The notes beneath the pieces were generated by a model. The model was given only the letters and a program-made list of their open reading frames with translations, did not search any database and had not been told where the DNA came from. A DNA stretch of 64,000 nucleotides from the NCBI RefSeq assembly GCF_014252955.1, contig NZ_JACMIA010000002.1, positions 1 through 64,000 of the forward strand, read 5' to 3'. Numbering within the stretch: position 1 is the stretch's first letter; the number at the start of each line of letters is the position of its first letter. The position numbers and the translations under genes are program-made. This DNA is from Stappia sp. 28M-7. Its GTDB lineage: Bacteria; Pseudomonadota; Alphaproteobacteria; Rhizobiales; Stappiaceae. Below are positions 1 through 64,000 of this stretch, in pieces.

Positions 1-261
1 TCGCAACCCCCGATACCGACATTCGCTCATAGTTCCCGTGTGACGCCTCGCACCAGTCAGCGCCATCGGAAAAGCGTCACGGGCCAGCCGGAATCGGGCG
101 TATGCCTACGTTCTGGTTGTGGGCGGCGGATTGGGTCGAACCGACAATCTCTCGCGTTCGCTGCTTTGGCAGTCCCAGTCCTTAGACGGTCGAAAACAGC
201 GACGCCTCCCGTTACGTGAGATGAGCACTTCTAATTCCCTCGCGCACTGAAGTTCTGCCGA

Positions 262-1101
262 TTACGCCTTGAGGAAATCCAGCCATTCCTTGAATCCGGC
301 ACCCGTCTTGGCCGACAGCGCGATGGTGCGCGCCGCCGGGTTCACCTCGCTGATGGCGGCGCGGCATTTCTCCTCGTCGAACTCGACATGCGGGGCGAGA
401 TCGATCTTGTTGATGAGCACCAGTTCGGCGGCGCGGAACATGTGCGGATATTTGAGCGGTTTGTCCTCGCCCTCAGTGGTCGACACGATCGCCACCTTCA
501 TGCGCTCGCCGAGATCGAACATGGCCGGGCAGACGAGATTGCCTACATTCTCGATCAGCATGAGCGAGCCAGGCTCGGGATCGAGCGCGCGCGCCGCCTC
601 TCCAACCATGTCGGCCTCCAGGTGACAGCCCGCGCCGGTATTGATCTGGATGGCCCTCGCGCCGGCATCGCGAATGCGCTCGGCGTCGTTCGCCGTCATC
701 TGATCGCCCTCGATCACGCAGATCTGGCGCTGGCCGTTCATTTCCCTGATGGTGCGTTCTAGCAGGGTCGTCTTGCCCGCACCCGGCGAACTGACCAGGT
801 TGTAGGCGGCAACGCGCCTGCCCTCGAACCAGCCGCGGTTCTGCGCGGCGACGGTGTCGTTCTTGGCGAGGATCGCCGCCTCCAGCAGCACCACCTCGCC
901 GCCCGGTCCGTGCACATGCGGCCGGTCGTCGCCTTCATGATGGTGATGATGATCCTGGTCATGGTCATGATGGTGGTGGCCGTCATGATGATGGCCGGCG
1001 TGACCTGGATCGTCGCCACGCAATTGCACCGTCTCGCCGGTCGCGACATTCGTCATCGTGACCGCATTCGCAGGATCTGAACATCCACAGGTTCCGCACA
1101 T
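262..1101 (-). CDS. hypB: HypB, nickel-delivery GTPase for hydrogenase maturation
   Basis: GTPase that inserts nickel into the hydrogenase large subunit together with HypA, in the cytoplasm. About 279 residues. The N-terminus carries the Cys motif CGTCGC (residues 2-7), the high-affinity nickel site of this family, then a His-rich stretch at about residues 34-65 that can store nickel. The P-loop GAGKTTL, EGDQ, NVGN and NKID motifs are present. The ATG at 1101 shares its A with the hypA stop (TGATG), so translation is coupled; a GTG one codon upstream is an alternative. It is the last gene of the long hyp unit. The 261 bases beyond it show no gene. Confidence 0.96.
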   Translation of the reverse strand: MCGTCGCSDPANAVTMTNVATGETVQLRGDDPGHAGHHHDGHHHHDHDQDHHHHHEGDDRPHVHGPGGEVVLLEAAILAKNDTVAAQNRGWFEGRRVAAYNLVSSPGAGKTTLLERTIREMNGQRQICVIEGDQMTANDAERIRDAGARAIQINTGAGCHLEADMVGEAARALDPEPGSLMLIENVGNLVCPAMFDLGERMKVAIVSTTEGEDKPLKYPHMFRAAELVLINKIDLAPHVEFDEEKCRAAISEVNPAARTIALSAKTGAGFKEWLDFLKA

Positions 1102-1343
1102 CACGCTTCCTCCCGAAATTCGTATTCCCTTATCTTGAACGTATCGCCCTCGGCTTCGATGAAATCGAGGTCCGCGCCCTCCAGAACCGTCCCGGCGGCG
1201 ACCATGTCGAAGCAGAAGGTGAGTGCCTGGCGCTCGACGCAGGCATGCGGCCCGACGGCAAGCTGCACCCGTTTCACCGCACGCGCGCCGGCATGTTCGC
1301 TGACGATCGCGACGATATTGCGGGTCAGGCCGAGTTCATGCAT
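1101..1343 (-). CDS. hypA: HypA-like protein lacking the zinc-binding loop
   Basis: Nickel chaperone partner of HypB. The start MHELGL is the conserved HypA N-terminus, where Met1/His2/Glu3 form the nickel site. Only 80 residues are encoded, against about 113-118 normally. The frame is intact: the beta-strand region ends at about residue 65 and passes directly into GDTFKIREYEF, which aligns with the usual C-terminal G-x-E-L-x-V-K-x-I-E-V strand. The two CxxC pairs that normally bind structural zinc are absent, so the deletion looks clean. Start ATG is preceded by GGAAG. It sits between hupE and hypB and overlaps hypB by one base. Function is therefore likely but altered. Confidence 0.85.
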   Translation of the reverse strand: MHELGLTRNIVAIVSEHAGARAVKRVQLAVGPHACVERQALTFCFDMVAAGTVLEGADLDFIEAEGDTFKIREYEFREEA

Positions 1344-1405
1344 GGCGGTGCTTCCGGTTCCAGGGCCGGGCGCAACGGAGGTTCTGCTGCGCCCAGCCGG
1401 TGTCG

Positions 1406-1981
1406 TCAGCCTGCCACCAGCGCCACGCCGCCGAGGGCGACGAGACCGCCGGCAACACGGCCGAGACGCGCCACCGCCATGCGTTGGGAGGCAAGGCCGG
1501 CAACGATGCCGACCCCGTGAAGCAGGGCGGTGGCGATCAGGAAACCGGCAGCGTATTCGGCCGCGCCAATCCCCGCCGGCATCTCCGCACCATGGGCGAT
1601 GCCGTGGAAGGCGCCGAACACGGCGGCGAGACCGAAGGCGGCGATAGCCGGCAAGCGCACCATCAGCGCCGCCATGATGCCGAACAGGATGATCGAACCG
1701 GCGATCATCGGTTCGACGGCCGGCAGGGTGAAGCCACCCATGCCGGCAATACCGCCAGCGAGCATGCCGCCCATGAAGCCAGCGGGCGCGACCCAGAAGA
1801 ACTTTGGCGCGACAAGCGCGGCCCACAGCCCGACGGCCACCATCGCCATCAGGTGGTCGGTGCCGGTCAGCGGATGCATCATTCCGGTGACGAAGCCGCT
1901 GGCGCCGTGGCCGGTATGGGCTAGAGCGGGCGTCGCCGCCAAGGTGACCGCCAGGGCGACGGGCAATCTGTTGAGTTTCAT
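1406..1981 (-). CDS. hupE: HupE/UreJ family nickel permease
   Basis: Predicted inner-membrane nickel (or metal) uptake protein of the HupE/UreJ family, supplying metal to the hydrogenase. 191 residues. An N-terminal signal peptide ends near ALA-HTGHG, followed by the family motif HPLTGTDH and about six hydrophobic segments; a second histidine motif, FGAFHGIAHG, lies in the middle. The ATG at 1981 follows a good GGGAGAG site; the upstream in-frame extension overlaps hypE and lacks similarity, so it was rejected. It lies 58 bp after hypE and 62 bp before hypA, in the same operon. Confidence 0.9.
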   Translation of the reverse strand: MKLNRLPVALAVTLAATPALAHTGHGASGFVTGMMHPLTGTDHLMAMVAVGLWAALVAPKFFWVAPAGFMGGMLAGGIAGMGGFTLPAVEPMIAGSIILFGIMAALMVRLPAIAAFGLAAVFGAFHGIAHGAEMPAGIGAAEYAAGFLIATALLHGVGIVAGLASQRMAVARLGRVAGGLVALGGVALVAG

Positions 1982-2039
1982 GGTTCTCTCCCTTTTGAGT
2001 GTCATGGTCAGCTCCCTTTCAAGGCCGGCTTGGCCGGTC

Positions 2040-3101
2040 TCAACAAATGCGGGGAAGCTGTTCGCCGACCAGCATGTCGACGATGCGTCCCCCTCCAAAC
2101 AATGTCTGCATCACCACCGTGCGCGGGTGCTTGTCGACCGCCTTGCCGATAGTCACGGCATCGCGCCCGGCTGGCGTGGCACGCATGGCGGCGAGCGCCG
2201 CCTCGGCCTCCTCCGGCGGCACGAACAGGACAAGCGTGCCTTCGTTTGCGAGGTATAGCGGATCGAGGCCGAGGATCTCGCACACGCCCTTTACCTCGGC
2301 GCGCAACGGCAGGGTTGTTTCCTCGATCTCGATGCCGATGCCTGCTGCGTCGGCAATCTCGTTCAGCGCGGAGGCAAGCCCGCCGCGTGTCGCGTCACGC
2401 GCGCAGCGCACCGATGGCGCGGCAGCGATGACGGCCTCCATCAGCGCGTTGAGCGACTGGCAATCGGATTCGATTTCCACCGACAGCGCCATGTCGCCGC
2501 GCGCCGCCAGGATCGCCGCGCCGTGATCGCCGAGCACGCCGTTGACGATGGCGACATCGCCGGCGCGCACATTGCATGCCGCAAGATCGCGGCCCGCCGG
2601 CAGCACGCCGACACCCGACGTGGTGACGAAGAGCTTGTCCGCCGAACCCCTGCCGACCACCTTGGTGTCGCCCGTAACGATACGCACGCCCGCATCGTCG
2701 GCTGCCACGCGCATGGAGGCTGCGACCCGCCGCAGCAATGCAACCTCAACGCCTTCCTCGATGATGAAGGCCGCCGACAGCCATAGCGGTTTCGCGCCGC
2801 CGACGGCGAGGTCGTTGACCGTCCCGCACACCGCGATCTTGCCGATGTCGCCACCCGGGAACTCGACCGGATCGACCACGAAACTATCGGTGGTAAAGGC
2901 GAGGCGGGCACCCTCTTCGCGCATCGCCGCGTCGGTCAGGCGCGCCTGATCCTCCATGTCCGCCGGTTCGAAGACCGAGGTGAACACATCCTCCACCAGA
3001 TCGCGCATGGCCTTGCCGCCGCCGCCATGGGCGAGCGTGACCGTGTCGGCCTTCAGCCTGCGGGTGGCGCGGACGGCCTCGGGATCGGACTGGTGGTTCA
3101 T
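2040..3101 (-). CDS. hypE: HypE, carbamoyl-dehydrating enzyme for CN ligand synthesis
   Basis: ATP-dependent dehydratase that converts the carbamoyl group placed by HypF on its C-terminal cysteine into thiocyanate, giving the CN ligands of the NiFe site. 353 residues, full length. The AIR-synthase-like fold is recognised from the AHGGGGKAM start region and the GDTKV motif. The C-terminus is PRIC, the required terminal cysteine. The start overlaps the hypD stop by ATGA (3098-3101), indicating translational coupling with HypD, its partner. Confidence 0.97.
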   Translation of the reverse strand: MNHQSDPEAVRATRRLKADTVTLAHGGGGKAMRDLVEDVFTSVFEPADMEDQARLTDAAMREEGARLAFTTDSFVVDPVEFPGGDIGKIAVCGTVNDLAVGGAKPLWLSAAFIIEEGVEVALLRRVAASMRVAADDAGVRIVTGDTKVVGRGSADKLFVTTSGVGVLPAGRDLAACNVRAGDVAIVNGVLGDHGAAILAARGDMALSVEIESDCQSLNALMEAVIAAAPSVRCARDATRGGLASALNEIADAAGIGIEIEETTLPLRAEVKGVCEILGLDPLYLANEGTLVLFVPPEEAEAALAAMRATPAGRDAVTIGKAVDKHPRTVVMQTLFGGGRIVDMLVGEQLPRIC

Positions 3102-4237
3102 TCCGCTGCCTCAAGCCGCGAGCCGCCATACTGGTAATAGGCAGCGCACGCCCCTTCCGAAGAGACCATCAGTGCACCGAGCGGCGTTTCGGGCAGGCAT
3201 TCGGCACCGAACTTCGGGCATTGCGGCGGCTTGATGCGGCCGGTCATCACGTCGCCGCAACGGCAGCCTTCCGGTTCCTTGACGAAGCGGCTGGCGGCAC
3301 CATAGCCGATGCCGAACTTCTGCTCGGCGTCGAAGGCGGCGTATTTGTCGCGAATCTTCAGGCCCGATGCGTCGATCTCGCCAAGGCCGCGCCACTCGAA
3401 GCGTTCGCGCTTCTCGTAGACATCGTCGCAGGCGGCGATGCTGGCCGGGTTGCCCTCGTCGGGCACGACACGCGAGTACTGGTTCTCCACCTCGGCGCGC
3501 CCGTCGCGGATCTGCTCCAGCACCATCAGCACCGATTGCAGCAGGTCGAGCGGCTCGAAGCCGGCGACCACGATGGGTTTCTTGTAATCGCGCGCGATGA
3601 AGTCATAGGGGCGAATACCAATCACCATGGAGACATGGCCCGGCCCTACGAAACCGTCGAGCGTCATGTAGGGGTCGTCGAGCAGCGCCTTGATCGGCGG
3701 CGGCACGGTAATGTGGTTGCAGAAGACCGAGAAGTTCGTCAGCCCGTCGGTAGCCGCCTGCTGGATGGTGAAGGCTGTCGACGGCGTGGTCGTCTCGAAG
3801 CCGAGGCCGAAGAAGACCACCTCGCGGTCCGGGTTGCGCCGCGCCAGTTCCAATGCGTCGAGCGGCGAATAGACCATGCGGATGTCGCAACCGTCGGCCT
3901 TGGCCTGCAGCAGCGATTTTCTGGTGCCCGGCACGCGCATCGCGTCGCCGAATGTACAGAAGATGACGCCGGGCTGCTCGGCGATCTCCACGCATTCGTC
4001 CACCCGGCTCATCGGCAGCACGCAGACCGGACAGCCCGGCCCGTGGATGAACTCGATCCCCGGCGGGGTCAGCTTGTCGAGGCCATAGCGGAAGATCGCG
4101 TGGGTGTGCCCGCCGCATATCTCCATGATGTGCACCGGCTTTTCCGCCGTCGCACCGATTTCGTTTGTGACCTGCTCGATTTTCGCCAGCAGGCCCTTGG
4201 CCGCGACCGGATCGCGGAATTCGTCGGCATATTTCAT
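3098..4237 (-). CDS. hypD: HypD, Fe(CN)2CO assembly scaffold
   Basis: Iron-sulfur scaffold that, with HypC, assembles the Fe(CN)2CO group. 379 residues. Key motifs are CGGHTHAI with Cys41, and GPGCPVCV with Cys69 and Cys72. The C-terminal [4Fe-4S] cysteines are seen in CRCGDV, PPQCPKFGAEC and the later EGAC. Full length with no deletion. It overlaps hypC by four bases upstream and hypE by four bases downstream. Confidence 0.97.
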   Translation of the reverse strand: MKYADEFRDPVAAKGLLAKIEQVTNEIGATAEKPVHIMEICGGHTHAIFRYGLDKLTPPGIEFIHGPGCPVCVLPMSRVDECVEIAEQPGVIFCTFGDAMRVPGTRKSLLQAKADGCDIRMVYSPLDALELARRNPDREVVFFGLGFETTTPSTAFTIQQAATDGLTNFSVFCNHITVPPPIKALLDDPYMTLDGFVGPGHVSMVIGIRPYDFIARDYKKPIVVAGFEPLDLLQSVLMVLEQIRDGRAEVENQYSRVVPDEGNPASIAACDDVYEKRERFEWRGLGEIDASGLKIRDKYAAFDAEQKFGIGYGAASRFVKEPEGCRCGDVMTGRIKPPQCPKFGAECLPETPLGALMVSSEGACAAYYQYGGSRLEAAE

Positions 4238-4542
4238 TGCGCCGCCTCCACCTTCTCGCCGGCGAGCATGGCTTCGGTTGCCCGCATCGCCTCGATCTCC
4301 TCTTGCGCCTCACCGAGCTGGCGCAGGATTTCCAGCGTCTTTTTCGCCTCCTCCTCATCGATGCGGCTCATGGCGAAGCCGACATGGACGAGGGTCCACA
4401 CGCCGACCAGATCCTCCACCGCTTGTCCATCGAGGATGGGGGCGACATTCACCTGGCGCCGGACGCCCGACACGTCGACAAGCGCCAACTTGCGCTCGGC
4501 GTCCGATATCTCAACGATCTGTCCTGGAATCCCGAGACACAT
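4234..4542 (-). CDS. hypC: HypC/HupF hydrogenase assembly chaperone
   Basis: Small chaperone that carries the Fe(CN)2CO unit with HypD to the large subunit. The essential N-terminal Met-Cys is present (MCLGIPG). 102 residues, longer than the usual 75-90 because of a charged, probably helical C-terminal tail (about residues 62-102, rich in Glu and Ala). The ATG at 4542 follows a GGAG site and lies inside the 3' end of hypF (32-bp overlap). Longer in-frame starts would lose the N-terminal Cys2 and were rejected. Confidence 0.95.
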   Translation of the reverse strand: MCLGIPGQIVEISDAERKLALVDVSGVRRQVNVAPILDGQAVEDLVGVWTLVHVGFAMSRIDEEEAKKTLEILRQLGEAQEEIEAMRATEAMLAGEKVEAAQ

Positions 4543-6880
4543 GGGCTTTCTCCTTTCTGGATAGCGTGGCAAGCGCCACGGTGGCCTGGCCGAGCGACAG
4601 CCCGCCATCATTGGCCGGCACTTTCGAATGGCTGATCACGCGCAGGCCCGCGCCTTTCAGGCCATCCTCGACAAGCATGAACAAAGTGGCGTTCTGGAAA
4701 CAGCCGCCGGAAAGCGCGACCGTGTCGATCTCCGCATCGCTGGCGAGGCGCTTCGCCATGGCGACGATGGCTTTCGCCAGCCCCCGGTGGAAGCGTGCCG
4801 ACATGGTTCCGACCGGTGTCTTCAAAACGAGGTCGCCGAGCATGGCGCGCCACACGGCGAGCGGCTCGATATAGGGCAGCCCCCTGCCGCCCATCAGCGG
4901 GATCGCGAAGGGATAGGCGAGATCGTCGGGCTCGTTCAATGCGTCCGGGTCGAGGGCAGCCTCGAACAGCATCGCCGCCTCGCCTTCGTAGTTCTGCCGC
5001 TCCCAGCAAAGCCCGGTCAGCGCCGCCGCCGCGTCGAACAGCCGACCGCAAGACGACGACAGCGGCGCGTTGGTGGCGGAGTGGATCATCGCGTCCAGCG
5101 TGGCACGCGGCGCGGCGTCGAGCCTCGGGAAGACGTCGAGATTGCGGAAATTCATGGCGAACTCGGCCCAGCCCATCTCGGCCATGAGATGCGCATAAAG
5201 GTTGCGCCACGGCTCGCGCACCGCCGCCGCGCCGCCGGGAAGCGCAACCGGCTTCAGCAGGCCGAGGCGCTTGTAGCCATGATAGGTACAGGCAAGGAAC
5301 TCGCCGCCCCAGATCGTGCCGTCATCGCCGAGTCCGAGACCGTCCATGGCAATGCCGAGCACCGGGCCAGCGTCGAGCGGCAGGCCACTCTCGGCCATGC
5401 AGGCGGCAATGTGGGCGTGATGATGCTGGACCTCGATCACCGGACGCTCGCCGGCCATGTCGTAGCCCCGCTTGGTGGAGAGATATTCGGGATGCCGATC
5501 GACCGCGATGGCGGCCGGTTCATGCTCGAAGAGCTGCCGGTAGAGTGCCAGATTGTGCTCGACATCGGCATGGGTCGCGGCGTTTTCCAGATCGCCCATG
5601 TGCTGGCTCAGGATCGCCTGCCCGTTCTTGACGAGGCAGAACGTGTTCTTCAACTCCGAGCCGAGCGCCAGCAATTGCATGTCGCTGTCGAAGCCGTCGG
5701 GCAGCCGGATCGGTTGGGGCGCATAGCCGCGCGCGCGGCGCAGCAGGCGGGTCTTGCCGGCAACCACGCTTGCCACGCTGTCGTCGATACGGTTGGCGAT
5801 ATCGCGGTCATGGAACAGCGCAAAGTCAGCCACGTCCGACAGCGTATCGCGCACCTGATTGTTGGTGGTGCATTGCGGTTCGCCGGAAATGTTGCCGGAC
5901 GTCATGACCACCGGCCGCTTCATGCGGCGCAGCATCAGGTGATGCATCGGCGTGTAGGGCAGCATGAAGCCAAGCCGGCCAAGCCCCGGCGCGATGGCGT
6001 CGGGCAGCATTCCGGCCTTCGCCTCGAGCAGCACAATGGGCGCCGCCGGCGAGGTCAGCAGCGCTTCTTCGTCCGCGTTCACCTCGGCATAGCGGCGGAT
6101 GACATCGATATCGCGCGCCATCAGCGCGAACGCCTTGCCGCGCCGTCTCTTCCGCTCCCTCAAGCGGGCGACCACCTCGCCCTTCGTCGCGTCGCAGGCG
6201 AGATGGAAACCCCCAAGCCCTTTCACCGCGACGATATGGCCGTTCATGATCGCACCGCCGGCGGCGTCCACATCGTCCATCATTGAGAAGGCCTCGGCAT
6301 GCACCGCGCCGCCGCCGAGCTTTTCCAGCCAGGCTTTCGGTCCGCAAAGCGCACAGGCTACCGGCTGGGCATGGAAGCGCAGGTCGGCGGGATCGCCGTA
6401 TTCGGCCGCGCAGGTCTCGCACATGGGAAAGTCGCGCATCGTAGTCAGCGCGCGGTCATAGGGCGCGCCCTGAATGATCGAAAAGCGCGGGCCGCAATTG
6501 GTGCAGTTGGTGAACGCATACCAGTAGCGGTGGGCGAGCGGATTGCGCACCTCTTCCAGACAGTCCGGACAGGTCGCAGCGTCGGGCGTGACGTTCACCC
6601 GCATGCGCCCGCCCTGCGATTGCACGATGCCGAAACCATCCGGCGCGGGATCGCTGATCGGCGCCCGCTCCAGCGCCTCGATCTCCGCCAGCGCCGGAAG
6701 CTCGGCACGCAAACGGTCGACGAAGACGTCGCCTGCTTCGCCCCACAGGCGGATTTCCACGCCGTCGCCGGTGTTGCGCACGTCGCCGGCGAGGCCCATT
6801 TCCTGCGCCAGCCGCCAAACGGTCGGCCGGAAACCGACGCCCTGCACCTGCCCACGAATGGTAAGGCGCTCGCCGCTCAT
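4511..6880 (-). CDS. hypF: HypF carbamoyltransferase
   Basis: Makes the carbamoyl group for the CN ligands from carbamoyl phosphate and ATP and passes it to HypE. 789 residues with all expected parts in order: an acylphosphatase domain (GQVQGVGFRPT, residues 10-20), two zinc fingers (Cys104/107/126/129 and Cys154/157/176/179), a YrdC-like domain, and a C-terminal Kae1-like carbamoyltransferase domain containing the VQHHHAHIAA motif. The ATG at 6880 overlaps the NHL-protein stop (ATGA). A carbamate kinase gene at 49.3-50.2 kb could in principle affect carbamoyl phosphate supply, but that link is only an inference. Confidence 0.97.
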   Translation of the reverse strand: MSGERLTIRGQVQGVGFRPTVWRLAQEMGLAGDVRNTGDGVEIRLWGEAGDVFVDRLRAELPALAEIEALERAPISDPAPDGFGIVQSQGGRMRVNVTPDAATCPDCLEEVRNPLAHRYWYAFTNCTNCGPRFSIIQGAPYDRALTTMRDFPMCETCAAEYGDPADLRFHAQPVACALCGPKAWLEKLGGGAVHAEAFSMMDDVDAAGGAIMNGHIVAVKGLGGFHLACDATKGEVVARLRERKRRRGKAFALMARDIDVIRRYAEVNADEEALLTSPAAPIVLLEAKAGMLPDAIAPGLGRLGFMLPYTPMHHLMLRRMKRPVVMTSGNISGEPQCTTNNQVRDTLSDVADFALFHDRDIANRIDDSVASVVAGKTRLLRRARGYAPQPIRLPDGFDSDMQLLALGSELKNTFCLVKNGQAILSQHMGDLENAATHADVEHNLALYRQLFEHEPAAIAVDRHPEYLSTKRGYDMAGERPVIEVQHHHAHIAACMAESGLPLDAGPVLGIAMDGLGLGDDGTIWGGEFLACTYHGYKRLGLLKPVALPGGAAAVREPWRNLYAHLMAEMGWAEFAMNFRNLDVFPRLDAAPRATLDAMIHSATNAPLSSSCGRLFDAAAALTGLCWERQNYEGEAAMLFEAALDPDALNEPDDLAYPFAIPLMGGRGLPYIEPLAVWRAMLGDLVLKTPVGTMSARFHRGLAKAIVAMAKRLASDAEIDTVALSGGCFQNATLFMLVEDGLKGAGLRVISHSKVPANDGGLSLGQATVALATLSRKEKAHVSRDSRTDR

Positions 6881-8061
6881 CGCGCGACCTCCCACAACAG
6901 CACCCGGTTGTTGCCGCTGTCGGCGATGGCGACGAGGCCGCCCAGCACGCTCAAACCATAGGGCCAGCACAGGCTGTCGCGCGTCGCAACGCCCCAGCGA
7001 TTGTCGCCCTTGGCCGCGAAATCCGGTTGGCCGGTCAGCGCATCCGCCGCCGACCCGGTTTCCGGATCGCACCATCCGACCAGCCGCGAATTCGCCGTGT
7101 CGCCGACGATCAGCTGCCCGCCATGGCAGGCGAGCGCATAAGGCATGTTCAGCGTCCGGTTCGACGGATAATAGGCCGCGCCGTTGTGATCGCAGGCGGC
7201 AAAATCCGCTTGCCCGAGAACGGCGTCGCACGGTGCGCCGTTCGCCGCGGGGAACCCGTTCCAGATCGTGATGCGGTTGTTGCCAGCATCGGCGACGGCG
7301 AGGCGGCCCAGCCACGAGGCGATCTGATGCGGCCAGCGCATCGACATCGCCGACACCGCGCCGCCGGCATTCTCGTCGCGGTTCGTGAAGTCGGCCTGCC
7401 CGAGCACCAGGTCAGCGCCCTGTCCGCTTTCGCGCACATCGTTCCAGACCAGCAGACGGCGGTTGCCGGTGTCGCAGACCACCAGCCTGCCGTCGATCGC
7501 GGCCACGCCATAGGGCCAGTGCAGCGTCGTCGCCGTGGGCCGATCGGCACCTTCATTGGCCAGTACCGAGGCGAAATCCTTCTGGCCGAGCACAATGTCG
7601 GCCGGCTGGTTGTTTTCGGTCGGGGTCTCCAACCAGATCAGCACGCGGTGGTTCCAGGCGTCCGCGACGGCGAGCCCGTCGCGGAAAGCGCAGATGCCGG
7701 TCGGCACGTTAACGCTCGTCGCGCCGGGTTCCGCCTTACCGTTGCGCCCCTCTGCCTCAAATGTCGGCTGGCCGATCAATATATCAGCCGGCGCATTGTC
7801 CTCCACCGGCACCGCGCGCCAGCCGAGCAGGCGGTGATGGCCGGTATCGGCGACCCACAGCGAGCCGTCGGCGTGCAGGCACGCGCCGCGCGGGCCGAAC
7901 AGGGTCGATGCATCGGGACGGATGGAAACGGCGAAATCGTCCGGGCGCCAGCCGAGCACGGTGCGTGGTCCATCCGTGGCGAGTAGCGGACGCCCCTCGA
8001 CCGCCGACCCCGGCGCCTTGATCGGCGCGAAGCTGGAGGCATGGGCGAGCGAGGCTCTCAT
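6877..8061 (-). CDS. NHL-repeat beta-propeller protein of the hydrogenase locus
   Basis: 394-residue protein made almost wholly of NHL-type repeats. At least five units end in a G-Q-x-D/T-F signature (GQPTF, GQKDF, GQADF twice, GQPDF), each followed by a V-x-D-T/A-x-N/H-x-R-L/V-L/I-x-W strand, which predicts a beta-propeller. No signal peptide is seen. NHL-repeat genes are known neighbours of group 2a (Huc-type) hydrogenases. A scaffold or maturation role is inferred; no enzyme motif is visible. Start ATG overlaps the upstream NifU-Rieske stop (ATGA) and its own stop overlaps hypF. Confidence 0.85.
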   Translation of the reverse strand: MRASLAHASSFAPIKAPGSAVEGRPLLATDGPRTVLGWRPDDFAVSIRPDASTLFGPRGACLHADGSLWVADTGHHRLLGWRAVPVEDNAPADILIGQPTFEAEGRNGKAEPGATSVNVPTGICAFRDGLAVADAWNHRVLIWLETPTENNQPADIVLGQKDFASVLANEGADRPTATTLHWPYGVAAIDGRLVVCDTGNRRLLVWNDVRESGQGADLVLGQADFTNRDENAGGAVSAMSMRWPHQIASWLGRLAVADAGNNRITIWNGFPAANGAPCDAVLGQADFAACDHNGAAYYPSNRTLNMPYALACHGGQLIVGDTANSRLVGWCDPETGSAADALTGQPDFAAKGDNRWGVATRDSLCWPYGLSVLGGLVAIADSGNNRVLLWEVAR

Positions 8062-8978
8062 GACGTCAACTGCACTTCGATACGGTCGCCGACCACGCGC
8101 ACTCCATGCGGCTGAAGCTGCACTTCCGGCGCGGTCAGGCATTCGCCGCTTTCCAGCGAATATTCGAAACCGTGATAGGGACAGGTGATGCGGCCATCGG
8201 CGATGTCGCCGCCGTCCATGGCCATGCCCATATGGGCGCAGGCATTCTCGAAGATGGTGACACGGTCGGCAAAGCGCGTGACGAGCAGCGAATGCCCCCC
8301 CGCGTCCAGAACCTTCGTCTCGTCCTCGGCGAGATCACCGAGCTTGGCGACGAAACTCCAGCTATCGCTCTTGTAACTGGCGAATGGCGAGGTGAAATGC
8401 ACGGTGCCCGCGTCTCCGCCGCCGCCGAGCCCCCTTACCTGCCGAATCTCCTCGATCTCCGGCACATTGTCCTGGATGGCCTTCTTGACGCCAGCATAGA
8501 AAGTGAGCTGCGAGGCCGGGCAGCCGTCACATGCGCCGAGGAACCGCACCTCGCATGCCGGCGGCTCGACGGAGACGAGTTCCACGTCGCCGCCATGGCT
8601 GTCCAGCATAGGGCGAATGGTTTCAAGCGCTGCCTCGACCCGCTCGAACAGGCTCGGCTTGAGGATGCCGTGGCGGCGCAGCACGGCGTAAACCAGCTCG
8701 TCCGTCGCCGCTTCCCGGAGTGCCGGGCCGAGCGCTGGATGGCCTTTCAACTGGCGGATCAGGCGCCTGAAGCCTTCCGCGTTCAGTTGCTCGACGGCCT
8801 TGACGCGCGCATTGGCGGCGTTGCGTTGCTCGTCCGGCCAGTGTTCGGCCAGCGCTTCGAGAGCGGCAATGTCGGACAGCAGCGCGGCAAGGTTCCGCTC
8901 CTCGGCCTCCGCCGCGCCGGGCGGAGCGGAGATCGGGGCGGCATTCGCGACGCCTTTCTGGTCGGACATTTCGTTCAT
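8058..8978 (-). CDS. NifU-domain and Rieske-domain fusion protein
   Basis: 306 residues. Residues 1-110 are helical without a recognised family. Residues about 111-185 form an Nfu/NifU C-terminal domain with the cluster-binding pair Cys150 and Cys153 (CDGC). Residues about 205-306 form a ferredoxin-type Rieske domain with C247-x-H249 and C266-x2-H269. It can thus hold both a labile or [4Fe-4S] Nfu cluster and a [2Fe-2S] Rieske centre. Separate NifU-like and Rieske (HucE-type) proteins are known in Huc operons, so this fusion is a candidate electron acceptor or cluster donor for HupSL. No signal peptide, so cytosolic. It begins 5 bp after the preceding membrane-protein gene. Confidence 0.87.
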   Translation of the reverse strand: MNEMSDQKGVANAAPISAPPGAAEAEERNLAALLSDIAALEALAEHWPDEQRNAANARVKAVEQLNAEGFRRLIRQLKGHPALGPALREAATDELVYAVLRRHGILKPSLFERVEAALETIRPMLDSHGGDVELVSVEPPACEVRFLGACDGCPASQLTFYAGVKKAIQDNVPEIEEIRQVRGLGGGGDAGTVHFTSPFASYKSDSWSFVAKLGDLAEDETKVLDAGGHSLLVTRFADRVTIFENACAHMGMAMDGGDIADGRITCPYHGFEYSLESGECLTAPEVQLQPHGVRVVGDRIEVQLTS

Positions 8979-8983
8979 GGCGG

Positions 8984-9205
8984 TCAGACGTATTTGAGGT
9001 CCTTGAAGAGCACCGGCTGGGCAAGGCCCGAGACGGCTCCGCCGGCGAGTGCAGCGGCCCAGACGGGCAGGAACTGGCCGGCGATGACGATGACGATGGC
9101 CCCTAGCCCGGCGCCGAGCGCCAGCTTGCCCATCATCCTGGAATTGTCCTGGAAGAGCTTGCCCTGGAAGAACAGTTTCGCGGAATTCATGGCCATGCCG
9201 AGCAT
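8984..9205 (-). CDS. Small membrane protein of the hydrogenase operon (73 aa)
   Basis: No family recognised. 73 residues from the ATG at 9205, which overlaps the previous stop as TGATG. The N-terminus is amphipathic with Lys/Arg (MLGMAMNSAKLFF), followed by two Gly/Ala-rich hydrophobic stretches at about residues 27-43 and 46-60. The end is charged (FKDLKYV). It is one of a tandem pair of tiny membrane proteins between the TPR and NifU-Rieske genes, so it may anchor the otherwise soluble hydrogenase to the membrane. That role is inferred from position only. Confidence 0.72.
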   Translation of the reverse strand: MLGMAMNSAKLFFQGKLFQDNSRMMGKLALGAGLGAIVIVIAGQFLPVWAAALAGGAVSGLAQPVLFKDLKYV

Positions 9206-9411
9206 CAAAAGCCCCCCTTCACAACAGTGAGCAGGACGAGGCCCGCCACGACGCCGATAGAGCCGGCGAGGAAGCCGTAGAGCCCGCCCATATAGGCGGC
9301 GAGGTCCGCGCCAAGCGCCTCCGCGCCGATCTTCATGCCCGACAGGGCTCCGCCGGCAATGGCCGCGGCTATGCCGACCACGAGCGCGATGATGAGAGTG
9401 ATGATGTCCAT
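9205..9411 (-). CDS. Small Gly-rich membrane protein of the hydrogenase operon (68 aa)
   Basis: No family recognised. 68 residues with a hydrophobic segment at residues 3-22 (IITLIIALVVGIAAAIAGGA) and a second at about 44-64, separated by a short loop, giving a predicted membrane hairpin. Small-residue spacing (G-x3-G) suits helix packing. Start ATG at 9411 follows AAGGAAA. It is coupled to the next small membrane gene by TGATG and follows the TPR gene by 18 bp. A membrane-anchor role for the hydrogenase is an inference. Confidence 0.72.
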   Translation of the reverse strand: MDIITLIIALVVGIAAAIAGGALSGMKIGAEALGADLAAYMGGLYGFLAGSIGVVAGLVLLTVVKGGF

Positions 9412-9429
9412 GTTTCCCTTTCCTTGATT

Positions 9430-10428
9430 TTAGTGGGCGCCATTGGCCTTCAAGGGCACTGATGGCAGGTCCTCTTCGAGTTCCCGCAAGGCCTCGCCAA
9501 CCGCTTCGGCCTTCTGCAAATCGCCCAGTTGGCGAAAGATGTCCCGCGCCTCACCATAGAGCGTCCAGGCAGCGGACAGATTGCGCGGATTTCCCTTGTC
9601 AGGCTCTTCCGGGTCGTCCGGCAGGTTGGCGAGGCAGTTGGCCTTGTTGGCGATGGTGTTGGCGTATTCGCCCGGTGCATTGCGGCGTTCGCGCACCTTC
9701 AGCGCCTCGTCATAGGCGTCCAGCGCGCGAAAGCCGTTCTCCACCCTGTGGCTCGACGAGACGTATTGCAGCGCGTTGCCGAGATTGTTCTGCAGCATGG
9801 CGTATTCGCTCGGATGGTCGATGAGAGTGACCACCGAAAGGCCTTCCTCGAATGCCTGGACGGCGAGCGCCTCGCGCATCTTCGCTTTCTCGTCGGTAAA
9901 CGGAATGGACAGGAAGGCCGTCGCGAGATTGTTTTGCAGGATCGCGAATTCCTTGGGATGAGCTTTCTTGTCGAAGGTCCGAAGCGCGCGCTGGTAGGCG
10001 CTGATGGAATCCTGGATGCGCGCCTTGTGGAAGGGGGCGAGGTTCTGCAGCACCAGCCCGAGGTTCATCTCCGCCTCGGCGATCTCCTCATCGCTTCCTT
10101 CCGCCGTGAGTGTGCCGAGCGCGGTTTCCAGTTCATCGCGCGCACGCTCCAGCGGCAGCGTGTCCTCGCTCGGAATGATCATCAGCGCCGTCGCCATGCG
10201 GGCGCGGATGCGCGCCGAAAGCAACGGCAGGTCTTTCACCTCGAGGCCGAGCGCCGTCTCGTAGAGCGTGACGGCGGCCTCGATGTCGGAGGCTTCCTTC
10301 GGCTTCTGCTGCAGGCTCATGGCGATCTCCATGAGCATCTCGGCCTTCTCGACGGGCGTGCCCTGCGCCTCCTCGACCATGCGCATGGCGACGTCGACCT
10401 GCTCTGGTGTGCGGCTGCGCACGGTCAT
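9430..10428 (-). CDS. TPR-repeat protein of the hydrogenase locus
   Basis: 332 residues, all-helical with tetratricopeptide-type repeats. The pattern L-Q-N-N-L-A/G-x-A recurs in the middle (FAILQNNLATAFL, YAMLQNNLGNALQ), and related helices flank it. No signal peptide. TPR genes neighbour group 2a hydrogenases, and a scaffold or assembly role is plausible. The ATG at 10428 was chosen for its GGGAGG site; the longer frame runs into the upstream hairpin. It is the first gene of a tightly packed unit that continues to hypB. Confidence 0.85.
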   Translation of the reverse strand: MTVRSRTPEQVDVAMRMVEEAQGTPVEKAEMLMEIAMSLQQKPKEASDIEAAVTLYETALGLEVKDLPLLSARIRARMATALMIIPSEDTLPLERARDELETALGTLTAEGSDEEIAEAEMNLGLVLQNLAPFHKARIQDSISAYQRALRTFDKKAHPKEFAILQNNLATAFLSIPFTDEKAKMREALAVQAFEEGLSVVTLIDHPSEYAMLQNNLGNALQYVSSSHRVENGFRALDAYDEALKVRERRNAPGEYANTIANKANCLANLPDDPEEPDKGNPRNLSAAWTLYGEARDIFRQLGDLQKAEAVGEALRELEEDLPSVPLKANGAH

Positions 10429-10445
10429 CGGTATCCTCCCGTTTC

Positions 10446-10464
10446 GGCGGGCTCCCAACCCGCC
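10446..10464 (-). other. Hairpin in the 5' leader of the TPR gene
   Basis: Perfect inverted repeat GGCGGG / CCCGCC with a 7-nt loop, lying between the putative promoter and the ribosome binding site of the TPR gene. It has no T-run, so it is more likely a leader structure or processing site than a terminator. Confidence 0.45.
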
Positions 10465-10505
10465 TGACAAAATGAAAGCAAAGTTCGCATAAAATGTCTA
10501 GATAC

Positions 10506-10532
10506 ATTATAAACTGCAAACTTACTTTACAA
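10506..10532 (-). promoter_or_regulatory. Candidate sigma-70 promoter for the TPR-hyp operon
   Basis: Read on the minus strand, TATAAT (10511-10506) is preceded 15 bp upstream by TTGTAA (10532-10527). The 111-bp gap between the 111-aa gene and the TPR gene is strikingly AT-rich compared with its surroundings. The short spacer weakens the call. The motif TTTG-TAAAG-TAAG-TTTGCA overlapping it resembles the dyads before hupS. Confidence 0.4.
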
Positions 10533-10536
10533 ATAA

Positions 10537-10551
10537 GGCTCAAATAGAGCC
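10537..10551 (-). terminator. Weak terminator-like hairpin after the 111-aa gene
   Basis: GGCTC / GAGCC with a 5-nt AT loop overlaps the stop codon of the preceding gene and is followed on the minus strand by TTATTTG. The stem is only 5 bp, so partial termination or attenuation is all that can be claimed. Confidence 0.3.
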
Positions 10552-10875
10552 ATTTTTCTTCTGAAAATCCGGATACTCAGGAAGCGGAACGACCAGGGCG
10601 CCCTGCTCGCTCGACCACGATGCCGGCAGGTCCAGCGCCTGCCATGCAAGCAGATCGTTGGCCTCGAAAACGTCCGGCGCGCTTGCGACCCGGTCGCCGG
10701 CGGCATTGCGCATCTTCAGCAGGCATCCCCCGGCGGCCATCTGGTGGACCGGCAGAATGTTCACCGCACCGTCGCGAATGAGGACGATCACCGCCTCAAT
10801 GCCGCGGAAGTAGGTTTCGACGACGGACGCCGACAGATAGACCGAGCCGTTCCTGACAGCGACGGTAGCGCTCAT
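10540..10875 (-). CDS. Unknown 111-aa protein at the end of the hupSL unit
   Basis: No family recognised. 111 residues, no signal peptide and no clear membrane segment. The pattern of beta-strands (VYLSASVVETYF, EAVIVLIRDGAVNILPV) suggests a small alpha/beta domain; one cysteine in AAGGCLLKM. The ATG overlaps the protease-gene stop (ATGA at 10872-10875), so it is translated with the hydrogenase protease and belongs to the hupSL transcript. Its co-translation suggests a hydrogenase maturation or structural role, not shown by the sequence. Confidence 0.7.
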   Translation of the reverse strand: MSATVAVRNGSVYLSASVVETYFRGIEAVIVLIRDGAVNILPVHQMAAGGCLLKMRNAAGDRVASAPDVFEANDLLAWQALDLPASWSSEQGALVVPLPEYPDFQKKNGSI

Positions 10876-11357
10876 GATGCCGTCGCCGGTTTGGGCGCGA
10901 CCAGTGATGCGATCTGCTCCGCCAGCCGGTTCGCCGCCGCCTCCACGGCTGGCGAAAGACCGAGGCCGAGCGCCAGGCTCTCGGCTTCGACGAGGAAGAC
11001 CGAAACGTCGCCCGGAAACGCCGCGCCATAGATCATGCGCCCGGCATAGAGCGCGTTCTCCCAGCGGAAATCGTGGAGGTTCAGGCTGTGCTGCGGCGGT
11101 GCCTGCAGGATGTCGCCCGGCACCCGGTAGATCGCGCCTGGATTGCCTTCGGGAACCTTCGCATCGACGATGATCAGCCGTTCCACGCCGCGCGCCTGGT
11201 ACATGACGGCCATGCCATCCGTGCCCGCGTCGAAGACGGCGACGCCCGGCGGCAGATTCACATCGCGCAGTCTGGCGGCAACCGCCGGCCCCAGCCCGTC
11301 GTCTGAGCGGTTTGGGTTGCCGCAGCCGATAATCGCGGTGCGAACCGCCACGCTCAT
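10872..11357 (-). CDS. hupD: Hydrogenase maturation endopeptidase (HupD/HyaD type)
   Basis: Nickel-dependent endopeptidase that removes the C-terminal tail of the large subunit after metal insertion. 161 residues from the ATG at 11357. The family start IIGCGNPNRSDDGLG carries the first acidic nickel ligand, then FDAGTDGM the second, and LNLHDF the histidine. The substrate HupL has a 16-residue tail after His516, matching this need. The ATG overlaps the stop of the preceding cysteine-motif gene (ATGA at 11354-11357), which decides the start; longer in-frame starts lie inside that gene. Confidence 0.92.
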   Translation of the reverse strand: MSVAVRTAIIGCGNPNRSDDGLGPAVAARLRDVNLPPGVAVFDAGTDGMAVMYQARGVERLIIVDAKVPEGNPGAIYRVPGDILQAPPQHSLNLHDFRWENALYAGRMIYGAAFPGDVSVFLVEAESLALGLGLSPAVEAAANRLAEQIASLVAPKPATAS

Positions 11358-11686
11358 ATCCGCCACAGCCTGCACGACCATTGCGGCTCGACGGGAAGCA
11401 TGAGCTCCGGCAGGGCGCAGAAGCGGCGATGCATGAGATAGTACATGCAGGTCTCGCATGGCTGCTCGAGGTCGTCGGCCTCCACGGTGTAATCGGTGAA
11501 CCCGGCGATCACGAGCTTTTGGGTCAGGTCGTCACCCGCATCCTTTTGCAGGCGCGCCACGATCTCGTTCACCATCTGCGATGTCTCAGCACGCGGCCAG
11601 ACTTCCGTCTCTAGCCCGCCCGCCAGCATCGCGCCGATGTCCTCGCGCAACCTGTCGTCCTGCGCGCTCGATGCCTGATCGTCCAT
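11354..11686 (-). CDS. Four-cysteine protein B of the hydrogenase operon
   Basis: No named family recognised. 110 residues from the ATG at 11686, which has a strong GGGAGGAAG site. The C-terminus carries CETCMYYLMHRRFC and ends SCRLWRI, so four cysteines: a CxxC pair, one about 13 residues later and one near the end. It is clearly a paralogue of the preceding gene (shared GLET-x-V region and the whole C-terminal block). The cysteine set suggests a zinc or Fe-S site. Soluble, no signal peptide. Position between hupL and the protease gene points to a hydrogenase-specific role. Confidence 0.75.
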   Translation of the reverse strand: MDDQASSAQDDRLREDIGAMLAGGLETEVWPRAETSQMVNEIVARLQKDAGDDLTQKLVIAGFTDYTVEADDLEQPCETCMYYLMHRRFCALPELMLPVEPQWSCRLWRI

Positions 11687-11737
11687 GTCGCTTCCTCCCT
11701 GGCAAACACACTTGATCGGCCGCAAATCAGAGAGTGT

Positions 11738-12115
11738 CTAAATCCTCCACAAACGGCACCACCAGTCGGGCTCCGCCGGCAGGTCGAGCTCCGGCAGGTC
11801 GCACCAGCGTTTGTGGACGAGGTAGTACATGCACTCCTGACAGCGCATTTCCTCTTCCCCATAGGGCTCCAGCAACCAGCCCGATTCGATCAGCTTGGCG
11901 CGCAGTTCGTTCTTCCCCATGGCCCGCAGATCGTCGAGAATGCGCCCGAATTCCCTGTCGGTCTCGGGAAATGGCTCAACCTTGGTTTCCAGTCCCTCCT
12001 CGAAGAGGTCCTTGATCATCTCGAGAAGCGTCGCATGGTCGGCCTTTTCCGGGGTCACCCCATAGCGCGCTAAAAAATCGGCTTCGGATCTGCCCACGCC
12101 GGGTTGTTCAACCAT
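11738..12115 (-). CDS. Four-cysteine protein A of the hydrogenase operon
   Basis: No named family recognised. 125 residues from the ATG at 12115, after AAGGAAG. The N-terminal part is helical and acidic; the C-terminus has CQECMYYLVHKRWC, then LPELDLPAEP and a final CRLWRI. It is the paralogue of the next gene, with identical cysteine spacing. It is separated from hupL by 115 bp. It could be a metal-binding partner or small electron-transfer protein of the hydrogenase, but the fold cannot be named from sequence. Confidence 0.75.
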   Translation of the reverse strand: MVEQPGVGRSEADFLARYGVTPEKADHATLLEMIKDLFEEGLETKVEPFPETDREFGRILDDLRAMGKNELRAKLIESGWLLEPYGEEEMRCQECMYYLVHKRWCDLPELDLPAEPDWWCRLWRI

Positions 12116-12230
12116 ATCCAATTCACTTCCTTCCCGACTGGCGGCGACTCGGTCGGGCGCACGCCATCCGATCTTACCGGCGCGGGTCGCAGGATTGAAC
12201 CTCGCGCCCGCGCCGTCGATAGTGTTTCGG

Positions 12231-13829
12231 TCAGGATGTCCTGAAGCGGGCGAGTTCCTCGCCGGACTTCGCATCGTGGGCGTGCACCGTGCAGACCAGG
12301 CAACTGTCATAGGACCGGCACACATGGCCGACCTCGACAGGGTCCTTCGGATTGGCGATCGGGGTGCCGATCAGCGCCTCCTCGATCGGGCCGCGTTCGC
12401 CGTCGGCCGCCCTCGGTCCGACGTTCCATGTGGTCGGCGCGATGATCTGGTAGTTCTTGATCTTGCCGCCCTCCACGTCGATCCAGTGGCACAGCGCACC
12501 GCGGATCGCCTCGGTCGCACCCCATCCCCGGCCATCCTTCTCGGTCGGCTTGATGTACCACTCCTCATTGAGCTTCATCTCGCGCAGGTTGCGCTCGGCT
12601 TCGCGGTAGAGGATGCACAGTTCGTGCATGCGCGCGAAATGGCGCAGCAGGATCGAGGCACCGCCCATCTTGCGGTACATGTCGAGCACCAGACCGTCGG
12701 AGTGCTGGAAGTCCTGGCCGGGACCGCCCGCGACCAGACGCCTTGCGAGCGGACCGGCCTCCAGGCGGCCGTTTTCCTCGTGGCGCACGGCCGTGCACCA
12801 GGAATACTTGCCGTCCGGGTCGATGTCGTTCTTCGACACCGGCGTGGTGGTCCGGTCGAAGGGATGCAGCGAATTGCCTTCGTCATACCAGGCGTGCTGC
12901 ATGTCCTCGCGGGTGTGGATCTGGTCCATCAGCTTGAAGCTGTCGGACGCACCGTCGTAAACACCCGATTTCATGATCACCGCGTCATTGCGCCCTGCAA
13001 TGGTCGGCTTCTGGTAGCGGTCCTCATGCGGCAGGTAGCCCCAGGTCACGAACTTGCCGTGGCCCTTGCCATAGTTCTGCAGGCCGATATCCATGCCCAT
13101 GCGCCAGTAGAGACCAAGGTCGGAATTGGCGTGTTCGGGTCGCTCGTCGAGCCATTCGAGGAACTGGTCGTAGGTCTGAATCTCCTCGTAGCGCTCCATC
13201 GAACAGCCGAGCCACAGCGGCTCGATCCAGTTGCGGCGGAAATGCTCCAGGATCGACCAGGCGCGGGTCACGTCGGTCAGCGTCGGCGCGCACATCACAC
13301 CGCCCGGAACCATGTAGGAGGAGTGCGGCCACTGGCCGCCGAGCAATGCGTAGATCTCGACCGGACGGCCAGAGATGGTCACGCCGGCCTCGTAGCTGGT
13401 CCCGGTAAACGGCGAATAGCGCTTCACCGCCTCCTCGTAGAACTGACTGCCCGAATAGTTCTTGTTGGTCGCGTCGATCATGAACAGGCCGTAGTGATGG
13501 CGCGGGAGCGACTGCATCGATTCCACGATCTGTCCGAGATTGCGGGCGATGATCGCATTGCGCGGCACCGTCGTACCCCAGGCGGTGTCAAGCGCCCAGG
13601 CGGCGCAGGTGAGGTGCGAGGCGCCGCATATGCCGCAGGCGCGCGGCGTGACGACGAGACCCGCCTGCGGGTCCTTGTCTTTGAGGATCACTTCGAAACC
13701 GCGGAACATCTCCGCGTTCGTCCATGCGTTGACGACGACGCCGTTCTCGATGTCGACGCGGACGTCGAGGTCGCCCTCCACGCGGCCGACCGGTGAGATA
13801 TCGAGTGTCTGAACTGCTGCTTGTGACAT
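12231..13829 (-). CDS. hupL: [NiFe] uptake hydrogenase large subunit, group 2a type
   Basis: Catalytic subunit that oxidises H2 at the NiFe centre. 532 residues, the length usual for group 2a (cyanobacterial HupL, mycobacterial HucL). Nickel ligands are Cys65 and Cys68 (RACGIC) and Cys510 and Cys513 (DSCLVC), with His516 marking the processing site; the 16 residues after it are the tail cut by the protease. RVEGD (residues 16-20) is the conserved L0 region. The start has GGAGAAA upstream. It follows hupS by 27 bp. The group was assigned by overall resemblance, subunit lengths and accessory genes, not by a computed tree. Confidence 0.95.
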   Translation of the reverse strand: MSQAAVQTLDISPVGRVEGDLDVRVDIENGVVVNAWTNAEMFRGFEVILKDKDPQAGLVVTPRACGICGASHLTCAAWALDTAWGTTVPRNAIIARNLGQIVESMQSLPRHHYGLFMIDATNKNYSGSQFYEEAVKRYSPFTGTSYEAGVTISGRPVEIYALLGGQWPHSSYMVPGGVMCAPTLTDVTRAWSILEHFRRNWIEPLWLGCSMERYEEIQTYDQFLEWLDERPEHANSDLGLYWRMGMDIGLQNYGKGHGKFVTWGYLPHEDRYQKPTIAGRNDAVIMKSGVYDGASDSFKLMDQIHTREDMQHAWYDEGNSLHPFDRTTTPVSKNDIDPDGKYSWCTAVRHEENGRLEAGPLARRLVAGGPGQDFQHSDGLVLDMYRKMGGASILLRHFARMHELCILYREAERNLREMKLNEEWYIKPTEKDGRGWGATEAIRGALCHWIDVEGGKIKNYQIIAPTTWNVGPRAADGERGPIEEALIGTPIANPKDPVEVGHVCRSYDSCLVCTVHAHDAKSGEELARFRTS

Positions 13830-13856
13830 GTTATTTCTCCAAAAATCCGACTTGTC

Positions 13857-14819
13857 TCAGACCACGAAGATGTCTTCTTCGGCCCAGGCGGGCGCGGCCC
13901 CCTTGGCGGCGGCGGTCAGCTTGACGTAGCCCTTCTTGTCGACGCCTTCCGGCAGGTCCTTCGGCACGCCCATGACGGTTTGGGTCTTGAAGACCGTGCC
14001 TGGCGCGAGGTCAAAGAACGGGAACTCCGGCTCGGTGCAGCCGAGACACGGCATGCCGGCGCGGGTCTTGGAGGAGACGCGGTTCCAAAGGATGCGGTTG
14101 CACGGGCTGTGGGTCATGGGACCGCGGCAACCAAGATCGTAGAACAGGCAGCCCTTGCGCTGGCCGAACGCCGTGGTCGAGACCTTGTAGGCGAAGTGCA
14201 TGTTGCGCGTGCAGCCGGTCTGGGTGAACGACGAGAAGAACGTCTTGGGGCGCTGGAACTCGTCGAGCGTGAGATCGCCCGCCCGGCCGGTGGCCACCGC
14301 CACGAGAATCTGCGTCACCCAGTCGGGATGCGCGGGGCAGCCGGGAATGTTGATCACCGGCAGACCGGCCTTCGACACGAAGCCGCCGCCGAGCGCGCCG
14401 CCCTTGGCGCGTTTCAGGAACTGAAGGCCCTGGCTTTCCGACGGGTTCGGCGCGGTCGCCGGAATGCCGCCCCAGGTGGCGCAATCGCCGATGGCGACCA
14501 CAAACTGCGCGGCGGCGGCAAGCTTCTGGACCCAGTTCTTCATCGGCTCGCCGCAGAAGCGGTTCCACTCGCCAGTGCCGTTGGGCGCGTTGATGACCGT
14601 TCCTTCAAAAACGAAAATATCGAGCTGGATTTCGCCCGATATACATTTCTCCAGAATCGCCTTCACGTCGTCACCCAGTTCCAGGCCGAGTGACGGCTGC
14701 CAAAGAACGTTGATGCCAAAATCCGTCACCAGATCGCAGGCACTTGGTTCTTCCGCATTGAGAAAGGACATGGTGTTGCCGGAACAGGCACCACCTTGCA
14801 GCCACAGCAAGTTGGCCAT
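13857..14819 (-). CDS. hupS: [NiFe] uptake hydrogenase small subunit, group 2a type
   Basis: Electron-transfer subunit with three Fe-S clusters. 320 residues, no Tat signal peptide, so cytosolic, as in cyanobacterial HupS. The N-terminus (WLQGGACSGNTMSF) matches that type. The proximal cluster has Cys12, Cys113 and Cys161, but the usual second cysteine of CxxC is Asn15. The distal site has Cys203, Cys224 and Cys230 with Gln200 where group 1 proteins have His. The medial site has Cys240, Cys258 and Cys261. These changes fit the all-[3Fe-4S] set reported for Huc. First gene of the sigma-54 transcript; GGGAGG site upstream. Confidence 0.95.
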   Translation of the reverse strand: MANLLWLQGGACSGNTMSFLNAEEPSACDLVTDFGINVLWQPSLGLELGDDVKAILEKCISGEIQLDIFVFEGTVINAPNGTGEWNRFCGEPMKNWVQKLAAAAQFVVAIGDCATWGGIPATAPNPSESQGLQFLKRAKGGALGGGFVSKAGLPVINIPGCPAHPDWVTQILVAVATGRAGDLTLDEFQRPKTFFSSFTQTGCTRNMHFAYKVSTTAFGQRKGCLFYDLGCRGPMTHSPCNRILWNRVSSKTRAGMPCLGCTEPEFPFFDLAPGTVFKTQTVMGVPKDLPEGVDKKGYVKLTAAAKGAAPAWAEEDIFVV

Positions 14820-14900
14820 TGAGCTCCTCCCGAGTTCTTATCCGGCACCGCGCGGCCGGATTTCATTACACGGCGCGATTCTGCGCCCACCACCTCTGCA

Positions 14901-14915
14901 GCAATATGCGTGCCA
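14901..14915 (-). promoter_or_regulatory. Sigma-54 (RpoN) promoter of hupSL
   Basis: On the minus strand the sequence reads TGGCACG-CATA-TTGC, a perfect -24/-12 match to the sigma-54 consensus. The -12 element lies about 82 nt upstream of the hupS ATG, allowing a 5' leader of about 70 nt. A sigma-54 activator gene lies just upstream at 15.3-16.8 kb, so activator, promoter and target are all in one place. Confidence 0.9.
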
Positions 14916-14922
14916 GTTTTGC

Positions 14923-14948
14923 GTTTTTCACAATTATTATTGAAAAAC
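14923..14948. promoter_or_regulatory. Inverted repeat directly upstream of the -24 element
   Basis: GTTTTTCA and TGAAAAAC face each other across a 10-bp A/T spacer, ending 8 bp upstream of the sigma-54 -24 box. The position suits a DNA-bending protein such as IHF or a repressor site. No exact IHF consensus was seen. Confidence 0.4.
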
Positions 14949-14994
14949 AAAGGGCTAGCAGGAATCCCCGGAAGCCGCACCGCGGATATACCAG

Positions 14995-15032
14995 TGCAAA
15001 CGAAATTTACTTTGCAGCGAATTTGCAAAGTA
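14995..15032. promoter_or_regulatory. Putative enhancer site of the hydrogenase activator
   Basis: A perfect 9-bp dyad, TACTTTGCA-N7-TGCAAAGTA (15008-15032), is preceded by another TGCAAA half-site at 14995-15000. It lies roughly 100-130 bp upstream of the sigma-54 promoter, the usual place for enhancer binding sites of NtrC-family activators. HupR of Rhodobacter capsulatus binds TTG-N5-CAA; the present core is related but spaced differently. Confidence 0.55.
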
Positions 15033-15078
15033 GGTTAGCAGGCGGCTTGTAATGGATGGGTATAGCTGCGGAAGCTTG

Positions 15079-15297
15079 TCAGCCGTGCCTGTTGCCGCAT
15101 TTCGGGCATTCGGCTTCCAGGAAGTAGGAATACCATATCCCCTGGCAGTAGCTGCACCAGTGGCCTCGCGCGCTGCGCCCGGACGAGCCGACCTGCTGCG
15201 AGAGCTTGCTGAGGCCGAGATCGTTGATCGGCCCGCTCGATTTCATGCGCACGCGCGTTTGCGGAAAACGCAGGATCTCAGCCTTTTCGTCATCCAT
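15079..15297 (-). CDS. Small zinc-ribbon protein downstream of the hydrogenase regulator
   Basis: 72 residues, no named family recognised. The C-terminal half has two CxxC knuckles, CSYC and CPKC, 16 residues apart, typical of a zinc ribbon (or rubredoxin-like iron site). The N-terminal half is basic and polar. Its ATG lies 21 bp after the regulator stop, so it is probably co-transcribed with it. A role as accessory regulator or hydrogenase partner is possible; the sequence shows only the metal knuckles. Confidence 0.72.
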   Translation of the reverse strand: MDDEKAEILRFPQTRVRMKSSGPINDLGLSKLSQQVGSSGRSARGHWCSYCQGIWYSYFLEAECPKCGNRHG

Positions 15298-15318
15298 GGG
15301 ATCGGCCCCGGCTCTGTC

Positions 15319-16767
15319 TTATGCGACATCCTGCAGGTTATACCGCTTGATCTTGTTGGCAAGTCCGACGCGCGACAGCCCGAGTTCGTCGGCTGCCTTG
15401 CTCTGGTTCCAGCGGTGGCGGGTAAGCGTTTCCATCACCACCCGTTTTTCAAGCGACTCAACCATTTCCTTGAGCGTATCACCCTCGATCGCGTAAGCGC
15501 CGTCGCCGGCGGGCGGCTCCACGCTGACATCGGCGATGTTGCGCGGCAGATGCCGCCGGGAAATATAACCGCCCTGCTCGGCAAGCGCGACCATGCGGCG
15601 GATTTCCGCCTCGAGTTCGCGCACATTGCCGGGGAACTGGTAAGCTCTCAGCTTGGCGATCACATCCTTGGTAACACCGACCACGCGCCGGCCGACCACG
15701 CCTGCATATTTCTCGATGAAGAAATCGGTCAGCACCGGGATATCTTCGGGCCGTTCGCGCAGCGCTGGAATATGCAGTTCGAACCCTTTGAGTCGGTAGT
15801 AAAGGTCGCGGCGGAATTCGCCCTTCTCGACCAATTCGGCGAGCGGCCTGTTATAGGCCGCCAGCACCCGCACATTGGCATGATACATCTTGTCGGACCC
15901 GAGCGGCTTGACCTCACCTTCCTGAAGGAACCGCAGCAGGCTGACCTGAAAGCTCGGCGATATCTCCGTCAGTTCGTCCAGGAACACGGTGCCTCCGTCG
16001 GCGGCGCGGAACAGGCCGAGACGATCGGCCACCGCGCCCGTGAAAGCGCCGCGCACATGGCCGAACAGTTCCGAATGCAGCATGTCCTGGGACATGCCGC
16101 CACAGTTCTGGACGTAGAGCGGCGTATCCATGCGACCGGAATTATAGTGGATCGCGCGGGCGAGAAGCTCCTTGCCGGTTCCCGTCTCGCCGAATATCAG
16201 CACTGGCAGATCGGTTGCCGCGGCCTGCTTCGCCTCCGCCACCAGTTCCGCCATGGCGGGACTGACATAGACCAGACGCTCGAATTGGGAGACCCCGCCC
16301 TTGAGCGAACTCTGCTCGGCCTCGTCGAAGATGTTGTCGTCGACGGAAATCTTCAGTTCGCGCGACAGCACCCGGTGACGTCGCGACAGTTCGTTGAGTT
16401 CGAGCGCTCGCTTGGCCGTCAGTTCGACCTGCTCGCAAAACACCGGCTTGAGAACGAACAGGAAAGCCGCCGCGTTACGCGCCACCTGCGCTGCAAGGGC
16501 GTGGGCGTCTTGCGCACCCAGCACGATGCGCGCAACCTGCGGATGCGACAGCCGCGCGCTGGTGACGAGATTATTAGCGGCATCCGTGCCGGCCGGAACG
16601 TCATAGATCAGCAGGTGAACCTGCATGGAATCGAGCCGGCGCGCCGCCTCCTTATCGTCGGCGCACACGACAACGCGATAATCCTCTGACTTCGCGAGAC
16701 CCTGTTGGCATTGGGCGATCAGGGCCTCGTCCGCCGACACGACAATGACGGTATGCTCGGTGGTCAT
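15319..16767 (-). CDS. hupR: NtrC-family sigma-54 activator, HupR/HoxA type
   Basis: Response-regulator activator of sigma-54 promoters, here most likely for hupSL. 482 residues: a receiver domain (about 1-120, with the candidate phospho-site Asp in LLIYDVPAG), an AAA+ domain with Walker A GETGTGKE, the sigma-54 contact loop GAFTGA and Walker B GTVFLDE, and a C-terminal Fis-type helix-turn-helix (NQSKAADELGLSRVGLANKI). HoxA/HupR proteins can activate without phosphorylation. No sensor kinase gene is in the window. The symbol follows function; hoxA is equally apt. Start has GGGAGGAA upstream. Confidence 0.92.
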   Translation of the reverse strand: MTTEHTVIVVSADEALIAQCQQGLAKSEDYRVVVCADDKEAARRLDSMQVHLLIYDVPAGTDAANNLVTSARLSHPQVARIVLGAQDAHALAAQVARNAAAFLFVLKPVFCEQVELTAKRALELNELSRRHRVLSRELKISVDDNIFDEAEQSSLKGGVSQFERLVYVSPAMAELVAEAKQAAATDLPVLIFGETGTGKELLARAIHYNSGRMDTPLYVQNCGGMSQDMLHSELFGHVRGAFTGAVADRLGLFRAADGGTVFLDELTEISPSFQVSLLRFLQEGEVKPLGSDKMYHANVRVLAAYNRPLAELVEKGEFRRDLYYRLKGFELHIPALRERPEDIPVLTDFFIEKYAGVVGRRVVGVTKDVIAKLRAYQFPGNVRELEAEIRRMVALAEQGGYISRRHLPRNIADVSVEPPAGDGAYAIEGDTLKEMVESLEKRVVMETLTRHRWNQSKAADELGLSRVGLANKIKRYNLQDVA

Positions 16768-17024
16768 GTTTCCTCCCGCATGGACCGACCGGAATTATGG
16801 AGACGGTATCTCTCAGGTCAAGCACAGAAGAAAGCTTTGTTTGCAGATAGAAAACTTGATTATCCATCGCATTGCAGCGTTATTGAACCCCACGACGAGG
16901 CGAACTGAGCCATTCGATGCCTGTCCATGATCTCGACATCTGACATAGCTTTTTATGTAGTTGGTTGCGGGGTATACGACCCCCGATTTGAGCCTACGAA
17001 CTTAAGCCATTGATACTATTGAGT

Positions 17025-17038
17025 TAGCAAATTTGCTA
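17025..17038. promoter_or_regulatory. 14-bp palindrome TAGCAAATTTGCTA
   Basis: Perfect palindrome about 260 bp upstream of the activator start. Its GCAAA/TTTGC core resembles the half-sites of the hupS enhancer dyad, so it may be an operator. Its distance from the gene makes this uncertain. Confidence 0.35.
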
Positions 17039-17056
17039 TTTTTACGGCCAAAACAA

Positions 17057-17093
17057 AACCCCGCTAACCGATTGGTTTAGCGGGGTTTTTGTT
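17057..17093. terminator. Strong bidirectional Rho-independent terminator
   Basis: Arms AACCCCGCTAACC and GGTTTAGCGGGGTT pair around a GATT loop with one bulge. A run of five T follows on the plus strand, and the minus strand continues into GGGGTTTTGTTTT. No gene obviously ends here, so it probably belonged to a gene lost when the mobile elements arrived, or insulates the hydrogenase regulator. Confidence 0.75.
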
Positions 17094-17371
17094 GTCCAAA
17101 TTGGTTGCGGGGGCAGGATCTAATCTTCACTTGCTGCCCGAGCAAGTAAAGATGGTTGCGGGGACCGGCATCGATCACAACTTGCAATCGACGCCGGTAA
17201 AGATGGTTGCGGGAGGGCGCTCAAATCTCAACTTGCAAACGAAAGACGGCCACCCGGTGGGGGCGGCCGATCTTCGTGAACTTGCATCGCAAGTTGAGAT
17301 GGTTGCGGGGGCTCGCTCTGCTCTCAAATTGCTTTTCCGAGCGGCAGCCTAGGGTCTGGACTCATTGAGTT

Positions 17372-17956
17372 TCAAAGCCAGTAGATGACGATGGCCGCAA
17401 GAGCGATAGCTGACAGGAAGACCTTTGGGCACCTGTCGTAACGTGTCGCCACACGCCGCCAGTCTTTGAGCCTGCCAAACATGATCTCGATGCGGTTGCG
17501 CCGTTTATAGCGACGCTTGTCGTATTTCACCGGTTTCGTCCGCTGTTTCCGGCCAGGGATGCAGGCGCGTATCCCTTTGTCTTTCAATGCTTCTCGGAAC
17601 CAATCGGCGTCATATCCTCGATCTCCGAGGAGCCATTCCACCTTTGGCAAACTGCTCACCAAAGCACGAGCACCGATGTAATCGCTGACCTGACCGGCGG
17701 TGACGAAGAGGTTGAGCGGTCGGCCCTGGCTGTCGCAGATGGCGTGCAGTTTGGTATTCATGCCGCCTTTGGTTCGACCGATCAGGCGTCCACGCCCCCC
17801 CTTTTTCACCGCAAGGCTGGACGCCGTGCGATGGGCTTTGAGATAGGTCGCGTCGATCATGACCGTCTTCTCTTCACCATGATCAGCGGCCAGACCAGCC
17901 ATAATCCGAGCGAAGATTCCCCTATCGCTCCACCGTTTCCAACGGTTGTAGAGCGT
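17372..17956 (-). pseudogene. IS5-family transposase, C-terminal part
   Basis: DDE transposase fragment. It carries the catalytic part with IDATYLKAHR (first Asp), LLGDRGYDAD (second Asp) and RIEIMFGRLKDWRR (Glu). Upstream the frame LYNRWKRWSDRGIFARI continues to the IS110 insertion. Like related elements it was probably made by a frameshift from two overlapping frames (the second begins MAGLAADHGEEK near 17902). The N-terminal part is at 21948-22122, so it cannot be made intact now. Confidence 0.88.
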
Positions 17957-18176
17957 TCTCTGATTGCGGCCTTGTCAAGCGTGGGAAGTTGATGTCCGTC
18001 CGGGGTCATGGTTCTCTCCGAGGTCGCATTGAGCGCCTCATGATGGTTTTCGGCGGCGGATCGTCTCCAATGTCTTGTGCGGGGTGTGGCTCTGGCCATC
18101 CCATGCTCTACAGCGAGATCGATCAACCTCCGTCCCGTCGGGACTGCGCTCCCCGCGTCAGACGCGAGAACTCAGA
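17957..18176 (-). ncRNA. IS110 3' non-coding end, candidate seekRNA/bridge RNA region
   Basis: About 220 bp after the transposase stop contain no gene but belong to the element. IS110-family elements are known to encode a guide RNA in a non-coding end, downstream of the transposase in the IS1111 subgroup. The 88-bp upstream end is too short, so this side is the likelier place. Sequence includes GC-rich inverted segments (for example CTGACGCGGGG near 18150). The RNA is inferred, not seen. Confidence 0.45.
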
Positions 18177-18419
18177 TCAGGCGGTGGCCTCCTTTGTCCA
18201 TTGATAGTCAGTTCCATTTTTCCAGAGCGTCAGCATAAGCACTGCGATTTTGCGAGCCGTCACGACGGCCGCCTTGCGGAAGCCACGCCGTCCCGCCAGT
18301 CGTACAGCCCAGCTTTTCAGCCGCGAGAAACGTTTCACCTGATGGATCACGGATGACGCCGCCTCGAACAGTAGCCCGCGCATCGCACCGTCACCGCATT
18401 TCGAAACGCGCCCCGACCA
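18177..18419 (-). pseudogene. IS110-family transposase, C-terminal fragment
   Basis: The frame after the IS21 insertion reads WSGRVSKCGDGAMRGLLFEA and continues with HQVKRFSRLKSWAVRLA to the stop at 18177. This is the Tnp_20 (IS116/IS110/IS902) domain with its serine region. It joins exactly to the N-terminal part at 21055-21859 when IS21 and one 8-bp copy are removed. Confidence 0.88.
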
Positions 18420-18548
18420 ATGTAGCGCGACAATCTGGATGAGAGTAGCGCGTCAATCAGGATGAGAATCCTTGGTCGCGACAGCAGCGAGGATGGCGGG
18501 TTTGTCTGTCGCGGGCAAGGGGCTTGTCGCAGTGATTGTCGCGGAGCG

Positions 18549-20974
<2,426 letters not shown>

Positions 20975-21054
20975 CTACGCCCTCCCTACAAGGCCCCACC
21001 CCCGCGTTCTCATCCTGATTGACGCTGGAGTCTCACCCTGTTTGTCGCGCCGCA

Positions 21055-21859
21055 CCGACCAATCCATTTCGCCGGACTGATGTCGCTTTGGCGTTAACCC
21101 AAGAAAAGCGCCCACATCCGACGTCCGGTTGAACCGACCCGGATCATCAACCAGTGCTATGAAGCTGAGCGCGTTGACCGGACCAACACCGGGGATTGTC
21201 ATCAGGCGGCGCGCGACTGGATGGACCTTGGCCGTTTTCCTCACCACCTTGTCCAAGTCGTCCGCCACTTGGCACAACTTGGCATGGGTAGCGATGAAGG
21301 CATCAGCTATGACCCGCAAAACCTGGTCGGTCTCGCCCGCTGCTGCCAGCTGATCGCGGAACGCTTGCCTCTGCCGTCCCTGGCCAATGCCGATCATACG
21401 GATGCCGAAGGTTTTGAGGACGCCACGAATGTGACCTTCGAGGTCCTTGCGCAACCGGATCAACCGTTCCCGCGCGCCTACCAAGCTGCGAAGCCGGTCC
21501 GCCTCCTCGCTGCGGATGTGAACCGGTGTGAACCAACCGGTGCGCGCAAGCTGTGCCAGACCTTCAGCGTCGGCGGCATCCGACTTGTTGAGCCGCGCCG
21601 ACAAGCTCTTGTGTGCCTTCCGGGCATCAATGCAGGTCGCAGGCAGGCCGAGACCTGCGAGGCCGCGCTGCAACCAGATCGATAGCATTCCGCTTTCATG
21701 CACGATCCGTCGGGGCGTAAGTTCGCGGTTGCGAAACCAACCCGCGACGCCCCCGGGATCAGCGGGACAGACGCCACGCGCTACAGTCTTGCCATCCCTG
21801 TCTACAACGCAGATCGAAATCTCTTTCAGCGACACATCCAAACCGACATAGTATTCCAT
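21055..21859 (-). pseudogene. IS110-family transposase, N-terminal fragment
   Basis: DEDD transposase beginning MEYYVGLDVSLKE (first Asp), with DAADAEGLAQLA and the IPGVGPVNALSF helix-hairpin-helix-like region. It is cut after SGEMDWS by the IS21 insertion at 21055; beyond that, the frame runs on into IS21 sequence. The missing C-terminus is at 18177-18419. Confidence 0.9.
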
Positions 21860-21947
21860 AGGACGTTCTCCTCACGGCTTATATCCATGAGGCCAACATA
21901 CCGGACCTCGTTCGCCCCCGGAGAGCGACCGCCGCAATCACACCATG

Positions 21948-22122
21948 TCTTGTGAGGCCCGTAGGCGGAAGGGGCATCACGCCACCGTAAGCCATTGCGG
22001 TTGATGAATATAATGCCGCTCAACACACGCCGGTCATCGACTCGTGGCTTGCCGTGAGGCTTCGGGAAGAAGGGTTCAAGACGCGCCATCTGCGCATCCG
22101 TCAGCCAGAAAAGATCAGACAT
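21948..22122 (-). pseudogene. IS5-family transposase, N-terminal fragment
   Basis: Begins MSDLFWLTDAQMARLEPFF, the start of the IS5/IS427 first reading frame, and reads to YGPHKT where the IS110 element enters. The rest is at 17372-17956. The separation of the two parts by about 4 kb is what proves the nesting. Confidence 0.9.
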
Positions 22123-22281
22123 GTTCACCGCTCGTTTTTCGAGCCGTGAATCATGACGCCGGACTGAAATCAATGGGTCCTGACCCTAGCCCAATTGTGT
22201 TATGCGGCAGCTCTTGGCGGGAACCGCTGCGTCGCTCCTTCGGTTGCAATCTTCCTGAGCAAGCGGACCTATCTTGCCCGA

Positions 22282-22983
22282 TTAGTCCCGGTTTCCCTCC
22301 GGCTGCGTGTCGGTCACATACCGGAAATCACAGTATTTGCCCCCACCAGCCAGAGTTTCGGTACGCTCCAGATGCCCTCCCCACATCTCGGCCAACGGGT
22401 AATCCAGATTACAGGCCGTGCCCTGGCAAAAATCACGCGCGTCCTCGGGCGGCAGCAAATTGTGGTGCAGTTCCTGATAGGGGCAACGGGTCACCAGAAA
22501 CACCCCGCCGCGGTCGCTGTCGATCCAGCGTTTGCAATAGGATTTCGGGCCAAAGGGGAAAACATCCATGATCAGATGCGTGTCCCGTTTCAGCCGTTTG
22601 GCGGGATCGCGGGTGGTCAGCCGGACCAGCGCGTCCGGAACCATCATGACCCGCCGATAGATGATCCAGGCGGCATCGCCCACCAGTTCGATAGCGTAGT
22701 TCCGCGCCACGCCGCGATCAATAGCCGCCTGAATGGCGCTGATAATAAGCGCGCCATTCAGCAACCAAAGCCGTGCGCCTGCGTCGCGCTCATGCGGGAT
22801 CTGGGCGGCGTGTGCCTCGAACCGGGTCCAGGCGTCTTTCAGAAGGTCGCGGATTTCAGCCTTGGTGAACCGCCCCTTGCTCATGTCTCCGCGCACACGG
22901 TTGCGCCCCAGAATGGCTGTCTTGGCCGCACCGCGCACAAGGGGCGCGAATGCAAGGCGGTAGAGCCGCTGGCGCGGCGTCAT
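22282..22983 (-). CDS. L-2-amino-thiazoline-4-carboxylate hydrolase-like protein
   Basis: 233 residues. Resembles the ATC hydrolase family (PF14196), which opens the thiazoline ring in cysteine synthesis in some Pseudomonas; many members have unknown substrates. Family-like features are the C-terminal VTRCPYQELHHNLL, FCQGTACNLDYPLAEMWG and GGGKYCDFRY segments with conserved cysteines. The ATG at 22983 overlaps the stop of a truncated upstream gene (ATGA), which decides the start. It is stranded between the IS5 and IS110 elements, but itself complete. Confidence 0.68.
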   Translation of the reverse strand: MTPRQRLYRLAFAPLVRGAAKTAILGRNRVRGDMSKGRFTKAEIRDLLKDAWTRFEAHAAQIPHERDAGARLWLLNGALIISAIQAAIDRGVARNYAIELVGDAAWIIYRRVMMVPDALVRLTTRDPAKRLKRDTHLIMDVFPFGPKSYCKRWIDSDRGGVFLVTRCPYQELHHNLLPPEDARDFCQGTACNLDYPLAEMWGGHLERTETLAGGGKYCDFRYVTDTQPEGNRD

Positions 22984-23086
22984 TTCAGCAAGGCGGGCCC
23001 GAATGCCCGCCCCCGGTCGGTAAAGGTCATCCAGCCCAGAACTGCACCGCCGATGGCGGACATCACGATGCCATTGACCGGCGCTG
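22980..23086 (-). pseudogene. 3' remnant of a gene cut by IS110
   Basis: A frame of about 34 codons reads NGIVMSAIGGAVLGWM then TFTDRGRAFGPALLK and stops, overlapping the next ATG. It looks like the last membrane segment and tail of a membrane protein whose 5' part was removed by the IS110 element starting at 23087. The family cannot be named from this tail. Confidence 0.55.
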
Positions 23087-23158
23087 ATGGTGTGACCGCC
23101 CCCCGACGGCAACTGTGTGCCAAGGTGGGTCTGCAACGATCCACAAAGGAGAGCGGTC

Positions 23159-24187
23159 ATGTCGGAGATCATCATGGTCGGGCTCGACCTGGCGAAGAAT
23201 GTGTTTCAGGCGCACGGTGCTGATGCCTCGGGGCGGGCAGTTCTGCGCAAGAAGTTGAGGCGGGATCAGGTGCTGGCCTTCTTTAGCCGGATGCAGCCCT
23301 GTGTTGTCGCGATGGAAGCCTGCGGCGGCGCCCACTTCTGGGGCCGCGAGATCGGCAAGCTGGGCCACGAGGTGCGGTTGATCCCGCCGGCCTATGTGAA
23401 GCCCTTCGTCAAGCGGCAGAAGAATGATGCGGCCGACGCTGAAGCGATCTGCGAAGCGGCCACGCGTCCGACGATGCGCTTCGTGCCGGTGAAGAGCGAA
23501 GAGACCCAAGGGGCCGCGATGGTCTTCCGCATCGGCGAGTTGCTGATCCGCCAGCGGACGCAGGCGATCAATGCGCTCCGGGGTCATCTGGGCGAGTTCG
23601 GCCAGATCGTGCCACAGGGGGCGGCGAACGCCGCGCGTTTGATCGCAATTGTCGAGGACCCGGACAGCGGACTGCCCGCCGATGCCATTGCAACGTTGAA
23701 GGTGCTGGTCGGAGCCCTCACCCATCTGGAGACGGAGATTGACAAGCTCGATGCCGAGATCGCGCGGCGCGCCAAGGAGAACGAGGTCGCCCGCCGACTG
23801 ATGACCGTGCCGGGGATCGGGCCGTTGATCGCCACGGCCATCGCGGTCCTCGCGCCGCCACCCGAGACGTTCCGGAAGGCGCGCGACTTTGCGGCGTGGC
23901 TCGGCTTGACGCCCCGCCAGCATTCCACCGGGGGCAAGCAGCGCCTCGGGGCCACGACGAAGATGGGCGAGCGCTCCCTGAGGCGGCTGCTGATCATCGG
24001 CGCCAACAGCGTCATCATCAAGCGGCACGTCCATGCCGCGGCCCGGCCGGGCACCTGGCTGGGCGGGATGCTGACGCGCAAGCCGCCGATGCTTGTGCGG
24101 GTGGCGCTGGCGAACAAGATGGCGCGGATCGTCTGGGCCCTGATGGCCCGGGGTGGCGTCTACAAGTCTCCGGCCTCGGCGGCATAA
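23159..24187 (+). CDS. IS110-family transposase
   Basis: DEDD-type transposase, 342 residues from the ATG at 23159 (a GGAGAG site lies upstream). MVGLDLAKNVFQ holds the first Asp, the catalytic Glu is in AMEACGGAHFWGR, and QKNDAADAEAICEA the later Asp pair; the Tnp_20 part has VPGIGPLIATAI and LTPRQHSTGGKQRLG. Intact. It differs clearly from the interrupted IS110 copy at 21 kb, so the two are separate arrivals. Confidence 0.94.
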   Translation: MSEIIMVGLDLAKNVFQAHGADASGRAVLRKKLRRDQVLAFFSRMQPCVVAMEACGGAHFWGREIGKLGHEVRLIPPAYVKPFVKRQKNDAADAEAICEAATRPTMRFVPVKSEETQGAAMVFRIGELLIRQRTQAINALRGHLGEFGQIVPQGAANAARLIAIVEDPDSGLPADAIATLKVLVGALTHLETEIDKLDAEIARRAKENEVARRLMTVPGIGPLIATAIAVLAPPPETFRKARDFAAWLGLTPRQHSTGGKQRLGATTKMGERSLRRLLIIGANSVIIKRHVHAAARPGTWLGGMLTRKPPMLVRVALANKMARIVWALMARGGVYKSPASAA

Positions 24188-24441
24188 GCCGACCAGCGGT
24201 CGCGAGGACGTCGGAGCGGAAGAGGGCAAGGAGCAGTTTGGCGCAACAGTCGTGAGACGGGATCGGGAGAACCAGTGTGCAACAGAGTGCCACCGAGCAC
24301 GCGGCTTTGATCTGGGCCCGATCTTCGAACACCATGCGGGCCCGCGGCAAGACGACGGCCGCATCAGAGGCCGGATACATGTCAGCACCCGGTGACGCGT
24401 CTAAAGAAGCTCTGAAGATTTCTCTTGCGCAAGGGGCGGTT
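24188..24441 (+). ncRNA. Non-coding 3' end of the second IS110 element, candidate guide RNA
   Basis: About 250 bp follow the transposase stop without a convincing gene, still within the element. By the known architecture of IS1111-type IS110 elements this is where a seekRNA would be encoded. The matching size in the other IS110 copy supports the idea. Inferred from position only. Confidence 0.4.
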
Positions 24442-25491
24442 ATACATGTTGCACAAATCGGGGTCTGAGCGTGGTTCCCCTTTCCCCGGACGGACCTATC
24501 CTACGGCCACAGTGACGGGTATGCCGAGCGCGGTGTAGCCGTTCAGCACGGCGATGCGAACTTGCAGCTCGGCGACCTGGCGGTCGAAGTCTCGGGCCAT
24601 GAGGGATTGGCCGAGCAGCTTGATGCAGTTCATCTTGCTCTCGACCCGGCTCCGGCGGTGGTAGCCAGACCATCTTCGCCAGATGGCGCGACCCAAATAT
24701 TTGGACGCGCGCAGTGCCTCATTGCGGGCGATGGCTCCGGGGCTCGTCGGTTTCCAAGGCTTGGCGTTCTTGCGGGGCGGGATGATCGCAGCGGCACAAC
24801 GAGCAGCGATTGCCTCGTGGCACTTGCGTGTGTCGTAGGCGCCATCTGCCGTCACGGAACCGATCTCTTCGTCAGACGGGATTTGGTCAAGGAGATCTGG
24901 CAGGATGGGCGCATCGCCAATGTTGCTGCCGGTGACTTCGACGGCCCGGACTTCCAATGTTTCCTCGTCGATACCGATGTGCACCTTGCGCCAGATGCGC
25001 CGTTTGGCTCCGCCGTGCTTGCGGGCGTTCCACTCACCTTCGCCTTCGGCCTTGATGCCGGTGCTGTCGATCAGCAGGTTCAGCGGGCCCGTGCCGCCGC
25101 GATACGGGATCGCCACATTCAGCGTCTTTTGGCGGCGGCACAGGGTGCTGAAGTCCGGCACTCGCCAATCCAACCCGACCAGCCGCAGGAGGCTCTGAAC
25201 GAACCCGGTCGTTTGTCTCAGCGGCATGCCAAAGAGCACCTTCATTGTCAGGCACGTTTGGATCGCTTCATCGCTGAAGCTCGGCTGCCGCCCACGCTTC
25301 CCGCTCGGCGGCGGCTTCCACATCATGTCGGGATTGAACCAGATCGTCAGCGATCCGCGCTGACACAGTGCTTCATTGTAAGCCGACCAGTTCGTGGTCT
25401 TATACTTCGTAGGGGCCCAACTGCTCATACCTTCCAGCTATCACGCTGGATTCACGCAGTGAATCCCTCACCCGATTTGCGCAACAAGGCC
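24442..25491 (-). mobile_element. IS5-family element, IS903 group
   Basis: About 1.05 kb. Right end reads GGCCTTGTTGCGCAAATC on the minus strand; the left end shares TGTTGC-CAAATC but differs in its outermost bases, perhaps altered by the adjoining IS110 element. A hairpin GGATTCAC-GCA-GTGAATCC lies just inside the right end (25448-25466). One intact transposase. Confidence 0.8.
24496..25428 (-). CDS. IS5-family (IS903 group) transposase
   Basis: DDE transposase of 310 residues. The start TTNWSAYNEALCQRGSLTIW is the IS903-group signature. Catalytic residues lie in LLIDSTGIK, VTADGAYDTR and the Glu of RSRVESKMNC. No frameshift; the protein appears functional. Confidence 0.94.
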   Translation of the reverse strand: MSSWAPTKYKTTNWSAYNEALCQRGSLTIWFNPDMMWKPPPSGKRGRQPSFSDEAIQTCLTMKVLFGMPLRQTTGFVQSLLRLVGLDWRVPDFSTLCRRQKTLNVAIPYRGGTGPLNLLIDSTGIKAEGEGEWNARKHGGAKRRIWRKVHIGIDEETLEVRAVEVTGSNIGDAPILPDLLDQIPSDEEIGSVTADGAYDTRKCHEAIAARCAAAIIPPRKNAKPWKPTSPGAIARNEALRASKYLGRAIWRRWSGYHRRSRVESKMNCIKLLGQSLMARDFDRQVAELQVRIAVLNGYTALGIPVTVAVG

Positions 25492-25639
25492 GTTCGTGAG
25501 CGCAACTGACGGCGATATTTCATTTCACCCACTGGATGTTGCCGAAGCGATTTCGTGCCAAAGCGAACGCAAGCGCTTACTTGAGGAACGTCTGATCTAC
25601 GGGTACGGTTGCGCTGAGATGGCGGCTTGATCGCTTTGT

Positions 25640-25656
25640 GACCCGTGCCACGGGTC
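25640..25656. repeat. Near-perfect palindrome beside the IS5 element
   Basis: GACCCGTG-C-CACGGGTC, 8-bp arms, immediately left of the IS5 end at 25660. It may be a host terminator or an insertion hot spot; no T-run follows. Confidence 0.4.
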
Positions 25657-25659
25657 CTT

Positions 25660-26754
25660 GAGGGTCTGTTTTGCCCTCTCTTGGCTGCCATATCGTCGTT
25701 CTGGCAGATTGCGGACAGACTCGCCCTCACGTCAGCAGCTGTCTTCGGACCAGGAACAGGTTGCCGAGCGCGAACAGGGTGAAGAGTTGGGCGCGGTTCT
25801 TGGCCAACCCGCGGTAGCGCGTCTTCATGTGACCGAACTGGCGCTTGAGAACGCGGAAGGGATGCTCGACCTTGGCGCGCACCATGGCGATGACCCGGTT
25901 GGTCTCCTCGTCGATCTCGTCGAGCTTGCCGCCTCGCGGTGCCTTGCGCATCACGCCCCAGACCTTGCCGTTCTTGGTGAACGCAGCCTCCCGCTCGGCG
26001 CTGACATAGCCCTTGTCCGCCCAAACTGAAGTCTCGCCGCCGTGGAGCAGTTCGTCCCAGATGCGGCTGTCATGCACCTTCGCGGTTGTCGCCTCGAGGC
26101 TGTGGACGGTGCCGCTGTCCACATCGACGCCAACATGCGCCTTCATTCCAAAATACCAGGCATTGCCCTTCTTCGTTGACGACATCTCGGGATCACGTGC
26201 CTTGGCCTTGTTCTTCGTTGACGACGGCGCGTCGATGATCGTTGCGTCCACCAGCGTGCCCGAGCGCAGCGTAATTCCTTGGTCGGCAAGGTAGCGGTTC
26301 ACCTCGGCAAACAGCTGCTCCGTAAGCTGGTGCTTCTCAAGCAGGTGGCGGAAGTTGAGGATCGTAGTTTCATCCGGGATGCGGTCGTCGCCCAGCTCAA
26401 TGCCAGCAAACCGACGCATGGCGTCGCTGTCGTAGAGCATCTCCTCCGCCATCGGGTCGCTGAGCGCATACCATTGCTGAAGGAAGTAGACCCGCAGCAT
26501 GGTCTCAATCGGCATCGGGGGGCGCCCGCCCCTTGGTCCCGCCTTCGGGTAGTGCGGTGCGATCAGCGCCAGCAGCCGCATCCACGGCACTACTGTCTCC
26601 ATCTCGGCGAGGAACTTCTCCCGCCGCGTCTGCTTCTTCTTCACTGCGTGGCGGAGGCCGGGAAAGGTGGGCTGCTTGGGCATCGGGGAGCATCCTTCAT
26701 GATCCCGCCCAGTCTAATCCAAGCCGCTCAGAGAGCGAGGTTTTTCAGACGCTC
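25660..26754 (-). mobile_element. IS5-family element with CTT target duplication
   Basis: 1,095 bp with matching ends (GAGGGTCTG left, GAGCGTCTG right) and CTT on both flanks (25657-25659 and 26755-26757). Carries one intact transposase. Confidence 0.82.
25727..26683 (-). CDS. IS5-family transposase
   Basis: DDE transposase, 318 residues. The N-terminus KQPTFPGLRHAVKKKQTRREKF and DEMTILNFRH-like region (DETTILNFRHLLE) are typical; catalytic residues are in LVDATIIDAPSS, VWADKGYVSA and the Glu of KVEHPFRVLKRQFG. Intact. Confidence 0.95.
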   Translation of the reverse strand: MPKQPTFPGLRHAVKKKQTRREKFLAEMETVVPWMRLLALIAPHYPKAGPRGGRPPMPIETMLRVYFLQQWYALSDPMAEEMLYDSDAMRRFAGIELGDDRIPDETTILNFRHLLEKHQLTEQLFAEVNRYLADQGITLRSGTLVDATIIDAPSSTKNKAKARDPEMSSTKKGNAWYFGMKAHVGVDVDSGTVHSLEATTAKVHDSRIWDELLHGGETSVWADKGYVSAEREAAFTKNGKVWGVMRKAPRGGKLDEIDEETNRVIAMVRAKVEHPFRVLKRQFGHMKTRYRGLAKNRAQLFTLFALGNLFLVRRQLLT

Positions 26755-26850
26755 CTTGATGTCACGCATTCGACGGTGGTGCCAGCAGGCATGTTTAGAG
26801 GCGGGAAAGACGTCTATAGTTGCTGCGAATGAAACAAAAGGAACATAGAC

Positions 26851-27375
26851 TTGCCTCTCTCTATTGGCTTATCCCTGTCCGCATTTCTGGTGACGGCGGT
26901 GATGCATCTGACCACCCTGAAGTGGTGCAGTGGTGGGATGGCCAGCATTCCAATGCGGCCCTCCATCCGCGTCCTCGCGGTTCTGACTCTGCTGTTCACT
27001 GCCCATATGTTGCAAATTGGCGTGTTCGCTGTCGCCTTTGCCTTGGCCGAGCGCTGGTTGAACCTGGGCGCATTTGCGGGTGAGACCATCGCGGCTCCCC
27101 TCGATTACTACTATTTTTCGGCAATAACCTACACCTCGCTCGGAATAGGAGACATTTTTCCTACCGGGCACCTGCGGTTTCTGACGGGCGTCGAGGCGCT
27201 GATCGGTCTGTTGCTGATCGCGTGGTCCGCCTCCTTCCTCTACGCGATGATGAACCGCCTCTGGGTCTGGCAGCCCTGCGTGCGTCCGGACGGAACATCG
27301 CAGGACATGTCAGGACGTACGCCTGCGCGCGACTGCCAGCAGGGCAACACTGGCGAGGATGGCGGACATGCTTGA
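26851..27375 (+). CDS. Two-pore-domain-like ion channel protein
   Basis: 174 residues with four hydrophobic segments (about residues 3-22, 40-62, a pore-like loop near 85-100, and 108-130). The loop YYYFSAITYTSLGIGDIFP resembles the potassium-channel filter, with TSLGIGD in place of T-V-G-Y-G-D, so it belongs to the ion-channel-2 superfamily but with a changed filter. TTG start at 26851 follows AAAGGAA. Its 3' end overlaps the convergent nhaA by 66 bp. Possibly part of the ion-homeostasis group with NhaA. Confidence 0.75.
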   Translation: MPLSIGLSLSAFLVTAVMHLTTLKWCSGGMASIPMRPSIRVLAVLTLLFTAHMLQIGVFAVAFALAERWLNLGAFAGETIAAPLDYYYFSAITYTSLGIGDIFPTGHLRFLTGVEALIGLLLIAWSASFLYAMMNRLWVWQPCVRPDGTSQDMSGRTPARDCQQGNTGEDGGHA

Positions 27376-28470
27376 GCCCAAAATGACGGCGATCTTTGCC
27401 GAATCCGCGCGTGCGGGATCATCCAGCGCGGCGGTGACGATGAACAGGCTCATCGTGAAACCGATGCCTGCGAAAAGTGCGGCGCGCAGGGTATCGCGCA
27501 ACGATGTCCCAGACGGCAAACTGCCCAGACCCGCCCACAGTGCAAGGCCGGTTCCCAATGCGACACCCAACGGCTTTCCGATAACAAGGCCCAGGGCAAT
27601 GCCCGCAGCGACCGTATCTGTCGTCCAGTTCGCGGACGCATTGGTCAGCGGCACCCCGGCATTGAAGAAGGCAAGGATCGGAACGACGATGAACAGGGCC
27701 AGAGGTGCGACGCGATGCTCGACCTGTGCGACGGCGCTCAGTCTGAAAGCCGACAGCGGCAGCGCCAGACCGATGATCGCCCCCGCGATGGCCCCTTCCA
27801 GCCCGGACCCAATCAGCCCGGACCACAGCAATGTGCCCGCAACGAGATAGAGCTTGGTGGCCTCGCTCGCGCGCCGGTTCAGAGCCCAGAGACCGCCAAG
27901 CCCGACCGCGATGAGGGCCAGCGACCAGCCGAACTCGGCCTCGCCGTAGAACAGTGCAATGACCAGCACGGCGCCCAGATCGTCAAAGATCGCAACCGCC
28001 GTGACGAAGGCCAGAAGGCCCACGGACACCGCCGATCCGAGGAACGACATCAGGCCCAGCACCAAAACCACATCCGTCGCAATCGGAATCGCCCAGCCGG
28101 GCATCGCTTCGGGGTCGCCTGCATTGAACGCCAGATAAATCGCCACCGGCACCACCATGCCGCCGAACGCCGCAATGGCCGGCAAGGTGGCGCGCCCCCG
28201 CGCCGCCAGAACGCCCGACGTCATCTCTTGTTTGGTGTGCAAGCCGATGTGAAAAAAGAAGACGACCAGAAGGCCCTGATTGATCCAGTCGATCAGCGGG
28301 GCGTCGATCACAACGGGCGCGATGCCCAGCCGCAGCGGATAGTGATGGATGAAGTCGTAAACGCCCGACAGCGGTGAATTGGCCGCACCCATGCCCAGGG
28401 CGATCGCGACGAGCATGGCGATGCCTGCACGCCGTCCTTCGTGCGATTGCCGGGTTTCAACCGCTGACAT
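27310..28470 (-). CDS. nhaA: NhaA-type Na+/H+ antiporter
   Basis: Inner-membrane antiporter exchanging Na+ for H+. 386 residues, about 11-12 membrane helices. The family motif IATDVVLVLG and the paired aspartates in AIFDDLGAVL (Asp163/Asp164 equivalents of the E. coli protein) are present. Divergent from classical NhaA (FDD instead of IDD, and no long N-terminal tail). The ATG shares one base with the APC permease stop (TGATG), so both form one operon. Confidence 0.92.
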   Translation of the reverse strand: MSAVETRQSHEGRRAGIAMLVAIALGMGAANSPLSGVYDFIHHYPLRLGIAPVVIDAPLIDWINQGLLVVFFFHIGLHTKQEMTSGVLAARGRATLPAIAAFGGMVVPVAIYLAFNAGDPEAMPGWAIPIATDVVLVLGLMSFLGSAVSVGLLAFVTAVAIFDDLGAVLVIALFYGEAEFGWSLALIAVGLGGLWALNRRASEATKLYLVAGTLLWSGLIGSGLEGAIAGAIIGLALPLSAFRLSAVAQVEHRVAPLALFIVVPILAFFNAGVPLTNASANWTTDTVAAGIALGLVIGKPLGVALGTGLALWAGLGSLPSGTSLRDTLRAALFAGIGFTMSLFIVTAALDDPARADSAKIAVILGSSMSAILASVALLAVARRRTS

Positions 28471-29807
28471 CAGTGCTCATGCGCTGCTTCCGGTGCCATC
28501 CATCGCGACAGGTAAACACGTTCAAGGACAAAGACAGTGGCAATGCCGATGGCGGCATAAAGCACGATGGCCGGATCGCTTTGAAGTTTCATCGCAGTGA
28601 AGGCGACAAGTACCACGGCGTCGAAAGCAAGTGCCAAAAGAAGAATTGTTGGCGCTGCTCCAACCTCTTTCCGTCGGAAATGGAACACACCCCAATGCAC
28701 AATCATATCCATGATGAGATAGAAGAATGCTCCCAGAGAGGCGATCCTGCCCAGATCGAAGAACACCGCCAGCGCCGAGGCAATCACAACCGTATAGACC
28801 AGCATGTGGCGCTGAATGGCCCCGGTCATACCAAAGTGGCTGTGCGGGATCATCTCCATATCCGTCAGCATGGTCAGCATCCGCGACACCGCGAAAACGC
28901 TGGCCAACACGCCGGATGCCGTGGCCACGGCCGCCAACACGACCGTCAAGTAAAAGCCCACCTGCCCAAGTGCGGGCTCAGCCGCCTGGGCCAGCGAATA
29001 GTCGCGCGCGGCGATGATTTCGTCGATTGTCAGGCTCGCGCCTACGCCAAAGGCCACAAGCAAGTAGACCACCACGCAGATCCCGATGGACAGCATGATA
29101 GTGCGGCCCACATTCCTGTGGGGATCGGTGATTTCGCCGCCGCTGTTGGTGATCGTGGTGAAGCCCTTGAAGGCAAGGATCGCCAGTGCGACAGAGGCGA
29201 TGAAGCCTGTCACTCCAAAGGTCTCGGCCGTTTCTGACGCGGCGGCGAACTGAAACCCGCTTGACCAGAGTGCTGCGATACCGAACAGCGCGATGCCCCC
29301 GATCTTGATCGCCGCCATGATTAGAGAGAATAGCCCGACGGAGCGGTTTCCTGCGATGTTGACCAAGAATGCGAACACGATCACGGCAACCGCCAGAACG
29401 GGCACAAGTGGCCCACCCGTGATATCGAAAGGCCGCAAGACATAAGTTGCGAATGTCCGTGCGACGAGGCTTTCCGCGATCACCATGCTGAGCGCCATCA
29501 AAAGCGCCGCTCCCGCCGCAACCGCCCCCGATCCATAGCATTTCTGAAGGATCATCGCGATGCCCCCTGCCGAGGGCCAGGCGTTCGACATCTTGATGTA
29601 GCTGTAAGCGCTGAAGCTGGTCACGATGGCACCAGCGATGAACGCGAGTGGAAATAGTGGTCCAGCCAGCTGGGCGATTTGTCCGGTCAGGGCAAAGATA
29701 CCGGCTCCGATCATAACGCCCGTGCCCATGGCAACAGCTCCGCCAAGGCTGATCGAGCCTTCGCGGTAGCCGTCGTTTACATCGTGGTTTTTATCGTGTT
29801 TCTGCAT
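28470..29807 (-). CDS. APC-family amino acid/polyamine permease
   Basis: 445 residues, about 12 membrane helices. The start GAVAMGTGVMIGAGIFALTGQ is the APC substrate-binding helix 1 motif. Substrate not evident. Upstream the gene has been separated from its promoter by the IS1380 element, whose end is 26 bp before the ATG. Before the insertion a 41-codon gene ended about 20 nt upstream. Coupled to nhaA downstream. Confidence 0.9.
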   Translation of the reverse strand: MQKHDKNHDVNDGYREGSISLGGAVAMGTGVMIGAGIFALTGQIAQLAGPLFPLAFIAGAIVTSFSAYSYIKMSNAWPSAGGIAMILQKCYGSGAVAAGAALLMALSMVIAESLVARTFATYVLRPFDITGGPLVPVLAVAVIVFAFLVNIAGNRSVGLFSLIMAAIKIGGIALFGIAALWSSGFQFAAASETAETFGVTGFIASVALAILAFKGFTTITNSGGEITDPHRNVGRTIMLSIGICVVVYLLVAFGVGASLTIDEIIAARDYSLAQAAEPALGQVGFYLTVVLAAVATASGVLASVFAVSRMLTMLTDMEMIPHSHFGMTGAIQRHMLVYTVVIASALAVFFDLGRIASLGAFFYLIMDMIVHWGVFHFRRKEVGAAPTILLLALAFDAVVLVAFTAMKLQSDPAIVLYAAIGIATVFVLERVYLSRWMAPEAAHEH

Positions 29808-29832
29808 TTCGATCTGCCTTGGTTGCTATTTA

Positions 29833-31449
29833 GCCCGGATTATTCATGAAAGGGTGGCGAGGGTAGCGTACCCATCTGGAAAGACGTAGTTTTAAGGTGT
29901 CCGATCCAAAAAAACCGCAGTTTCCAGGAGCCGCCCCTCACCATGGCAAAAGCTACATCTTTGCGGCCCGCGTTGTCACCCGTGAATGGCAAACCAATCC
30001 TGCTTGATTTTGATGGTGCAGATATGAGCTCCGATGCCGGGCTGACGCTCTTGCGGGAGATCGAGCGCCGGGATGGGTTGGCGGGTCTGCTGGCATCCTG
30101 CCTCACGGACCTACGCGATCCGGGCAAGGTTCGGCATCGCCTGGAGGAGATCATCCGTTTCCGGATCATGATGATTGCCGCCGGATATGAGGATGGCAAT
30201 GACGCCACCGATTTGCGCCATGACCCCAGCTTCAAGCTGGCTCTGGAACGCGGCCCCGAGACCGGGGCGGCGCTGTGCTCGCAACCGACGATCTCGCGGA
30301 TGGAAAACCTTGCCGACACCCGGTCCCTGATCCGTATGGGCCGGGAATTGATCCGGTTTTACTGCCAGTCATTTGACCGGGCGCCCCGGCAGATCGTGCT
30401 CGATATCGACGATACGTTCGACGCGGTGCATGGCCACCAGCAGTTGCGCCTGTTCAACTCCTACTATGACGAATACGGCTTCCAACCCATCGTGGTCTTT
30501 GACGGGACCGGGCGGCTGGTCGGGGCCTTGCTGCGCCCGGCACGCCGCCCCAAGGGGAAAGAAAGCGCGGCTCACATTCGGCGCTTGATCCGGCAGATCC
30601 GCCGCCATTGGCCCACGACCGGGATCCTGCTGCGGGCGGACAGCCATTACTGCACCCCGGAGGTTCTGGACCTGTGTGACAGGCTGGGTCTGCGCTACGT
30701 GCTGGGATTGTCGAAGAATGCCCGCCTGCAGGAGCGCGTGCAGACCCTGGAGGCTTCGACGGCGGAGCGGTATGCGCGCAAGGGTCAGAAGCTGCGCCGG
30801 TTCAAGACTTTCTCCTATGCGGCCGGGTCCTGGTCGAAAGCGCGCCGGGTGATCGCGCGCATCGAAGTTGGCCCGCAGGGGCGGGACACCCGTTACATTG
30901 TCACCAACCTCGAAGGCGGTCGCGGCAAGCATCTGTACGAGAAGATCTACTCTGCCCGCGGCCAGGCCGAAAACCACATCAAAGCCTGGAAAAACCACCT
31001 CGCTTCGGACCGGACATCCTGCTCGAAAGCCAACGCCAACCAGATGCGGCTCATGCAGCACGGCTGCGCGTACTGGATCTGGTGGAAGCTCCGCGCCGCC
31101 TGCCCGAAGCGCTCTCCTTGGCGACATGCCCAGTTCGACACGCTGCGCCTGCATCTGGTCAAGCTGGCCGCCACCATCGTTGAAAAGAAGACCCGGATCA
31201 CCGTGACGCTGCCAGCGTCCTGTCCCCGCCAGAAGCTGATCCGCCTGCTGTTCGATGCTCTCGCGCCACCAGGACTTGCCCGACGCTGAACGCGCCCCGC
31301 AAACCCCGAAACCTCAACCGGCACAGCCCAAGATCAAGTCAACGACCGGTGTGAAAAGCCGGACGCCGATGCCGCTTGCCCGTGTACGATTAGGAGACGC
31401 GGAGCACACCGTTCGAGGTCGAATCCAAGGATTCATGAATTGTTGGGGC
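29833..31449 (+). mobile_element. IS1380-family element
   Basis: 1.6 kb with 18-bp ends: GCCCGGATTATTCATGAA left and GCCCCAACAATTCATGAA right (minus strand), the ATTCATGAA core being common in the family. Flanks share only TA. It inserted at the last codons of a small minus-strand gene and separates that gene from the APC-nhaA pair. Confidence 0.9.
29943..31289 (+). CDS. IS1380-family transposase
   Basis: DDE transposase of 448 residues. First Asp in VLDIDDTFDAVHG, second in LLRADSHYC, Glu in RGQAENHIKAWK. Full length and apparently intact. Confidence 0.95.
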   Translation: MAKATSLRPALSPVNGKPILLDFDGADMSSDAGLTLLREIERRDGLAGLLASCLTDLRDPGKVRHRLEEIIRFRIMMIAAGYEDGNDATDLRHDPSFKLALERGPETGAALCSQPTISRMENLADTRSLIRMGRELIRFYCQSFDRAPRQIVLDIDDTFDAVHGHQQLRLFNSYYDEYGFQPIVVFDGTGRLVGALLRPARRPKGKESAAHIRRLIRQIRRHWPTTGILLRADSHYCTPEVLDLCDRLGLRYVLGLSKNARLQERVQTLEASTAERYARKGQKLRRFKTFSYAAGSWSKARRVIARIEVGPQGRDTRYIVTNLEGGRGKHLYEKIYSARGQAENHIKAWKNHLASDRTSCSKANANQMRLMQHGCAYWIWWKLRAACPKRSPWRHAQFDTLRLHLVKLAATIVEKKTRITVTLPASCPRQKLIRLLFDALAPPGLARR

Positions 31450-31570
31450 TAGTTGCCCAATCGGCAAAAGCCGGTTCATTCGCTCGGTAGAGGGCGGCCC
31501 GATCCGCGATCTGGGGGCGCTCGGGACTAGGCGGGGCGGGGATTTTCGTTTCCTTGCGGGTCATCCTCAT
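31433..31570 (-). CDS. Small Pro-rich protein with 3' end rewritten by IS1380
   Basis: 45 codons from the ATG at 31570, after GGAG. Reads MRMTRKETKIPAPP then ADRAALYRANEPAFADWAT, followed by SPNNS encoded by the IS end. When the IS is removed the frame reads DWATK and stops, so the original protein was 41 residues and lay directly before the APC permease gene. No family recognised; no membrane segment. It begins just after prs and the intergenic stretch 31571-31664 shows nothing else. Confidence 0.55.
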   Translation of the reverse strand: MRMTRKETKIPAPPSPERPQIADRAALYRANEPAFADWATSPNNS

Positions 31571-31664
31571 ATTCTCCAGTTTCCGGAGTAGCGTTCCGGT
31601 TTGCGCTCAGGACGAAAGCCGACAGATCCTTTCCTACGATCCGGTCTTGTCCGAACTTGCGTGA

Positions 31665-32552
31665 TCAAGGTTCCTTCAAGGCCGAAAGGGTCGTTTCGCT
31701 CAGGATGTCGACAATTCCGATCACGTTCGTTGAATGGGGTATGGTGTCGGTGGATATGATCCCTGCCGCACCTGCCGACATGATGGTGTCCTGCGCGCCA
31801 TCGGCAAAGACCGCGTGGATGACAAGGCAGACAGGCGCGGCGGTTCCAGCCGCAAGCAACCTTTCGACGGCGCGTGCCATCGTGACGCCGGAAGATGCGA
31901 TGTCGTCGAGGATCACTGGCGTGCCTTCGCGCAGCGCCGCGCTTTCGGGGACACTGACATCGACACTGCGGTCACCGGATCTCACCTTGCGCAAGACTTC
32001 GTAAGGCCGTCCGGCCAGCCGGGCCACCTCGGCGACCCATTGCTGGCTTTCGCTGTCAGGGCCTAGAAGAACGGCGTCTGGCAGGTTCGTGCTGATCCAG
32101 GTCGCAAGCAGCGGGGCGGATACGGCGCGCATCGCCGGCATCGGGAAGACATCCTGCAGCCGCGCGATGCGGTGCAGATGCGGATCGACGGTCACCAGCC
32201 AATCGAAACTCTCCCCCAGGAACTGCGCGAACAGCGGCGCGCTGACCGCCTGCCTGGCTTCGAACCGGCGGTCCTGACGCATGTAGCCGAGATAGGGCGC
32301 GATCAATCCGACGCGGCGCGCGCCCATCTCACGGGCCGTGGCCGCCGCAAAACGCAATGGTAGCGCAAGGCGGTCGGGATCTCGCAACGTGGCCAGCAGC
32401 ACCACGTCTGCGCCCTCCAGATCGCCGGGCAGCGAGATCAGGCTTTCGCCATCGGGGAAGTGGTGCCAGTCTAGCACGCGCGGTTCCGCGCCCAGTGCCG
32501 GTGCAAGGCGCTCGGCCAGCGGCATCATCTCGGGAAACGCGACAAGGATCAT
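31665..32552 (-). CDS. prs: Ribose-phosphate pyrophosphokinase (short, archaeal-like)
   Basis: Makes PRPP from ribose 5-phosphate and ATP. 295 residues, shorter than the usual bacterial 310-320. HFPDGES, the flexible loop region PYLGYMRQDRRF, the metal-binding VTVDPHLHR, and the PRPP loop VILDDIASSGVTM are all present. The start overlaps the AMP-phosphorylase stop (ATGA), so the two act together. It is probably a specialised second copy, not the housekeeping Prs. Alternative: another PRPP-linked reaction paired with ribose 1,5-bisphosphate. Confidence 0.9.
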   Translation of the reverse strand: MILVAFPEMMPLAERLAPALGAEPRVLDWHHFPDGESLISLPGDLEGADVVLLATLRDPDRLALPLRFAAATAREMGARRVGLIAPYLGYMRQDRRFEARQAVSAPLFAQFLGESFDWLVTVDPHLHRIARLQDVFPMPAMRAVSAPLLATWISTNLPDAVLLGPDSESQQWVAEVARLAGRPYEVLRKVRSGDRSVDVSVPESAALREGTPVILDDIASSGVTMARAVERLLAAGTAAPVCLVIHAVFADGAQDTIMSAGAAGIISTDTIPHSTNVIGIVDILSETTLSALKEP

Positions 32553-34057
32553 GACGCCTCCCCGGACAGCGTCAGCACCCCGGTCTGGGACTCCGCATAG
32601 GCCAAGGCATAGGCCAGTTCGCCTGGTGTCTCGGCATGAAGTTCATAAAGCGGCTGGCCCCTGTCCATACGATCACCGATCCGCGCCAGCAGGCGAATGC
32701 CGGCGCTCTTCTGACGCGGGGCACCGGCCAGCTTGGCGATGCGTGCAATCCGGCGGTTGTCCACGGCCGTCAATTCGCCCGCATGCGGGGCAAGTATCTC
32801 GATGCGTTGCGAGGCGGTGCCGGGTTCGCGGAAACCGCCCTGTGCCGCACAGATTGCTATGAACTTCGCTTCCGCCGCGCCACTGTCGAGAAGCGCCTGC
32901 GCGCGGTCCCGTCCCTGCCCCACAACGGCGTCCGGCGCTAGGTCCAGAAGATGCCCGGCCAGATCCAGCGCCCGTGCGCGCAGATCGACAGGCGCGTCCG
33001 GCGCGCGCCGCAAAACCGCCAGCACGTCCATGGCTTCCAATGCCGGGCCGATGCCGCGTCCCACAGGAGCCATGCCGTCGCTGATGTGCAGCGCCAGGTT
33101 CAGACCCAACGCCTTGGCCACCGATGACAGCCGGGCACCGAGGGCTTCGGCGGCCCCGGCCGACCGCACCTTGGCCGTGGGTCCGACCGGCAGGTCGATC
33201 AGAACGTGCGTGGCACCGGCCGCCGCCTTTTTCGACAGCACGCTGGCCACCAGCTGACCGGTGGAGTCGAAATCGAGCGGGCGTTCGACACGGATGAAGT
33301 GATCGTCGGCGGGGCTGAGCGCGAGCCCGCCGCCCCAGACGATGCAGCCGCCTTCTGCTTCGACCACCCGGCGCAGCGCATCACCGTCAAGAACGACCGG
33401 TGCCATGACCTCCATCGTGTCGGCTGTCCCCGCCGGCGAGGTTATCGCACGGCTCGACGTCTTGGGGATCAGATGCCCCGCCGCCGCGACGATGGCGACG
33501 ACGATCGGCGTCGTCCGGTTGCCCGGCAATCCGCCGACGCAATGTTTGTCGAGAACGGCCCGGTCCCCCCAGTCGAGCATCTGCCCGGCATCCCTCATGG
33601 CGCGGGTCAAGGCCACGGTCTCGGCCTCATCCAGCCTGTCGCCCGCACAGGCGGTTACGAAGGCGGCAAGCTCGAGATCCGATAGCCGGTTGTCGAGCGT
33701 GTCGCTGACGATCGCCGCGAACCCGGCCTGATCCAGTCTCTCGCCATAGGCTTTCGCCCGGATCATCGACGCCGAAGCGGGCGGTTCAGGGTGCGAGAAC
33801 GCGGCCCTGTCCCCTGCCTGCGCTCCAAGGGCCGCCCAGGCGGAAGACGACAATGCCGCCTCGTCCACGGCAAGCCATGCCCCGCGGGCGATCACATTCA
33901 GGGTCGCGATGATCCAGCGGTCATTCAGATCGATGCGTACACGGGTCTGGGCGGCAAACCCTTCCGCGCGGCAGACATGGCAATCTTCATGCATGTAGAC
34001 GACCGGCTGCCGGTAGGTGTCGATGCCGGAGGGGACAAGCGCAAGCGTATCGGTCAT
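32549..34057 (-). CDS. deoA: AMP phosphorylase-like (thymidine phosphorylase family)
   Basis: 502 residues. Matches the archaeal AMP phosphorylase branch of the thymidine/pyrimidine phosphorylases, which turn NMP plus phosphate into free base and ribose 1,5-bisphosphate. Evidence is the extra N-terminal domain of about 90 residues and the core DKHCVGGLPGNRTTP followed by PKTSSRAITSPAGTADTME. No ribose-1,5-bisphosphate isomerase or Rubisco gene is in the window. Overlaps both neighbours by four bases, so the order MBL-nuclease, phosphorylase, prs is one coupled unit. The symbol denotes family only. Confidence 0.86.
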   Translation of the reverse strand: MTDTLALVPSGIDTYRQPVVYMHEDCHVCRAEGFAAQTRVRIDLNDRWIIATLNVIARGAWLAVDEAALSSSAWAALGAQAGDRAAFSHPEPPASASMIRAKAYGERLDQAGFAAIVSDTLDNRLSDLELAAFVTACAGDRLDEAETVALTRAMRDAGQMLDWGDRAVLDKHCVGGLPGNRTTPIVVAIVAAAGHLIPKTSSRAITSPAGTADTMEVMAPVVLDGDALRRVVEAEGGCIVWGGGLALSPADDHFIRVERPLDFDSTGQLVASVLSKKAAAGATHVLIDLPVGPTAKVRSAGAAEALGARLSSVAKALGLNLALHISDGMAPVGRGIGPALEAMDVLAVLRRAPDAPVDLRARALDLAGHLLDLAPDAVVGQGRDRAQALLDSGAAEAKFIAICAAQGGFREPGTASQRIEILAPHAGELTAVDNRRIARIAKLAGAPRQKSAGIRLLARIGDRMDRGQPLYELHAETPGELAYALAYAESQTGVLTLSGEAS

Positions 34058-35436
34058 CGCGGCCGGTCCAGATAGACGGATTCGAGATGCTCCGGGACGC
34101 GCACGGGTCGCCCAAGTTCATGTTCGACGCGGAACCGCAGTGTGTCCGATGCGTCTGGGTTCCCGTGGGTCAGATAAGTCATCTCCGGGGCGGGATCGGC
34201 GGACATCCAGCGCAGGATTTCATCGGCATCGGCGTGCCCGGAAAAGGAATTTAGCTGAACCACTTCGGCCTCGATCGGGAACTCGCGCCCGAACATGCGC
34301 AATGTCCGAGCGCCCCCGGCCAGCGCCGCGCCGCGCGTGCCACCGGCCTGGAAACCGGACAGCAGGATTGTATTCCGCCGATCGCCGCCGAAGCTGGCCA
34401 GATGGTGCAGGATACGCCCCCCGGTCAGCATTCCGCTGGCGGAGACGATGATCATCGGGCCCTGGCGGGTGTTCAGCTCCTTGGATTGCTCGACCGTGTT
34501 TACCCTCTTGGCGATCTCGAACATCGCCACGCAGTCTTCGCGGCTGACGTGATGTTCGTCGTGGTGGCGGTGATAGATCTCGGTTGCGTCCACCGCCATC
34601 GGGCTGTTGAGGAATACTGGCACGTAGGGAATATCGCCGCGCTCCATCAATCGCGCAATGTGCAGCATCAGCCCCTGCGCCCGTCCGACCGCGAAGGACG
34701 GGATCAGCACCGTGCCGCCGCGGGCAAAGGTGCGTTTCAGGACCGGGGCCAGCTCGGCCTCGGGGTCCGTATCGGGATGGGCCCGGTTGCCATAGGTGGA
34801 TTCGCAGACCAGCACATCGGCCCCGCCGAACGGTCTTGGCGGTCGCATCAGCGGATCGGTCTCGTGGCCCAGATCGCCGCTGAAATGAATAACCCTGCCG
34901 CCGACCTCAAGCCGGATCTGGGCCGCCCCAAGAAGATGCCCGGCCGGAATGAAGCTGGCCGCGATGCCGTCGCCCAGTTCGATCCTCTGATCGAAAGGGT
35001 GCGGATCAAGGCGATCCAGCGCAGCCTTTGCATCCTTGAGCGTGTAGAGTGGTCTTGGGTTCTTGTGTTTGGAATACCCCTTTCTGGCGGCATAGCGCGC
35101 CTCTTCTTGCTGGATATGGCCGCTGTCGGGAAGAATGAGTCCGCACAGTTCCGCCGTTGCCTCGGTGCAAAGAACCCGCCCGCGAAACCCCGCCCGGATC
35201 AGCGCGGGCAGATATCCTGAATGGTCCAGATGGGCATGGGTGAGCAGCACGGTGTCGATGGTGTTGACGCGCACAGGGAACGGTTTGCGATTGCGCGTAC
35301 GCAACTGCTTGAAGCCCTGGAACAGGCCGCAATCGATCAGGATGCGCCGTCCCATGGCCTCGATCAGGTAGCGCGATCCTGTCACCGTTCCGGCGGCACC
35401 GAGAAAGCGCAGTTTCGGACGTGCGGTCGGGATCAT
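34054..35436 (-). CDS. Beta-CASP metallo-beta-lactamase-fold RNA nuclease
   Basis: 460 residues from the ATG at 35436, which overlaps the upstream stop (ATGA). Metal motif HAHLDHSGYLPAL, then SGDLGHE, ESTYGNR and the C-terminal RMMBL region SFSGHADADEILRWM. Such proteins (CPSF-like, YSH1/RNase J relatives) cut or trim RNA with two zinc ions. With the phosphorylase and Prs it could salvage nucleotides from RNA decay, an inference from the coupling. Confidence 0.92.
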   Translation of the reverse strand: MIPTARPKLRFLGAAGTVTGSRYLIEAMGRRILIDCGLFQGFKQLRTRNRKPFPVRVNTIDTVLLTHAHLDHSGYLPALIRAGFRGRVLCTEATAELCGLILPDSGHIQQEEARYAARKGYSKHKNPRPLYTLKDAKAALDRLDPHPFDQRIELGDGIAASFIPAGHLLGAAQIRLEVGGRVIHFSGDLGHETDPLMRPPRPFGGADVLVCESTYGNRAHPDTDPEAELAPVLKRTFARGGTVLIPSFAVGRAQGLMLHIARLMERGDIPYVPVFLNSPMAVDATEIYHRHHDEHHVSREDCVAMFEIAKRVNTVEQSKELNTRQGPMIIVSASGMLTGGRILHHLASFGGDRRNTILLSGFQAGGTRGAALAGGARTLRMFGREFPIEAEVVQLNSFSGHADADEILRWMSADPAPEMTYLTHGNPDASDTLRFRVEHELGRPVRVPEHLESVYLDRPR

Positions 35437-35798
35437 GCCCCTGCTCCCCTGCCCGCGATGGCGTTGTAGAGCCCGCCAAAGATCAGCGCGGCGTACCATC
35501 CGTAAAGAAAGCTCTCGATCAGGCCGATGGCGAAGCCCAATGGCGTCAGCCAGACGAAACCGGGCAGCAGACCGGACCAGACCTCGTACATCGCGTAGCC
35601 GGGAAAGATCAGATCGAAGGCGATACACACAAGGTAGGTCAGAGCCAGAAACAGGCTCAGCGCCCAGCCCAGCGGTACGATGGGAAGAAACGTGCGCCCT
35701 GTCCCGTCATTCGCGCCCATGACGCAGGCCCCGCACGTCATGCGCAGGGCCAGGAAAAGGATCGCCGCGACGGCGGTGAAATAGAGGATGGGCATCAT
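35433..35798 (-). CDS. DUF5676-like small membrane protein
   Basis: 121 residues with four hydrophobic segments. WALSLFLALTYLVCIAFDL, the FPGYAMYEVWSGLLPGF loop and ESFLYGWYAALIFGGLYN match my memory of the DUF5676 family, a small integral membrane protein of unknown role found near heavy-metal and stress genes. The N-terminus has Cys22/Cys25 (CGAC). A weak FNR-like site lies at 35813-35826. Overlaps the nuclease start. Confidence 0.7.
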   Translation of the reverse strand: MMPILYFTAVAAILFLALRMTCGACVMGANDGTGRTFLPIVPLGWALSLFLALTYLVCIAFDLIFPGYAMYEVWSGLLPGFVWLTPLGFAIGLIESFLYGWYAALIFGGLYNAIAGRGAGA

Positions 35799-35812
35799 GG
35801 CGTGTTCCTTTC

Positions 35813-35826
35813 TTGTCGATGATCAA
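35813..35826. promoter_or_regulatory. Weak FNR-like box
   Basis: TTGTC-GATG-ATCAA matches eight of ten conserved bases of the FNR/Anr box, 15-28 bp before the DUF5676 start. So close to the start it would overlap the ribosome binding region; low confidence. Confidence 0.25.
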
Positions 35827-35865
35827 ACTGGATCGCGAACGCCGTTGCCGGTCGGCACCTTGCAA

Positions 35866-35905
35866 GGATGGGTGCGCAACCGGCGCAAAACGCCCATCCT
35901 GCGAG
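35866..35905 (-). terminator. Imperfect hairpin between the Cys-rich gene and DUF5676
   Basis: GATGGGTG and CGCCCATC pair with one mismatch across a GC-rich loop, downstream of the Cys-rich gene stop at 35912. No T-run, so it might attenuate rather than end transcription into the next operon part. Confidence 0.35.
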
Positions 35906-35911
35906 GCATAG

Positions 35912-36079
35912 TCAGTTCTGACCGCAGCAGCAGCCGGATTTGACCGGTTTTGCCTTTGCGGGTTCCGCGACCTGCGGTTCGACATTTGCCTTCGGCTGCG
36001 CATCGGTCTTGCCACCGCAACATCCGCCCTGCTTCTGCTTGGCCGCGTCTTGTGTCTGCGAAGTTGAACGGTCGTCCAT
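35912..36079 (-). CDS. Cys-rich 55-aa metal-binding-type protein
   Basis: Too short for ordinary gene finding but convincing: perfect AGGAGG site six bases before the ATG, and a seven-member-type ECF promoter (36112-36137) just upstream. The protein is hydrophilic, with CCGG at residues 20-23 and GCCCGQN at the end, separated by a Lys/Ala/Pro-rich linker. Paired Cys clusters suggest metal (copper or zinc) binding. No signal peptide. It is first in the unit leading to DUF5676, nuclease, phosphorylase and prs. Confidence 0.75.
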   Translation of the reverse strand: MDDRSTSQTQDAAKQKQGGCCGGKTDAQPKANVEPQVAEPAKAKPVKSGCCCGQN

Positions 36080-36111
36080 CTGGACCTCCTTTTGTTTGGC
36101 TTCGTTCTAAA

Positions 36112-36137
36112 GACGCGGCCCGACGAAAAACATTACA
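36112..36137 (-). promoter_or_regulatory. ECF-type promoter 1 (Cys-rich gene)
   Basis: Minus strand TGTAATG-N15-CGTC. The -10-like CGTC is 33 bp before the ATG. One of seven identically spaced copies in the island. Confidence 0.8.
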
Positions 36138-36263
36138 AGGATTGGCAACCTGTCGGGCTTCGTTGGCAAAGGAAAATCTGTATCGGTCGACCGTAGGAAG
36201 GCGTCGATATTGCCGACGGAGCCACCGCAACCAGGCAGGCTGTCGGCTGACCGGTGCTATCGG

Positions 36264-37427
36264 TCAAAGCAGCCGCCGCGCGGCCCATCCGATCACCTCG
36301 AAACCACGCGCGCGCCAGCCGCGCGAACGCCAGGTCCGAAGCGTGATTTCACGGGCATCTGAAATATCTCGCAGATACTGCGCCTGCAACTGCCCGGCCA
36401 AAACGCGGTCATGCGCAAAGAGGACCAGCTCCTGATTGATGAAAAGGCTTCGGTAATCGAGGTTTGCCGATCCGACGATCGACCAGCCGGCATCGACGAC
36501 CGAAGTCTTGGCATGCAGTTGACGTGGCAAGTACTCGTAGACCCTCACGCCCGCCGAGAGAAGCTGCGCATATGCCGCCCGCGTCGCCCAGCCGGCGACC
36601 AGGGGATCGCTTCTGCGTGGCACCAGCAGACGGACGTCCACGCCGCGACGCGCGACATCCTGAAGCGCCCGGTCGACCACGGTGCCCGGGCTGAAATAGG
36701 GCGACGTCAAATAGACACAGGATTGTGCCATCCCGATCAGTCCCGCATGCAGACAGGCGAGCCTTTTCTGGCACTTGCGCGAATAGCTCGGCACCAGCAG
36801 TCCTTCGATGCCGTCGGCCTCTTCGGGAATTGCGTTTGCCGGAAGCGGGCGGGCCTCCCGCCAGAGTCGAATGAAATGACTTGCGGCAAGCGTCGCCAAC
36901 GGCCCCTGGACACGCACATGGGTATCGCGCTGGCGGCTTGCACCATGAAGCCGACGCGAGTTTAACCGGCGAATGTTGAAACCGCCCAGGAAGGCATCCC
37001 GGCCATCCACGACGAGAAGCTTGCGGTGATTGCGTTGGAAATATCGCAGCGGGTGTCGGAGATCGAAGGGGCGGAACCAGCGAAACCGCACACCGCTTCG
37101 TTCCAATTCCCGCCGAAACTTGTCGAAATCCCGCTGGCCAGCACCGAAAGCGTCGAGATGCAACCGAACGTCAACCCCGCTTCGCGCCTTGGCTGCAAGG
37201 GCGGAGACAAAACGCGCGCCGACTTCGTCGGTGGCAAAGATGTAGGATTCCATCCAGATTGCTTCGGTCGCGCCCTCGATCTCCGTGATCATCGCATCGA
37301 ACAGGGCATCCCCCTCGACAAAGAGCTGGAAAGCGCCCGACCCTTCGCCCAGATTTGGCACACACATCGCTGCCCGCGCCTGTGGCATCGTCAGGGAGTT
37401 TTCGCGAGGTGCGCGCGGGGTGCTCAT
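36264..37427 (-). CDS. Phospholipase D-like / cardiolipin synthase-type protein
   Basis: 387 residues with two HKD motifs: HRKLLVVDGRDAFLGGFN and HAKTSVVDAGWSIVGSANLD, each followed by the Gly/Ser/Asn expected. This is the cardiolipin synthase / PLD arrangement, acting on membrane phospholipids. No N-terminal membrane helices, unlike classical ClsA, so ClsB-like. The start is uncertain among MSTPRAP and a later Met. It lies last in the long minus-strand unit that begins near 43.1 kb. Likely membrane remodelling under stress, with Cfa and patatin. Confidence 0.9.
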   Translation of the reverse strand: MSTPRAPRENSLTMPQARAAMCVPNLGEGSGAFQLFVEGDALFDAMITEIEGATEAIWMESYIFATDEVGARFVSALAAKARSGVDVRLHLDAFGAGQRDFDKFRRELERSGVRFRWFRPFDLRHPLRYFQRNHRKLLVVDGRDAFLGGFNIRRLNSRRLHGASRQRDTHVRVQGPLATLAASHFIRLWREARPLPANAIPEEADGIEGLLVPSYSRKCQKRLACLHAGLIGMAQSCVYLTSPYFSPGTVVDRALQDVARRGVDVRLLVPRRSDPLVAGWATRAAYAQLLSAGVRVYEYLPRQLHAKTSVVDAGWSIVGSANLDYRSLFINQELVLFAHDRVLAGQLQAQYLRDISDAREITLRTWRSRGWRARGFEVIGWAARRLL

Positions 37428-37522
37428 GATCGCGGCCTACCGCCCCACTGGTTCGGTCGCAACATCGACGTCACGATGTCGGAGCCATGCTTGCAGCGCG
37501 AAAAGGCAAGACTGCACATCCG

Positions 37523-38682
37523 TCAGGTGTTCGCTGTTTCATGGGCGCCGTGCTGGCACCCGACACAATCGCAGTTCTCATGGCTGCAACTGCGGTCCTC
37601 CAAAGGGTTGCGGTAGTGAAAACGGGCGAGCGGCAGCAGCAGTCGCTTGGGCAATGAAAGCCGATATGCCTCGCCCAAGGCAATGCCAATGTCGGTCGTT
37701 TCCAGCTTACCGATCAGGTAGTCGATCCCGCGGGGGCCCGTCCGGTTGAACAGGTACCGATTGACGACACCACCGCGCAGGCCGGGTTGCAGCGCCTCAC
37801 GCCAGGCTTTCCTGTAGTCGACGCCGCTGATCAGGCTTTGGGCCGCCAGGGGCTCGGATCGCATCGCATAGCGTAGCCCGAATCCCGCCAGCGCGTCCTG
37901 GAAACCCGCGTGTTCGCCGATCACCGGGTTTCCATCCTGCATCGCGTGCGCGGCAATCGGACTTTCCCGAAACCGCCGAAGCCTCGCGGCGTTTTCATCT
38001 CCAGGCCCGCGTGACGCTTGAAGTATTCCACGGTTGCCGCGAGATATTTCGCTTGATCGCGAAAACCTGAAAACATGCAGCTGGCCACCGTGCCGCGCCC
38101 CCGGTGCACGAGCAGATAGGCGTAGCCCTTCGGGGCAAGCTCGGTCCCGAAGGCCAGCCACGCACCATCGGCCATAGAGGTGTCAAGGACGTAGCCCACG
38201 GCGATGATATCGGCCCGCCGTGGTCCGCCTGCCAGGACCATGTTGGTCGTGGTCTTTTTCACGCGATCGTTGAATCGCACCTCGGCCCCGGCCGCGCGGG
38301 CCTGATCCAGCAAGACCCGGTAAAGCGTTCCCGGTGCGTTGCCCCGGCGCAAAAGATAGTACAGGGGCTTCGATCCATGCACTCTGTGGGCCTTTGCATG
38401 GCTGTCGAAGACGAAGCCTTCGGTTGCACCGCGATGATCGAAATCGGCGACAACACCGGCATCAGCCAGTTCGTCCAGAACGTTCTGTGCGTCGCTCCAG
38501 TTTTCAAGGCCTTGAAAGTCGTCGTGGAACCGATGGCCGACATCTTCGTGCCACTCTCGCACCACGACCCGGCGATTGGCCTTGGCTAAAACGATTGCAC
38601 AGACCAGACCTGCGGGACCAGCCCCGACGATTTCAATCGTATTGTCTTCAGGGTCGGCGGAACCTGGCGTTAGCGCCATCAT
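37523..38682 (-). pseudogene. FAD-dependent oxidoreductase (geranylgeranyl reductase-like), frameshifted
   Basis: Starts with an FAD fold (IEIVGAGPAGLVCAIVLAKA) and continues as a geranylgeranyl-reductase-like flavoprotein to about residue 240. Near 37965 the frame changes: the first frame ends soon after GFGKVRLP, while the next frame continues the protein as ESPIAAHAMQDGNPVIGEHAG to 37523. Together they give 386 residues with a one-base deletion in GGGAAAG. The tail SCSHENCDCVGCQHG is rich in Cys and His. Real mutation or sequencing error cannot be told apart here. Confidence 0.85.
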
Positions 38683-38742
38683 ACGAACCCTCCTCGATAC
38701 GATCGACGTCCTGACAGGCCGGGTTTATCTCCGCAACGTGAG

Positions 38743-39438
38743 TCAGATCCCGTAAGCCCAGGCCGGCAGGCGGCCCATATGGACCTCAACCGTCCTGACA
38801 CCGGGCACGTTTTCGACGGCAACCCGGATCGCATTCTCCTCGAAATCGCTGTCGGCGACACCCCAGACGGCGACATTCCCCTTGTGCACGGTGTAGTTGA
38901 TGAGGTTGACCGCTGCACCAGGCACTTCTTTCAGAGCCTCTTCAATCTTTGCACGCAGCACGCGGTCGTCCTCCAACGGCTCCGGCAGCGCCCCATCCTT
39001 GAGTGCCGACAAGGCGTGGAGCAGGTTCGCCCGGCTTACGATGCCGACTACTTTGTCGGAACTCACCACCGGCACGCGCTTGATCCGGTGCTTTTCCAGA
39101 AGACGCGCGATCTCTGCGACAGTCGTGTCTTCCTCGACGGAAACGACATCGCGTGTCATCACATCCTCAACGTGGTGGCTTTTGAGTTTCACGAAATCCC
39201 GGGTGGAATCGCTCGATCCGCCCAGGACTTCGAGCCACCAGGACCGGCGTGGGCCGTCGGTTTCGCGGACACGCCGCATGAGATCGCCTTCGCTGACAAG
39301 TCCCTTGAGGCCGCCCTCTGCGTCGACGACGGGCAGCGCGCTGATGTGGTGGTCCAGCATCAGGCGCACCGCGTCCTCGACTTGTCCCTCCAGCGGGACC
39401 GAGATCACGGATGTTGTCATGATATCCTTGGCTTGCAT
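38743..39438 (-). CDS. CBS-CBS-BON domain protein
   Basis: 231 residues. Two CBS domains (MTTSVISVPLEGQVEDAV and MTRDVVSVEEDTTVAEIA starts) in the first 145, then a BON domain (about 160-225, with NYTVHKGNVAVWG and VPGVRTVEV). CBS pairs sense adenine nucleotides; BON domains bind membranes or other partners. No enzymatic part. It may report energy state, which suits neighbours handling AMP and arginine fermentation. Confidence 0.93.
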   Translation of the reverse strand: MQAKDIMTTSVISVPLEGQVEDAVRLMLDHHISALPVVDAEGGLKGLVSEGDLMRRVRETDGPRRSWWLEVLGGSSDSTRDFVKLKSHHVEDVMTRDVVSVEEDTTVAEIARLLEKHRIKRVPVVSSDKVVGIVSRANLLHALSALKDGALPEPLEDDRVLRAKIEEALKEVPGAAVNLINYTVHKGNVAVWGVADSDFEENAIRVAVENVPGVRTVEVHMGRLPAWAYGI

Positions 39439-39477
39439 GTCATGGTCTCCTTCTTGGACTATTGGACGATTCTTCGG

Positions 39478-40080
39478 TCAGGTGCCGATGACGAGTTGCA
39501 GGTCTTCGCCCAGCGTGTAGGGCGGGATGTCGAGGTTGCGCGGTGCCGGCCCTTTCCGTATCCGACCCGACGTATCGTAATGCGACCCGTGGCACGGGCA
39601 GAACCACCCGCCGAATTCGCCCACCGCCGACCCATCCTGGCCCAGGGGAATACAGCCCAGATGCGTGCAGACCCCGATGACGATCAGCCATTCACCATCC
39701 TCCCCCGCCGCGCGGTTTTCATCCAGTGCCGGCTCTTCGCCACTTAGATTGGGATTCTCGTCCGTTTCATCAACAGGATCGGGAAGCTCGTCGAGATCGA
39801 CGGCACGTGCAGCCTCGATTGCCGCTGGAGACCTGCGCCAGGCGAAGACCGGGCGCCCCTGCCACTTCACCGTAATGCGTTGGCCCGGTTCGACACCGGC
39901 AAGATCGACCCTGACCGTGCCGGACGCGGTCACATCCGCTGAGGGGTTCATCGAATTGATCAACGGCCAAACCGCCGCGCCTGCGGCAATCGCGCCGGTA
40001 GAGGCCGTTGCATAATAAAGGAAATCGCGGCGCTCTGTTGCGGGTAATTGATTGGTTTCGTCATTGGTCTGGCGCATCAT
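39478..40080 (-). CDS. Rieske iron-sulfur protein (PetA-like), without cytochrome bc1 partners
   Basis: 200 residues. Twin-arginine-like start [19 protein letters not shown] followed by a hydrophobic helix (membrane anchor), then the Rieske domain with CTHLGC and CPCHGSHYD. This is the ubiquinol-cytochrome c reductase type, exported by Tat. No petB or petC adjoins it, so it may exchange into the main bc1 complex under stress, or serve another acceptor. The ATG at 40080 overlaps the fabI-like stop (ATGA). Confidence 0.9.
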
Positions 40081-40809
40081 GATTCCTCCGATTTAGAGTT
40101 CATCTCCGCTGCGGCGACAGGGCTTTCGACGTGAACACCCGCATCGACATGCAGCACCTCGCCCGTGATGCCGCCGGTATAGTCGCTGGCGAACAGCAGG
40201 GCGGCGCGGCCCACCTCGTCGGCCTCGATGTTTCGCCGCAGGGGCGCGGCACGCGCGGTTGCGTCCAGAAGCCCGGCAAAGCCGGTCAACCCCGACGCCG
40301 CGCGGGTCATCACCGGCCCTGCCGAAATGGCGTTGACGCGGATGTTCGATGGCCCGAGTTCGTGCGCCAGATAGCGCACCGTAGCTTCGAGAGCCGCCTT
40401 GACCGGCCCCATCACGTTGTAATTCTCCACCACACGTTCGCCACCGAGATAACTCAGCGTGATGAGACTGCCGCCGCCTCTCATCAGGGGTTCGGCCAGA
40501 CGGGCCATTCGGATCAGCGAATGGACCGAAACATCCATCGCTTCGGTGAATCCTTCAGCCGAACAGTCGGTCAGGCGGCCATGAAGGTCGCCGGGCGGCA
40601 CGCTGCCCACGGCATGAAGGATAAAGTCCAGCTTTCCCCAGCGTTCGGTGATGGCATCAAAAACACCGTCGAGTTCATGCGGTGCGTTCACATCGCAGGG
40701 CAGCAGGCCAGGCCAGGCTGCGATCATTGGCGATGCCGACAACCAGACCCTTCCGGCCGGACAGATCAAGCAGTTCCGCAGGATCGCAGCATTCGTCTAA
40801 GTCAGGCAT
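40077..40809 (-). pseudogene. fabI: Enoyl-ACP reductase (FabI-like) with internal deletion
   Basis: The N-terminus LLDLSGRKGLVVGIAN-DRSLAW carries the FabI nucleotide-binding turn, but it jumps straight to LPCDVNAPHELD in another frame. About 45 codons that normally lie between are missing and the frame is broken. The join reads CCTGGCCTGGCC, so deletion between short repeats is likely. The rest (SYLGGERVVENYN-VMGPVKAALE to the end) is intact. Non-functional as a full reductase; the downstream part has Met codons but lacks the cofactor half-site. Overlaps the DUF2933 gene at its start. Confidence 0.88.
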
Positions 40810-40981
40810 CTTCGGATGCTGCCTTGGTATCGGAGGACGCGGCCTTTTTCTTCTCATGCACACTATGACTCTTGCTTGTCTTGCCATGTTTGTGTCCGCC
40901 ATGACCGTGCCCGAAAAGGTGTATCGCGGCCATTCCGCCGAAGAGGAGAACCAAAACCCAGTTCTGAGAAAGCCATTCCAT
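40802..40981 (-). CDS. DUF2933-like small His-rich membrane protein
   Basis: 59 residues, found by reading the minus strand. MEWLSQNWVLVLLFGGMAAIHLF is a single membrane helix, followed by GHGHGGHKHGKTSK with five histidines, then a Lys/Ala/Ser tail. This matches the DUF2933 pattern, small anchored proteins seen near metal-resistance genes. AAGGAGTG lies before the ATG. Its stop lies 8 bp inside the following fabI-like reading frame. Metal binding is inferred from the His cluster. Confidence 0.75.
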   Translation of the reverse strand: MEWLSQNWVLVLLFGGMAAIHLFGHGHGGHKHGKTSKSHSVHEKKKAASSDTKAASEDA

Positions 40982-40987
40982 ATTCGG

Positions 40988-42754
40988 TCACTCCTTGTGT
41001 GATACGGCGTCCGGATGGTCCGCCTGTGCAGGCGCCGTGATGACGGGGAAAGGGCCGAACATCGCGCCGAAGACACGGGCGATCCAGGCATCGCGCCCCT
41101 TGCGCCATGCGCCCAGAACCTCGCCGGTGCGCGCCGACAGCGCGCGTTCGGTGACAATCGCAAGGTGGTCTTCCGGCAAGGGGTCGCGCGTCTCGCGCAG
41201 CGTTTCGGCGGTGGATTTGACCAGCGCCATCCACGGATTCACCCGTTCGGAAAACATCGTCCGCGTCCAGCGCATCGGATGCAGGGCACGGAGCGCCTCG
41301 GCGCTGGCCGGGGTCGTCGCGGCGCGAATCCAAGGACTGACGAAAGTCGAATAGAAGGCCTCGTTGATCCGCGAAATCTGAGCGACCTGTTTCAAGGCCC
41401 CATCATCTGACGCAATGCCCAGATCATCGACCTCGCGCGGCTCGAACCGCACAGCGAAATCACCGCTCTCGCAATCCGGGTCGCCCGACGGGTTGTCGAT
41501 CACCATCTCGTAAAGCCCCGGCGCGAGCGCCTCGACCTCGTCCAGGCTTTCCAGGATCGCCCGATGCTGGAGCCGCGCGACGGAGCCGGAGACGAAAATT
41601 CCCAGATGCCCAACCCGGGGGTGGGTCATGTAGACGATGCGCTGCCCGGCTGCCTTGAGCGCATCGGTGTCAGGATAGAGCTTGCCGATCCACCCCATTG
41701 CCTGTTCGGGCGGCGTGATGTTGTCACCTTCCGAGGCGAAGATGATCAGCGGGTTGCGAATGCGTTTGAGGTCAATGGTGCAATGAGCGTCCAGTTGCAT
41801 CTCGCCCCGCTCCAGCCGGTTGCCGATGAACAGATTCTGCGTAATGCCGAGGATTTCCTCACGGCTGAGCGTGTAGTAGCCATTCCACCAGCGTTCGAAT
41901 TCGACGAACCGCTCACGCTCTGTGTCGGCATGGGCAAAGAGGGTCGCGTACTTATCCCAGATCGCCTTTTCCGGTTGCAGGGTCTCAAAATTCTGCGCCA
42001 GCCAGGCGCCGTCAAAGCGCCCGTCGCCCAGATCCGAGATCATATGCGCGGCCCAGGCCCCGCCGGTCAGCGCGCCCATCATCCGCATCGGGCTGCTTGC
42101 CGCCTCGCCCGACCAATAGCTGAGCGGTGAGCCATTCAGCACAATCGGACCGGTCAGGCCGTCGCAATCGGCGGCCAGCAGCGTGGCGGCCCAACCGGCC
42201 TGGCAATTGCCGTAGAGCACGGGGGCTGTGTCCGGGTGACGGCGCGCGACCTCGGAGACGAAATCGCGCAGGGCATAATGCACATCCGCCAGGGTCTGGC
42301 CGGGCACCGGCTCGGGAAAGAAGATCACGAAATAGACCGGGTGGCCTTCGTGCATCGCCATGCCGACCTCGCTGTCGCGCTTGAACCCGCCGATGCCCGG
42401 CCCGTGCCCGGCGCGCGGGTCGATCACGATCACCGGCGGCTTGGCCTCGTCCACGCAATCGTCCCAGCAATCCTCTCCCACCCGCGTGATCCTGAGCAGT
42501 GCGTAGTTGGCGGGCCGCTCGAAACTGCGGGCGTCAAGCAAAAGCTCGTAGTCGAAATCCAGCAGCGGCGGCATGCCCTGCCGCTCATGCGCGATCATGT
42601 TGTCGGCGCGTTCGCGCAGCGTGTCGAGGAACAGGATCCAGCGTTCAAAGGCGTCCTGAGCATAGGGCGTCTGCGCGCCCGTGCCCACATCGTCAGCGAC
42701 AGGTGCAGGGGCGTGTTCGGGCGTCTCCATCGCAAGGCGCAGGCTCTTGTTCAT
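40988..42754 (-). CDS. DUF3141 alpha/beta-hydrolase, polyhydroxyalkanoate-synthase-like
   Basis: 588 residues. Resembles DUF3141 proteins, relatives of class III PHA synthases. The nucleophile elbow reads VLYGNCQAGWAA, G-x-C-x-x-G, so a cysteine stands in the lipase-box position as in PHA synthases. A possible acid is in FASEGDNITPPEQ and a His in HPRVGHLGIF. No signal peptide. Function unproven: polymer or storage-granule chemistry, or acyl transfer. The ATG overlaps the preceding 110-aa gene (ATGA). Confidence 0.85.
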   Translation of the reverse strand: MNKSLRLAMETPEHAPAPVADDVGTGAQTPYAQDAFERWILFLDTLRERADNMIAHERQGMPPLLDFDYELLLDARSFERPANYALLRITRVGEDCWDDCVDEAKPPVIVIDPRAGHGPGIGGFKRDSEVGMAMHEGHPVYFVIFFPEPVPGQTLADVHYALRDFVSEVARRHPDTAPVLYGNCQAGWAATLLAADCDGLTGPIVLNGSPLSYWSGEAASSPMRMMGALTGGAWAAHMISDLGDGRFDGAWLAQNFETLQPEKAIWDKYATLFAHADTERERFVEFERWWNGYYTLSREEILGITQNLFIGNRLERGEMQLDAHCTIDLKRIRNPLIIFASEGDNITPPEQAMGWIGKLYPDTDALKAAGQRIVYMTHPRVGHLGIFVSGSVARLQHRAILESLDEVEALAPGLYEMVIDNPSGDPDCESGDFAVRFEPREVDDLGIASDDGALKQVAQISRINEAFYSTFVSPWIRAATTPASAEALRALHPMRWTRTMFSERVNPWMALVKSTAETLRETRDPLPEDHLAIVTERALSARTGEVLGAWRKGRDAWIARVFGAMFGPFPVITAPAQADHPDAVSHKE

Positions 42755-43083
42755 GTTCGGTTTCCTCTTGACTGGGGGTCTGTGCCGGAAGGTCTTCCAG
42801 CGAGCATCACAAGCACGAGATCCTCCGCGACATCCTCGCGCAGACCGGTCAGCAGATAGGACGCATCGCCGGGCTCGATGCCCAACGCGCGCGCCGCGAG
42901 TGACGGGGGCTGGTTCATCATTTCGACCCGGTTGAACAACGCCCGCGCCATCGGGGCGTCGGCATGCCCGCAGGTCTCGGCACAGGCACAGGTCATTTGC
43001 GAGAACAAGATCCGAAGATCATCGTCGTCGGATGATGAGTGACGGGTTCCCCCTGATTTCCGATCCATCGTCTTGCGTGGCAT
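42751..43083 (-). CDS. Unknown 110-aa protein, first gene of an ECF-controlled unit
   Basis: No family recognised. 110 residues, polar N-terminus, then CACAETCGH (a CxC-x3-CxH cluster, residues 32-40, possible metal site) and a helical C-terminus (LGIEPGDASYLLTGLREDVAEDLVLVML). AGGAG ten bases before the ATG; ECF-type promoter 49 bp upstream. Coupled to DUF3141, so the two may act together. Confidence 0.7.
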   Translation of the reverse strand: MPRKTMDRKSGGTRHSSSDDDDLRILFSQMTCACAETCGHADAPMARALFNRVEMMNQPPSLAARALGIEPGDASYLLTGLREDVAEDLVLVMLAGRPSGTDPQSRGNRT

Positions 43084-43131
43084 GGCTAGGCGACTCCTGT
43101 GGTTGAGCCTTCGGGCTTGGTCACAGAAGAA

Positions 43132-43157
43132 GACGCCGGAAGAAGGAAATCGTTACA
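43132..43157 (-). promoter_or_regulatory. ECF-type promoter 2 (110-aa gene, DUF3141 and downstream unit)
   Basis: Minus strand TGTAACG-N15-CGTC; identical in core to the copy before the second sigma factor. It lies between the sigma-factor stop and the next gene and could drive everything down to the PLD gene. Confidence 0.85.
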
Positions 43158-43175
43158 GACCCGCCGACAGGGCGA

Positions 43176-43802
43176 TCAGTGTTCCTGTCCCACGTCTTCG
43201 CAATCGGTTTCGTGTACGACGTTCGCGCAGCCTCTGGGCGGACAGGAACAATCCTCGCGATCCTCCCGGCAGCATGAGCCGCAATGCGCCGTCAGCGCCT
43301 CGCGCAGGGCAGTGCGCGCCCTGTGAAGCCGGACACCGAGGGCGTTGCGCGTTAATCCGAGATCGGCCGCCGCGGTCTCTCGATCCTCCTCGCCGAAATC
43401 TATGCGCCGGATCAGTTCGGACTCCACCGGGCGCAGTTCGGAAATCAGCCCCTCATGGCAGGTGCACAACCGCGCCATCTGGCTGGGCGCATCGGCGATC
43501 CAGTCTTCGGGTTCGCGCGCCGCCGCTGCCGCCAGACGGTTGCGCCGGGTTCCCTTGCGGTAGTGGTCGTTCAGGGTGGAGCGCAGTATCGTGTAGAGCC
43601 ACGCATCCATCCGGTCGACATCGCGGAGCTGATCCTTGCGGGTCAGCACCCGGATGCAGAACTCTTGCAACACATCCTCGGCATCCGCGCGGTTGCCGAG
43701 CCGTTTGACCAGGAACCCCATGAACGCGCCGCGCCCGTCCAACAGCGCGCGTTCCGGCGAAGTGCCGGGCACCTCCCGCGTGCGACTGTCTTGCGATGCC
43801 AT
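43176..43802 (-). CDS. ECF-like sigma factor with Cys-rich C-terminal tail
   Basis: RNA polymerase sigma factor of 208 residues. Region 2 (AEDVLQEFCIRV, then DAWLYTILRSTLNDHYRK) and region 4 (DRETAAADLGLTRNALGVRLHRART) are clear. A tail follows region 4 with Cys174, Cys177, Cys178, Cys185, Cys187, Cys192 and Cys201; the core C-x2-C-x7-C-x-C is shared exactly by the second sigma factor. No anti-sigma gene adjoins. CorE of Myxococcus (ECF44) has a Cys-rich tail that senses copper, so in-cis metal sensing is a fair hypothesis. A near-perfect FNR box lies 87 bp upstream. Confidence 0.9.
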   Translation of the reverse strand: MASQDSRTREVPGTSPERALLDGRGAFMGFLVKRLGNRADAEDVLQEFCIRVLTRKDQLRDVDRMDAWLYTILRSTLNDHYRKGTRRNRLAAAAAREPEDWIADAPSQMARLCTCHEGLISELRPVESELIRRIDFGEEDRETAAADLGLTRNALGVRLHRARTALREALTAHCGSCCREDREDCSCPPRGCANVVHETDCEDVGQEH

Positions 43803-43888
43803 GATGTCCCTGCCCTTTCCGCGTATCTTGCGCTGTCATGCAACGATGGTCTGACTGTTGCATCTTGCAGTTTCAATGCGGGCGGGCG

Positions 43889-43902
43889 TTGACATGGATC
43901 AA
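43889..43902 (-). promoter_or_regulatory. FNR/Anr-type box upstream of the sigma factor
   Basis: TTGAC-ATGG-ATCAA matches nine of ten conserved bases of TTGAT-N4-ATCAA and is centred about 93 bp before the sigma-factor ATG. The rest of the 240-bp gap to the DMT gene shows nothing clear. It suggests oxygen-linked control of this sigma gene. Confidence 0.6.
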
Positions 43903-44043
43903 ATGCGTTGCAGCCCGTCGCGCCGCTCTGAAAGACATGGGGTTTCTGTCCGCCTGCGGCAAGGTGGCTTTCGGCGGTGACGGGATGGCCAGGATGTCGC
44001 ACTGCATCCTGCCGGCGTCAGGTTTCCCTTCGGCGCGGTACGA

Positions 44044-44925
44044 CTACCCTTGTGGTCTGCCCTTGAGATTGACGAACACGATCCCCAAAATGACCAGCGC
44101 AATACCGGAAAACTGAATGCCGGACAGACGTTCCCCGAAGAACAGTGCGCCAATCGTAAGACCGAAGATCGGGACCAGAAAGCTGAACACGATCGCCCGG
44201 TTCAGCTCGACCTCCTCCAAGACCGAGAACCAGACCCAATACACCAGCGCCGAGCCGAAAAGGGCCAACCCCAGCAAGGATAACGTGAAGGCCGCGTTCC
44301 ATTGAACCGCGGTCGGATCTTCCATTGCGAAGGCCGCGATGGCCAATGGCACGCTGCCGATGAGCAGTTGCATCCCCATTCCGAAAAGCCCGTCCACCTT
44401 GTCCGCGATGGACTTGATCGCCACGTTGCTGATGGTCACGCCGACCGCCGCCAGAACGATATAGGCAAAGCCGATGGCCGAGCCGTCCTGCCCCCCCTCC
44501 AGCAGTTGCGGCAGGGCGATCACGAGGACACCCGCGAAGCCGACCGACAGGCCGATCCAGCCGATCCTCGGCAGGTGCTCGCCAAGCCACGCGACGCCAA
44601 GCATCGCCGCAAGCAGGGGCTGCGTGTTGGCGATGACGGTGGCGAGGCCGGGAGACACAAACTCGGCCGCATGAAACATGCCCACAAACCCCAGGCTGGT
44701 CGCCCCAAGGCCGACGACAGCCAGTGTCACCCAGATGCGCCCGCCGCGCGGAAATGGCCGACGCAAGATCACGGCCAACCCCACCAGAGCCGCGCCTGCC
44801 AGACCTGCCCGCATCGTCGCAAAGGTCAGGTGCGGCGCGTATTGCAGCCCCGCCGTGATCAGCGGAAAGCACGCCGCCCACAGGAACATGGCCAGAACGA
44901 TCTTGGATATGACGGTTGGCGACAT
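44044..44925 (-). CDS. EamA/DMT-family transporter
   Basis: 293 residues with ten hydrophobic segments, made of two EamA repeats (first ends about residue 140; second begins SAIGFAYIVLAAVGVTISN). Substrate unknown; such proteins export metabolites or amino acids. An ECF-type promoter of the island lies 79 bp upstream, so it is part of the stress regulon. It is divergent from the second sigma-factor gene. Confidence 0.9.
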   Translation of the reverse strand: MSPTVISKIVLAMFLWAACFPLITAGLQYAPHLTFATMRAGLAGAALVGLAVILRRPFPRGGRIWVTLAVVGLGATSLGFVGMFHAAEFVSPGLATVIANTQPLLAAMLGVAWLGEHLPRIGWIGLSVGFAGVLVIALPQLLEGGQDGSAIGFAYIVLAAVGVTISNVAIKSIADKVDGLFGMGMQLLIGSVPLAIAAFAMEDPTAVQWNAAFTLSLLGLALFGSALVYWVWFSVLEEVELNRAIVFSFLVPIFGLTIGALFFGERLSGIQFSGIALVILGIVFVNLKGRPQG

Positions 44926-45003
44926 CGAGTTTCCTTGTCTGGATCAGAAATGGCAGGAATTGCGGAAATTTTCCGATGTGCCAACTTGGGGGCGAAGTAA
45001 AAT

Positions 45004-45029
45004 GACGTTGCGCCCGCCTAAGTCTTACA
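45004..45029 (-). promoter_or_regulatory. ECF-type promoter 3 (EamA gene)
   Basis: Minus strand TGTAAGA-N15-CGTC, a slightly divergent -35 but the same spacing. 79 bp upstream of the ATG. Confidence 0.7.
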
Positions 45030-45131
45030 CCGGAAAGGCCAGAGGGCGCTGACCGAGCCTCCGATTCTTCGAGCCTCGGCAAAGCAATGACAGAACCGCA
45101 AGCAATCGGAGCAAGCCAAACACCCTGACGC

Positions 45132-45157
45132 TGTAACGTTTCCGGTGCTTCGGCGTC
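45132..45157 (+). promoter_or_regulatory. ECF-type promoter 4 (second sigma factor)
   Basis: Plus strand TGTAACG-N15-CGTC, ending 20 bp before the ATG at 45178. It suggests that a sigma factor of this type controls its own gene. Confidence 0.85.
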
Positions 45158-45177
45158 GTACTCCACAGAGGTGCGAT

Positions 45178-45847
45178 ATGAATGAGGACCGAAAACACCG
45201 CTCTTCCGTAGAATATCTGCGCGATACAGCCGCCAAGGTCGCGGATACCGCTGTGCGTCGTGCGCTGGTGGAAGGCCGTCAGCATGTCCTGCGTTTCCTG
45301 ATTCGACGGCTGGGCGATGCGGACGCCGCCGAGGACGTCCTGCAAACGTTCATGCTGCGGGCCATAGACCGCTCCGAGCAACTACGCGATGTGCGCGCCG
45401 TTCGCGGCTGGCTCAGTCAGATCCTGGCGTCGTCGATTGCGGATTACGGTCGCAAGGTTGCGCGGCAGCGTCAGAGGGAGGTGGTGATGGCCCCAACCGA
45501 CCTGGACAACATCCAAGACGGGTTCGACGAAGAACTCGACGAGGCGATTTGCAATTGTCTTTACAAACTGCTGCCGACGATCAAGCCGGAATACGCGGAA
45601 GTGATCTGGCGCGTCGATCTTCAGGAGCAGCCGCGCGAGACCGTCGCCGCAGACCTTGGCATCACGCTGAACAACCTCACCGTCCGTCTCCACCCGGGGT
45701 CGACAGGCGTTGAAGACGAGGTTGGAACAGATGTGCCTGACCTGCCCCGTTCATGGCTTTCTCGATTGCGATTGCGACGCGACGGAAAAGGCACGCGCGC
45801 GCTTTCAGGCGCTGAAAGACGATGCCGGGGCCCAAACGACGGACTGA
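45178..45847 (+). pseudogene. Second ECF-like sigma factor, frameshifted before its Cys tail
   Basis: Regions 2 (AEDVLQTFMLRA) and 4 (PRETVAADLGITLNNLTVRLH) are intact, residues 1-172. At 45693-45695 an extra C (CACCCGGGG for CACCGGGG) shifts the frame. Restoring it gives RLHRGRQALKTRLEQMC and the tail CLTCPVHGFLDCDC, C-x2-C-x7-C-x-C, ending at 45847. As read, the protein instead gains an unrelated tail to 45993 and loses the Cys module. It may still work as a sigma factor, uncontrolled, or the extra C may be a sequencing error. AGAGG lies before the ATG. Confidence 0.82.
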
Positions 45848-46003
45848 ACCCGGATGCGCGGGCCTTCTCTTTCCGGCATCAACGCAATTCGCCGATCGTG
45901 GACTACGATCTGTCAGCGCGGACATGCCGATCAGTCTTGCAAGGATTTTGCCAGCCTATGTCCAGTCTTCCACGCCATCCGCCGGGTTCGTAGACCGTCG
46001 CTC

Positions 46004-46029
46004 TGTAATGAACATTCCCGTCCTTCGTC
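46004..46029 (+). promoter_or_regulatory. ECF-type promoter 5 (cfa-gap unit)
   Basis: Plus strand TGTAATG-N15-CGTC, ending 64 bp before the chosen cfa ATG. Confidence 0.8.
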
Positions 46030-46093
46030 TGTTCTACCAGACAGCGGCTGTTGATGCCGCCTTTGGAAGAATAACGGGATGGAGCAAGCAATC

Positions 46094-47434
46094 ATGTCCA
46101 ATGGCGAAACCTCTCACGATCAGCGTTATGAACATCAGGGGGGCCGAACCGGACGCGGGCGCCTCGCGCCGGCGCGGGCGGGCATGTGGTTGCTTGCCAG
46201 ATCGCTTGGCCACCTCGTGCGAACCGGTCGTCTCACCGTGTTCGATCCCCTTGGCGAGACCTGGCGTTTCGGCCCCGGCGGCGGCCCTTCCGTGTCGATC
46301 CGTCTGACCGACAGGGCGCTGCCTGCGCGGCTGCTTGCGAATCCCAGCCTGGCACTGGGCGAGGCCTATATGGACGGGACGCTGCGCATCGAGGCGGGCA
46401 CATTGCGCGACCTACTGTCGATCTGCATGACGCAGATGGATGCAGTCGACGCATTGCCCGGCAGGCGGTTGACCCGCTGGCTGGATGGGTTTCGGACCCG
46501 CAGCCTGCATCACAATCCGATCCGCCGGTCGCACGCCAATGTGGCGCATCACTATGACATCTCGACCGACCTCTATGACCTTTTTCTCGACGCGGACCGG
46601 CAATATTCCTGCGCCTATTTCCCCACCGGCGGCGAAACGCTGGAGGAGGCCCAGGCGCTCAAGAAACGGCATATCGCGGCAAAGCTGCTGCTGCGGCCCG
46701 GACTGGAGGTTCTGGATATCGGCTCGGGCTGGGGCGGGCTGGGGATGGAGCTTGCACGGCAACATGGTGCCCGCGTCACGGGCCTGAGCCTCTCGACCGA
46801 ACAGATCGCCGCCGCCCGCGACCGTGCCGCGCGATCCGGCTTGTCGGATCGGGTCGCCTTCGAACGGCGCGACTACCGTCAAGAGCGGGGCCAGTATGAC
46901 CGCGTTGTGTCGGTTGGCATGTTCGAGCATGTGGGCCGCAGCGGGTTCGATGCGTTTTTCGGAACGCTCCAGCGGGTTCTCAAGGCCGATGGCGTGGGCT
47001 TGTTGCACGCAATCGGCACGAAGGCGCCCAAAGGCGGCAGCGATCCGTGGATCCGGAAGTACATCTTCCCCGGCGGCTATCTGCCAACTCTGTCCGAAAC
47101 CATCGCGGCAGCAGAGCGGTCGGGGATGTGGGTCACGGATGTCGAGGTCCTGCGCTTGCATTACGCCGAAACACTGCGCCACTGGTCCGGACGCTTCGCC
47201 GCAGAACGTGAGACCGCGCGAATGCTCTACGACGAACGGTTCTGCCGCATGTGGGAGTTCTACCTGGCCGCCTGCGAAATGGCGTTCCGGAATGGCCGCT
47301 TGATGGTCTTCCAGATCCAGCTTGCCAAACGCCGCGACAGCGTTCCACTGACCCGGAATTATATCGCCGAGACCGAGGCGGGGCAGATTGCGGGTAACAT
47401 GTCGTCCGATACAGACACGAGGAGAGCGTCATGA
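46094..47434 (+). CDS. cfa: Cyclopropane-fatty-acyl-phospholipid synthase
   Basis: SAM-dependent enzyme adding a methylene bridge to unsaturated membrane acyl chains. 446 residues. The SAM-binding motif VLDIGSGWGG, the substrate region HHYDISTDLYDLFLD and CAYFPTGGETLEEAQ are present. The ATG at 46094 follows GGAG by nine bases; an upstream ATG at 46079 is possible but has a poor site. Overlaps the next gene by ATGA. Cyclopropane lipids harden membranes against acid and starvation, fitting the ECF promoter. Confidence 0.94.
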   Translation: MSNGETSHDQRYEHQGGRTGRGRLAPARAGMWLLARSLGHLVRTGRLTVFDPLGETWRFGPGGGPSVSIRLTDRALPARLLANPSLALGEAYMDGTLRIEAGTLRDLLSICMTQMDAVDALPGRRLTRWLDGFRTRSLHHNPIRRSHANVAHHYDISTDLYDLFLDADRQYSCAYFPTGGETLEEAQALKKRHIAAKLLLRPGLEVLDIGSGWGGLGMELARQHGARVTGLSLSTEQIAAARDRAARSGLSDRVAFERRDYRQERGQYDRVVSVGMFEHVGRSGFDAFFGTLQRVLKADGVGLLHAIGTKAPKGGSDPWIRKYIFPGGYLPTLSETIAAAERSGMWVTDVEVLRLHYAETLRHWSGRFAAERETARMLYDERFCRMWEFYLAACEMAFRNGRLMVFQIQLAKRRDSVPLTRNYIAETEAGQIAGNMSSDTDTRRAS

Positions 47435-48474
47435 CAGATGAAAAACGGATCAGGGTCGCCGTGAACGGCTACGGCGTGATCGGCAAACGGGTGGCGGACG
47501 CGGTCGCCGCCCAGAATGACATGGAGATGGCCGGCGTGGCCGATGTCACCGCCGATTGGCGGGCCCGGATGGCGCGCGCGAAGGGCTTCGCGCTTTTCGC
47601 GGCCGATCCGGATCGCGCCCCGGCCATGCGCGCGGCCGGTCTCGACGTGGCAGGCGGTCTCGACGACCTGCTTGGCTCTGCCGATATCGTGGTGGACTGC
47701 ACACCGAAGAAAGTCGCCGCGCGCAATGTCGAGACCTACCGCGAAACGGGAATCCGGTTCATCCTTCATGGCGGCGAGAAGCACGAGGTGACAGGCCATT
47801 CCTTCGTCGCCGAAGCGAATTACGCCAGCGCCATCGGGCGCGACAGCACCCGCGTCGTGTCCTGCAACACGACCTCGATCGTGCGCACGCTGGGGGCGCT
47901 CAAGCGGGCCAAGCTGCTCAGCGCGGCGCGCGGAACCCTGCTGCGCCGCGCCACCGACCCATGGGAAAGCCACATGGGCGGGATCATGAACACGCTTGTC
48001 CCCGAGCCCGAGATCCCCAGCCATCAGGGCCCGGATGCGCAAAGCGTCGATCCCGATCTCGACGTGATCACCATGGCCGTGAAAGTGCCGCAGACGCTTG
48101 CGCATCTGCATTACTGGTCGGTCAGGATGCCGCGCAATGCCTCCAGGGACGAAGTGCTGGACGCGTTCCGCGCCTCCTCGCGCATCGCGTTGATCAAGAT
48201 GTCGGAGGGCCTGGGCGCGCTCAACGCGGTCAAGGAGATGATGGCCGATCTCGGACGCCCCAATGACAGCCTCTACGAGGTCGCGCTGTGGGAGGACATG
48301 CTCACGGTCGAGGGCGACGAATTGTTCTATGCCTATATGGTCGACAACCAGGCCATCGTGATCCCCGAAACCATCGACGCGATCCGTGCGCTGACCGAGG
48401 CCGAGCGCGACGCATCGACGTCGATTGCGCGCACGAACGCCGCACTTGGGGTCGGAACGCTCACGGCGACCTAA
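47431..48474 (+). CDS. gap2: Type II (archaeal-type) glyceraldehyde-3-phosphate dehydrogenase
   Basis: 347 residues. Class II GAPDH with the NAD(P) fold VNGYGVIGKRVADAV and catalytic Cys145 in SCNTTSIVRTL, as in archaea; ordinary bacterial GapA has a different SCTTN arrangement. Usually linked with archaeal glycolysis or gluconeogenesis. Here it shares a transcript with cfa through ATGA overlap. Its appearance together with an archaeal-type AMP phosphorylase points to horizontal transfer. The symbol is descriptive only. Confidence 0.9.
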   Translation: MTDEKRIRVAVNGYGVIGKRVADAVAAQNDMEMAGVADVTADWRARMARAKGFALFAADPDRAPAMRAAGLDVAGGLDDLLGSADIVVDCTPKKVAARNVETYRETGIRFILHGGEKHEVTGHSFVAEANYASAIGRDSTRVVSCNTTSIVRTLGALKRAKLLSAARGTLLRRATDPWESHMGGIMNTLVPEPEIPSHQGPDAQSVDPDLDVITMAVKVPQTLAHLHYWSVRMPRNASRDEVLDAFRASSRIALIKMSEGLGALNAVKEMMADLGRPNDSLYEVALWEDMLTVEGDELFYAYMVDNQAIVIPETIDAIRALTEAERDASTSIARTNAALGVGTLTAT

Positions 48475-48518
48475 CGGCCCCCGGCGGCCGGTTCCGACCC
48501 CTATGGGCAGAGATCCGA

Positions 48519-49289
48519 TCAGCCCGCCGCCATGCCCCCGTCGACGGGATATTGCGCCCCGGTGATAAAGGCGGATTCGTCGGAGGCAAGGAACAGGACC
48601 AGATTGGCAATATCGAGGCTTTCGCCATAGCGGCCCAGCGGGATCGTGTCGGCAAGCTGTTGCTTCACCTCCTCGCCGTGGCCGGGATTGAACCCCTCCT
48701 CCAGCGACCGCATCATCCGCGTGTTGACCGGCGAGGGATGCACGGAGTTGACGCGCACGTTGTGCCTTGCGACCTCTATCGCGGCGGCGCGCGTCAAACC
48801 GACGACGGCATGTTTCGACGTGATGTAGGGTGCGACGTTCGGGCTGCCCTTGAGGCCCGCAATCGACGACATGTTGATCACGCTGCCGCATTTCTGCCCA
48901 GTCATCACCGGCAGGACATGCTGCAGCCCAAGAAACGCGCCGCGCACATTGACCGCCATCACGCGGTCGAAATCCTCGATTTTCTGGTCGGCCAGCGGCG
49001 CGACCTTGCCTTCGATTCCGGCATTGTTGAAGAACACGTCGATGCGCCCGAACGTCTCGACGGTCTGCGCGACGTATCTCTTGCAATCCTCGACCGAGGA
49101 GACGTCGGCTGCGATTGTCAGCAGGTCGTCCGGACTGCCCAGATCCCGCGCAGCATCCGACAGGTCGTCATCGTGGAGGTCCACAAGTGTGACCTTGGCC
49201 CCCTCACTCAAGAAGAGCCGCGCGGTTTCCAGACCGATGCCTGCCGCACCGCCGGTGATCAGGGCGACTTTATCTTTCAGACGTTTCAT
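48519..49289 (-). CDS. Short-chain dehydrogenase/reductase
   Basis: 256 residues, classical SDR. TGGAAGIGLETARL is the cofactor motif, NNAG follows, Ser is in MSSIAG, and the catalytic Y-x3-K is in YITSKHAV. Glucose/3-oxoacyl dehydrogenase-like; substrate not told by sequence. It lies 18 bp after arcC in the arginine deiminase unit, so probably co-transcribed. Confidence 0.92.
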   Translation of the reverse strand: MKRLKDKVALITGGAAGIGLETARLFLSEGAKVTLVDLHDDDLSDAARDLGSPDDLLTIAADVSSVEDCKRYVAQTVETFGRIDVFFNNAGIEGKVAPLADQKIEDFDRVMAVNVRGAFLGLQHVLPVMTGQKCGSVINMSSIAGLKGSPNVAPYITSKHAVVGLTRAAAIEVARHNVRVNSVHPSPVNTRMMRSLEEGFNPGHGEEVKQQLADTIPLGRYGESLDIANLVLFLASDESAFITGAQYPVDGGMAAG

Positions 49290-49307
49290 GGTTGGTCCTC
49301 CTTGCTT

Positions 49308-50219
49308 TCAGGTGTTTGCGATCATCGTCCCTGCGCGGCCCTCCAGCATGGCAAGAGCGTCTTCCAGGCGGCCCACGCAGGCGAAACGGTCGCGCCCCGA
49401 GACGAATGTCGCAGCGGCTGCCACTTTCGGTGCCATCGACCCGTCGGGCAGGTCTAGGCGCACTGCGTCCTCCGGTGACAATTGCCTTATCGCCGCCTGT
49501 GTATTAGTGCCGAAATCGCGGAACACAGCCTCGACATCCGTCAGCAACAGCAGACCATCGGCCTTCAACTTGTGGGCCAGAAGCGCCGTCGCATGATCCT
49601 TGTCGATCACCGCCTCGATCCCGATCAGCGATCCGTCCGGCCGCCGGATAACCGGAATGCCGCCACCGCCCGCACAGATCAGCGTGACGTCATGACCGAG
49701 CAGCAGTTCCAGCACCTTCAGGTCGGGAATGTCACTGGGCATCGGCGACGGCACCACGCGCCGCCAGTGCGGACCATCGGCGGCAATGCTCCAGCCGCGC
49801 GCTTCGGCCAGCCGCTCGGCCTCTGCCTTGTCATAGACCGGACCGATGAACTTGGTCGGCCGGTCAAAGGCAGGATCCCTGGGGTCGACCTCGATCTGGG
49901 TCAGCAGCGTGGCCACCGCGCGGTCGTGACCGAGGGCGTTTTCGAGCGCCTGTTCGATCATGTAGCCGATCATGCCATCGGTCTCTGCACCCAGAACGTC
50001 GAGGGGAAACGCGTCGTCAGGCTTGTAGGCCGCGCCTTGCAGGGCCAGCAGGCCGATCTGCGGGCCGTTTCCATGGGTGATGACCAGCCTGTGCCCGGCG
50101 CGGATAATCTGAGCCAGCGCCGTCGCGGCACCGGCGACGTTGGCGCGCTGCGCCTCGGCGGTCAGCGGCTCGCCCCGGCGCAACAGGGCATTGCCCCCCA
50201 GGGCTGCGACAACCAGCAT
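49308..50219 (-). CDS. arcC: Carbamate kinase
   Basis: Last step of the arginine deiminase pathway: carbamoyl phosphate plus ADP to ATP, CO2 and ammonia. 303 residues; start VVAALGGNALLRRG and the ITHGNGPQIGLL and CAGGGGIPVI motifs are typical. It lies 4 bp after the arcB stop. Confidence 0.95.
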   Translation of the reverse strand: MLVVAALGGNALLRRGEPLTAEAQRANVAGAATALAQIIRAGHRLVITHGNGPQIGLLALQGAAYKPDDAFPLDVLGAETDGMIGYMIEQALENALGHDRAVATLLTQIEVDPRDPAFDRPTKFIGPVYDKAEAERLAEARGWSIAADGPHWRRVVPSPMPSDIPDLKVLELLLGHDVTLICAGGGGIPVIRRPDGSLIGIEAVIDKDHATALLAHKLKADGLLLLTDVEAVFRDFGTNTQAAIRQLSPEDAVRLDLPDGSMAPKVAAAATFVSGRDRFACVGRLEDALAMLEGRAGTMIANT

Positions 50220-50223
50220 GGCG

Positions 50224-51225
50224 CTAAGACCCCAGCGTGGCGACGAGCACAGCCTTGATGGTGTGCAGCCGGTTCTCGGCCTGATCGAACACGATTGAGG
50301 CCGGGCTTTCGAACACCTCTTCCGTCACCTCCATCGCGGAGATGCCGAAAAGCTCGGCGATCTCGGCGCCGGTTTCGGTCTCGGCATTGTGGAAGGCGGG
50401 CAGGCAATGCATGAATCTGGTGCGCGGATTGCCGGTCTTGGCCATCACGTCGGCATTCACCTGATAGGGCGTCAGCAGCTCAATCCGTTCCGCCCATTTT
50501 TCTTTCGGCTCGCCCATCGACACCCAGACATCGGTATAGACGAAATCGACGTCTTTCACCGCGGCTTCCATATCATCGGTCAGCGTGATCCGTGCGCCGG
50601 TCTGCGCGGCGATGGCATCTGCCTCGTCGCGGATCGCCTGGCCCGGCCACAGGCTCTCGGGCGCGCAGAGCCGCACATCCATACCCATTTTGGCCCCGCC
50701 GATCAGCAGGCTGTCGCCCATGTTGTTGCCCGCATCGCCCATGAAGCAATAGGCGATCTCGCGCAGCGGCTTGTCGGAATGTTCCTGCATGGTCAGGAAA
50801 TCGGCAAGGATCTGCGTCGGGTGGAATTCGTCCGTCAGCCCGTTATAGACCGGCACGCCCGCGTATTGCGCCAGCGTTTCGACTATGGGGTGACCAAATC
50901 CGCGATATTCGATCGCGTCATAGACCCGGCCCAGCACGCGCGCGGTGTCCTTGACGGTTTCCTTCTTGCCCATGTGCGAACCCGAAGGGCCGAGGTAGGT
51001 GACATGCGCGCCCTGATCGTGGGCGGCCACCTCGAAACCGACGCGGGTCCGGGTGCTGTCCTTCTCGAAGATCAGCGCGATCTCCTTGCCGGTCAGGCGC
51101 GGCACCTCGGTGCCTGCGTATTTCGCGGCCTTCAGGTCGGCGGAGAGTTTCAGCAGGAAGCCGATTTCCTGCGGGGTGAAGTCGCGCAGGGTCAGGAAAT
51201 GGCGGTTTCTCAGGTTGTAGGACAT
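50224..51225 (-). CDS. arcB: Ornithine carbamoyltransferase, catabolic
   Basis: Converts citrulline and phosphate into ornithine and carbamoyl phosphate. 333 residues. Carbamoyl phosphate motif STRTRVGFE and ornithine motif HCLPAFHN are present. Gene order D-A-B-C and length indicate the catabolic ArcB role rather than ArgF. Confidence 0.95.
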
Positions 51226-51249
51226 GGGGTTTCCTTGTCGTCGAAGGGT

Positions 51250-52479
51250 TCAAATGGCGTCGCGGATCGTCGGGCAGCTCATGCAATGGCTGCCGCCCCT
51301 GCCGCGACCCAGTTCTGCGCCGGGGATGGCCAGCACCTCGATCCCGGCCTCCTTGAGGGCGGCGTTGGTATCGTCGTTGCGGTCGTAGCCGATGACGACG
51401 CCGGGGCGCAGCGCCAGCACGTTGTTGCCGTCATTCCACTGTTCGCGTGATTGCTCGGCCGCATCAGAACCGCCGGTAGGCACCAGGTGCAGTTTCTTAT
51501 GGCCGAGGATCTCGGCGGTGATCTCGAACAGGTGCCGGGCGTCGCGACGGATATCGAGCGCCGTCTTGCCCGCGCCTGGGCGCAGGTCATAGCAGGTGAT
51601 CGCATCCGCCACTTCCTTGAACGTGGTCACCACATCGCCCCCGCAATGGGTGAAAACGGTGTCCAGATGCATTGCCGCACGGGAACTGGGCATCTGGCAG
51701 GCGATCACCCGCGTCACGTCGCCACCCTCGAACAACGCCTCGGCCAGTTGGCCCACCGCCTGTGGCGTCGATCGTTCGCCCATGCCGACCATGACGACAC
51801 CGTGGCCGATGGGCATGATGTCACCGCCTTCCAGCGTGGCGGTGCCGAACTCGCGCGTCGGATCGCCGAACAGGACCCTTACCCGACCCGCGAATGTCGG
51901 ATGGAACCGGTAGACTGCCGCCATCAGCAGCGTTTCGGGCCGCCGCGCGGCGAAATGCATCGGGTTCAGGCTGACCCCGCCATAGACCCACGCGGAATTG
52001 TCACGGGTAAAGATGAAATTCGGTAGCGGCGGCAGCACGAAACCATGCGGGCCAAGATAGGCGCCGAACATGCCGGAAGGTGTGAAAGGCAAGTCGTCCA
52101 CCCTGATGCCGCCCACAAGAAATCTCGCGAGATCGGCGCCGGAGAGGGACTCCATCCAAGCGCGCAGCTCGTCCCGCATCCCAACGCCGACGTCATTGCG
52201 GGTGACGCGGTGGTCGAGAACCCAGGCGCGTGCATCCGACAGGTCGAGCGTTTCGCCCAGCAGCGCCATGGCGTCCAGCACCTCGATCCCCTCACCGCGC
52301 ATCAGGTCGGCAAACACCGCGTGGTCTTTGATCGCCTGTTTGACCCAGAAAACATCGTCGAACAGCAGGTCTTCGCGGTTGTCAGGGGTCAGGCGGCGAT
52401 GCGCAAGGCCGGGCGGCGATACGATTACCTGACGCAACGTGCCGGCTTCGGAATGTACGCCCAATTTCAGTTCAGACAT
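51250..52479 (-). CDS. arcA: Arginine deiminase
   Basis: Hydrolyses arginine to citrulline and ammonia. 409 residues. [12 protein letters not shown], the [12 protein letters not shown] motif with catalytic His/Asp, and the C-terminal catalytic Cys399 in [12 protein letters not shown] are all present. Energy source without oxygen and acid defence. Confidence 0.96.
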
Positions 52480-52501
52480 CTGGGATGCCTCCTTTATTCA
52501 A

Positions 52502-53950
52502 TCAGAGAATGGCGGCCAGGCTGATCCCGGCCGAGATGAAGACGACGAGGATCAGCAGCAGGGGCCAGATGAAGACGATCCAGCGGTCGAACGACACGCG
52601 CCCGATGGCCAGACCGCCGATCACCACCGCCGATGTCGGCGTGATCAGATTCACGAGCCCGCTCGCCGATTGATAGGCCGTCACCACGAGATCACGGCCA
52701 ACCCCCGCGAAATCCCCCAACGGGGCAAGGATCGGCATCGACAGGACGGCGAGGCCGGACGACGAGGGCACCAGGAAGCTCATCCCGATCTCGATCCAGA
52801 GCATCAGGTTGATGAACGCGATCTGAGGCAGGCCACCAAGCGCGTCGGCGGCACTGTTCAGGATCGTGTCGGCAATCAGGCCCTGCTCCATGATCACCAC
52901 GATGCCGCGCGCCAGACCGATCACCAGCGCCACCCCCAGGAGATCCTTGGCACCTTCCACAAAGGACGCGGTCAGCGCCTTTTCCCCCATCCGCGCCACC
53001 AGCCCGACCACGATGGCCATGCCGAAGAACAGCGCGCCCATCCGGGCCATCCACCATCCCTGGCTGGAGACCCCCCAGATCATCACGGCAAAGGTCGCGA
53101 AAAACAGGATCAGAACCAGTTTCTGGGTGCCGCTCAGCTTTGGCTCCTCGAATTCTGCATCCGTCTCGTTCAGAAAAAACTGCCGGTCGCTGTCGCGTTG
53201 CGTGGCAACGACGGACCGGGCCGGGTCGGCTTTGACCTTTGATGCGTAGCGCATCACGTAGGCGACACAGATTGCGAGGCCGCCCAACAGAATAACCAGC
53301 CGCAAAGCCATGCCTTCGGTGAACGGGATGCCCGCCGCGTTCGAGGCAATCACCGTGGCGAAGGGGTTGATCGTCGATCCCAGCGTGCCGATCCCGGCGC
53401 CGATCAGGATGATTGCCACGCCGGTCACCGAATCGTAGCCGGCCGCGATCACCACCGGGATCAGCAGCGCATAGAAGGCCAGCGTTTCCTCGGCCATGCC
53501 ATAGGTCGTCCCCCCCAGGGCAAAGAGCGACATCAAGATCGGAATCATCCATATCTCTCGCCCCTTAAGGCGCACCATCGCGGTCTGGATGCCGGTGTCG
53601 ATGGCCTTGGTGGCGTTGACCACACCCAGAAAACCACCCAGAAGCAGCACGAACAGCGCCACGTCGATGGCATTGGCCGCATAGCTGTCGGGATCGTAGA
53701 ACCCGGCGACCGGTGCCAGCATCACATCGACGAAGCCCTGCGGGTTGGGATCGACCTCCTGGTAGGTGCCGGGCACGGCGATCTCGCGGCCCACCTCCTC
53801 GTTCATGGCGCGGTCATACTGGCCCGCCGGGATGATCCAGGTCAGCGCCGCGACGACGATGATCAGACCGAACAGGATCGTGTAGGCGGTCGGAAACCGC
53901 GCCGCCATGCCCTTCCCGTCCGGTGTCTTGGTCGATGATGTGTCTGACAT
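52502..53950 (-). CDS. arcD: YfcC-type arginine/ornithine antiporter
   Basis: 482 residues, about 12 membrane helices, of the YfcC/ArcD-like ion-transporter superfamily (DUF401/AbgT-like). TAYTILFGLIIVVAALTWIIPAGQYDR is the typical N-terminus. First gene of arcDABC. It starts 16 bp after the copper-ATPase stop, so may share that ECF promoter. Substrate inferred from the operon. Confidence 0.88.
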   Translation of the reverse strand: MSDTSSTKTPDGKGMAARFPTAYTILFGLIIVVAALTWIIPAGQYDRAMNEEVGREIAVPGTYQEVDPNPQGFVDVMLAPVAGFYDPDSYAANAIDVALFVLLLGGFLGVVNATKAIDTGIQTAMVRLKGREIWMIPILMSLFALGGTTYGMAEETLAFYALLIPVVIAAGYDSVTGVAIILIGAGIGTLGSTINPFATVIASNAAGIPFTEGMALRLVILLGGLAICVAYVMRYASKVKADPARSVVATQRDSDRQFFLNETDAEFEEPKLSGTQKLVLILFFATFAVMIWGVSSQGWWMARMGALFFGMAIVVGLVARMGEKALTASFVEGAKDLLGVALVIGLARGIVVIMEQGLIADTILNSAADALGGLPQIAFINLMLWIEIGMSFLVPSSSGLAVLSMPILAPLGDFAGVGRDLVVTAYQSASGLVNLITPTSAVVIGGLAIGRVSFDRWIVFIWPLLLILVVFISAGISLAAIL

Positions 53951-53966
53951 CTCAAGTCCCCCTTAT

Positions 53967-56333
53967 TCAATGTGATTTCTGCGAGTGTCCGGCGTGAAGC
54001 GGCACCTGGCCTGCCTGCGCATCGCCCTGACCGCCGCCGCTGGCGGACCCACTCTTGCCCGCACCAATACCTTCCAGCCGCGTTCGTTTCAGCAGCAGCG
54101 CGTTGACCGCCACCAGCGCGGAGCTGCCCGACATGGCAAGCGCTGCCACGGCGGGGCTGATGATCAACGGATAAAACACCCCTGCCGCCATCGGAAAGGC
54201 GACCACGTTGTAAGCCACGGCCCAGAACAGGTTCTGGTGCATCTTGCGCAAGGTGGCGCGCGACAACTCGATGGCCCCCACGACATCGTAGGGATCGCTT
54301 TTCATCAGCACGACATCGGCGCTTTCCATCGCCACGTCGGTGCCCGCACCGATGGCAAATCCGACATCGGCCTGGGTCAACGCGGGTGCGTCGTTGACAC
54401 CGTCACCGACCATGCCGACGCGTCTGCCCTGGGCCTGAAGCTCTTTCACCTTCTCGGCCTTCTGGCCCGGAAGAACATCTGCCAGCACAATGTCGATGCC
54501 CAGCTCGGCCGCGATCCGCCGTGCGGTGCCTTCGTTGTCGCCGGTCAGCATCGCCACCTCGACCCCGCGTTCGCGCAGCTTGGCCACGGCGGCCACCGCA
54601 CTTGGGCGCGGCGCATCGGCGATGGCGATAAGGCCCAGCATCCGGCCCGCTTGCGCCACATGCACGACCGTACGACCCTCGCCCTTCAGGCGCTCGGCCT
54701 CGGCTGTCAGGGTGCCAACGTCGATGCCCTCCTCGTCCATCAGCCGCCGGTTCCCGACCAGCACGGTTTCGCCTGCGATCTCGGCGCGCGCGCCCCGGCC
54801 TTCGAGGTTGAGGAACCCGGCCATCTGCGGCACGTCCAGGTCGGCGGCGCGCTCGACAATGGCCAGGGCCAGCGGGTGGTCGGAACCGCGATCGACCGCC
54901 GCCGCGGCCCGCAACGCATCATCTTCGGTGCTGCCCTCACCGGACACCACCTCGACCACGCGCGGCTGGCCCATGGTCAGGGTGCCGGTCTTGTCGAAAA
55001 CGATCACATCGAGCTTGGTCGCGTCTTCCAGCGCGCCCGCGTTCTTGAACAGGATGCCGTGCTGCGCCCCCAGCCCGGTGCCGACCATCACCGCCATCGG
55101 CGTGGCCAGCCCCAGCGCATCGGGACAGGCGATCACGAAAACGGTAATGGTCAGCGTCAGCGCGAAGAGCAGCGGCGAGCCGATCCACCAGAACCACACC
55201 GCGAATGTCGCAAGCCCGATCACGATGGCGATCAGGACCAGCCATTGCGAGGCGCGGTCGGCCAGAAGTTGCGCAGGGGCCTTGGAGTTCTGCGCCTCCT
55301 GCACCAGCTTGACGATCTGCGCCAGCGCAGTGTCGGCCCCGACCTTGGTGGCACGGTAGCGGAAGCTGCCGCTCTTGTTGATCGTGGCGCCGATCACGGT
55401 GTCGCCCACGGCCTTGTTCACCGGCATGGATTCGCCCGTCAGCATGGATTCGTCCACCAGCGACGTGCCTTCGATGACCTCGCCATCGACGGGGATCTTG
55501 TTGCCGGGCCGGATCAGCACGATCTCGCCCTGCAGCACCTCGGAGGTGGGCACCTCGACCTCCTGCCCGTCGCGGATGACGGTCGCCATCGGCGGCGCAA
55601 GATCAAGAAGCGCCCGGATCGCAGCCGAAGCGCCGGCGCGCGCGCGCATCTCCAGCCAGTGGCCCAGCAGGATGAAGACCAGCAGCACCGCCACGGCCTC
55701 GTAGAACTGCACGCCGGGAAAGAAAAAGGTCGAGCCGACGCTGAACACATAGCCCGTGCCGACCGACAGCACGACCAGCACTGCCATGTTCAGGATGCCG
55801 TTGCGCAGCGCCCGCCAGGCGGCGACGAAGAACGGCCAGCTTGGCCAGATGATCGCGGCACTGCCCAGAAAGAACAGCCACAGGTCCAGCCTCAAACCGA
55901 AAGGCGGCGCGGGCGGCGTGAACATGCCCCCCATCGGCGAATAGATGAAGATCGGGACGGTGAACAGCAGCGCCACCCAGAAGCGGTTGCGCATGTCGCG
56001 GACCATGTCGGCCATGTCCATGCCGCCGCCGTGGCCCATCTCATGCGCCATTGCATCATGGCCGGCGGATGCATCCCCTTTGGGCATCTGGTGGTCCGCA
56101 TGGCAGACGTGGTTCGGAACCCGCTCCCCGGCGCAGTGAAACCCGCAGGTTTGAATTGTGCGCTGCAGCGTCTCTTCGCTGACCGCCGCTTCGTCGTAAT
56201 GTACTGTCACGCTTGCCGATGCCGGGTTCGCTTCGGCGCGGTGCACGCCGTCCAGAGCTGACAAATGGCGTTCGACCGCGAGATGATCGAGTTCCTCGAA
56301 TAGCCCGCCGACTTCAAGGTTCAGTGTCTTCAA
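53967..56333 (-). CDS. Copper-type P1B ATPase with CPD membrane motif
   Basis: About 788 residues. TTG start at 56333, after AGGAGCC; a longer ATG at 56414 would lie within the promoter and is rejected. An N-terminal metal domain lacks CxxC (GLFEELD instead), then a Met/His-rich linker. TGES, DKTGTLT, SDHPLA and GDGVND are normal. Membrane helix 6 has [10 protein letters not shown] where CopA has CPC and CopB CPH; helices 7-8 carry YN-x4-P and M-x2-SS, the Cu(I) signature. Copper is inferred. Drives the arc operon region from one promoter. Specific substrate not certain. Confidence 0.88.
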
Positions 56334-56392
56334 TGTTGGCTCCTGTCGATTTTGTTGCGATCGGGATCGACCGCTTGGATGTTTGAGTGATA

Positions 56393-56418
56393 GACGCGGC
56401 CCGGCTTCAGTCATTACA
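56393..56418 (-). promoter_or_regulatory. ECF-type promoter 6 (P-ATPase and arc unit)
   Basis: Minus strand TGTAATG-N15-CGTC, 60 bp before the TTG start. It overlaps the ATG at 56414, so that codon cannot be a start from this promoter. Confidence 0.8.
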
Positions 56419-56503
56419 CTGGCAGATGGGCGGAATTGGCCGGACGGCGGCCGCTGGGCGTTTCCATCGTCTCAGATCACGAGGTATGGGGCAAATCCGG
56501 TTG

Positions 56504-56529
56504 CGTAACGATGTGTCTCGTTCAGCGTC
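56504..56529 (+). promoter_or_regulatory. ECF-type promoter 7 (patatin gene)
   Basis: Plus strand CGTAACG-N15-CGTC, 35 bp before the TTG start, back-to-back with promoter 6. Confidence 0.75.
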
Positions 56530-56564
56530 AATTCTGAAAGAGACATTGAAATGGAGACAAGACA

Positions 56565-57467
56565 TTGACGGGGCTCGCAAAGCCGAGCGGCAAGACCCAC
56601 AAATCCTTCGCCCTTGTGTTCAGTGGCGGCGCTAGGGGTCTTTCTCATGCGGGTGTGCTACGCGCGCTGATCTCCCGAGGCTTTGTGCCGAGCGCAATCG
56701 TAGGGGTATCCATGGGTGCGGTTGCGGGCGCCACCTACGCACTGAATGACAATTGGTTCGACGCACTGGTAGACGTGGATACCAGCGGGTTTCCGGCAAC
56801 TCCGGACTTTCGCCTGCCCGGTCTGGCCGCAAGAATGAGGGGCCTTCGGACCGCTCTGCTTGCCGCGCAGGACATGTACTTCGGCTGGGGGGTTGGCGCG
56901 CGTACCGAGTCATGGGGCCGCAGCGTCCTGTCCGGCCTGACGCAGGGCAAAAACCTGGAGGATGGCCGCATCCCGGTGTTCGTCTGCGCAACCGACATGC
57001 TGACCGGCACACGTGTGGTCCTTGGCAAGGGGCGTGCCACGGATTACGTCTATGCCAGCGCGGCGCTTGCCGGGATATTGCCGCCCCTGGTCGATGGACC
57101 GCATGTGCTGATGGACGGGGCCTATGCCGACATAGCGCCGGTCGATGTTGCAAGGGCAACAGGTGCAGAGGTCGTGATCGCCGTGGACCCAAGCCAGCGC
57201 GAAAACGCGGTTGGCCCGAAAAACGGCATGCAGGCGATGCTGCGATCCATAGAAATCTGCCAGTATGAACATGCACGGCTTCGGTTCGATCAGGCGGATC
57301 TGGTGAACCGGCCCGCGTTTCGCCAGACCATCGGGACGCTTGAATTTTCGCTGAAACGGCACTGCATCGCCGCGGGGGCCGTAGCCATGCGCCGCGCTTA
57401 TGGTGAAATGGAGGCGTTGCTTAATCCCGGAAAGGCGGAGCGGTTGGCCGGCTCAATTACAGGATAA
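56565..57467 (+). CDS. Patatin-like phospholipase
   Basis: 300 residues. Ser-Asp dyad hydrolase: oxyanion GGARGLSHAG, nucleophile elbow GVSMGAVAG, and DGAYAD motif. It cleaves acyl chains from membrane lipids; cytosolic, no signal peptide. TTG start at 56565 with GGAGA upstream. Its ECF-type promoter and companions (PLD, Cfa) suggest lipid remodelling. Confidence 0.93.
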   Translation: MTGLAKPSGKTHKSFALVFSGGARGLSHAGVLRALISRGFVPSAIVGVSMGAVAGATYALNDNWFDALVDVDTSGFPATPDFRLPGLAARMRGLRTALLAAQDMYFGWGVGARTESWGRSVLSGLTQGKNLEDGRIPVFVCATDMLTGTRVVLGKGRATDYVYASAALAGILPPLVDGPHVLMDGAYADIAPVDVARATGAEVVIAVDPSQRENAVGPKNGMQAMLRSIEICQYEHARLRFDQADLVNRPAFRQTIGTLEFSLKRHCIAAGAVAMRRAYGEMEALLNPGKAERLAGSITG

Positions 57468-57828
57468 AAAACTGGATCAGTGCTTTGAAACGAACAGTGC
57501 GACATCCCTGTTAATGACACCAGCTTCGCGGCTTGCACAGTTTTTTTGTAGTTGCGCCGTCGGTCGACGGATGTCGGTTCCGGGGCAAGGGTGCCCGATC
57601 CTGCGAAGTGGATGAATGAATTCCAACTGAAGCGCAGATTTGCGCTTGGGTGCGCTTCAGAATTTTGGATCACAATCGCTGCAGCCGTAGGTCTGCGCCA
57701 CTTCGCTTTCTAGAAATATTTCGCGGTTGGAAAGTTGGATCCTACATAGAAGAAGACCAGGTCGAAAATTGGACTCATCCGAACCACTAGCGCCAGGCTT
57801 GCGAACTAACAGTTTATCATAATTCCAA
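57468..57828. other. 360-bp intergenic stretch
   Basis: Between patatin and the DMT gene, which converge here. I see no gene, no promoter of the island type and no clear terminator. A TTTTTTTGTAG run near 57540 and repeated TTGGATC words are all that stands out. Confidence 0.6.
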
Positions 57829-58809
57829 TCAGCATGGATATGTGCTGTATCCGCTGAATTCCTTTCCCTTTTCCTTGGCTCTCTTCTCGCCGACTTGATG
57901 CGCCCAAGCCACCATAAGGATACCGCCGAGAACGAAGGCGAAGCCCACCACGTGAATCCAGTAGAATGGATCGCCAAGCCAGATGTAGGAAACAACCAGA
58001 CCGCTTGCCGGCATGACGCCCATGAAGCCGGAGGCGATGCTGGCCCGCACGCGCGCCAATCCCGCGAACCACAGCATGGTCCCGATGCCGAAAGGGCCGA
58101 TACCCCACCATAAAAGCGCGATCCAGTGTTCGAGCGTCGGCCCTGAAAAGTCGAAGTTGGCCGCCTGATAAAGACCTGGAATCGCGAAAAGCAGTGTCGC
58201 AATCCACGCCGCCAACGGTATGAGCAGGACCGGCCTCACCTGTTTTGTCGCCTTCTTGGCAAAGAGCGAATAGGCCGTGGCACTGCAGACGGCACCGAAA
58301 ACGAGCAGGCTGCCGAGAACCATCGTCGAAAGGCTTTGCGCCTGCAGCGACTCGCCCGAGAGATTGATGATCACAACGCCAGAGACAGACAACGCAACCG
58401 CGATCAGCTTGCGGGGGCCCAGTCGGTCGCCCAGGAAAACGGCGGCACCGACCGCAACAGCGGCAGGACTGAGGCTCATCACCATCGCGCCAATGACCCC
58501 GCTCACCATTTTCATTCCGGTCATCAGAAAGAGGCTGAAAGCGACCAGTCCGATCGACCCGATACCTGCGATGAGCAGCCAGTTGCTCTTGCTGATTTCA
58601 TGGAGTTCCTTCCGATAGGCGATCAGCAGTGGAGTGGTCAGTATCGCTGCCGCCAGCAGTCGCAGAAACGGCGCCAGAAACAAGGGGAACTCGGCGGTGA
58701 CGATCTTCGCAGTCGGCGTTCCACTTCCGAAGAACGCCATGCCAAGGAAGAGCGTCGCAAAAACGCCCAACCGGGTCATCCAACCGGAATCTTCAAGCAA
58801 ATCTCGCAT
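57829..58809 (-). CDS. EamA/DMT-family transporter
   Basis: 326 residues with about ten membrane helices in two EamA repeats (FGSGTPTAK-IVTAEFPLFLAPF first; SATAYSLFAKKA second), then a charged tail AKEKGKEF. Unlike the other DMT gene at 44 kb, no ECF-type promoter lies before it. Substrate unknown. Confidence 0.9.
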   Translation of the reverse strand: MRDLLEDSGWMTRLGVFATLFLGMAFFGSGTPTAKIVTAEFPLFLAPFLRLLAAAILTTPLLIAYRKELHEISKSNWLLIAGIGSIGLVAFSLFLMTGMKMVSGVIGAMVMSLSPAAVAVGAAVFLGDRLGPRKLIAVALSVSGVVIINLSGESLQAQSLSTMVLGSLLVFGAVCSATAYSLFAKKATKQVRPVLLIPLAAWIATLLFAIPGLYQAANFDFSGPTLEHWIALLWWGIGPFGIGTMLWFAGLARVRASIASGFMGVMPASGLVVSYIWLGDPFYWIHVVGFAFVLGGILMVAWAHQVGEKRAKEKGKEFSGYSTYPC

Positions 58810-59018
58810 CGTTGACTCCTTTCGTCATGGGCTTCAGCAGTCCTTCCGTGGGTACTTGGCTTGCTCTTCTGCCATTCATGGCCACTGTTGTCACGGGTCG
58901 CTGGCCCGGGCCTGACATTGGTGCGGGGGCCGCGAAAGCCCAGTTTGTCTCGCACCCTTGCCCCGTTTGGGGCGAACGTGGCACTCGCGGTTGCATCCGC
59001 TGCGGTCGCTCTCAAGTC

Positions 59019-59037
59019 GTGACGCTCCTGGCGTCAC
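59019..59037 (-). terminator. Hairpin after nuoN
   Basis: GTGACGC and GCGTCAC with a 5-nt loop, 16 bp after the nuoN stop on the minus strand. No T-run, so Rho-independent ending is uncertain. The rest of the gap to 58810 shows no gene. Confidence 0.4.
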
Positions 59038-59052
59038 AATCGCCCGTTTGAT

Positions 59053-60411
59053 TCAGCCGGGAAAGACCCCCGCGAACAGCCCCATCAGCGCCGTGACCAG
59101 CGCGGTCGCCCCGAGCACGACAAGCAACGGCAGCGCGACCTCCGCCCGAACCGCTTCGCTTTCGCCCGCCTGATACATCGGCACTACGATGCGTAGATAG
59201 ACCGCAAGCGCCAGCACGCTGTTGAGGATGCCGATCACCGCCAGCCAAAGGTAGCCCGCCTCGATCGCGGCTCCGAACAGCAGCACCTTGCCGACAAAGC
59301 CGAAGAGCGGCGGAATCCCGGTGAGCGACAGCAGGAACACGACCATGGCCACGCCGATCACCGGGCGCGCGCGGCCGAACCCCTTGAAATCGTCCAGATC
59401 GCGCCCCGCGACCATGATGACGGCAAAAGCCCCGAGGTTCATCGCCACATAGGCCGCGCCGAACACGATCACCGAAGGCAGCGCCAGCGCGCTGGAGCCA
59501 AGCGCCACGATCCCCAGCAGGAAATAGCCCGCCTGCGCCACCGAGGAATAGGCCAGCAGCCGCACCACATTGCTCTGCACCAGGGCCGCCAGGTAGCCGA
59601 ATGTCATCGTCACCGCCGCGATCAGCGCGACGACGACGGGCCAGCCGGTAGCGACCGGCAGATCGCGCAGCACCTGCGCGAAGGCAAAAATCGCGGCCAC
59701 CTTGGTGATGACCGACAGGAACGCCGCGACCGAGACCGGGGCGCCGTCATAGGCGTCGGGTGCCCAGAACTGGAACGGCACCAGCGCCGCCTTGTAGCCC
59801 AGCCCGATCAGCACCGCGACCAGCCCCGCCAGGGCAATCAGCGGCTTGCCATCGAGCGCACCAAGCTCGGAAAAAAGCGTCGACCCGGCCCCGCCGAACC
59901 AGAAGGTCAGCCCGTAGATCATCACCGATCCGGTGACGGCGCCGAAGACCAGGTATTTCATCGCCGCCTCGGTCGCGGCATCGTCGCGCGGCCAGGCCAC
60001 CATCGCGAAGGATCCCAGCCCCGTCAGCACCACACCAAGGACCAGCAGCATCATGTCGCCACCGCCCGCCAGCATCAGCGCCCCCAGGGTCACAAGGCAA
60101 AGCAGCGTGTAAATGCTGCCCTCGCGGTCCTGCCCGGCAATCTCGGCCCGCGTCATCAGAAGCGCCAGCGCGGTGCCTGGCAGCAGGATCAGCTTGGCCC
60201 AGCCCGACAGCAGATCGACTCGGTAGGTGCCGCCAAAGACGCTGGTGTCGGCCTCCAGCAGCGGCCACGTCAGCGCGGTGGACAGGCCCAGCCCGATCAG
60301 CCCGAACGCCAGCGCCAGACGCGGCGCGCGCAGCATCTCGGCCACCAGCATGACCACGACCGTGGAGGCCAGCAGCAGCTCGGGAAACAGAAATGACAGG
60401 TCACGCGCCAT
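59053..60411 (-). CDS. nuoN: NADH-quinone oxidoreductase subunit N
   Basis: Proton-pumping membrane subunit of complex I. 452 residues, about 14 helices; the antiporter-like motif region VPFQFWAPDAYDGAP and the LRLLAYSSVAQAG-like RLLAYSSVAQAGYF are present. Last of the run; the ATG shares a base with the nuoM stop. Confidence 0.95.
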   Translation of the reverse strand: MARDLSFLFPELLLASTVVVMLVAEMLRAPRLALAFGLIGLGLSTALTWPLLEADTSVFGGTYRVDLLSGWAKLILLPGTALALLMTRAEIAGQDREGSIYTLLCLVTLGALMLAGGGDMMLLVLGVVLTGLGSFAMVAWPRDDAATEAAMKYLVFGAVTGSVMIYGLTFWFGGAGSTLFSELGALDGKPLIALAGLVAVLIGLGYKAALVPFQFWAPDAYDGAPVSVAAFLSVITKVAAIFAFAQVLRDLPVATGWPVVVALIAAVTMTFGYLAALVQSNVVRLLAYSSVAQAGYFLLGIVALGSSALALPSVIVFGAAYVAMNLGAFAVIMVAGRDLDDFKGFGRARPVIGVAMVVFLLSLTGIPPLFGFVGKVLLFGAAIEAGYLWLAVIGILNSVLALAVYLRIVVPMYQAGESEAVRAEVALPLLVVLGATALVTALMGLFAGVFPG

Positions 60412-61871
60412 CAGAATTGCAGCGCCCGCATCGTCGCGTCGATCATGTTAAGCAACCACGATGGCGCGACCCCGATCACGATGATGAGGACAAGCAGCGG
60501 CACGATGGCCAGCATCTCGCCCCGGTCGAGATCGGGCATCGCCGCCCATTTCTCGTTCCGCTCGCCCAGGAATACCGCCGCGATGGCGCGCAGATACAGC
60601 CCCGCCGTCACCACGATGGCGATGATCGCGACGATGGCCCAGGGCTGCGCGTTCAGCGTGGCCAGGAAAATCTGGAACTCGGCCGGGAAATGCGCCAATC
60701 CGGGCAGCCCCAACGAGGCGAAGGCCGATAGGATAAATGCCCAGCCCAGCCACGGCACCTGCCCCAGCAACCCCCCGAAATCCGCCATCTCGCGGCTATG
60801 GGCGCGCGACTGCAACATGCCGACAAGGAAGAACAGCGCCCCGGTGACGATGCCGTGGCTGACCATCTGCAAGGTGGCCCCATTGAGCGCAACCGCCCGG
60901 AGATCGGGGTCCAGCGTCAGCGCCGCCACCGCCACGCCGATCACCACATAACCCATGTGGTTGACCGAGGTGTAGGCGATCATCTTCTTCAGATCCGACT
61001 GCGCCAGCGCCACGAAAGCCCCGTAAAGGGCGCTGAACACGCCGAAGGCCAGCACCACCAGACCGGCCCGCGCAAAGGCGTCGGGCGTCATCTGCAAGGC
61101 GAAGCGCACGAGGCCATAGGTGCCGAATTTCAGCATCACGCCGGCCAGGATGACGCTGCCGACGGTCGGGGCCTGCACATGGGCCGCCGGCAGCCAGGTA
61201 TGCACCGGAAAGGACGGGATCTTGACCGCGAAGGTGAACAGCATCGCGACCAGCGCCAGCATCGCGGCCAGCCCGGTCAGCGGCGGGGTCTCGATCCACA
61301 GACGCATGTCGAAACTGCCGGTGGCCAGATAGAGCCCGATGATCGCCAGCAACAGCGGCAGCGAGCCCAGAAGCGTGTAGATGAAGAACATCAACCCGGC
61401 GCGCTGGCGCTCCTCATAGCCCCAGCCGACGATCATGAAATACATGCCCACCAACGACACCTCGAAGAAGACGTAGAACAGGAGCGCATCCAGTGCCGCG
61501 AAGGTGCCGATAGAGGCGGTCTCCAGCATCAGCATCAGCGCGACAAAGACCGCCGGACGGTCGGTGATCCGCGCGGCATAGATCGCCGACAGGAAGAACA
61601 GCAGCGAGGTCAGCAGGATCAGCGGCAGGCTTAGCCCGTCGACGCCAACCCGGTAGGCCGCGCCGATGGCCGGAATCCATGCGATCTCCTCGACCTGCGC
61701 GAAACCGCCCGGCAGCGTGCCCCGCGCCCAGATGGCCAGCGTCACAAGGAAGGTCAGCCCGGTCGTGGCGATGGAAACGCCATGGGCGACGCGGGCCGAT
61801 TTGTTTGGCAGCACCATCAGCAGCAATCCACCCAGGAGCGGCAGAAAGACGGAGATCGAGAGAAGCGGCAT
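60411..61871 (-). CDS. nuoM: NADH-quinone oxidoreductase subunit M
   Basis: Antiporter-like complex I subunit, 486 residues. FEVSLVGMYFMIVGWGYEERQ, KIPSFPVHTWLPAAHVQAPT and KKMIAYTSVNHMGYV are characteristic. 14 bp after nuoL. Confidence 0.96.
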   Translation of the reverse strand: MPLLSISVFLPLLGGLLLMVLPNKSARVAHGVSIATTGLTFLVTLAIWARGTLPGGFAQVEEIAWIPAIGAAYRVGVDGLSLPLILLTSLLFFLSAIYAARITDRPAVFVALMLMLETASIGTFAALDALLFYVFFEVSLVGMYFMIVGWGYEERQRAGLMFFIYTLLGSLPLLLAIIGLYLATGSFDMRLWIETPPLTGLAAMLALVAMLFTFAVKIPSFPVHTWLPAAHVQAPTVGSVILAGVMLKFGTYGLVRFALQMTPDAFARAGLVVLAFGVFSALYGAFVALAQSDLKKMIAYTSVNHMGYVVIGVAVAALTLDPDLRAVALNGATLQMVSHGIVTGALFFLVGMLQSRAHSREMADFGGLLGQVPWLGWAFILSAFASLGLPGLAHFPAEFQIFLATLNAQPWAIVAIIAIVVTAGLYLRAIAAVFLGERNEKWAAMPDLDRGEMLAIVPLLVLIIVIGVAPSWLLNMIDATMRALQF

Positions 61872-61885
61872 GAATTGGTCTTTCT

Positions 61886-63781
61886 TCAGGAGGATATCGG
61901 TAAGATCAGCAGCACCGCCGCGATAACGGCAATGCCCATGACGGTCAGGGCGAGTTCGCGGTGGATGAGCCCGCTTTGCAGCAGGCGCAGGCGGCGACCG
62001 GCGGCGATTGTCCGGTCGACAAGGCCGAAGATCAGCCCGTCGATGCCGTTTGTGTCGGTGGTCTCTGCGCGGTCGCCCAGGCGCAGGTTCAACCGGCCCA
62101 GATCGAGGGTCGCGGCGTAAAGGCCGTTCTCGGACCGCTCGACGCGGGATGCGGTGCCAAGGCTCAGGACGCGCACAAGGCCAAGCTGCGCGGCCAGCAG
62201 GTGCCGTTCAAACCGCTCGCAGGCGGCGGCGATGGCGAGTGTCGGGCGCAGCACCAGCCCGTCCATCCCGCCCGCAACGGCAAAGCCGCGCTGCGCCCAG
62301 GGCAGAACCGGCCCCATCAGGCGGGCGGGTGTCACGAACCAGCCCAGCACCAGGCCGCTCAGCGCCGCCACAAGCCCGAGGATCATGGCGGTTCCTTCCG
62401 GCGGCAGTTCGGCCTCCAGCAGGTGCTCCAGCGGCACGAAGGTGAACCCAAGCCCCGCCACCAGCGCCGTCAGCACCGCCATGCCCGCAGACATCCAGCC
62501 CATGCCCCTGCCGGAAACGGGCTGCGCCTCGCCCCACCACAGCACCCGCAGCGCCCGCGCCATATAGGCGCCGGTCAGCACCGTGCCCGCCAGCGCCAGT
62601 GGCGCGAGCCATACGACCCCGGGGGCCGCCAGCGCGGCGGCAAGGATCGCGTCCTTGGAAAAGAACCCCGCCAGCGGAGGGATCCCCGCCAGCGCCAAAG
62701 CAGCAATGCCGAAACCGGCCAGCACCAGCGGTCGTGCCCGGCCCGCGCCCGCGACCGCATCCATGTCGGTGCTGTCGCGATCATGCTGGAACACACCCGC
62801 CCCCAGAAAAAGCGTGCTCTTGATCGCCGCGTGGGCGATCAGGTGCAGCAGCGCCGCCACCGGCACCCCCGCGCCAATGGCCAGTAGCATCAGCCCGTAC
62901 TGGCTGGAGGTCGAGGCCGCCAGCAGCCGTTTCAGATCCCGCTCGGCCAGCGCGATCAAACCGGCAACGACGGCGGTGACGCCGCCGACCAGTCCGATTG
63001 CCAGCAAGGCCCCGCCGGGCAGCATCGGCGCCACCCGGATCAGCAGGATCGCCCCCGCCGCCACCAGCGTCGCGGAATGCAGCAGTGCCGAAACCGGCGT
63101 CGGCCCTGCCATGGCGCGCTGCAACCAGTCCTGCAACGGCACCTGCGCCGATTTGCCCATCGCGCCCACCAGCAACAACAATCCGGCCACCAGCGCCGGT
63201 GTGCCGGTGATCGCCAATGTGGCCGAAATCTCCGAGCTGCCGGCCCAGCCGATCAGCACGAAAATCCCCAGATAAAGGCCCAGATCGGCGCTGCGGGTAT
63301 ACAGAAACGCCCGTGTCGCGGCACTGGGCACGCCGTCACGCCCATGCCAGAAGCCGATCAGCAGATAGCTGGAAAAGCCGATCAATTCCCACGCCGCCAG
63401 CACGGTGATCCAGTCGCCCGCCAGCACCAGCGCCTGCATCGCCGCGACGAACAGCAGCACGATGCCGAAAAAGCGCGGCCTTTCGGGGTCGCTGCGCATG
63501 TACCCGACGGCATAGACCAGCACACAGGCCGCCACCGTCGCCACCATAGCCGAAAACACCGCCGTCAGCGGCACCGCGACCAGCCGCAGGGGCTTCTGCG
63601 GCAGGCCCGGCAGGACCAGGTGCACCGCATCGCCCGCGACGGCCCCCGCAAGGGTGCCCATCGCCGCCAGAAACCCGATGCCGACGCCGACGAGCGCAAT
63701 CGCTTCGGGTGCGCGCCGCAGCACGAGCTCCGCCAGGCCCGCCAGCAGCGGCGCAAGGATGATGAGCGCCAGCATCGTCAT
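61886..63781 (-). CDS. nuoL: NADH-quinone oxidoreductase subunit L
   Basis: Largest antiporter-like complex I subunit, 631 residues. WELIGFSSYLLIGFWHGRD, KSAQVPLQDWLQRAMAGPTPV and LKRLLAASTSSQYG are characteristic. The start overlaps the nuoK stop (ATGA at 63778-63781). The long lateral helix and C-terminal region are present. Confidence 0.96.
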   Translation of the reverse strand: MTMLALIILAPLLAGLAELVLRRAPEAIALVGVGIGFLAAMGTLAGAVAGDAVHLVLPGLPQKPLRLVAVPLTAVFSAMVATVAACVLVYAVGYMRSDPERPRFFGIVLLFVAAMQALVLAGDWITVLAAWELIGFSSYLLIGFWHGRDGVPSAATRAFLYTRSADLGLYLGIFVLIGWAGSSEISATLAITGTPALVAGLLLLVGAMGKSAQVPLQDWLQRAMAGPTPVSALLHSATLVAAGAILLIRVAPMLPGGALLAIGLVGGVTAVVAGLIALAERDLKRLLAASTSSQYGLMLLAIGAGVPVAALLHLIAHAAIKSTLFLGAGVFQHDRDSTDMDAVAGAGRARPLVLAGFGIAALALAGIPPLAGFFSKDAILAAALAAPGVVWLAPLALAGTVLTGAYMARALRVLWWGEAQPVSGRGMGWMSAGMAVLTALVAGLGFTFVPLEHLLEAELPPEGTAMILGLVAALSGLVLGWFVTPARLMGPVLPWAQRGFAVAGGMDGLVLRPTLAIAAACERFERHLLAAQLGLVRVLSLGTASRVERSENGLYAATLDLGRLNLRLGDRAETTDTNGIDGLIFGLVDRTIAAGRRLRLLQSGLIHRELALTVMGIAVIAAVLLILPISS

Positions 63782-64000
63782 CCCTTCAACTCCCGCGCTT
63801 CTTCCATCTCGACCGATCCGCGCACCCGGAACCGCGCGATGGCGATGGCAAAGCCGACCGCCATTTCGACCGCCATCACCGCCATCACGATCAGCACGAA
63901 CATCTGACCGGCCGGTTCATCGGGATGCAAATAGCGCCAGAAGGCCACCAGATTGACCAGTGCCGCGGCCAAAATCAGTTCGACCCCCATGATGATCATC
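63778..64000 (-). CDS. nuoK: NADH-quinone oxidoreductase subunit K, partial
   Basis: About 74 C-terminal residues; the 5' end lies beyond the window. MGVELILAAALVNLVAFWRYL carries the conserved Glu of NuoK helix 2, and MVEMAVGFAIAI-like AVEMAVGFAIAIARF the second. So the nuo genes of a (probably second) complex I continue to the right. Confidence 0.9.
   Translation of the reverse strand, partial: MIIMGVELILAAALVNLVAFWRYLHPDEPAGQMFVLIVMAVMAVEMAVGFAIAIARFRVRGSVEMEEARELKG

Follow-up and report, generated by a model that had tools for sequence, protein, structure and literature searches.

In mycobacteria, the route by which electrons travel from a group 2a hydrogenase into respiration has been worked out (PMC10017518); its course in the Proteobacteria, among them H2-oxidising soil, marine and symbiotic species, is the question here. 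A group 2a [NiFe]-hydrogenase operon on the minus strand of the window (the whole stretch of 64,000 nucleotides from Stappia sp. 28M-7 analysed here) bears on this question, with the gene order hupS-hupL-B-A-hupD, in which B and A each encode a small four-cysteine protein. What do these two proteins contribute to the hydrogenase? The first-pass annotation had proposed a heteromeric metal-site pair, acting either as an electron relay or as an assembly factor. Much of what follows concerns their likeness to HiPIPs, the high-potential [4Fe-4S] electron carriers usually located outside the cytoplasm. The features of the locus are as follows.

15319..16767, minus strand: sigma-54-dependent regulator (HupR-like), upstream of hupS (Pfam Sigma54_activat, E 6.1e-61)
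13857..14819, minus strand: hupS/hucS, group 2a small subunit (Pfam; closest PDB chain HucS 7uur_D, E 3.1e-157)
12231..13829, minus strand: hupL/hucL, group 2a large subunit (Pfam NiFeSe_Hases, E 1.8e-76)
12115..11738, minus strand: gene B (P0002), first paralogue after hupL, a four-cysteine protein of 125 aa (ORF and translation)
11741..11842, minus strand: predicted HiPIP-like C-terminal domain of B, residues 92-125, Cys92/95/105/120 (hhalign, HiPIP HMM ranking, VIA-align of the AF2 model)
11686..11354, minus strand: gene A (P0001), second paralogue, a four-cysteine protein of 110 aa (ORF and translation)
11357..11458, minus strand: predicted HiPIP-like C-terminal domain of A, residues 77-110, Cys77/80/90/105 (VIA-align of the AF2 model)
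10872..11357, minus strand: hupD-type hydrogenase maturation protease (TIGR00072, E 2e-37)
9430..10428, minus strand: TPR-like protein (weak Pfam TPR matches; position kept in most loci)
9411..9205 and 9208..8984, minus strand: two small proteins, putatively in the membrane, encoded between the TPR-like and HucE-like proteins (hydrophobic stretches)
8058..8978, minus strand: HucE-like protein with NifU and Rieske [2Fe-2S] domains (Pfam NifU, E 2.5e-22; Rieske, E 7.6e-16)
6877..8142, minus strand: NHL-repeat protein (Pfam NHL, E 2e-27)
after the NHL gene, minus strand: hypF, hypC and hypD (names from homologous loci and sequence recognition)

The associated enzyme belongs to group 2a (Huc/HupSL), its subunits being closest to Huc and its operon containing HucE-like and NHL genes; HupL is 53-55% identical to its homologues from Mycobacterium, Thermus, Sulfobacillus, Runella and Hymenobacter. 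Since HupS begins directly at the mature fold, the hydrogenase is read from its sequence as probably cytoplasmic, like A and B themselves. The latter lack a hydrophobic export signal: the maximum Kyte-Doolittle value over 15 residues within the first 45 aa has a mean of 0.48 for B and 0.43 for A, versus 1.3-2.2 for genuine HiPIP precursors, many of which have a Tat-type motif.

The position of the two genes would also suit a role in maturation, in which A and B would serve as HiPIP-fold scaffolds or chaperones on pre-HupS or pre-HupL and, in the presence of air, aid the insertion or protection of iron-sulfur clusters, a role like that of the rubredoxin-related factor for aerobic maturation in Ralstonia. 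They are flanked by hupL and the maturation protease gene, further maturation genes follow downstream, the stop codon of A overlaps the start of hupD (ATGA), suggesting coupled translation, and small cysteine proteins in hydrogenase operons are often maturation factors, the rubredoxin-related case being cited in PMC6883350. However, in other phyla the HupSL genes are followed by the same set of genes without A or B, and the predicted fold points to an electron-transfer class, so that such an assembly function is possible but on the unlikely side.

Several other features of the neighbourhood deserve mention. A 72-aa CxxC...CxxC protein (CSYCQG...CPKCGN; 15079-15297, minus strand), without a Pfam match, lies between the regulator and hupS; it occupies the same position in no fewer than about 40 of the loci that contain both A and B, and the five non-proteobacterial group 2a loci lack it. 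After the protease comes a conserved 111-aa protein of unknown function (10540-10875, minus strand) without a Pfam or NCBIfam match, whose relatives are found at the same position in most proteobacterial group 2a loci. The two small proteins at 9205-9411 and 8984-9208 (minus strand) could form a membrane link, and in Nostoc a comparable stretch holds asr0689 and asr0690, with two TM regions each. In a Porticoccaceae MAG (L085), the HucE and TPR genes are located upstream on the opposite strand, while hupSL-B-A-hupD is intact. Finally, a transposase run (DDE transposase, IS21 IstB/IstA-like, IS110) is found just upstream of the hydrogenase operon at 17372-21859 (minus strand), and related operons reside on conjugative or mobilizable plasmids in Roseovarius, Octadecabacter and Sphingopyxis, which together suggest horizontal transfer.

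Alignment of A with B gave 42% identity over 98 residues (E 5e-24), far beyond chance, confirming the earlier observation that the two are paralogues. Both minus-strand genes are present where the first-pass annotation had placed them, and the common block and the terminal CRLWRI that it described are real, with an identical cysteine spacing of C-x2-C-x9-C-x14-C in the two proteins. Their N-terminal halves, described there as diverged, are indeed more diverged than the rest but still homologous (GLxTxVxPxxE...) rather than unrelated. Across the family, the C-terminal stretch of about 35 residues reads C-x2-C-[MI]-Y-[YF]-...-C-x-[LI]-P-E-...-W-x-C-x-L-W and is conserved up to the last residue. 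The four-cysteine pattern is intact in 165 of 168 family sequences (a few redundant records included), the exceptions being a Cys to Arg change in one MAG (L046 A) and two sequences with an unreadable base. The histidine is invariant in 54 B sequences (alignment A2) and about 90% conserved in A. No convincing third copy was found in the own genome. Elsewhere, a highly diverged A paralogue that keeps all four cysteines (CDNCIYFLARREWC...YCDLWRV; L077:8182-8580, plus strand) is located next to an ordinary B.

A tree of 103 sequences separates A from B by one branch (support 100/100), consistent with a single early duplication, and B is the more constrained of the two, with a mean column identity of 64% versus 52% for A. 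The side-by-side arrangement of the genes in 74 of 80 loci and the separate clade formed by each would agree with an obligate heterodimer sharing one metal site. Yet each protein has a complete set of four cysteines, and Methylocapsa-type operons and one Rhodocyclaceae operon contain B but no A. We therefore doubt an obligate A-B heteromer and rejected it as the default, the shared site being very improbable, and the heteromeric pairing in the original proposal is correspondingly weakened. The three Methylocapsa-type loci without A cluster together in the tree (100/98), suggesting that A was lost there; L090, which also has B only, is a separate case.

Is the family tied to this hydrogenase? 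A GTDB scan with one genome per species returned 161 relatives, from which the best 80 loci were kept, a choice by closeness that could under-represent members located elsewhere than beside hydrogenases. In 79 of the 80, HupL immediately precedes the family; the remaining locus (L090) starts at a contig edge. Both paralogues are present in 74 loci and B only in four (L072, L076, L090 and L091), while in L018 and L040 the contig runs out after B. By title, 79 of the 80 loci are from Pseudomonadota, and the exception is a Nitrospira MAG (L068) that may have been mis-binned. The Parvularcula sp. MAG NAT21 has two distinct group 2a operons (L014, PAIP01000045.1, and L038, PAIP01000062.1), both with an A/B pair of their own, and the B of L014 is 98% identical to that of the window.

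Broader samples agree with this picture. Among 289 Alphaproteobacteria, the family is convincing in two genomes (G000 and G266), and group 2a HupL was found in exactly those two; two weaker matches (E 0.001-0.006) lie in long, unrelated-looking frames. HupL adjoins the family in all four genomes of a phylum sample that have it. In the class of G513 (369 genomes), four have a group 2a HupL, each with the A/B pair beside it, and in the class of G491 the sole group 2a HupL match was G491 itself. No relative of A or B at a meaningful score was detected in the plasmid-borne group 2a operons of Mycobacterium intracellulare, Thermus, Sulfobacillus, Runella or Hymenobacter, and in these five non-proteobacterial operons the protease directly follows HupL. 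In the Nostoc operon, hupSL and hyp are separated by five ORFs, and judging by their description none is A/B-like (PMC2408588). From the scans and the absence in the five genera, we therefore regard the family as a feature of the proteobacterial group 2a clade, a clade already set apart in PMC7784904 with Acidithiobacillus ferrooxidans included. The proposed check, whether the block lies next to group 2a hydrogenases, thus holds in every locus where the neighbourhood is visible, only within that clade.

Direct sequence searches of Pfam, NCBIfam and the PDB gave no family match for A or B. DUF2284, DUF3381 and SSO0352 were rejected as relatives, their weak matches being at chance level, and DUF1641 is absent from the Pfam scans of both proteins. 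With a single CxxC, no second knuckle and no matching profile, A and B do not look like zinc-ribbon or rubredoxin-like Cys4 proteins. At E ≤ 1, single-sequence Pfam scans likewise yielded no match to the HiPIP family PF01355 in any of 54 B and 45 A sequences, and nothing in the own genome matched it at E ≤ 0.01. It is at the profile level that a relation emerges, the C-terminal 35 or so residues resembling the cluster-binding part of HiPIPs such as PioC (CGTCRQFRPPSSCITVESPISENGWCRLYAGK). Against 33 HiPIPs, hhalign gave a probability of 49-73% for A or B alone and 82-88% for the two combined, with the cysteines aligned. Five control families of the same operons, three of them with cysteine-based metal sites, gave 0.1-1.1% (1.1% with the neighbouring Cys4 ribbon-like family and 0.6% with HypA), and control families tested against HiPIP stayed under 3%. 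The observed score of 29.9 lies above all shuffles, 200 of each kind (z 5.8-8.3 for the kinds with cysteines in place); shuffling within segments only, with cysteines in place, reached a maximum of 22.0 (z 5.8). When an unfiltered HiPIP HMM was run over the 13,886 ORFs of the loci, the A/B family took ranks 1-28 and 38 of the top 40, with single E-values of 0.008 or worse. In the reverse search of 1,137 ORFs, three HiPIPs came first (best E 1.9e-5).

The predicted structures point the same way. AlphaFold2 models built without templates, from family sequences only, reached a pLDDT of 88.7 for B and 95.3 for A. With VIA-align, six of 40 chains passed Z 2 for the B model, all six HiPIPs (Z 2.7-4.1); for the A model 11 of 98 chains passed, and the nine listed entries are all HiPIPs (Z 3.2-5.5). 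The best match of the A model had Z 5.5 and 2.6 Å over 63 residues, and its superposition on 1isu gave 2.0 Å over 52 of the 62 residues of the latter. Across the A and B matches the rmsd is 2.0-3.8 Å, every Z being below 8 and the models being predictions. Foldseek returned no match at E ≤ 0.001 for either model; a HiPIP (3h31) leads at E 0.19, for A only. With Z short of 8, a Foldseek result that is weak by itself and models that are predicted, we call the domain "HiPIP-like" and not a proven HiPIP. Taken together, profiles and predicted folds strongly support a cysteine metal site in A and B, as originally suggested, and narrow it to a probable HiPIP-like [4Fe-4S] domain.

How these proteins relate to quinone delivery is the next point. 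In mycobacterial Huc, menaquinone is reduced directly in HucS, and HucM (MSMEG_2261) forms the quinone-channel stalk (PMC10017518). As the HucM counterpart of Mycobacterium intracellulare we take the DUF1641 gene that lies upstream of hucS; apparent DUF1641 counterparts are located close to hucS in the loci of Mycobacterium, Thermus and Sulfobacillus. DUF1641 was not convincingly found in the loci with A and B (best match E 0.004, in an unrelated long ORF), and its best place in the own genome was below the cut-off (E 0.209). That the family occurs where HucM/DUF1641 is missing could mean that the four cysteines bind zinc, as a Cys4 pattern also could, and that A and B are structural adaptors replacing HucM and docking HupSL to the membrane or a partner; the C-terminus, conserved to its last residue, would resemble an interaction tail. 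We consider this rather improbable, since both profile and fold go to HiPIP instead of the Cys4 ribbon-like control or HypA, and the aromatic residues after Cys2 and Cys4 are HiPIP-style. Nor did we adopt a strict replacement of HucM by A and B: Runella and Hymenobacter also have no annotated DUF1641 near hupSL, and the menaquinone-contact residues Lys212, Tyr229 and Tyr301 of Huc correspond to K212, Y227 and Y298 in HupS, all three kept, so that direct quinone reduction may persist.

Since the domain appears HiPIP-related, A and B are good candidates for carrying electrons from H2, and of the two functions first suggested our choice leans to the relay. We give an about even chance to their being cytoplasmic HiPIP-like electron carriers of the proteobacterial group 2a hydrogenase. 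In such a relay, a helical N-terminal part would be followed by the domain of about 35 residues whose four cysteines would hold a cubane [4Fe-4S] cluster. The proteins would dock on HupSL, most likely close to where electrons leave the iron-sulfur chain of HupS, and might pass H2-derived electrons to the quinone pool or to HucE, the Rieske/NifU protein. The core carrier would be B, and A a faster-evolving duplicate adding a second site or specificity. We count in favour of the relay the HiPIP relation (hhalign, HMM ranking and AF2/VIA-align), the tie to HupL, the lack of a hydrophobic export signal, the failure to find DUF1641/HucM, and the proposal of a putative HiPIP in A. ferrooxidans (PMC7735108). 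Against it stand the retained menaquinone-contact residues of HupS, the presence of HucE, itself an acceptor candidate, and the non-proteobacterial group 2a enzymes that do without A and B; against the HiPIP reading stand the silent Pfam scans, the weak Foldseek result, Z values below 8 and the change of the GWC glycine to Trp. The bolder version, in which a dedicated cytoplasmic HiPIP pair is the electron outlet of proteobacterial atmospheric-H2-type hydrogenases and replaces HucM-dependent quinone delivery, is unlikely as it stands; if true, it would place a periplasmic-carrier fold in the cytoplasm and answer where Hup electrons go.

One putative HiPIP beside one hup operon, that of A. ferrooxidans, had already been noted (PMC7735108). 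The A/B family, its two-paralogue structure, its proteobacterial restriction and the fold evidence appear to have no description in the open papers searched. An operon-locked, conserved HiPIP-like pair is a specific and testable candidate for the electron route in Proteobacteria, and if A and B do carry a cluster, they would bring the HiPIP fold into the cytoplasm and represent a family without a Pfam entry.

Compared with known HiPIPs, A and B share the order and rough spacing of the four cysteines (C-x2-C-x8-C-x12-C in PioC versus C-x2-C-x9-C-x14-C), the aromatic residues after Cys2 and at Cys4+3, and the WCRLY of the minimal HiPIP PioC (WWCRLW in A and B); the AF2 models also predict a HiPIP-like fold. 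They differ in lacking an export signal and a Pfam match, in their long N-terminal helical part and in being encoded in a hydrogenase operon. In addition, the Gly of the GWC/GYC motif at the last Cys, present throughout the HiPIP set, is replaced by an invariant Trp (W118 in B, W103 in A). A further close parallel is DN052_04130 of A. ferrooxidans, a putative HiPIP encoded near the group 2a hupLS and raised during anaerobic growth on H2, where it or the Rieske protein was proposed to link the cytoplasmic Hup to ubiquinone (PMC7735108). That study concerns one protein in one species and describes no family, pair or fold; judging from position only, DN052_04130 may be orthologous to B or A. HucE, which is required for H2 oxidation in M. 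smegmatis and was proposed as electron acceptor (PMC6883350), is likewise an iron-sulfur protein of the same operon, but has no sequence relation to A and B and is also present in operons without them. HucM resembles A and B in being an additional small subunit that is restricted to some of the group 2a enzymes, but it is unrelated to them in sequence and was not found in the loci that have A and B.

Follow-up and report, generated by a model that had tools for sequence, protein, structure and literature searches.

The 64,000-nucleotide stretch of Stappia sp. 28M-7 analysed here (the window) carries an island in which a two-part motif, TGTAA-N17-CGTC (the same pattern as TGTAAnn-N15-CGTC), lies ahead of one gene after another, raising the question of what reads it. 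The window belongs to a 168.8-kb contig (C2) of a genome of 5,126,068 bases in 11 contigs, which also includes a 4.73-Mb contig (C1). A sequence-only reading had proposed seven copies as ECF-type promoters that place nearly the whole island under one switch. A pattern search of the window recovered all seven at the positions and on the strands proposed, with one fixed spacing throughout. Each copy has a start codon ahead of it, and the distance from CGTC to that codon was measured as 20–78 nt, inside the 20–80 bp claimed.

Site s1 (TGTAATG-N15-CGTC; 36112..36137, – strand) ends 32 nt before a five-gene unit (31665..36079, –) that encodes a small Cys-rich protein of 55 aa (35912-36079), a 102-aa ORF as called (35707-36015; the DUF5676 name comes from the annotation of relatives), a beta-CASP/MBL nuclease (34054-35628), a member of the thymidine/AMP phosphorylase family (32549-34057) and ribose-phosphate diphosphokinase (prs, 31665-32552). 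Site s2 (TGTAACG-N15-CGTC; 43132..43157, –) falls between the gene of a sigma factor, sigma A, and a 110-aa gene that starts 48 nt further on. The order of the genes that follow (36264..42754, –) suggests that they are co-transcribed; they comprise a DUF3141 gene (40988-42754), a shortened FabI-like SDR gene (40077-40769), and Rieske (39478-40080), CBS-BON (38743-39438), FAD-binding (37921-38682) and PLD-like (36264-37427) genes. Site s3 (TGTAAGA-N15-CGTC; 45004..45029, –) precedes an EamA/DMT transporter gene (44044..44925, –) by 78 nt, while s4 (TGTAACG-N15-CGTC; 45132..45157, +) is 20 nt from the gene of a second sigma factor, sigma B. Site s5 (TGTAATG-N15-CGTC; 46004..46029, +) is followed after 49 nt by a cfa-gap block (46079..48474, +) of a cyclopropane-fatty-acid-synthase family gene (46079-47434) and a type II GAPDH gene (47431-48474).

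The two remaining sites of the window diverge from each other. Site s6 (TGTAATG-N15-CGTC; 56393..56418, –) lies 59 nt before an ATPase-arc unit (48519..56333, –) that begins with a P1B-type ATPase gene (53967-56333) and also encodes a YfcC/DcuC carrier, arginine deiminase, ornithine carbamoyltransferase, carbamate kinase and an SDR protein. Site s7 (CGTAACG-N15-CGTC; 56504..56529, +) lies 35 nt before a patatin-like phospholipase gene with a TTG start (56565..57467, +). An eighth, promoter-like site was located outside the window (C2:67836-67861, –), 102 nt before a complex-I-like operon that reaches back into it with N-, M- and L-type subunit genes (59053..63781, –).

The strict pattern occurs six times in the window, compared with 0.19 expected and at most two in any of 100 shuffles; the CGTAACG form at 56504 is the seventh copy. 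When spacings of 8–25 between TGTAA and CGTC were tested, six matches were found at 17, one at 10, one at 19 and none elsewhere. The match at spacing 10 reuses the –35 element of the 46004 site. Across the whole genome nine strict copies were counted, six in the window, the one at C2:67836 just beyond it and two on C1, and a backwards-read control pattern occurred 24 times. Taken over the genome, the motif is therefore not rare, and the extreme feature is its clustering. With the C1 rate, the Poisson probability of at least six sites in 20.4 kb is 6e-16; with the control rate it is 1e-9. One of the two C1 copies falls within an oppositely oriented ORF that looks LysR-type by eye; the other is in an ambiguous stretch with no clear target. 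With only these two strict sites across C1, a chromosome-wide regulon was rejected.

The sequence-only reading had suggested a matrix scan. The matrix used was built from 85 sites of relatives, with the window excluded, and was trained on TGTAA[CTG]-N16-CGTC sites. It returned exactly eight strong sites on C2, namely the seven of the window and C2:67836, with scores of 18.6–30.5. These stood apart from all else scanned, the next C2 site scoring 8.9 and the best in 280 kb of C1 scoring 14.1.

The regulators, judged from their sequences, are very probably two sigma factors encoded inside the island itself. Sigma A (43176..43802, –; 208 aa) is intact and has the ECF architecture, with sigma2 and sigma4 as its only sigma regions, given by a Sigma70_r2 match at 2e-11 and a Sigma70_r4_2 match at 1.3e-4, under the Pfam cut-off for r4_2. 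Sigma B (45178..45990, +) is frame-broken near 45690, which puts its Cys-rich end out of frame; in relatives both domains of sigma B are above the cut-off. A programmed frameshift was rejected because sigma B has a single intact frame in 20/20 relatives (15 of 222 aa and five of 218 aa). Either a sequencing error or a recent loss may account for the break. Between sigma2 and sigma4 both proteins carry a linker CXC, C113/C115 in sigma A and CNC in sigma B. The four-Cys C-terminus of Myxococcus xanthus CorE (181, 184, 192 and 194) is present in sigma A as C174, C177, C185 and C187, and in sigma B of the relatives. Of 60 distinct sigma proteins, 59 have CXC and 56 have CRD; all six cysteines are invariant in 31, and the Streptomyces control has neither CXC nor CRD.

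Sigma A and sigma B thus appear to belong to the CorE-like group (former ECF44/ECF238) of ECF sigma factors. The group itself has been known since 2011, and its members include three sigma factors of Roseovarius sp. 217, two of TM1035 and one of R. litoralis (PMC3107203). As described in that paper, CorE (former ECF44) shares with the island proteins the ECF fold, the CXC and a Cys-rich C-terminus with four invariant cysteines at the same spacing. It has no linked anti-sigma gene and, as proposed here, counts metal ATPases among its targets; its promoters resemble the island sites in an AAC-containing –35 element and a –10 whose G is conserved, 16–18 nt apart (PMC3107203). The neighbours of the sigma genes here encode EamA, the 110-aa protein and cfa, with no recognisable anti-sigma among them, although the 110-aa protein, being sigma4-like, may have a regulatory role. 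The island differs from CorE in that its sigma pair is plasmid-borne, has a wider target set and is accompanied by a small sigma4-like protein beside sigma A. Both proteins also lack a Cys at the position of Cys189, which is Arg in sigma A and Phe in the relatives' sigma B; it is Cys in Candidatus Manganitrophus L076. Since Cys189 is the main copper-activating residue, copper is doubtful as the signal here. CorE2 of M. xanthus, of the same group, responds to Cd and Zn (PMC8999054); the metal is thus set by the cysteine pattern, and the island sigma factors may answer to a metal other than copper.

The sites are unequally conserved, which corrects the sequence-only reading, s1, s2 and the eighth being kept in nearly all relatives compared and s3, s5 and s6 in part. 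Site s1 is kept in 20/20 and s2 in 28/29 distinct orthologous upstreams. When 20 distinct stretches around s2 were aligned without reference to the motif, GTAA, G and CGTCTT proved invariant, with conserved boxes and a variable spacer. An eighth-type site precedes nuoA in 9/9 Rhodobacterales and in this genome. Sites s3 and s5 are kept in 10/21 (strict in one only) and 9/16 distinct orthologous upstreams, respectively, and s4 is present in 12/36 upstreams of the best sigma matches, most of the others belonging to other sigma genes. Site s6 was found in 2/7 distinct upstreams and also on two Paracoccus plasmids. For s7, the two patatin relatives compared lie on two Paracoccus plasmids whose stretches are identical to each other, and both have the CGTAACG form ahead of patatin with the spacing unchanged. 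Wherever an orthologous upstream has the site, the spacing is exactly 17.

On one account, only part of the sites function, with s3, s6 and s7 weak or relic and the regulon smaller than the island. The low matrix scores of s7 (18.6, the lowest) and s3 (21.5, the next), the patchy keeping of s3 and s6 and the broken sigma B favour this account. Nevertheless, all eight sites score at least 18.6 where nothing else on C2 exceeds 8.9, and both s6 and s7, the latter as CGTAA, are met again at spacing 17 on the Paracoccus plasmids; we regard a partial regulon as rather unlikely.

The motif was in turn followed into other genomes. Around CorE-like sigma genes, 116 sites at spacing 17 were found in 36 loci vs at most seven at any other spacing, and 14 distant loci gave 38 vs at most three. 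Four family genomes gave seven at spacing 17 vs three in all at spacings 12–22. Four genomes chosen by the sigma alone gave 18 vs at most two at other spacings, with none in their 80-kb control; by a strict CRD pattern, CRD was recognised in only 6/10 of the sigma matches in this test. The motif follows these sigma genes across orders, into Nitrospirota. Distinct sites at spacing 17 lay before a gene start in 66/104 cases vs 16/46 at other spacings, a comparison of little weight because the rough gene picker labels some clear promoters 'coding'. Whole-genome motif counts did not separate family genomes with the sigma from those without it. On NZ_CP025813, NZ_CP139710 and NZ_CP123976, which have the nuoA-preceding site, no sigma A was among the matches listed, the search having covered those single records of the strains. 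Such a sigma occurs in 5/87 family genomes, and the block is about 91–92% identical between this genome and two Rhodobacterales. The comparison shows what appears to be a transferable block in which sigma genes travel together with their promoters. In many other bacteria, too, related sigma factors have the signature in their surroundings, and the island consists of marine bacterial genes.

Were the sites to serve a chromosomal sigma, for example of ECF16 type, the island sigma genes would be bystanders. C1 holds nine further sigma-70 region 2 matches, and promoters of the ECF16 member RpoE7 of Sinorhizobium meliloti begin, as here, with TGTAAC (PMC6180224). However, those RpoE7 promoters have a CGAAT –10 element where all eight sites have CGTC, so the ECF16 promoter type (TGTAAC –35, CGAA –10) was rejected; ECF16 also has a membrane anti-sigma gene, and the accessible part of PMC6180224 mentions no Cys-rich tail. 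The scarcity of strict copies on C1 and the tracking of CorE-like sigma genes by the motif further make a chromosomal reader very improbable. ECF41 (S. meliloti RpoE9) shares the CGTC –10 and a fused C-terminal regulatory part, but has a TGTCAC –35 and a SnoaL-like rather than a Cys-rich extension (PMC6180224; PMC8999054).

It is similarly hard to credit that the motif is the operator of a Crp/Fnr-, CueR- or CopR-type DNA-binding regulator instead of a promoter. In favour of an operator, some relatives have copper genes accompanied by CueR or response regulators close by, and in three Rhizobiales loci the gene after the site is of Crp/Fnr type. Yet the motif is asymmetric, two-part and of one spacing, is aimed at a gene in all eight contig sites in a promoter-like manner, and ends 20–102 nt before the start, as expected of a promoter. 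Chance origin is ruled out by the clustering, the spacing and the test on genomes chosen by sigma alone.

An ECF-type regulon is therefore the best reading, and its sigma group can be narrowed, by sequence, to CorE-like. We consider it very likely that CorE-like ECF sigma factors of the same mobile island read the seven sites, and the eighth at C2:67836, as promoters. Points that count against this reading are the absence of Cys189, the lack of a site close to sigma A, the loss of s3, s5 and s6 in part of the relatives, the three nuoA records with no sigma A among the matches listed, the 6/10 CRD result and the whole-genome motif counts. The claim of nearly the whole island under one switch stands as to the regulon, which gains a promoter, and fails as to 'one', there being two paralogous sigma genes. 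No promoter-like site was found directly before sigma A within 258 nt upstream; read-through from s3 is a guess at how it is transcribed, and a motif scan found no s3 site in R. litoralis.

The first gene after sigma A, behind s2, encodes the 110-aa protein (42751..43083, –), a free-standing CXC plus a sigma4-like domain. It lacks region 2 and the Cys-rich tail, and basic residues are scarce at the would-be recognition helix. Its alignment to a sigma profile placed CXC on CXC and helix on helix (score 30.9, vs at most 21.0 in 200 column shuffles). A fold search with its model (mean pLDDT 56.5) returned PDB matches that are mostly sigma region 4, the best at an E-value of 0.04. On plasmid records that have it, sigma A is directly before it in 14/14, and among 385 genomes of the class it is present in this one only. 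It could act as a regulator; tentatively, it may be a second kind, a feedback partner in a sigma group believed not to require one. It would then work by competition, either for RNA polymerase or for the fold of the sigma itself, or by passing on metal through its CXC pair.

We infer that the sites are transcribed, that each is served by sigma A or sigma B and that a metal is the signal. Both sigma factors would descend from proteins with a linker CXC and a Cys-rich C-terminus. By analogy with CorE, a metal ion bound at these cysteines would enable the sigma to bind DNA, with no need of an anti-sigma, and the polymerase carrying it would then start from TGTAAYR-N15-CGTC(T). The island would be turned on as one response, comprising the metal-type P1B ATPase, the Cys-rich protein, membrane-lipid enzymes, ATP supply by arginine deiminase, nucleotide salvage and a metal-binding complex-I-like complex.

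No description of this regulon, of its mobility or of the signature was found in the open-licence literature searched. Each of the sets of CorE-like sigma loci tested showed the signature TGTAAYR-N15-CGTCT again, so the metal-sensing sigma group, which has been little studied, may have regulons that are readable from genomes. With the 110-aa protein, the island may also offer a new sigma4-like partner for a sigma. Metal-sensing sigma factors that the island block itself carries probably switch it on and, if so, this suggests that a metal signal mobilises energy, lipid and nucleotide functions as well as efflux.

All seven putative ECF-type promoter sites described in the sequence-only reading (TGTAAnn-N15-CGTC, window positions 36112-56529) are present. 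They precede the Cys-rich/nuclease/prs genes (s1), a gene for a 110-aa protein with the DUF3141 unit (s2), EamA (s3), the sigma gene B (s4), cfa-gap (s5), a P1B ATPase-arc unit (s6) and patatin (s7, a CGTAACG variant). The claim of fixed spacing holds: TGTAA and CGTC lie 17 nt apart at six sites, and over spacings of 8-25 the window otherwise has the pair once at 10 and once at 19. By count, the strict motif TGTAA-N17-CGTC is not rare, with 9 copies genome-wide vs 24 for the motif read backwards. Equal abundance elsewhere had been named as the refuting case; clustering speaks against it, 7 of the 9 strict copies falling inside 32 kb of the 168.8-kb contig (C2). A matrix was trained on 85 sites from relatives, the window being left out. 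Eight C2 sites scored 18.6-30.5, the remainder of C2 at most 8.9, and 280 kb of the large contig C1 gave a best score of 14.1.

Association of the motif with CorE-like sigma genes was assessed in four tests. At spacing 17, the 36 loci found via sigma A, some of which overlap on one contig, had 116 sites in 64 distinct contexts; no other spacing had more than 7. The backwards control gave 8 at spacing 17 and up to 15 at a single spacing, an excess put down to shared descent. Fourteen distant plasmid loci, spanning Rhizobiaceae, Xanthobacteraceae, Sphingomonadales, Azospirillaceae, Caulobacterales, Stappiaceae, Rhodobacterales and Nitrospirota, carried 38 sites at spacing 17 and at most 3 at any other, while ECF loci without the linker cysteine pair (CXC) or Cys-rich end (Nonomuraea L087 and Streptomyces L070) showed no motif at spacing 17. 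In the four further genomes of the family that encode such a sigma, 93 kb yielded 7 strict sites at spacing 17, against a total of 3 over the other spacings from 12 to 22. The last test was blind, in 131 kb from four class genomes selected by sigma only: 18 sites were found at spacing 17 and at most 2 at any other; control stretches of these genomes, 80 kb together, had none at spacing 17. A strict pattern found the Cys-rich end in 6 of 10 sigma matches there. A motif-free alignment of 20 distinct stretches behind sigma A kept GTAA, G and CGTCTT, and the spacer varied. On three Rhizobiales plasmids, a Crp/Fnr-type gene adjoining a CorE-like sigma gene lies behind the same motif (L078 21708(-), L081 23505(-) and L082 22516(-)).

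Conservation was counted site by site over distinct upstreams of orthologous genes. The motif is present in 20/20 for s1, 28/29 for s2, 10/21 for s3 (1 strict), 9/16 for s5 and 2/7 for s6. For s4 it is found in 12/36, most non-carriers being upstreams of other sigma genes. When spacings 13-21 were scanned, 17 was the sole spacing found. No relative of s7 occurs among the ortholog set of upstreams; s6 and s7 are both kept on two Paracoccus plasmids (identical stretches), s7 again as CGTAACG.

The eighth site (C2:67836-67861(-)) lies beyond the window, 102 nt upstream of a NuoA-like gene, and its motif is found in 2/2 upstreams of the ortholog set. A larger set of 13 nuoA upstreams comprised 11 of the 12 plasmid records with the operon, L041 and the window genome. 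Spacing 17 occurred in 10, namely the window genome and 9/9 Rhodobacterales loci; those of Nitratireductor and two Rubrobacter records were without the motif. The complex-I-like operon occupies C2:59053-67733(-), of which 59053-63781 is in the window. Next after the NuoA-like gene comes a subunit that combines a weak 49-kDa match with two heavy-metal-binding domains. NADHdh- and J-type subunits follow, and the L-, M- and N-type subunits lie in the window at 63781-59053. The metal-binding subunit is His-rich. In annotated relatives, Paracoccus sediminicola among them, the genes are listed as A, the metal-binding subunit, then H, J, K, L, M and N. The 12 plasmid records include Rubrobacter, where the operon adjoins copper genes.

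Two ECF sigma genes are present in the island. Sigma A (43176-43802) is intact, while sigma B, which starts at 45178 behind s4, has its frame broken near 45690. Sigma B is uninterrupted in 20/20 relatives (222 aa in 15, 218 aa in 5). Heliomarina (L068) shows the opposite state, sigma A broken and B intact, with five sites retained. Phaeobacter 22II1-1F12B (L069) likewise retains five sites and an intact B, and sigma A appears broken judging by a partial match. A third sigma, 72% identical, is on the same contigs (L066, L067), so it may serve as well. For R. litoralis pRLO149_83, the record has a single sigma match along with two sites. The A-broken, B-broken and one-sigma cases fit sigma factors with shared promoters, short of proof.

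CXC in the linker and a Cys-rich C-terminus are described as features of CorE-like sigma factors in PMC8999054 and PMC3107203. All six cysteines are invariant across 31 A- and B-type sequences. Among 60 distinct sigma proteins, CXC is present in 59, absent solely from the Nonomuraea control L087. The exact C-x2-C-x7-C-x-C is found in 56, missing from that control, L060 (one residue longer), Heliomarina L068 (broken) and window sigma B (broken). PMC3107203 already counts sigma genes from Roseovarius sp. 217 (three), TM1035 (two) and R. litoralis (one) among the members, so proteins of the A/B kind, like the CorE-like group itself, are known. The promoter signature, the regulon, its mobility and the 110-aa partner were not found in the open-licence literature searched, and the motif may have been described before. 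Cys189 is the main residue in copper activation of CorE. This position is Arg in sigma A and Phe in sigma B of relatives, which makes copper uncertain as the signal.

The 110-aa protein matches no Pfam or NCBIfam family. Its profile aligned with the sigma profile from CXC through region 4 and scored 30.9-31.5, with a probability of only 39-46% and an E-value of 2-3e-4 when counted as a single comparison. Scores for 200 column shuffles were at most 21.0, and the reversed profile gave 11.0. Predicted helices 43-55, 60-66 and 71-96 match sigma helices 125-135, 141-148 and 152-174. A PDB fold search with its model (mean pLDDT only 56.5) returned mostly sigma region 4, with best E 0.04 and none below 0.001. 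Sigma A immediately precedes the gene in 14/14 plasmid records having it. On the boldest reading, the protein is a candidate feedback partner.

The island block matches Alterinioella nitratireducens at 92% identity over 13.1 kb; with Allosediminivita pacifica it aligns in stretches of 13.1 and 7.4 kb, at 91-92%. Of a 24.5-kb query, at least 80% was covered on four plasmids, from Roseovarius and Sulfitobacter, while a plasmid of Paracoccus reached 58%. Such a sigma occurs in 5/87 family genomes and 5/385 class genomes, counting this genome. Transposase genes at 19355-24187 and 29943-31289 separate the island from a hydrogenase region (262-16767) with a NiFe hydrogenase large subunit, HypF, an AIRS-type (HypE-like) protein, a CobW/HypB-type protein and a sigma-54 activator.

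For the P1B-type ATPase (53967-56333(-)), Cu-translocating is the best family (604 bits, cut-off 397; Cd-family model 416, cut-off 313.5). Its motif ACPDALG has CPD where CPC is usual in copper pumps. A FabI-like gene (40077-40769(-)) is shortened, about 98 bases of relatives being absent near 40695-40707. The island encodes three archaeal-looking enzymes, at 32549-35628(-) and 47431-48474(+): an aCPSF1-like beta-CASP nuclease (under the family cut-off), an archaeal-type phosphorylase family member and a type II GAPDH.

From metal binding onward, we infer the mechanism from CorE. Metal would be bound by the CXC and Cys-rich end of the sigma factor, and the loaded sigma would bring RNA polymerase to the eight promoters. 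Site s4 would provide positive feedback on sigma B, and read-through from s3 via EamA might reach sigma A. The P1B ATPase would export metal and the Cys-rich protein would bind it; lipids may be altered through cfa, PLD and patatin. The supply of ATP and nucleotides would be sustained by the arginine deiminase pathway, the phosphorylase, prs, type II GAPDH and the complex-I-like operon.
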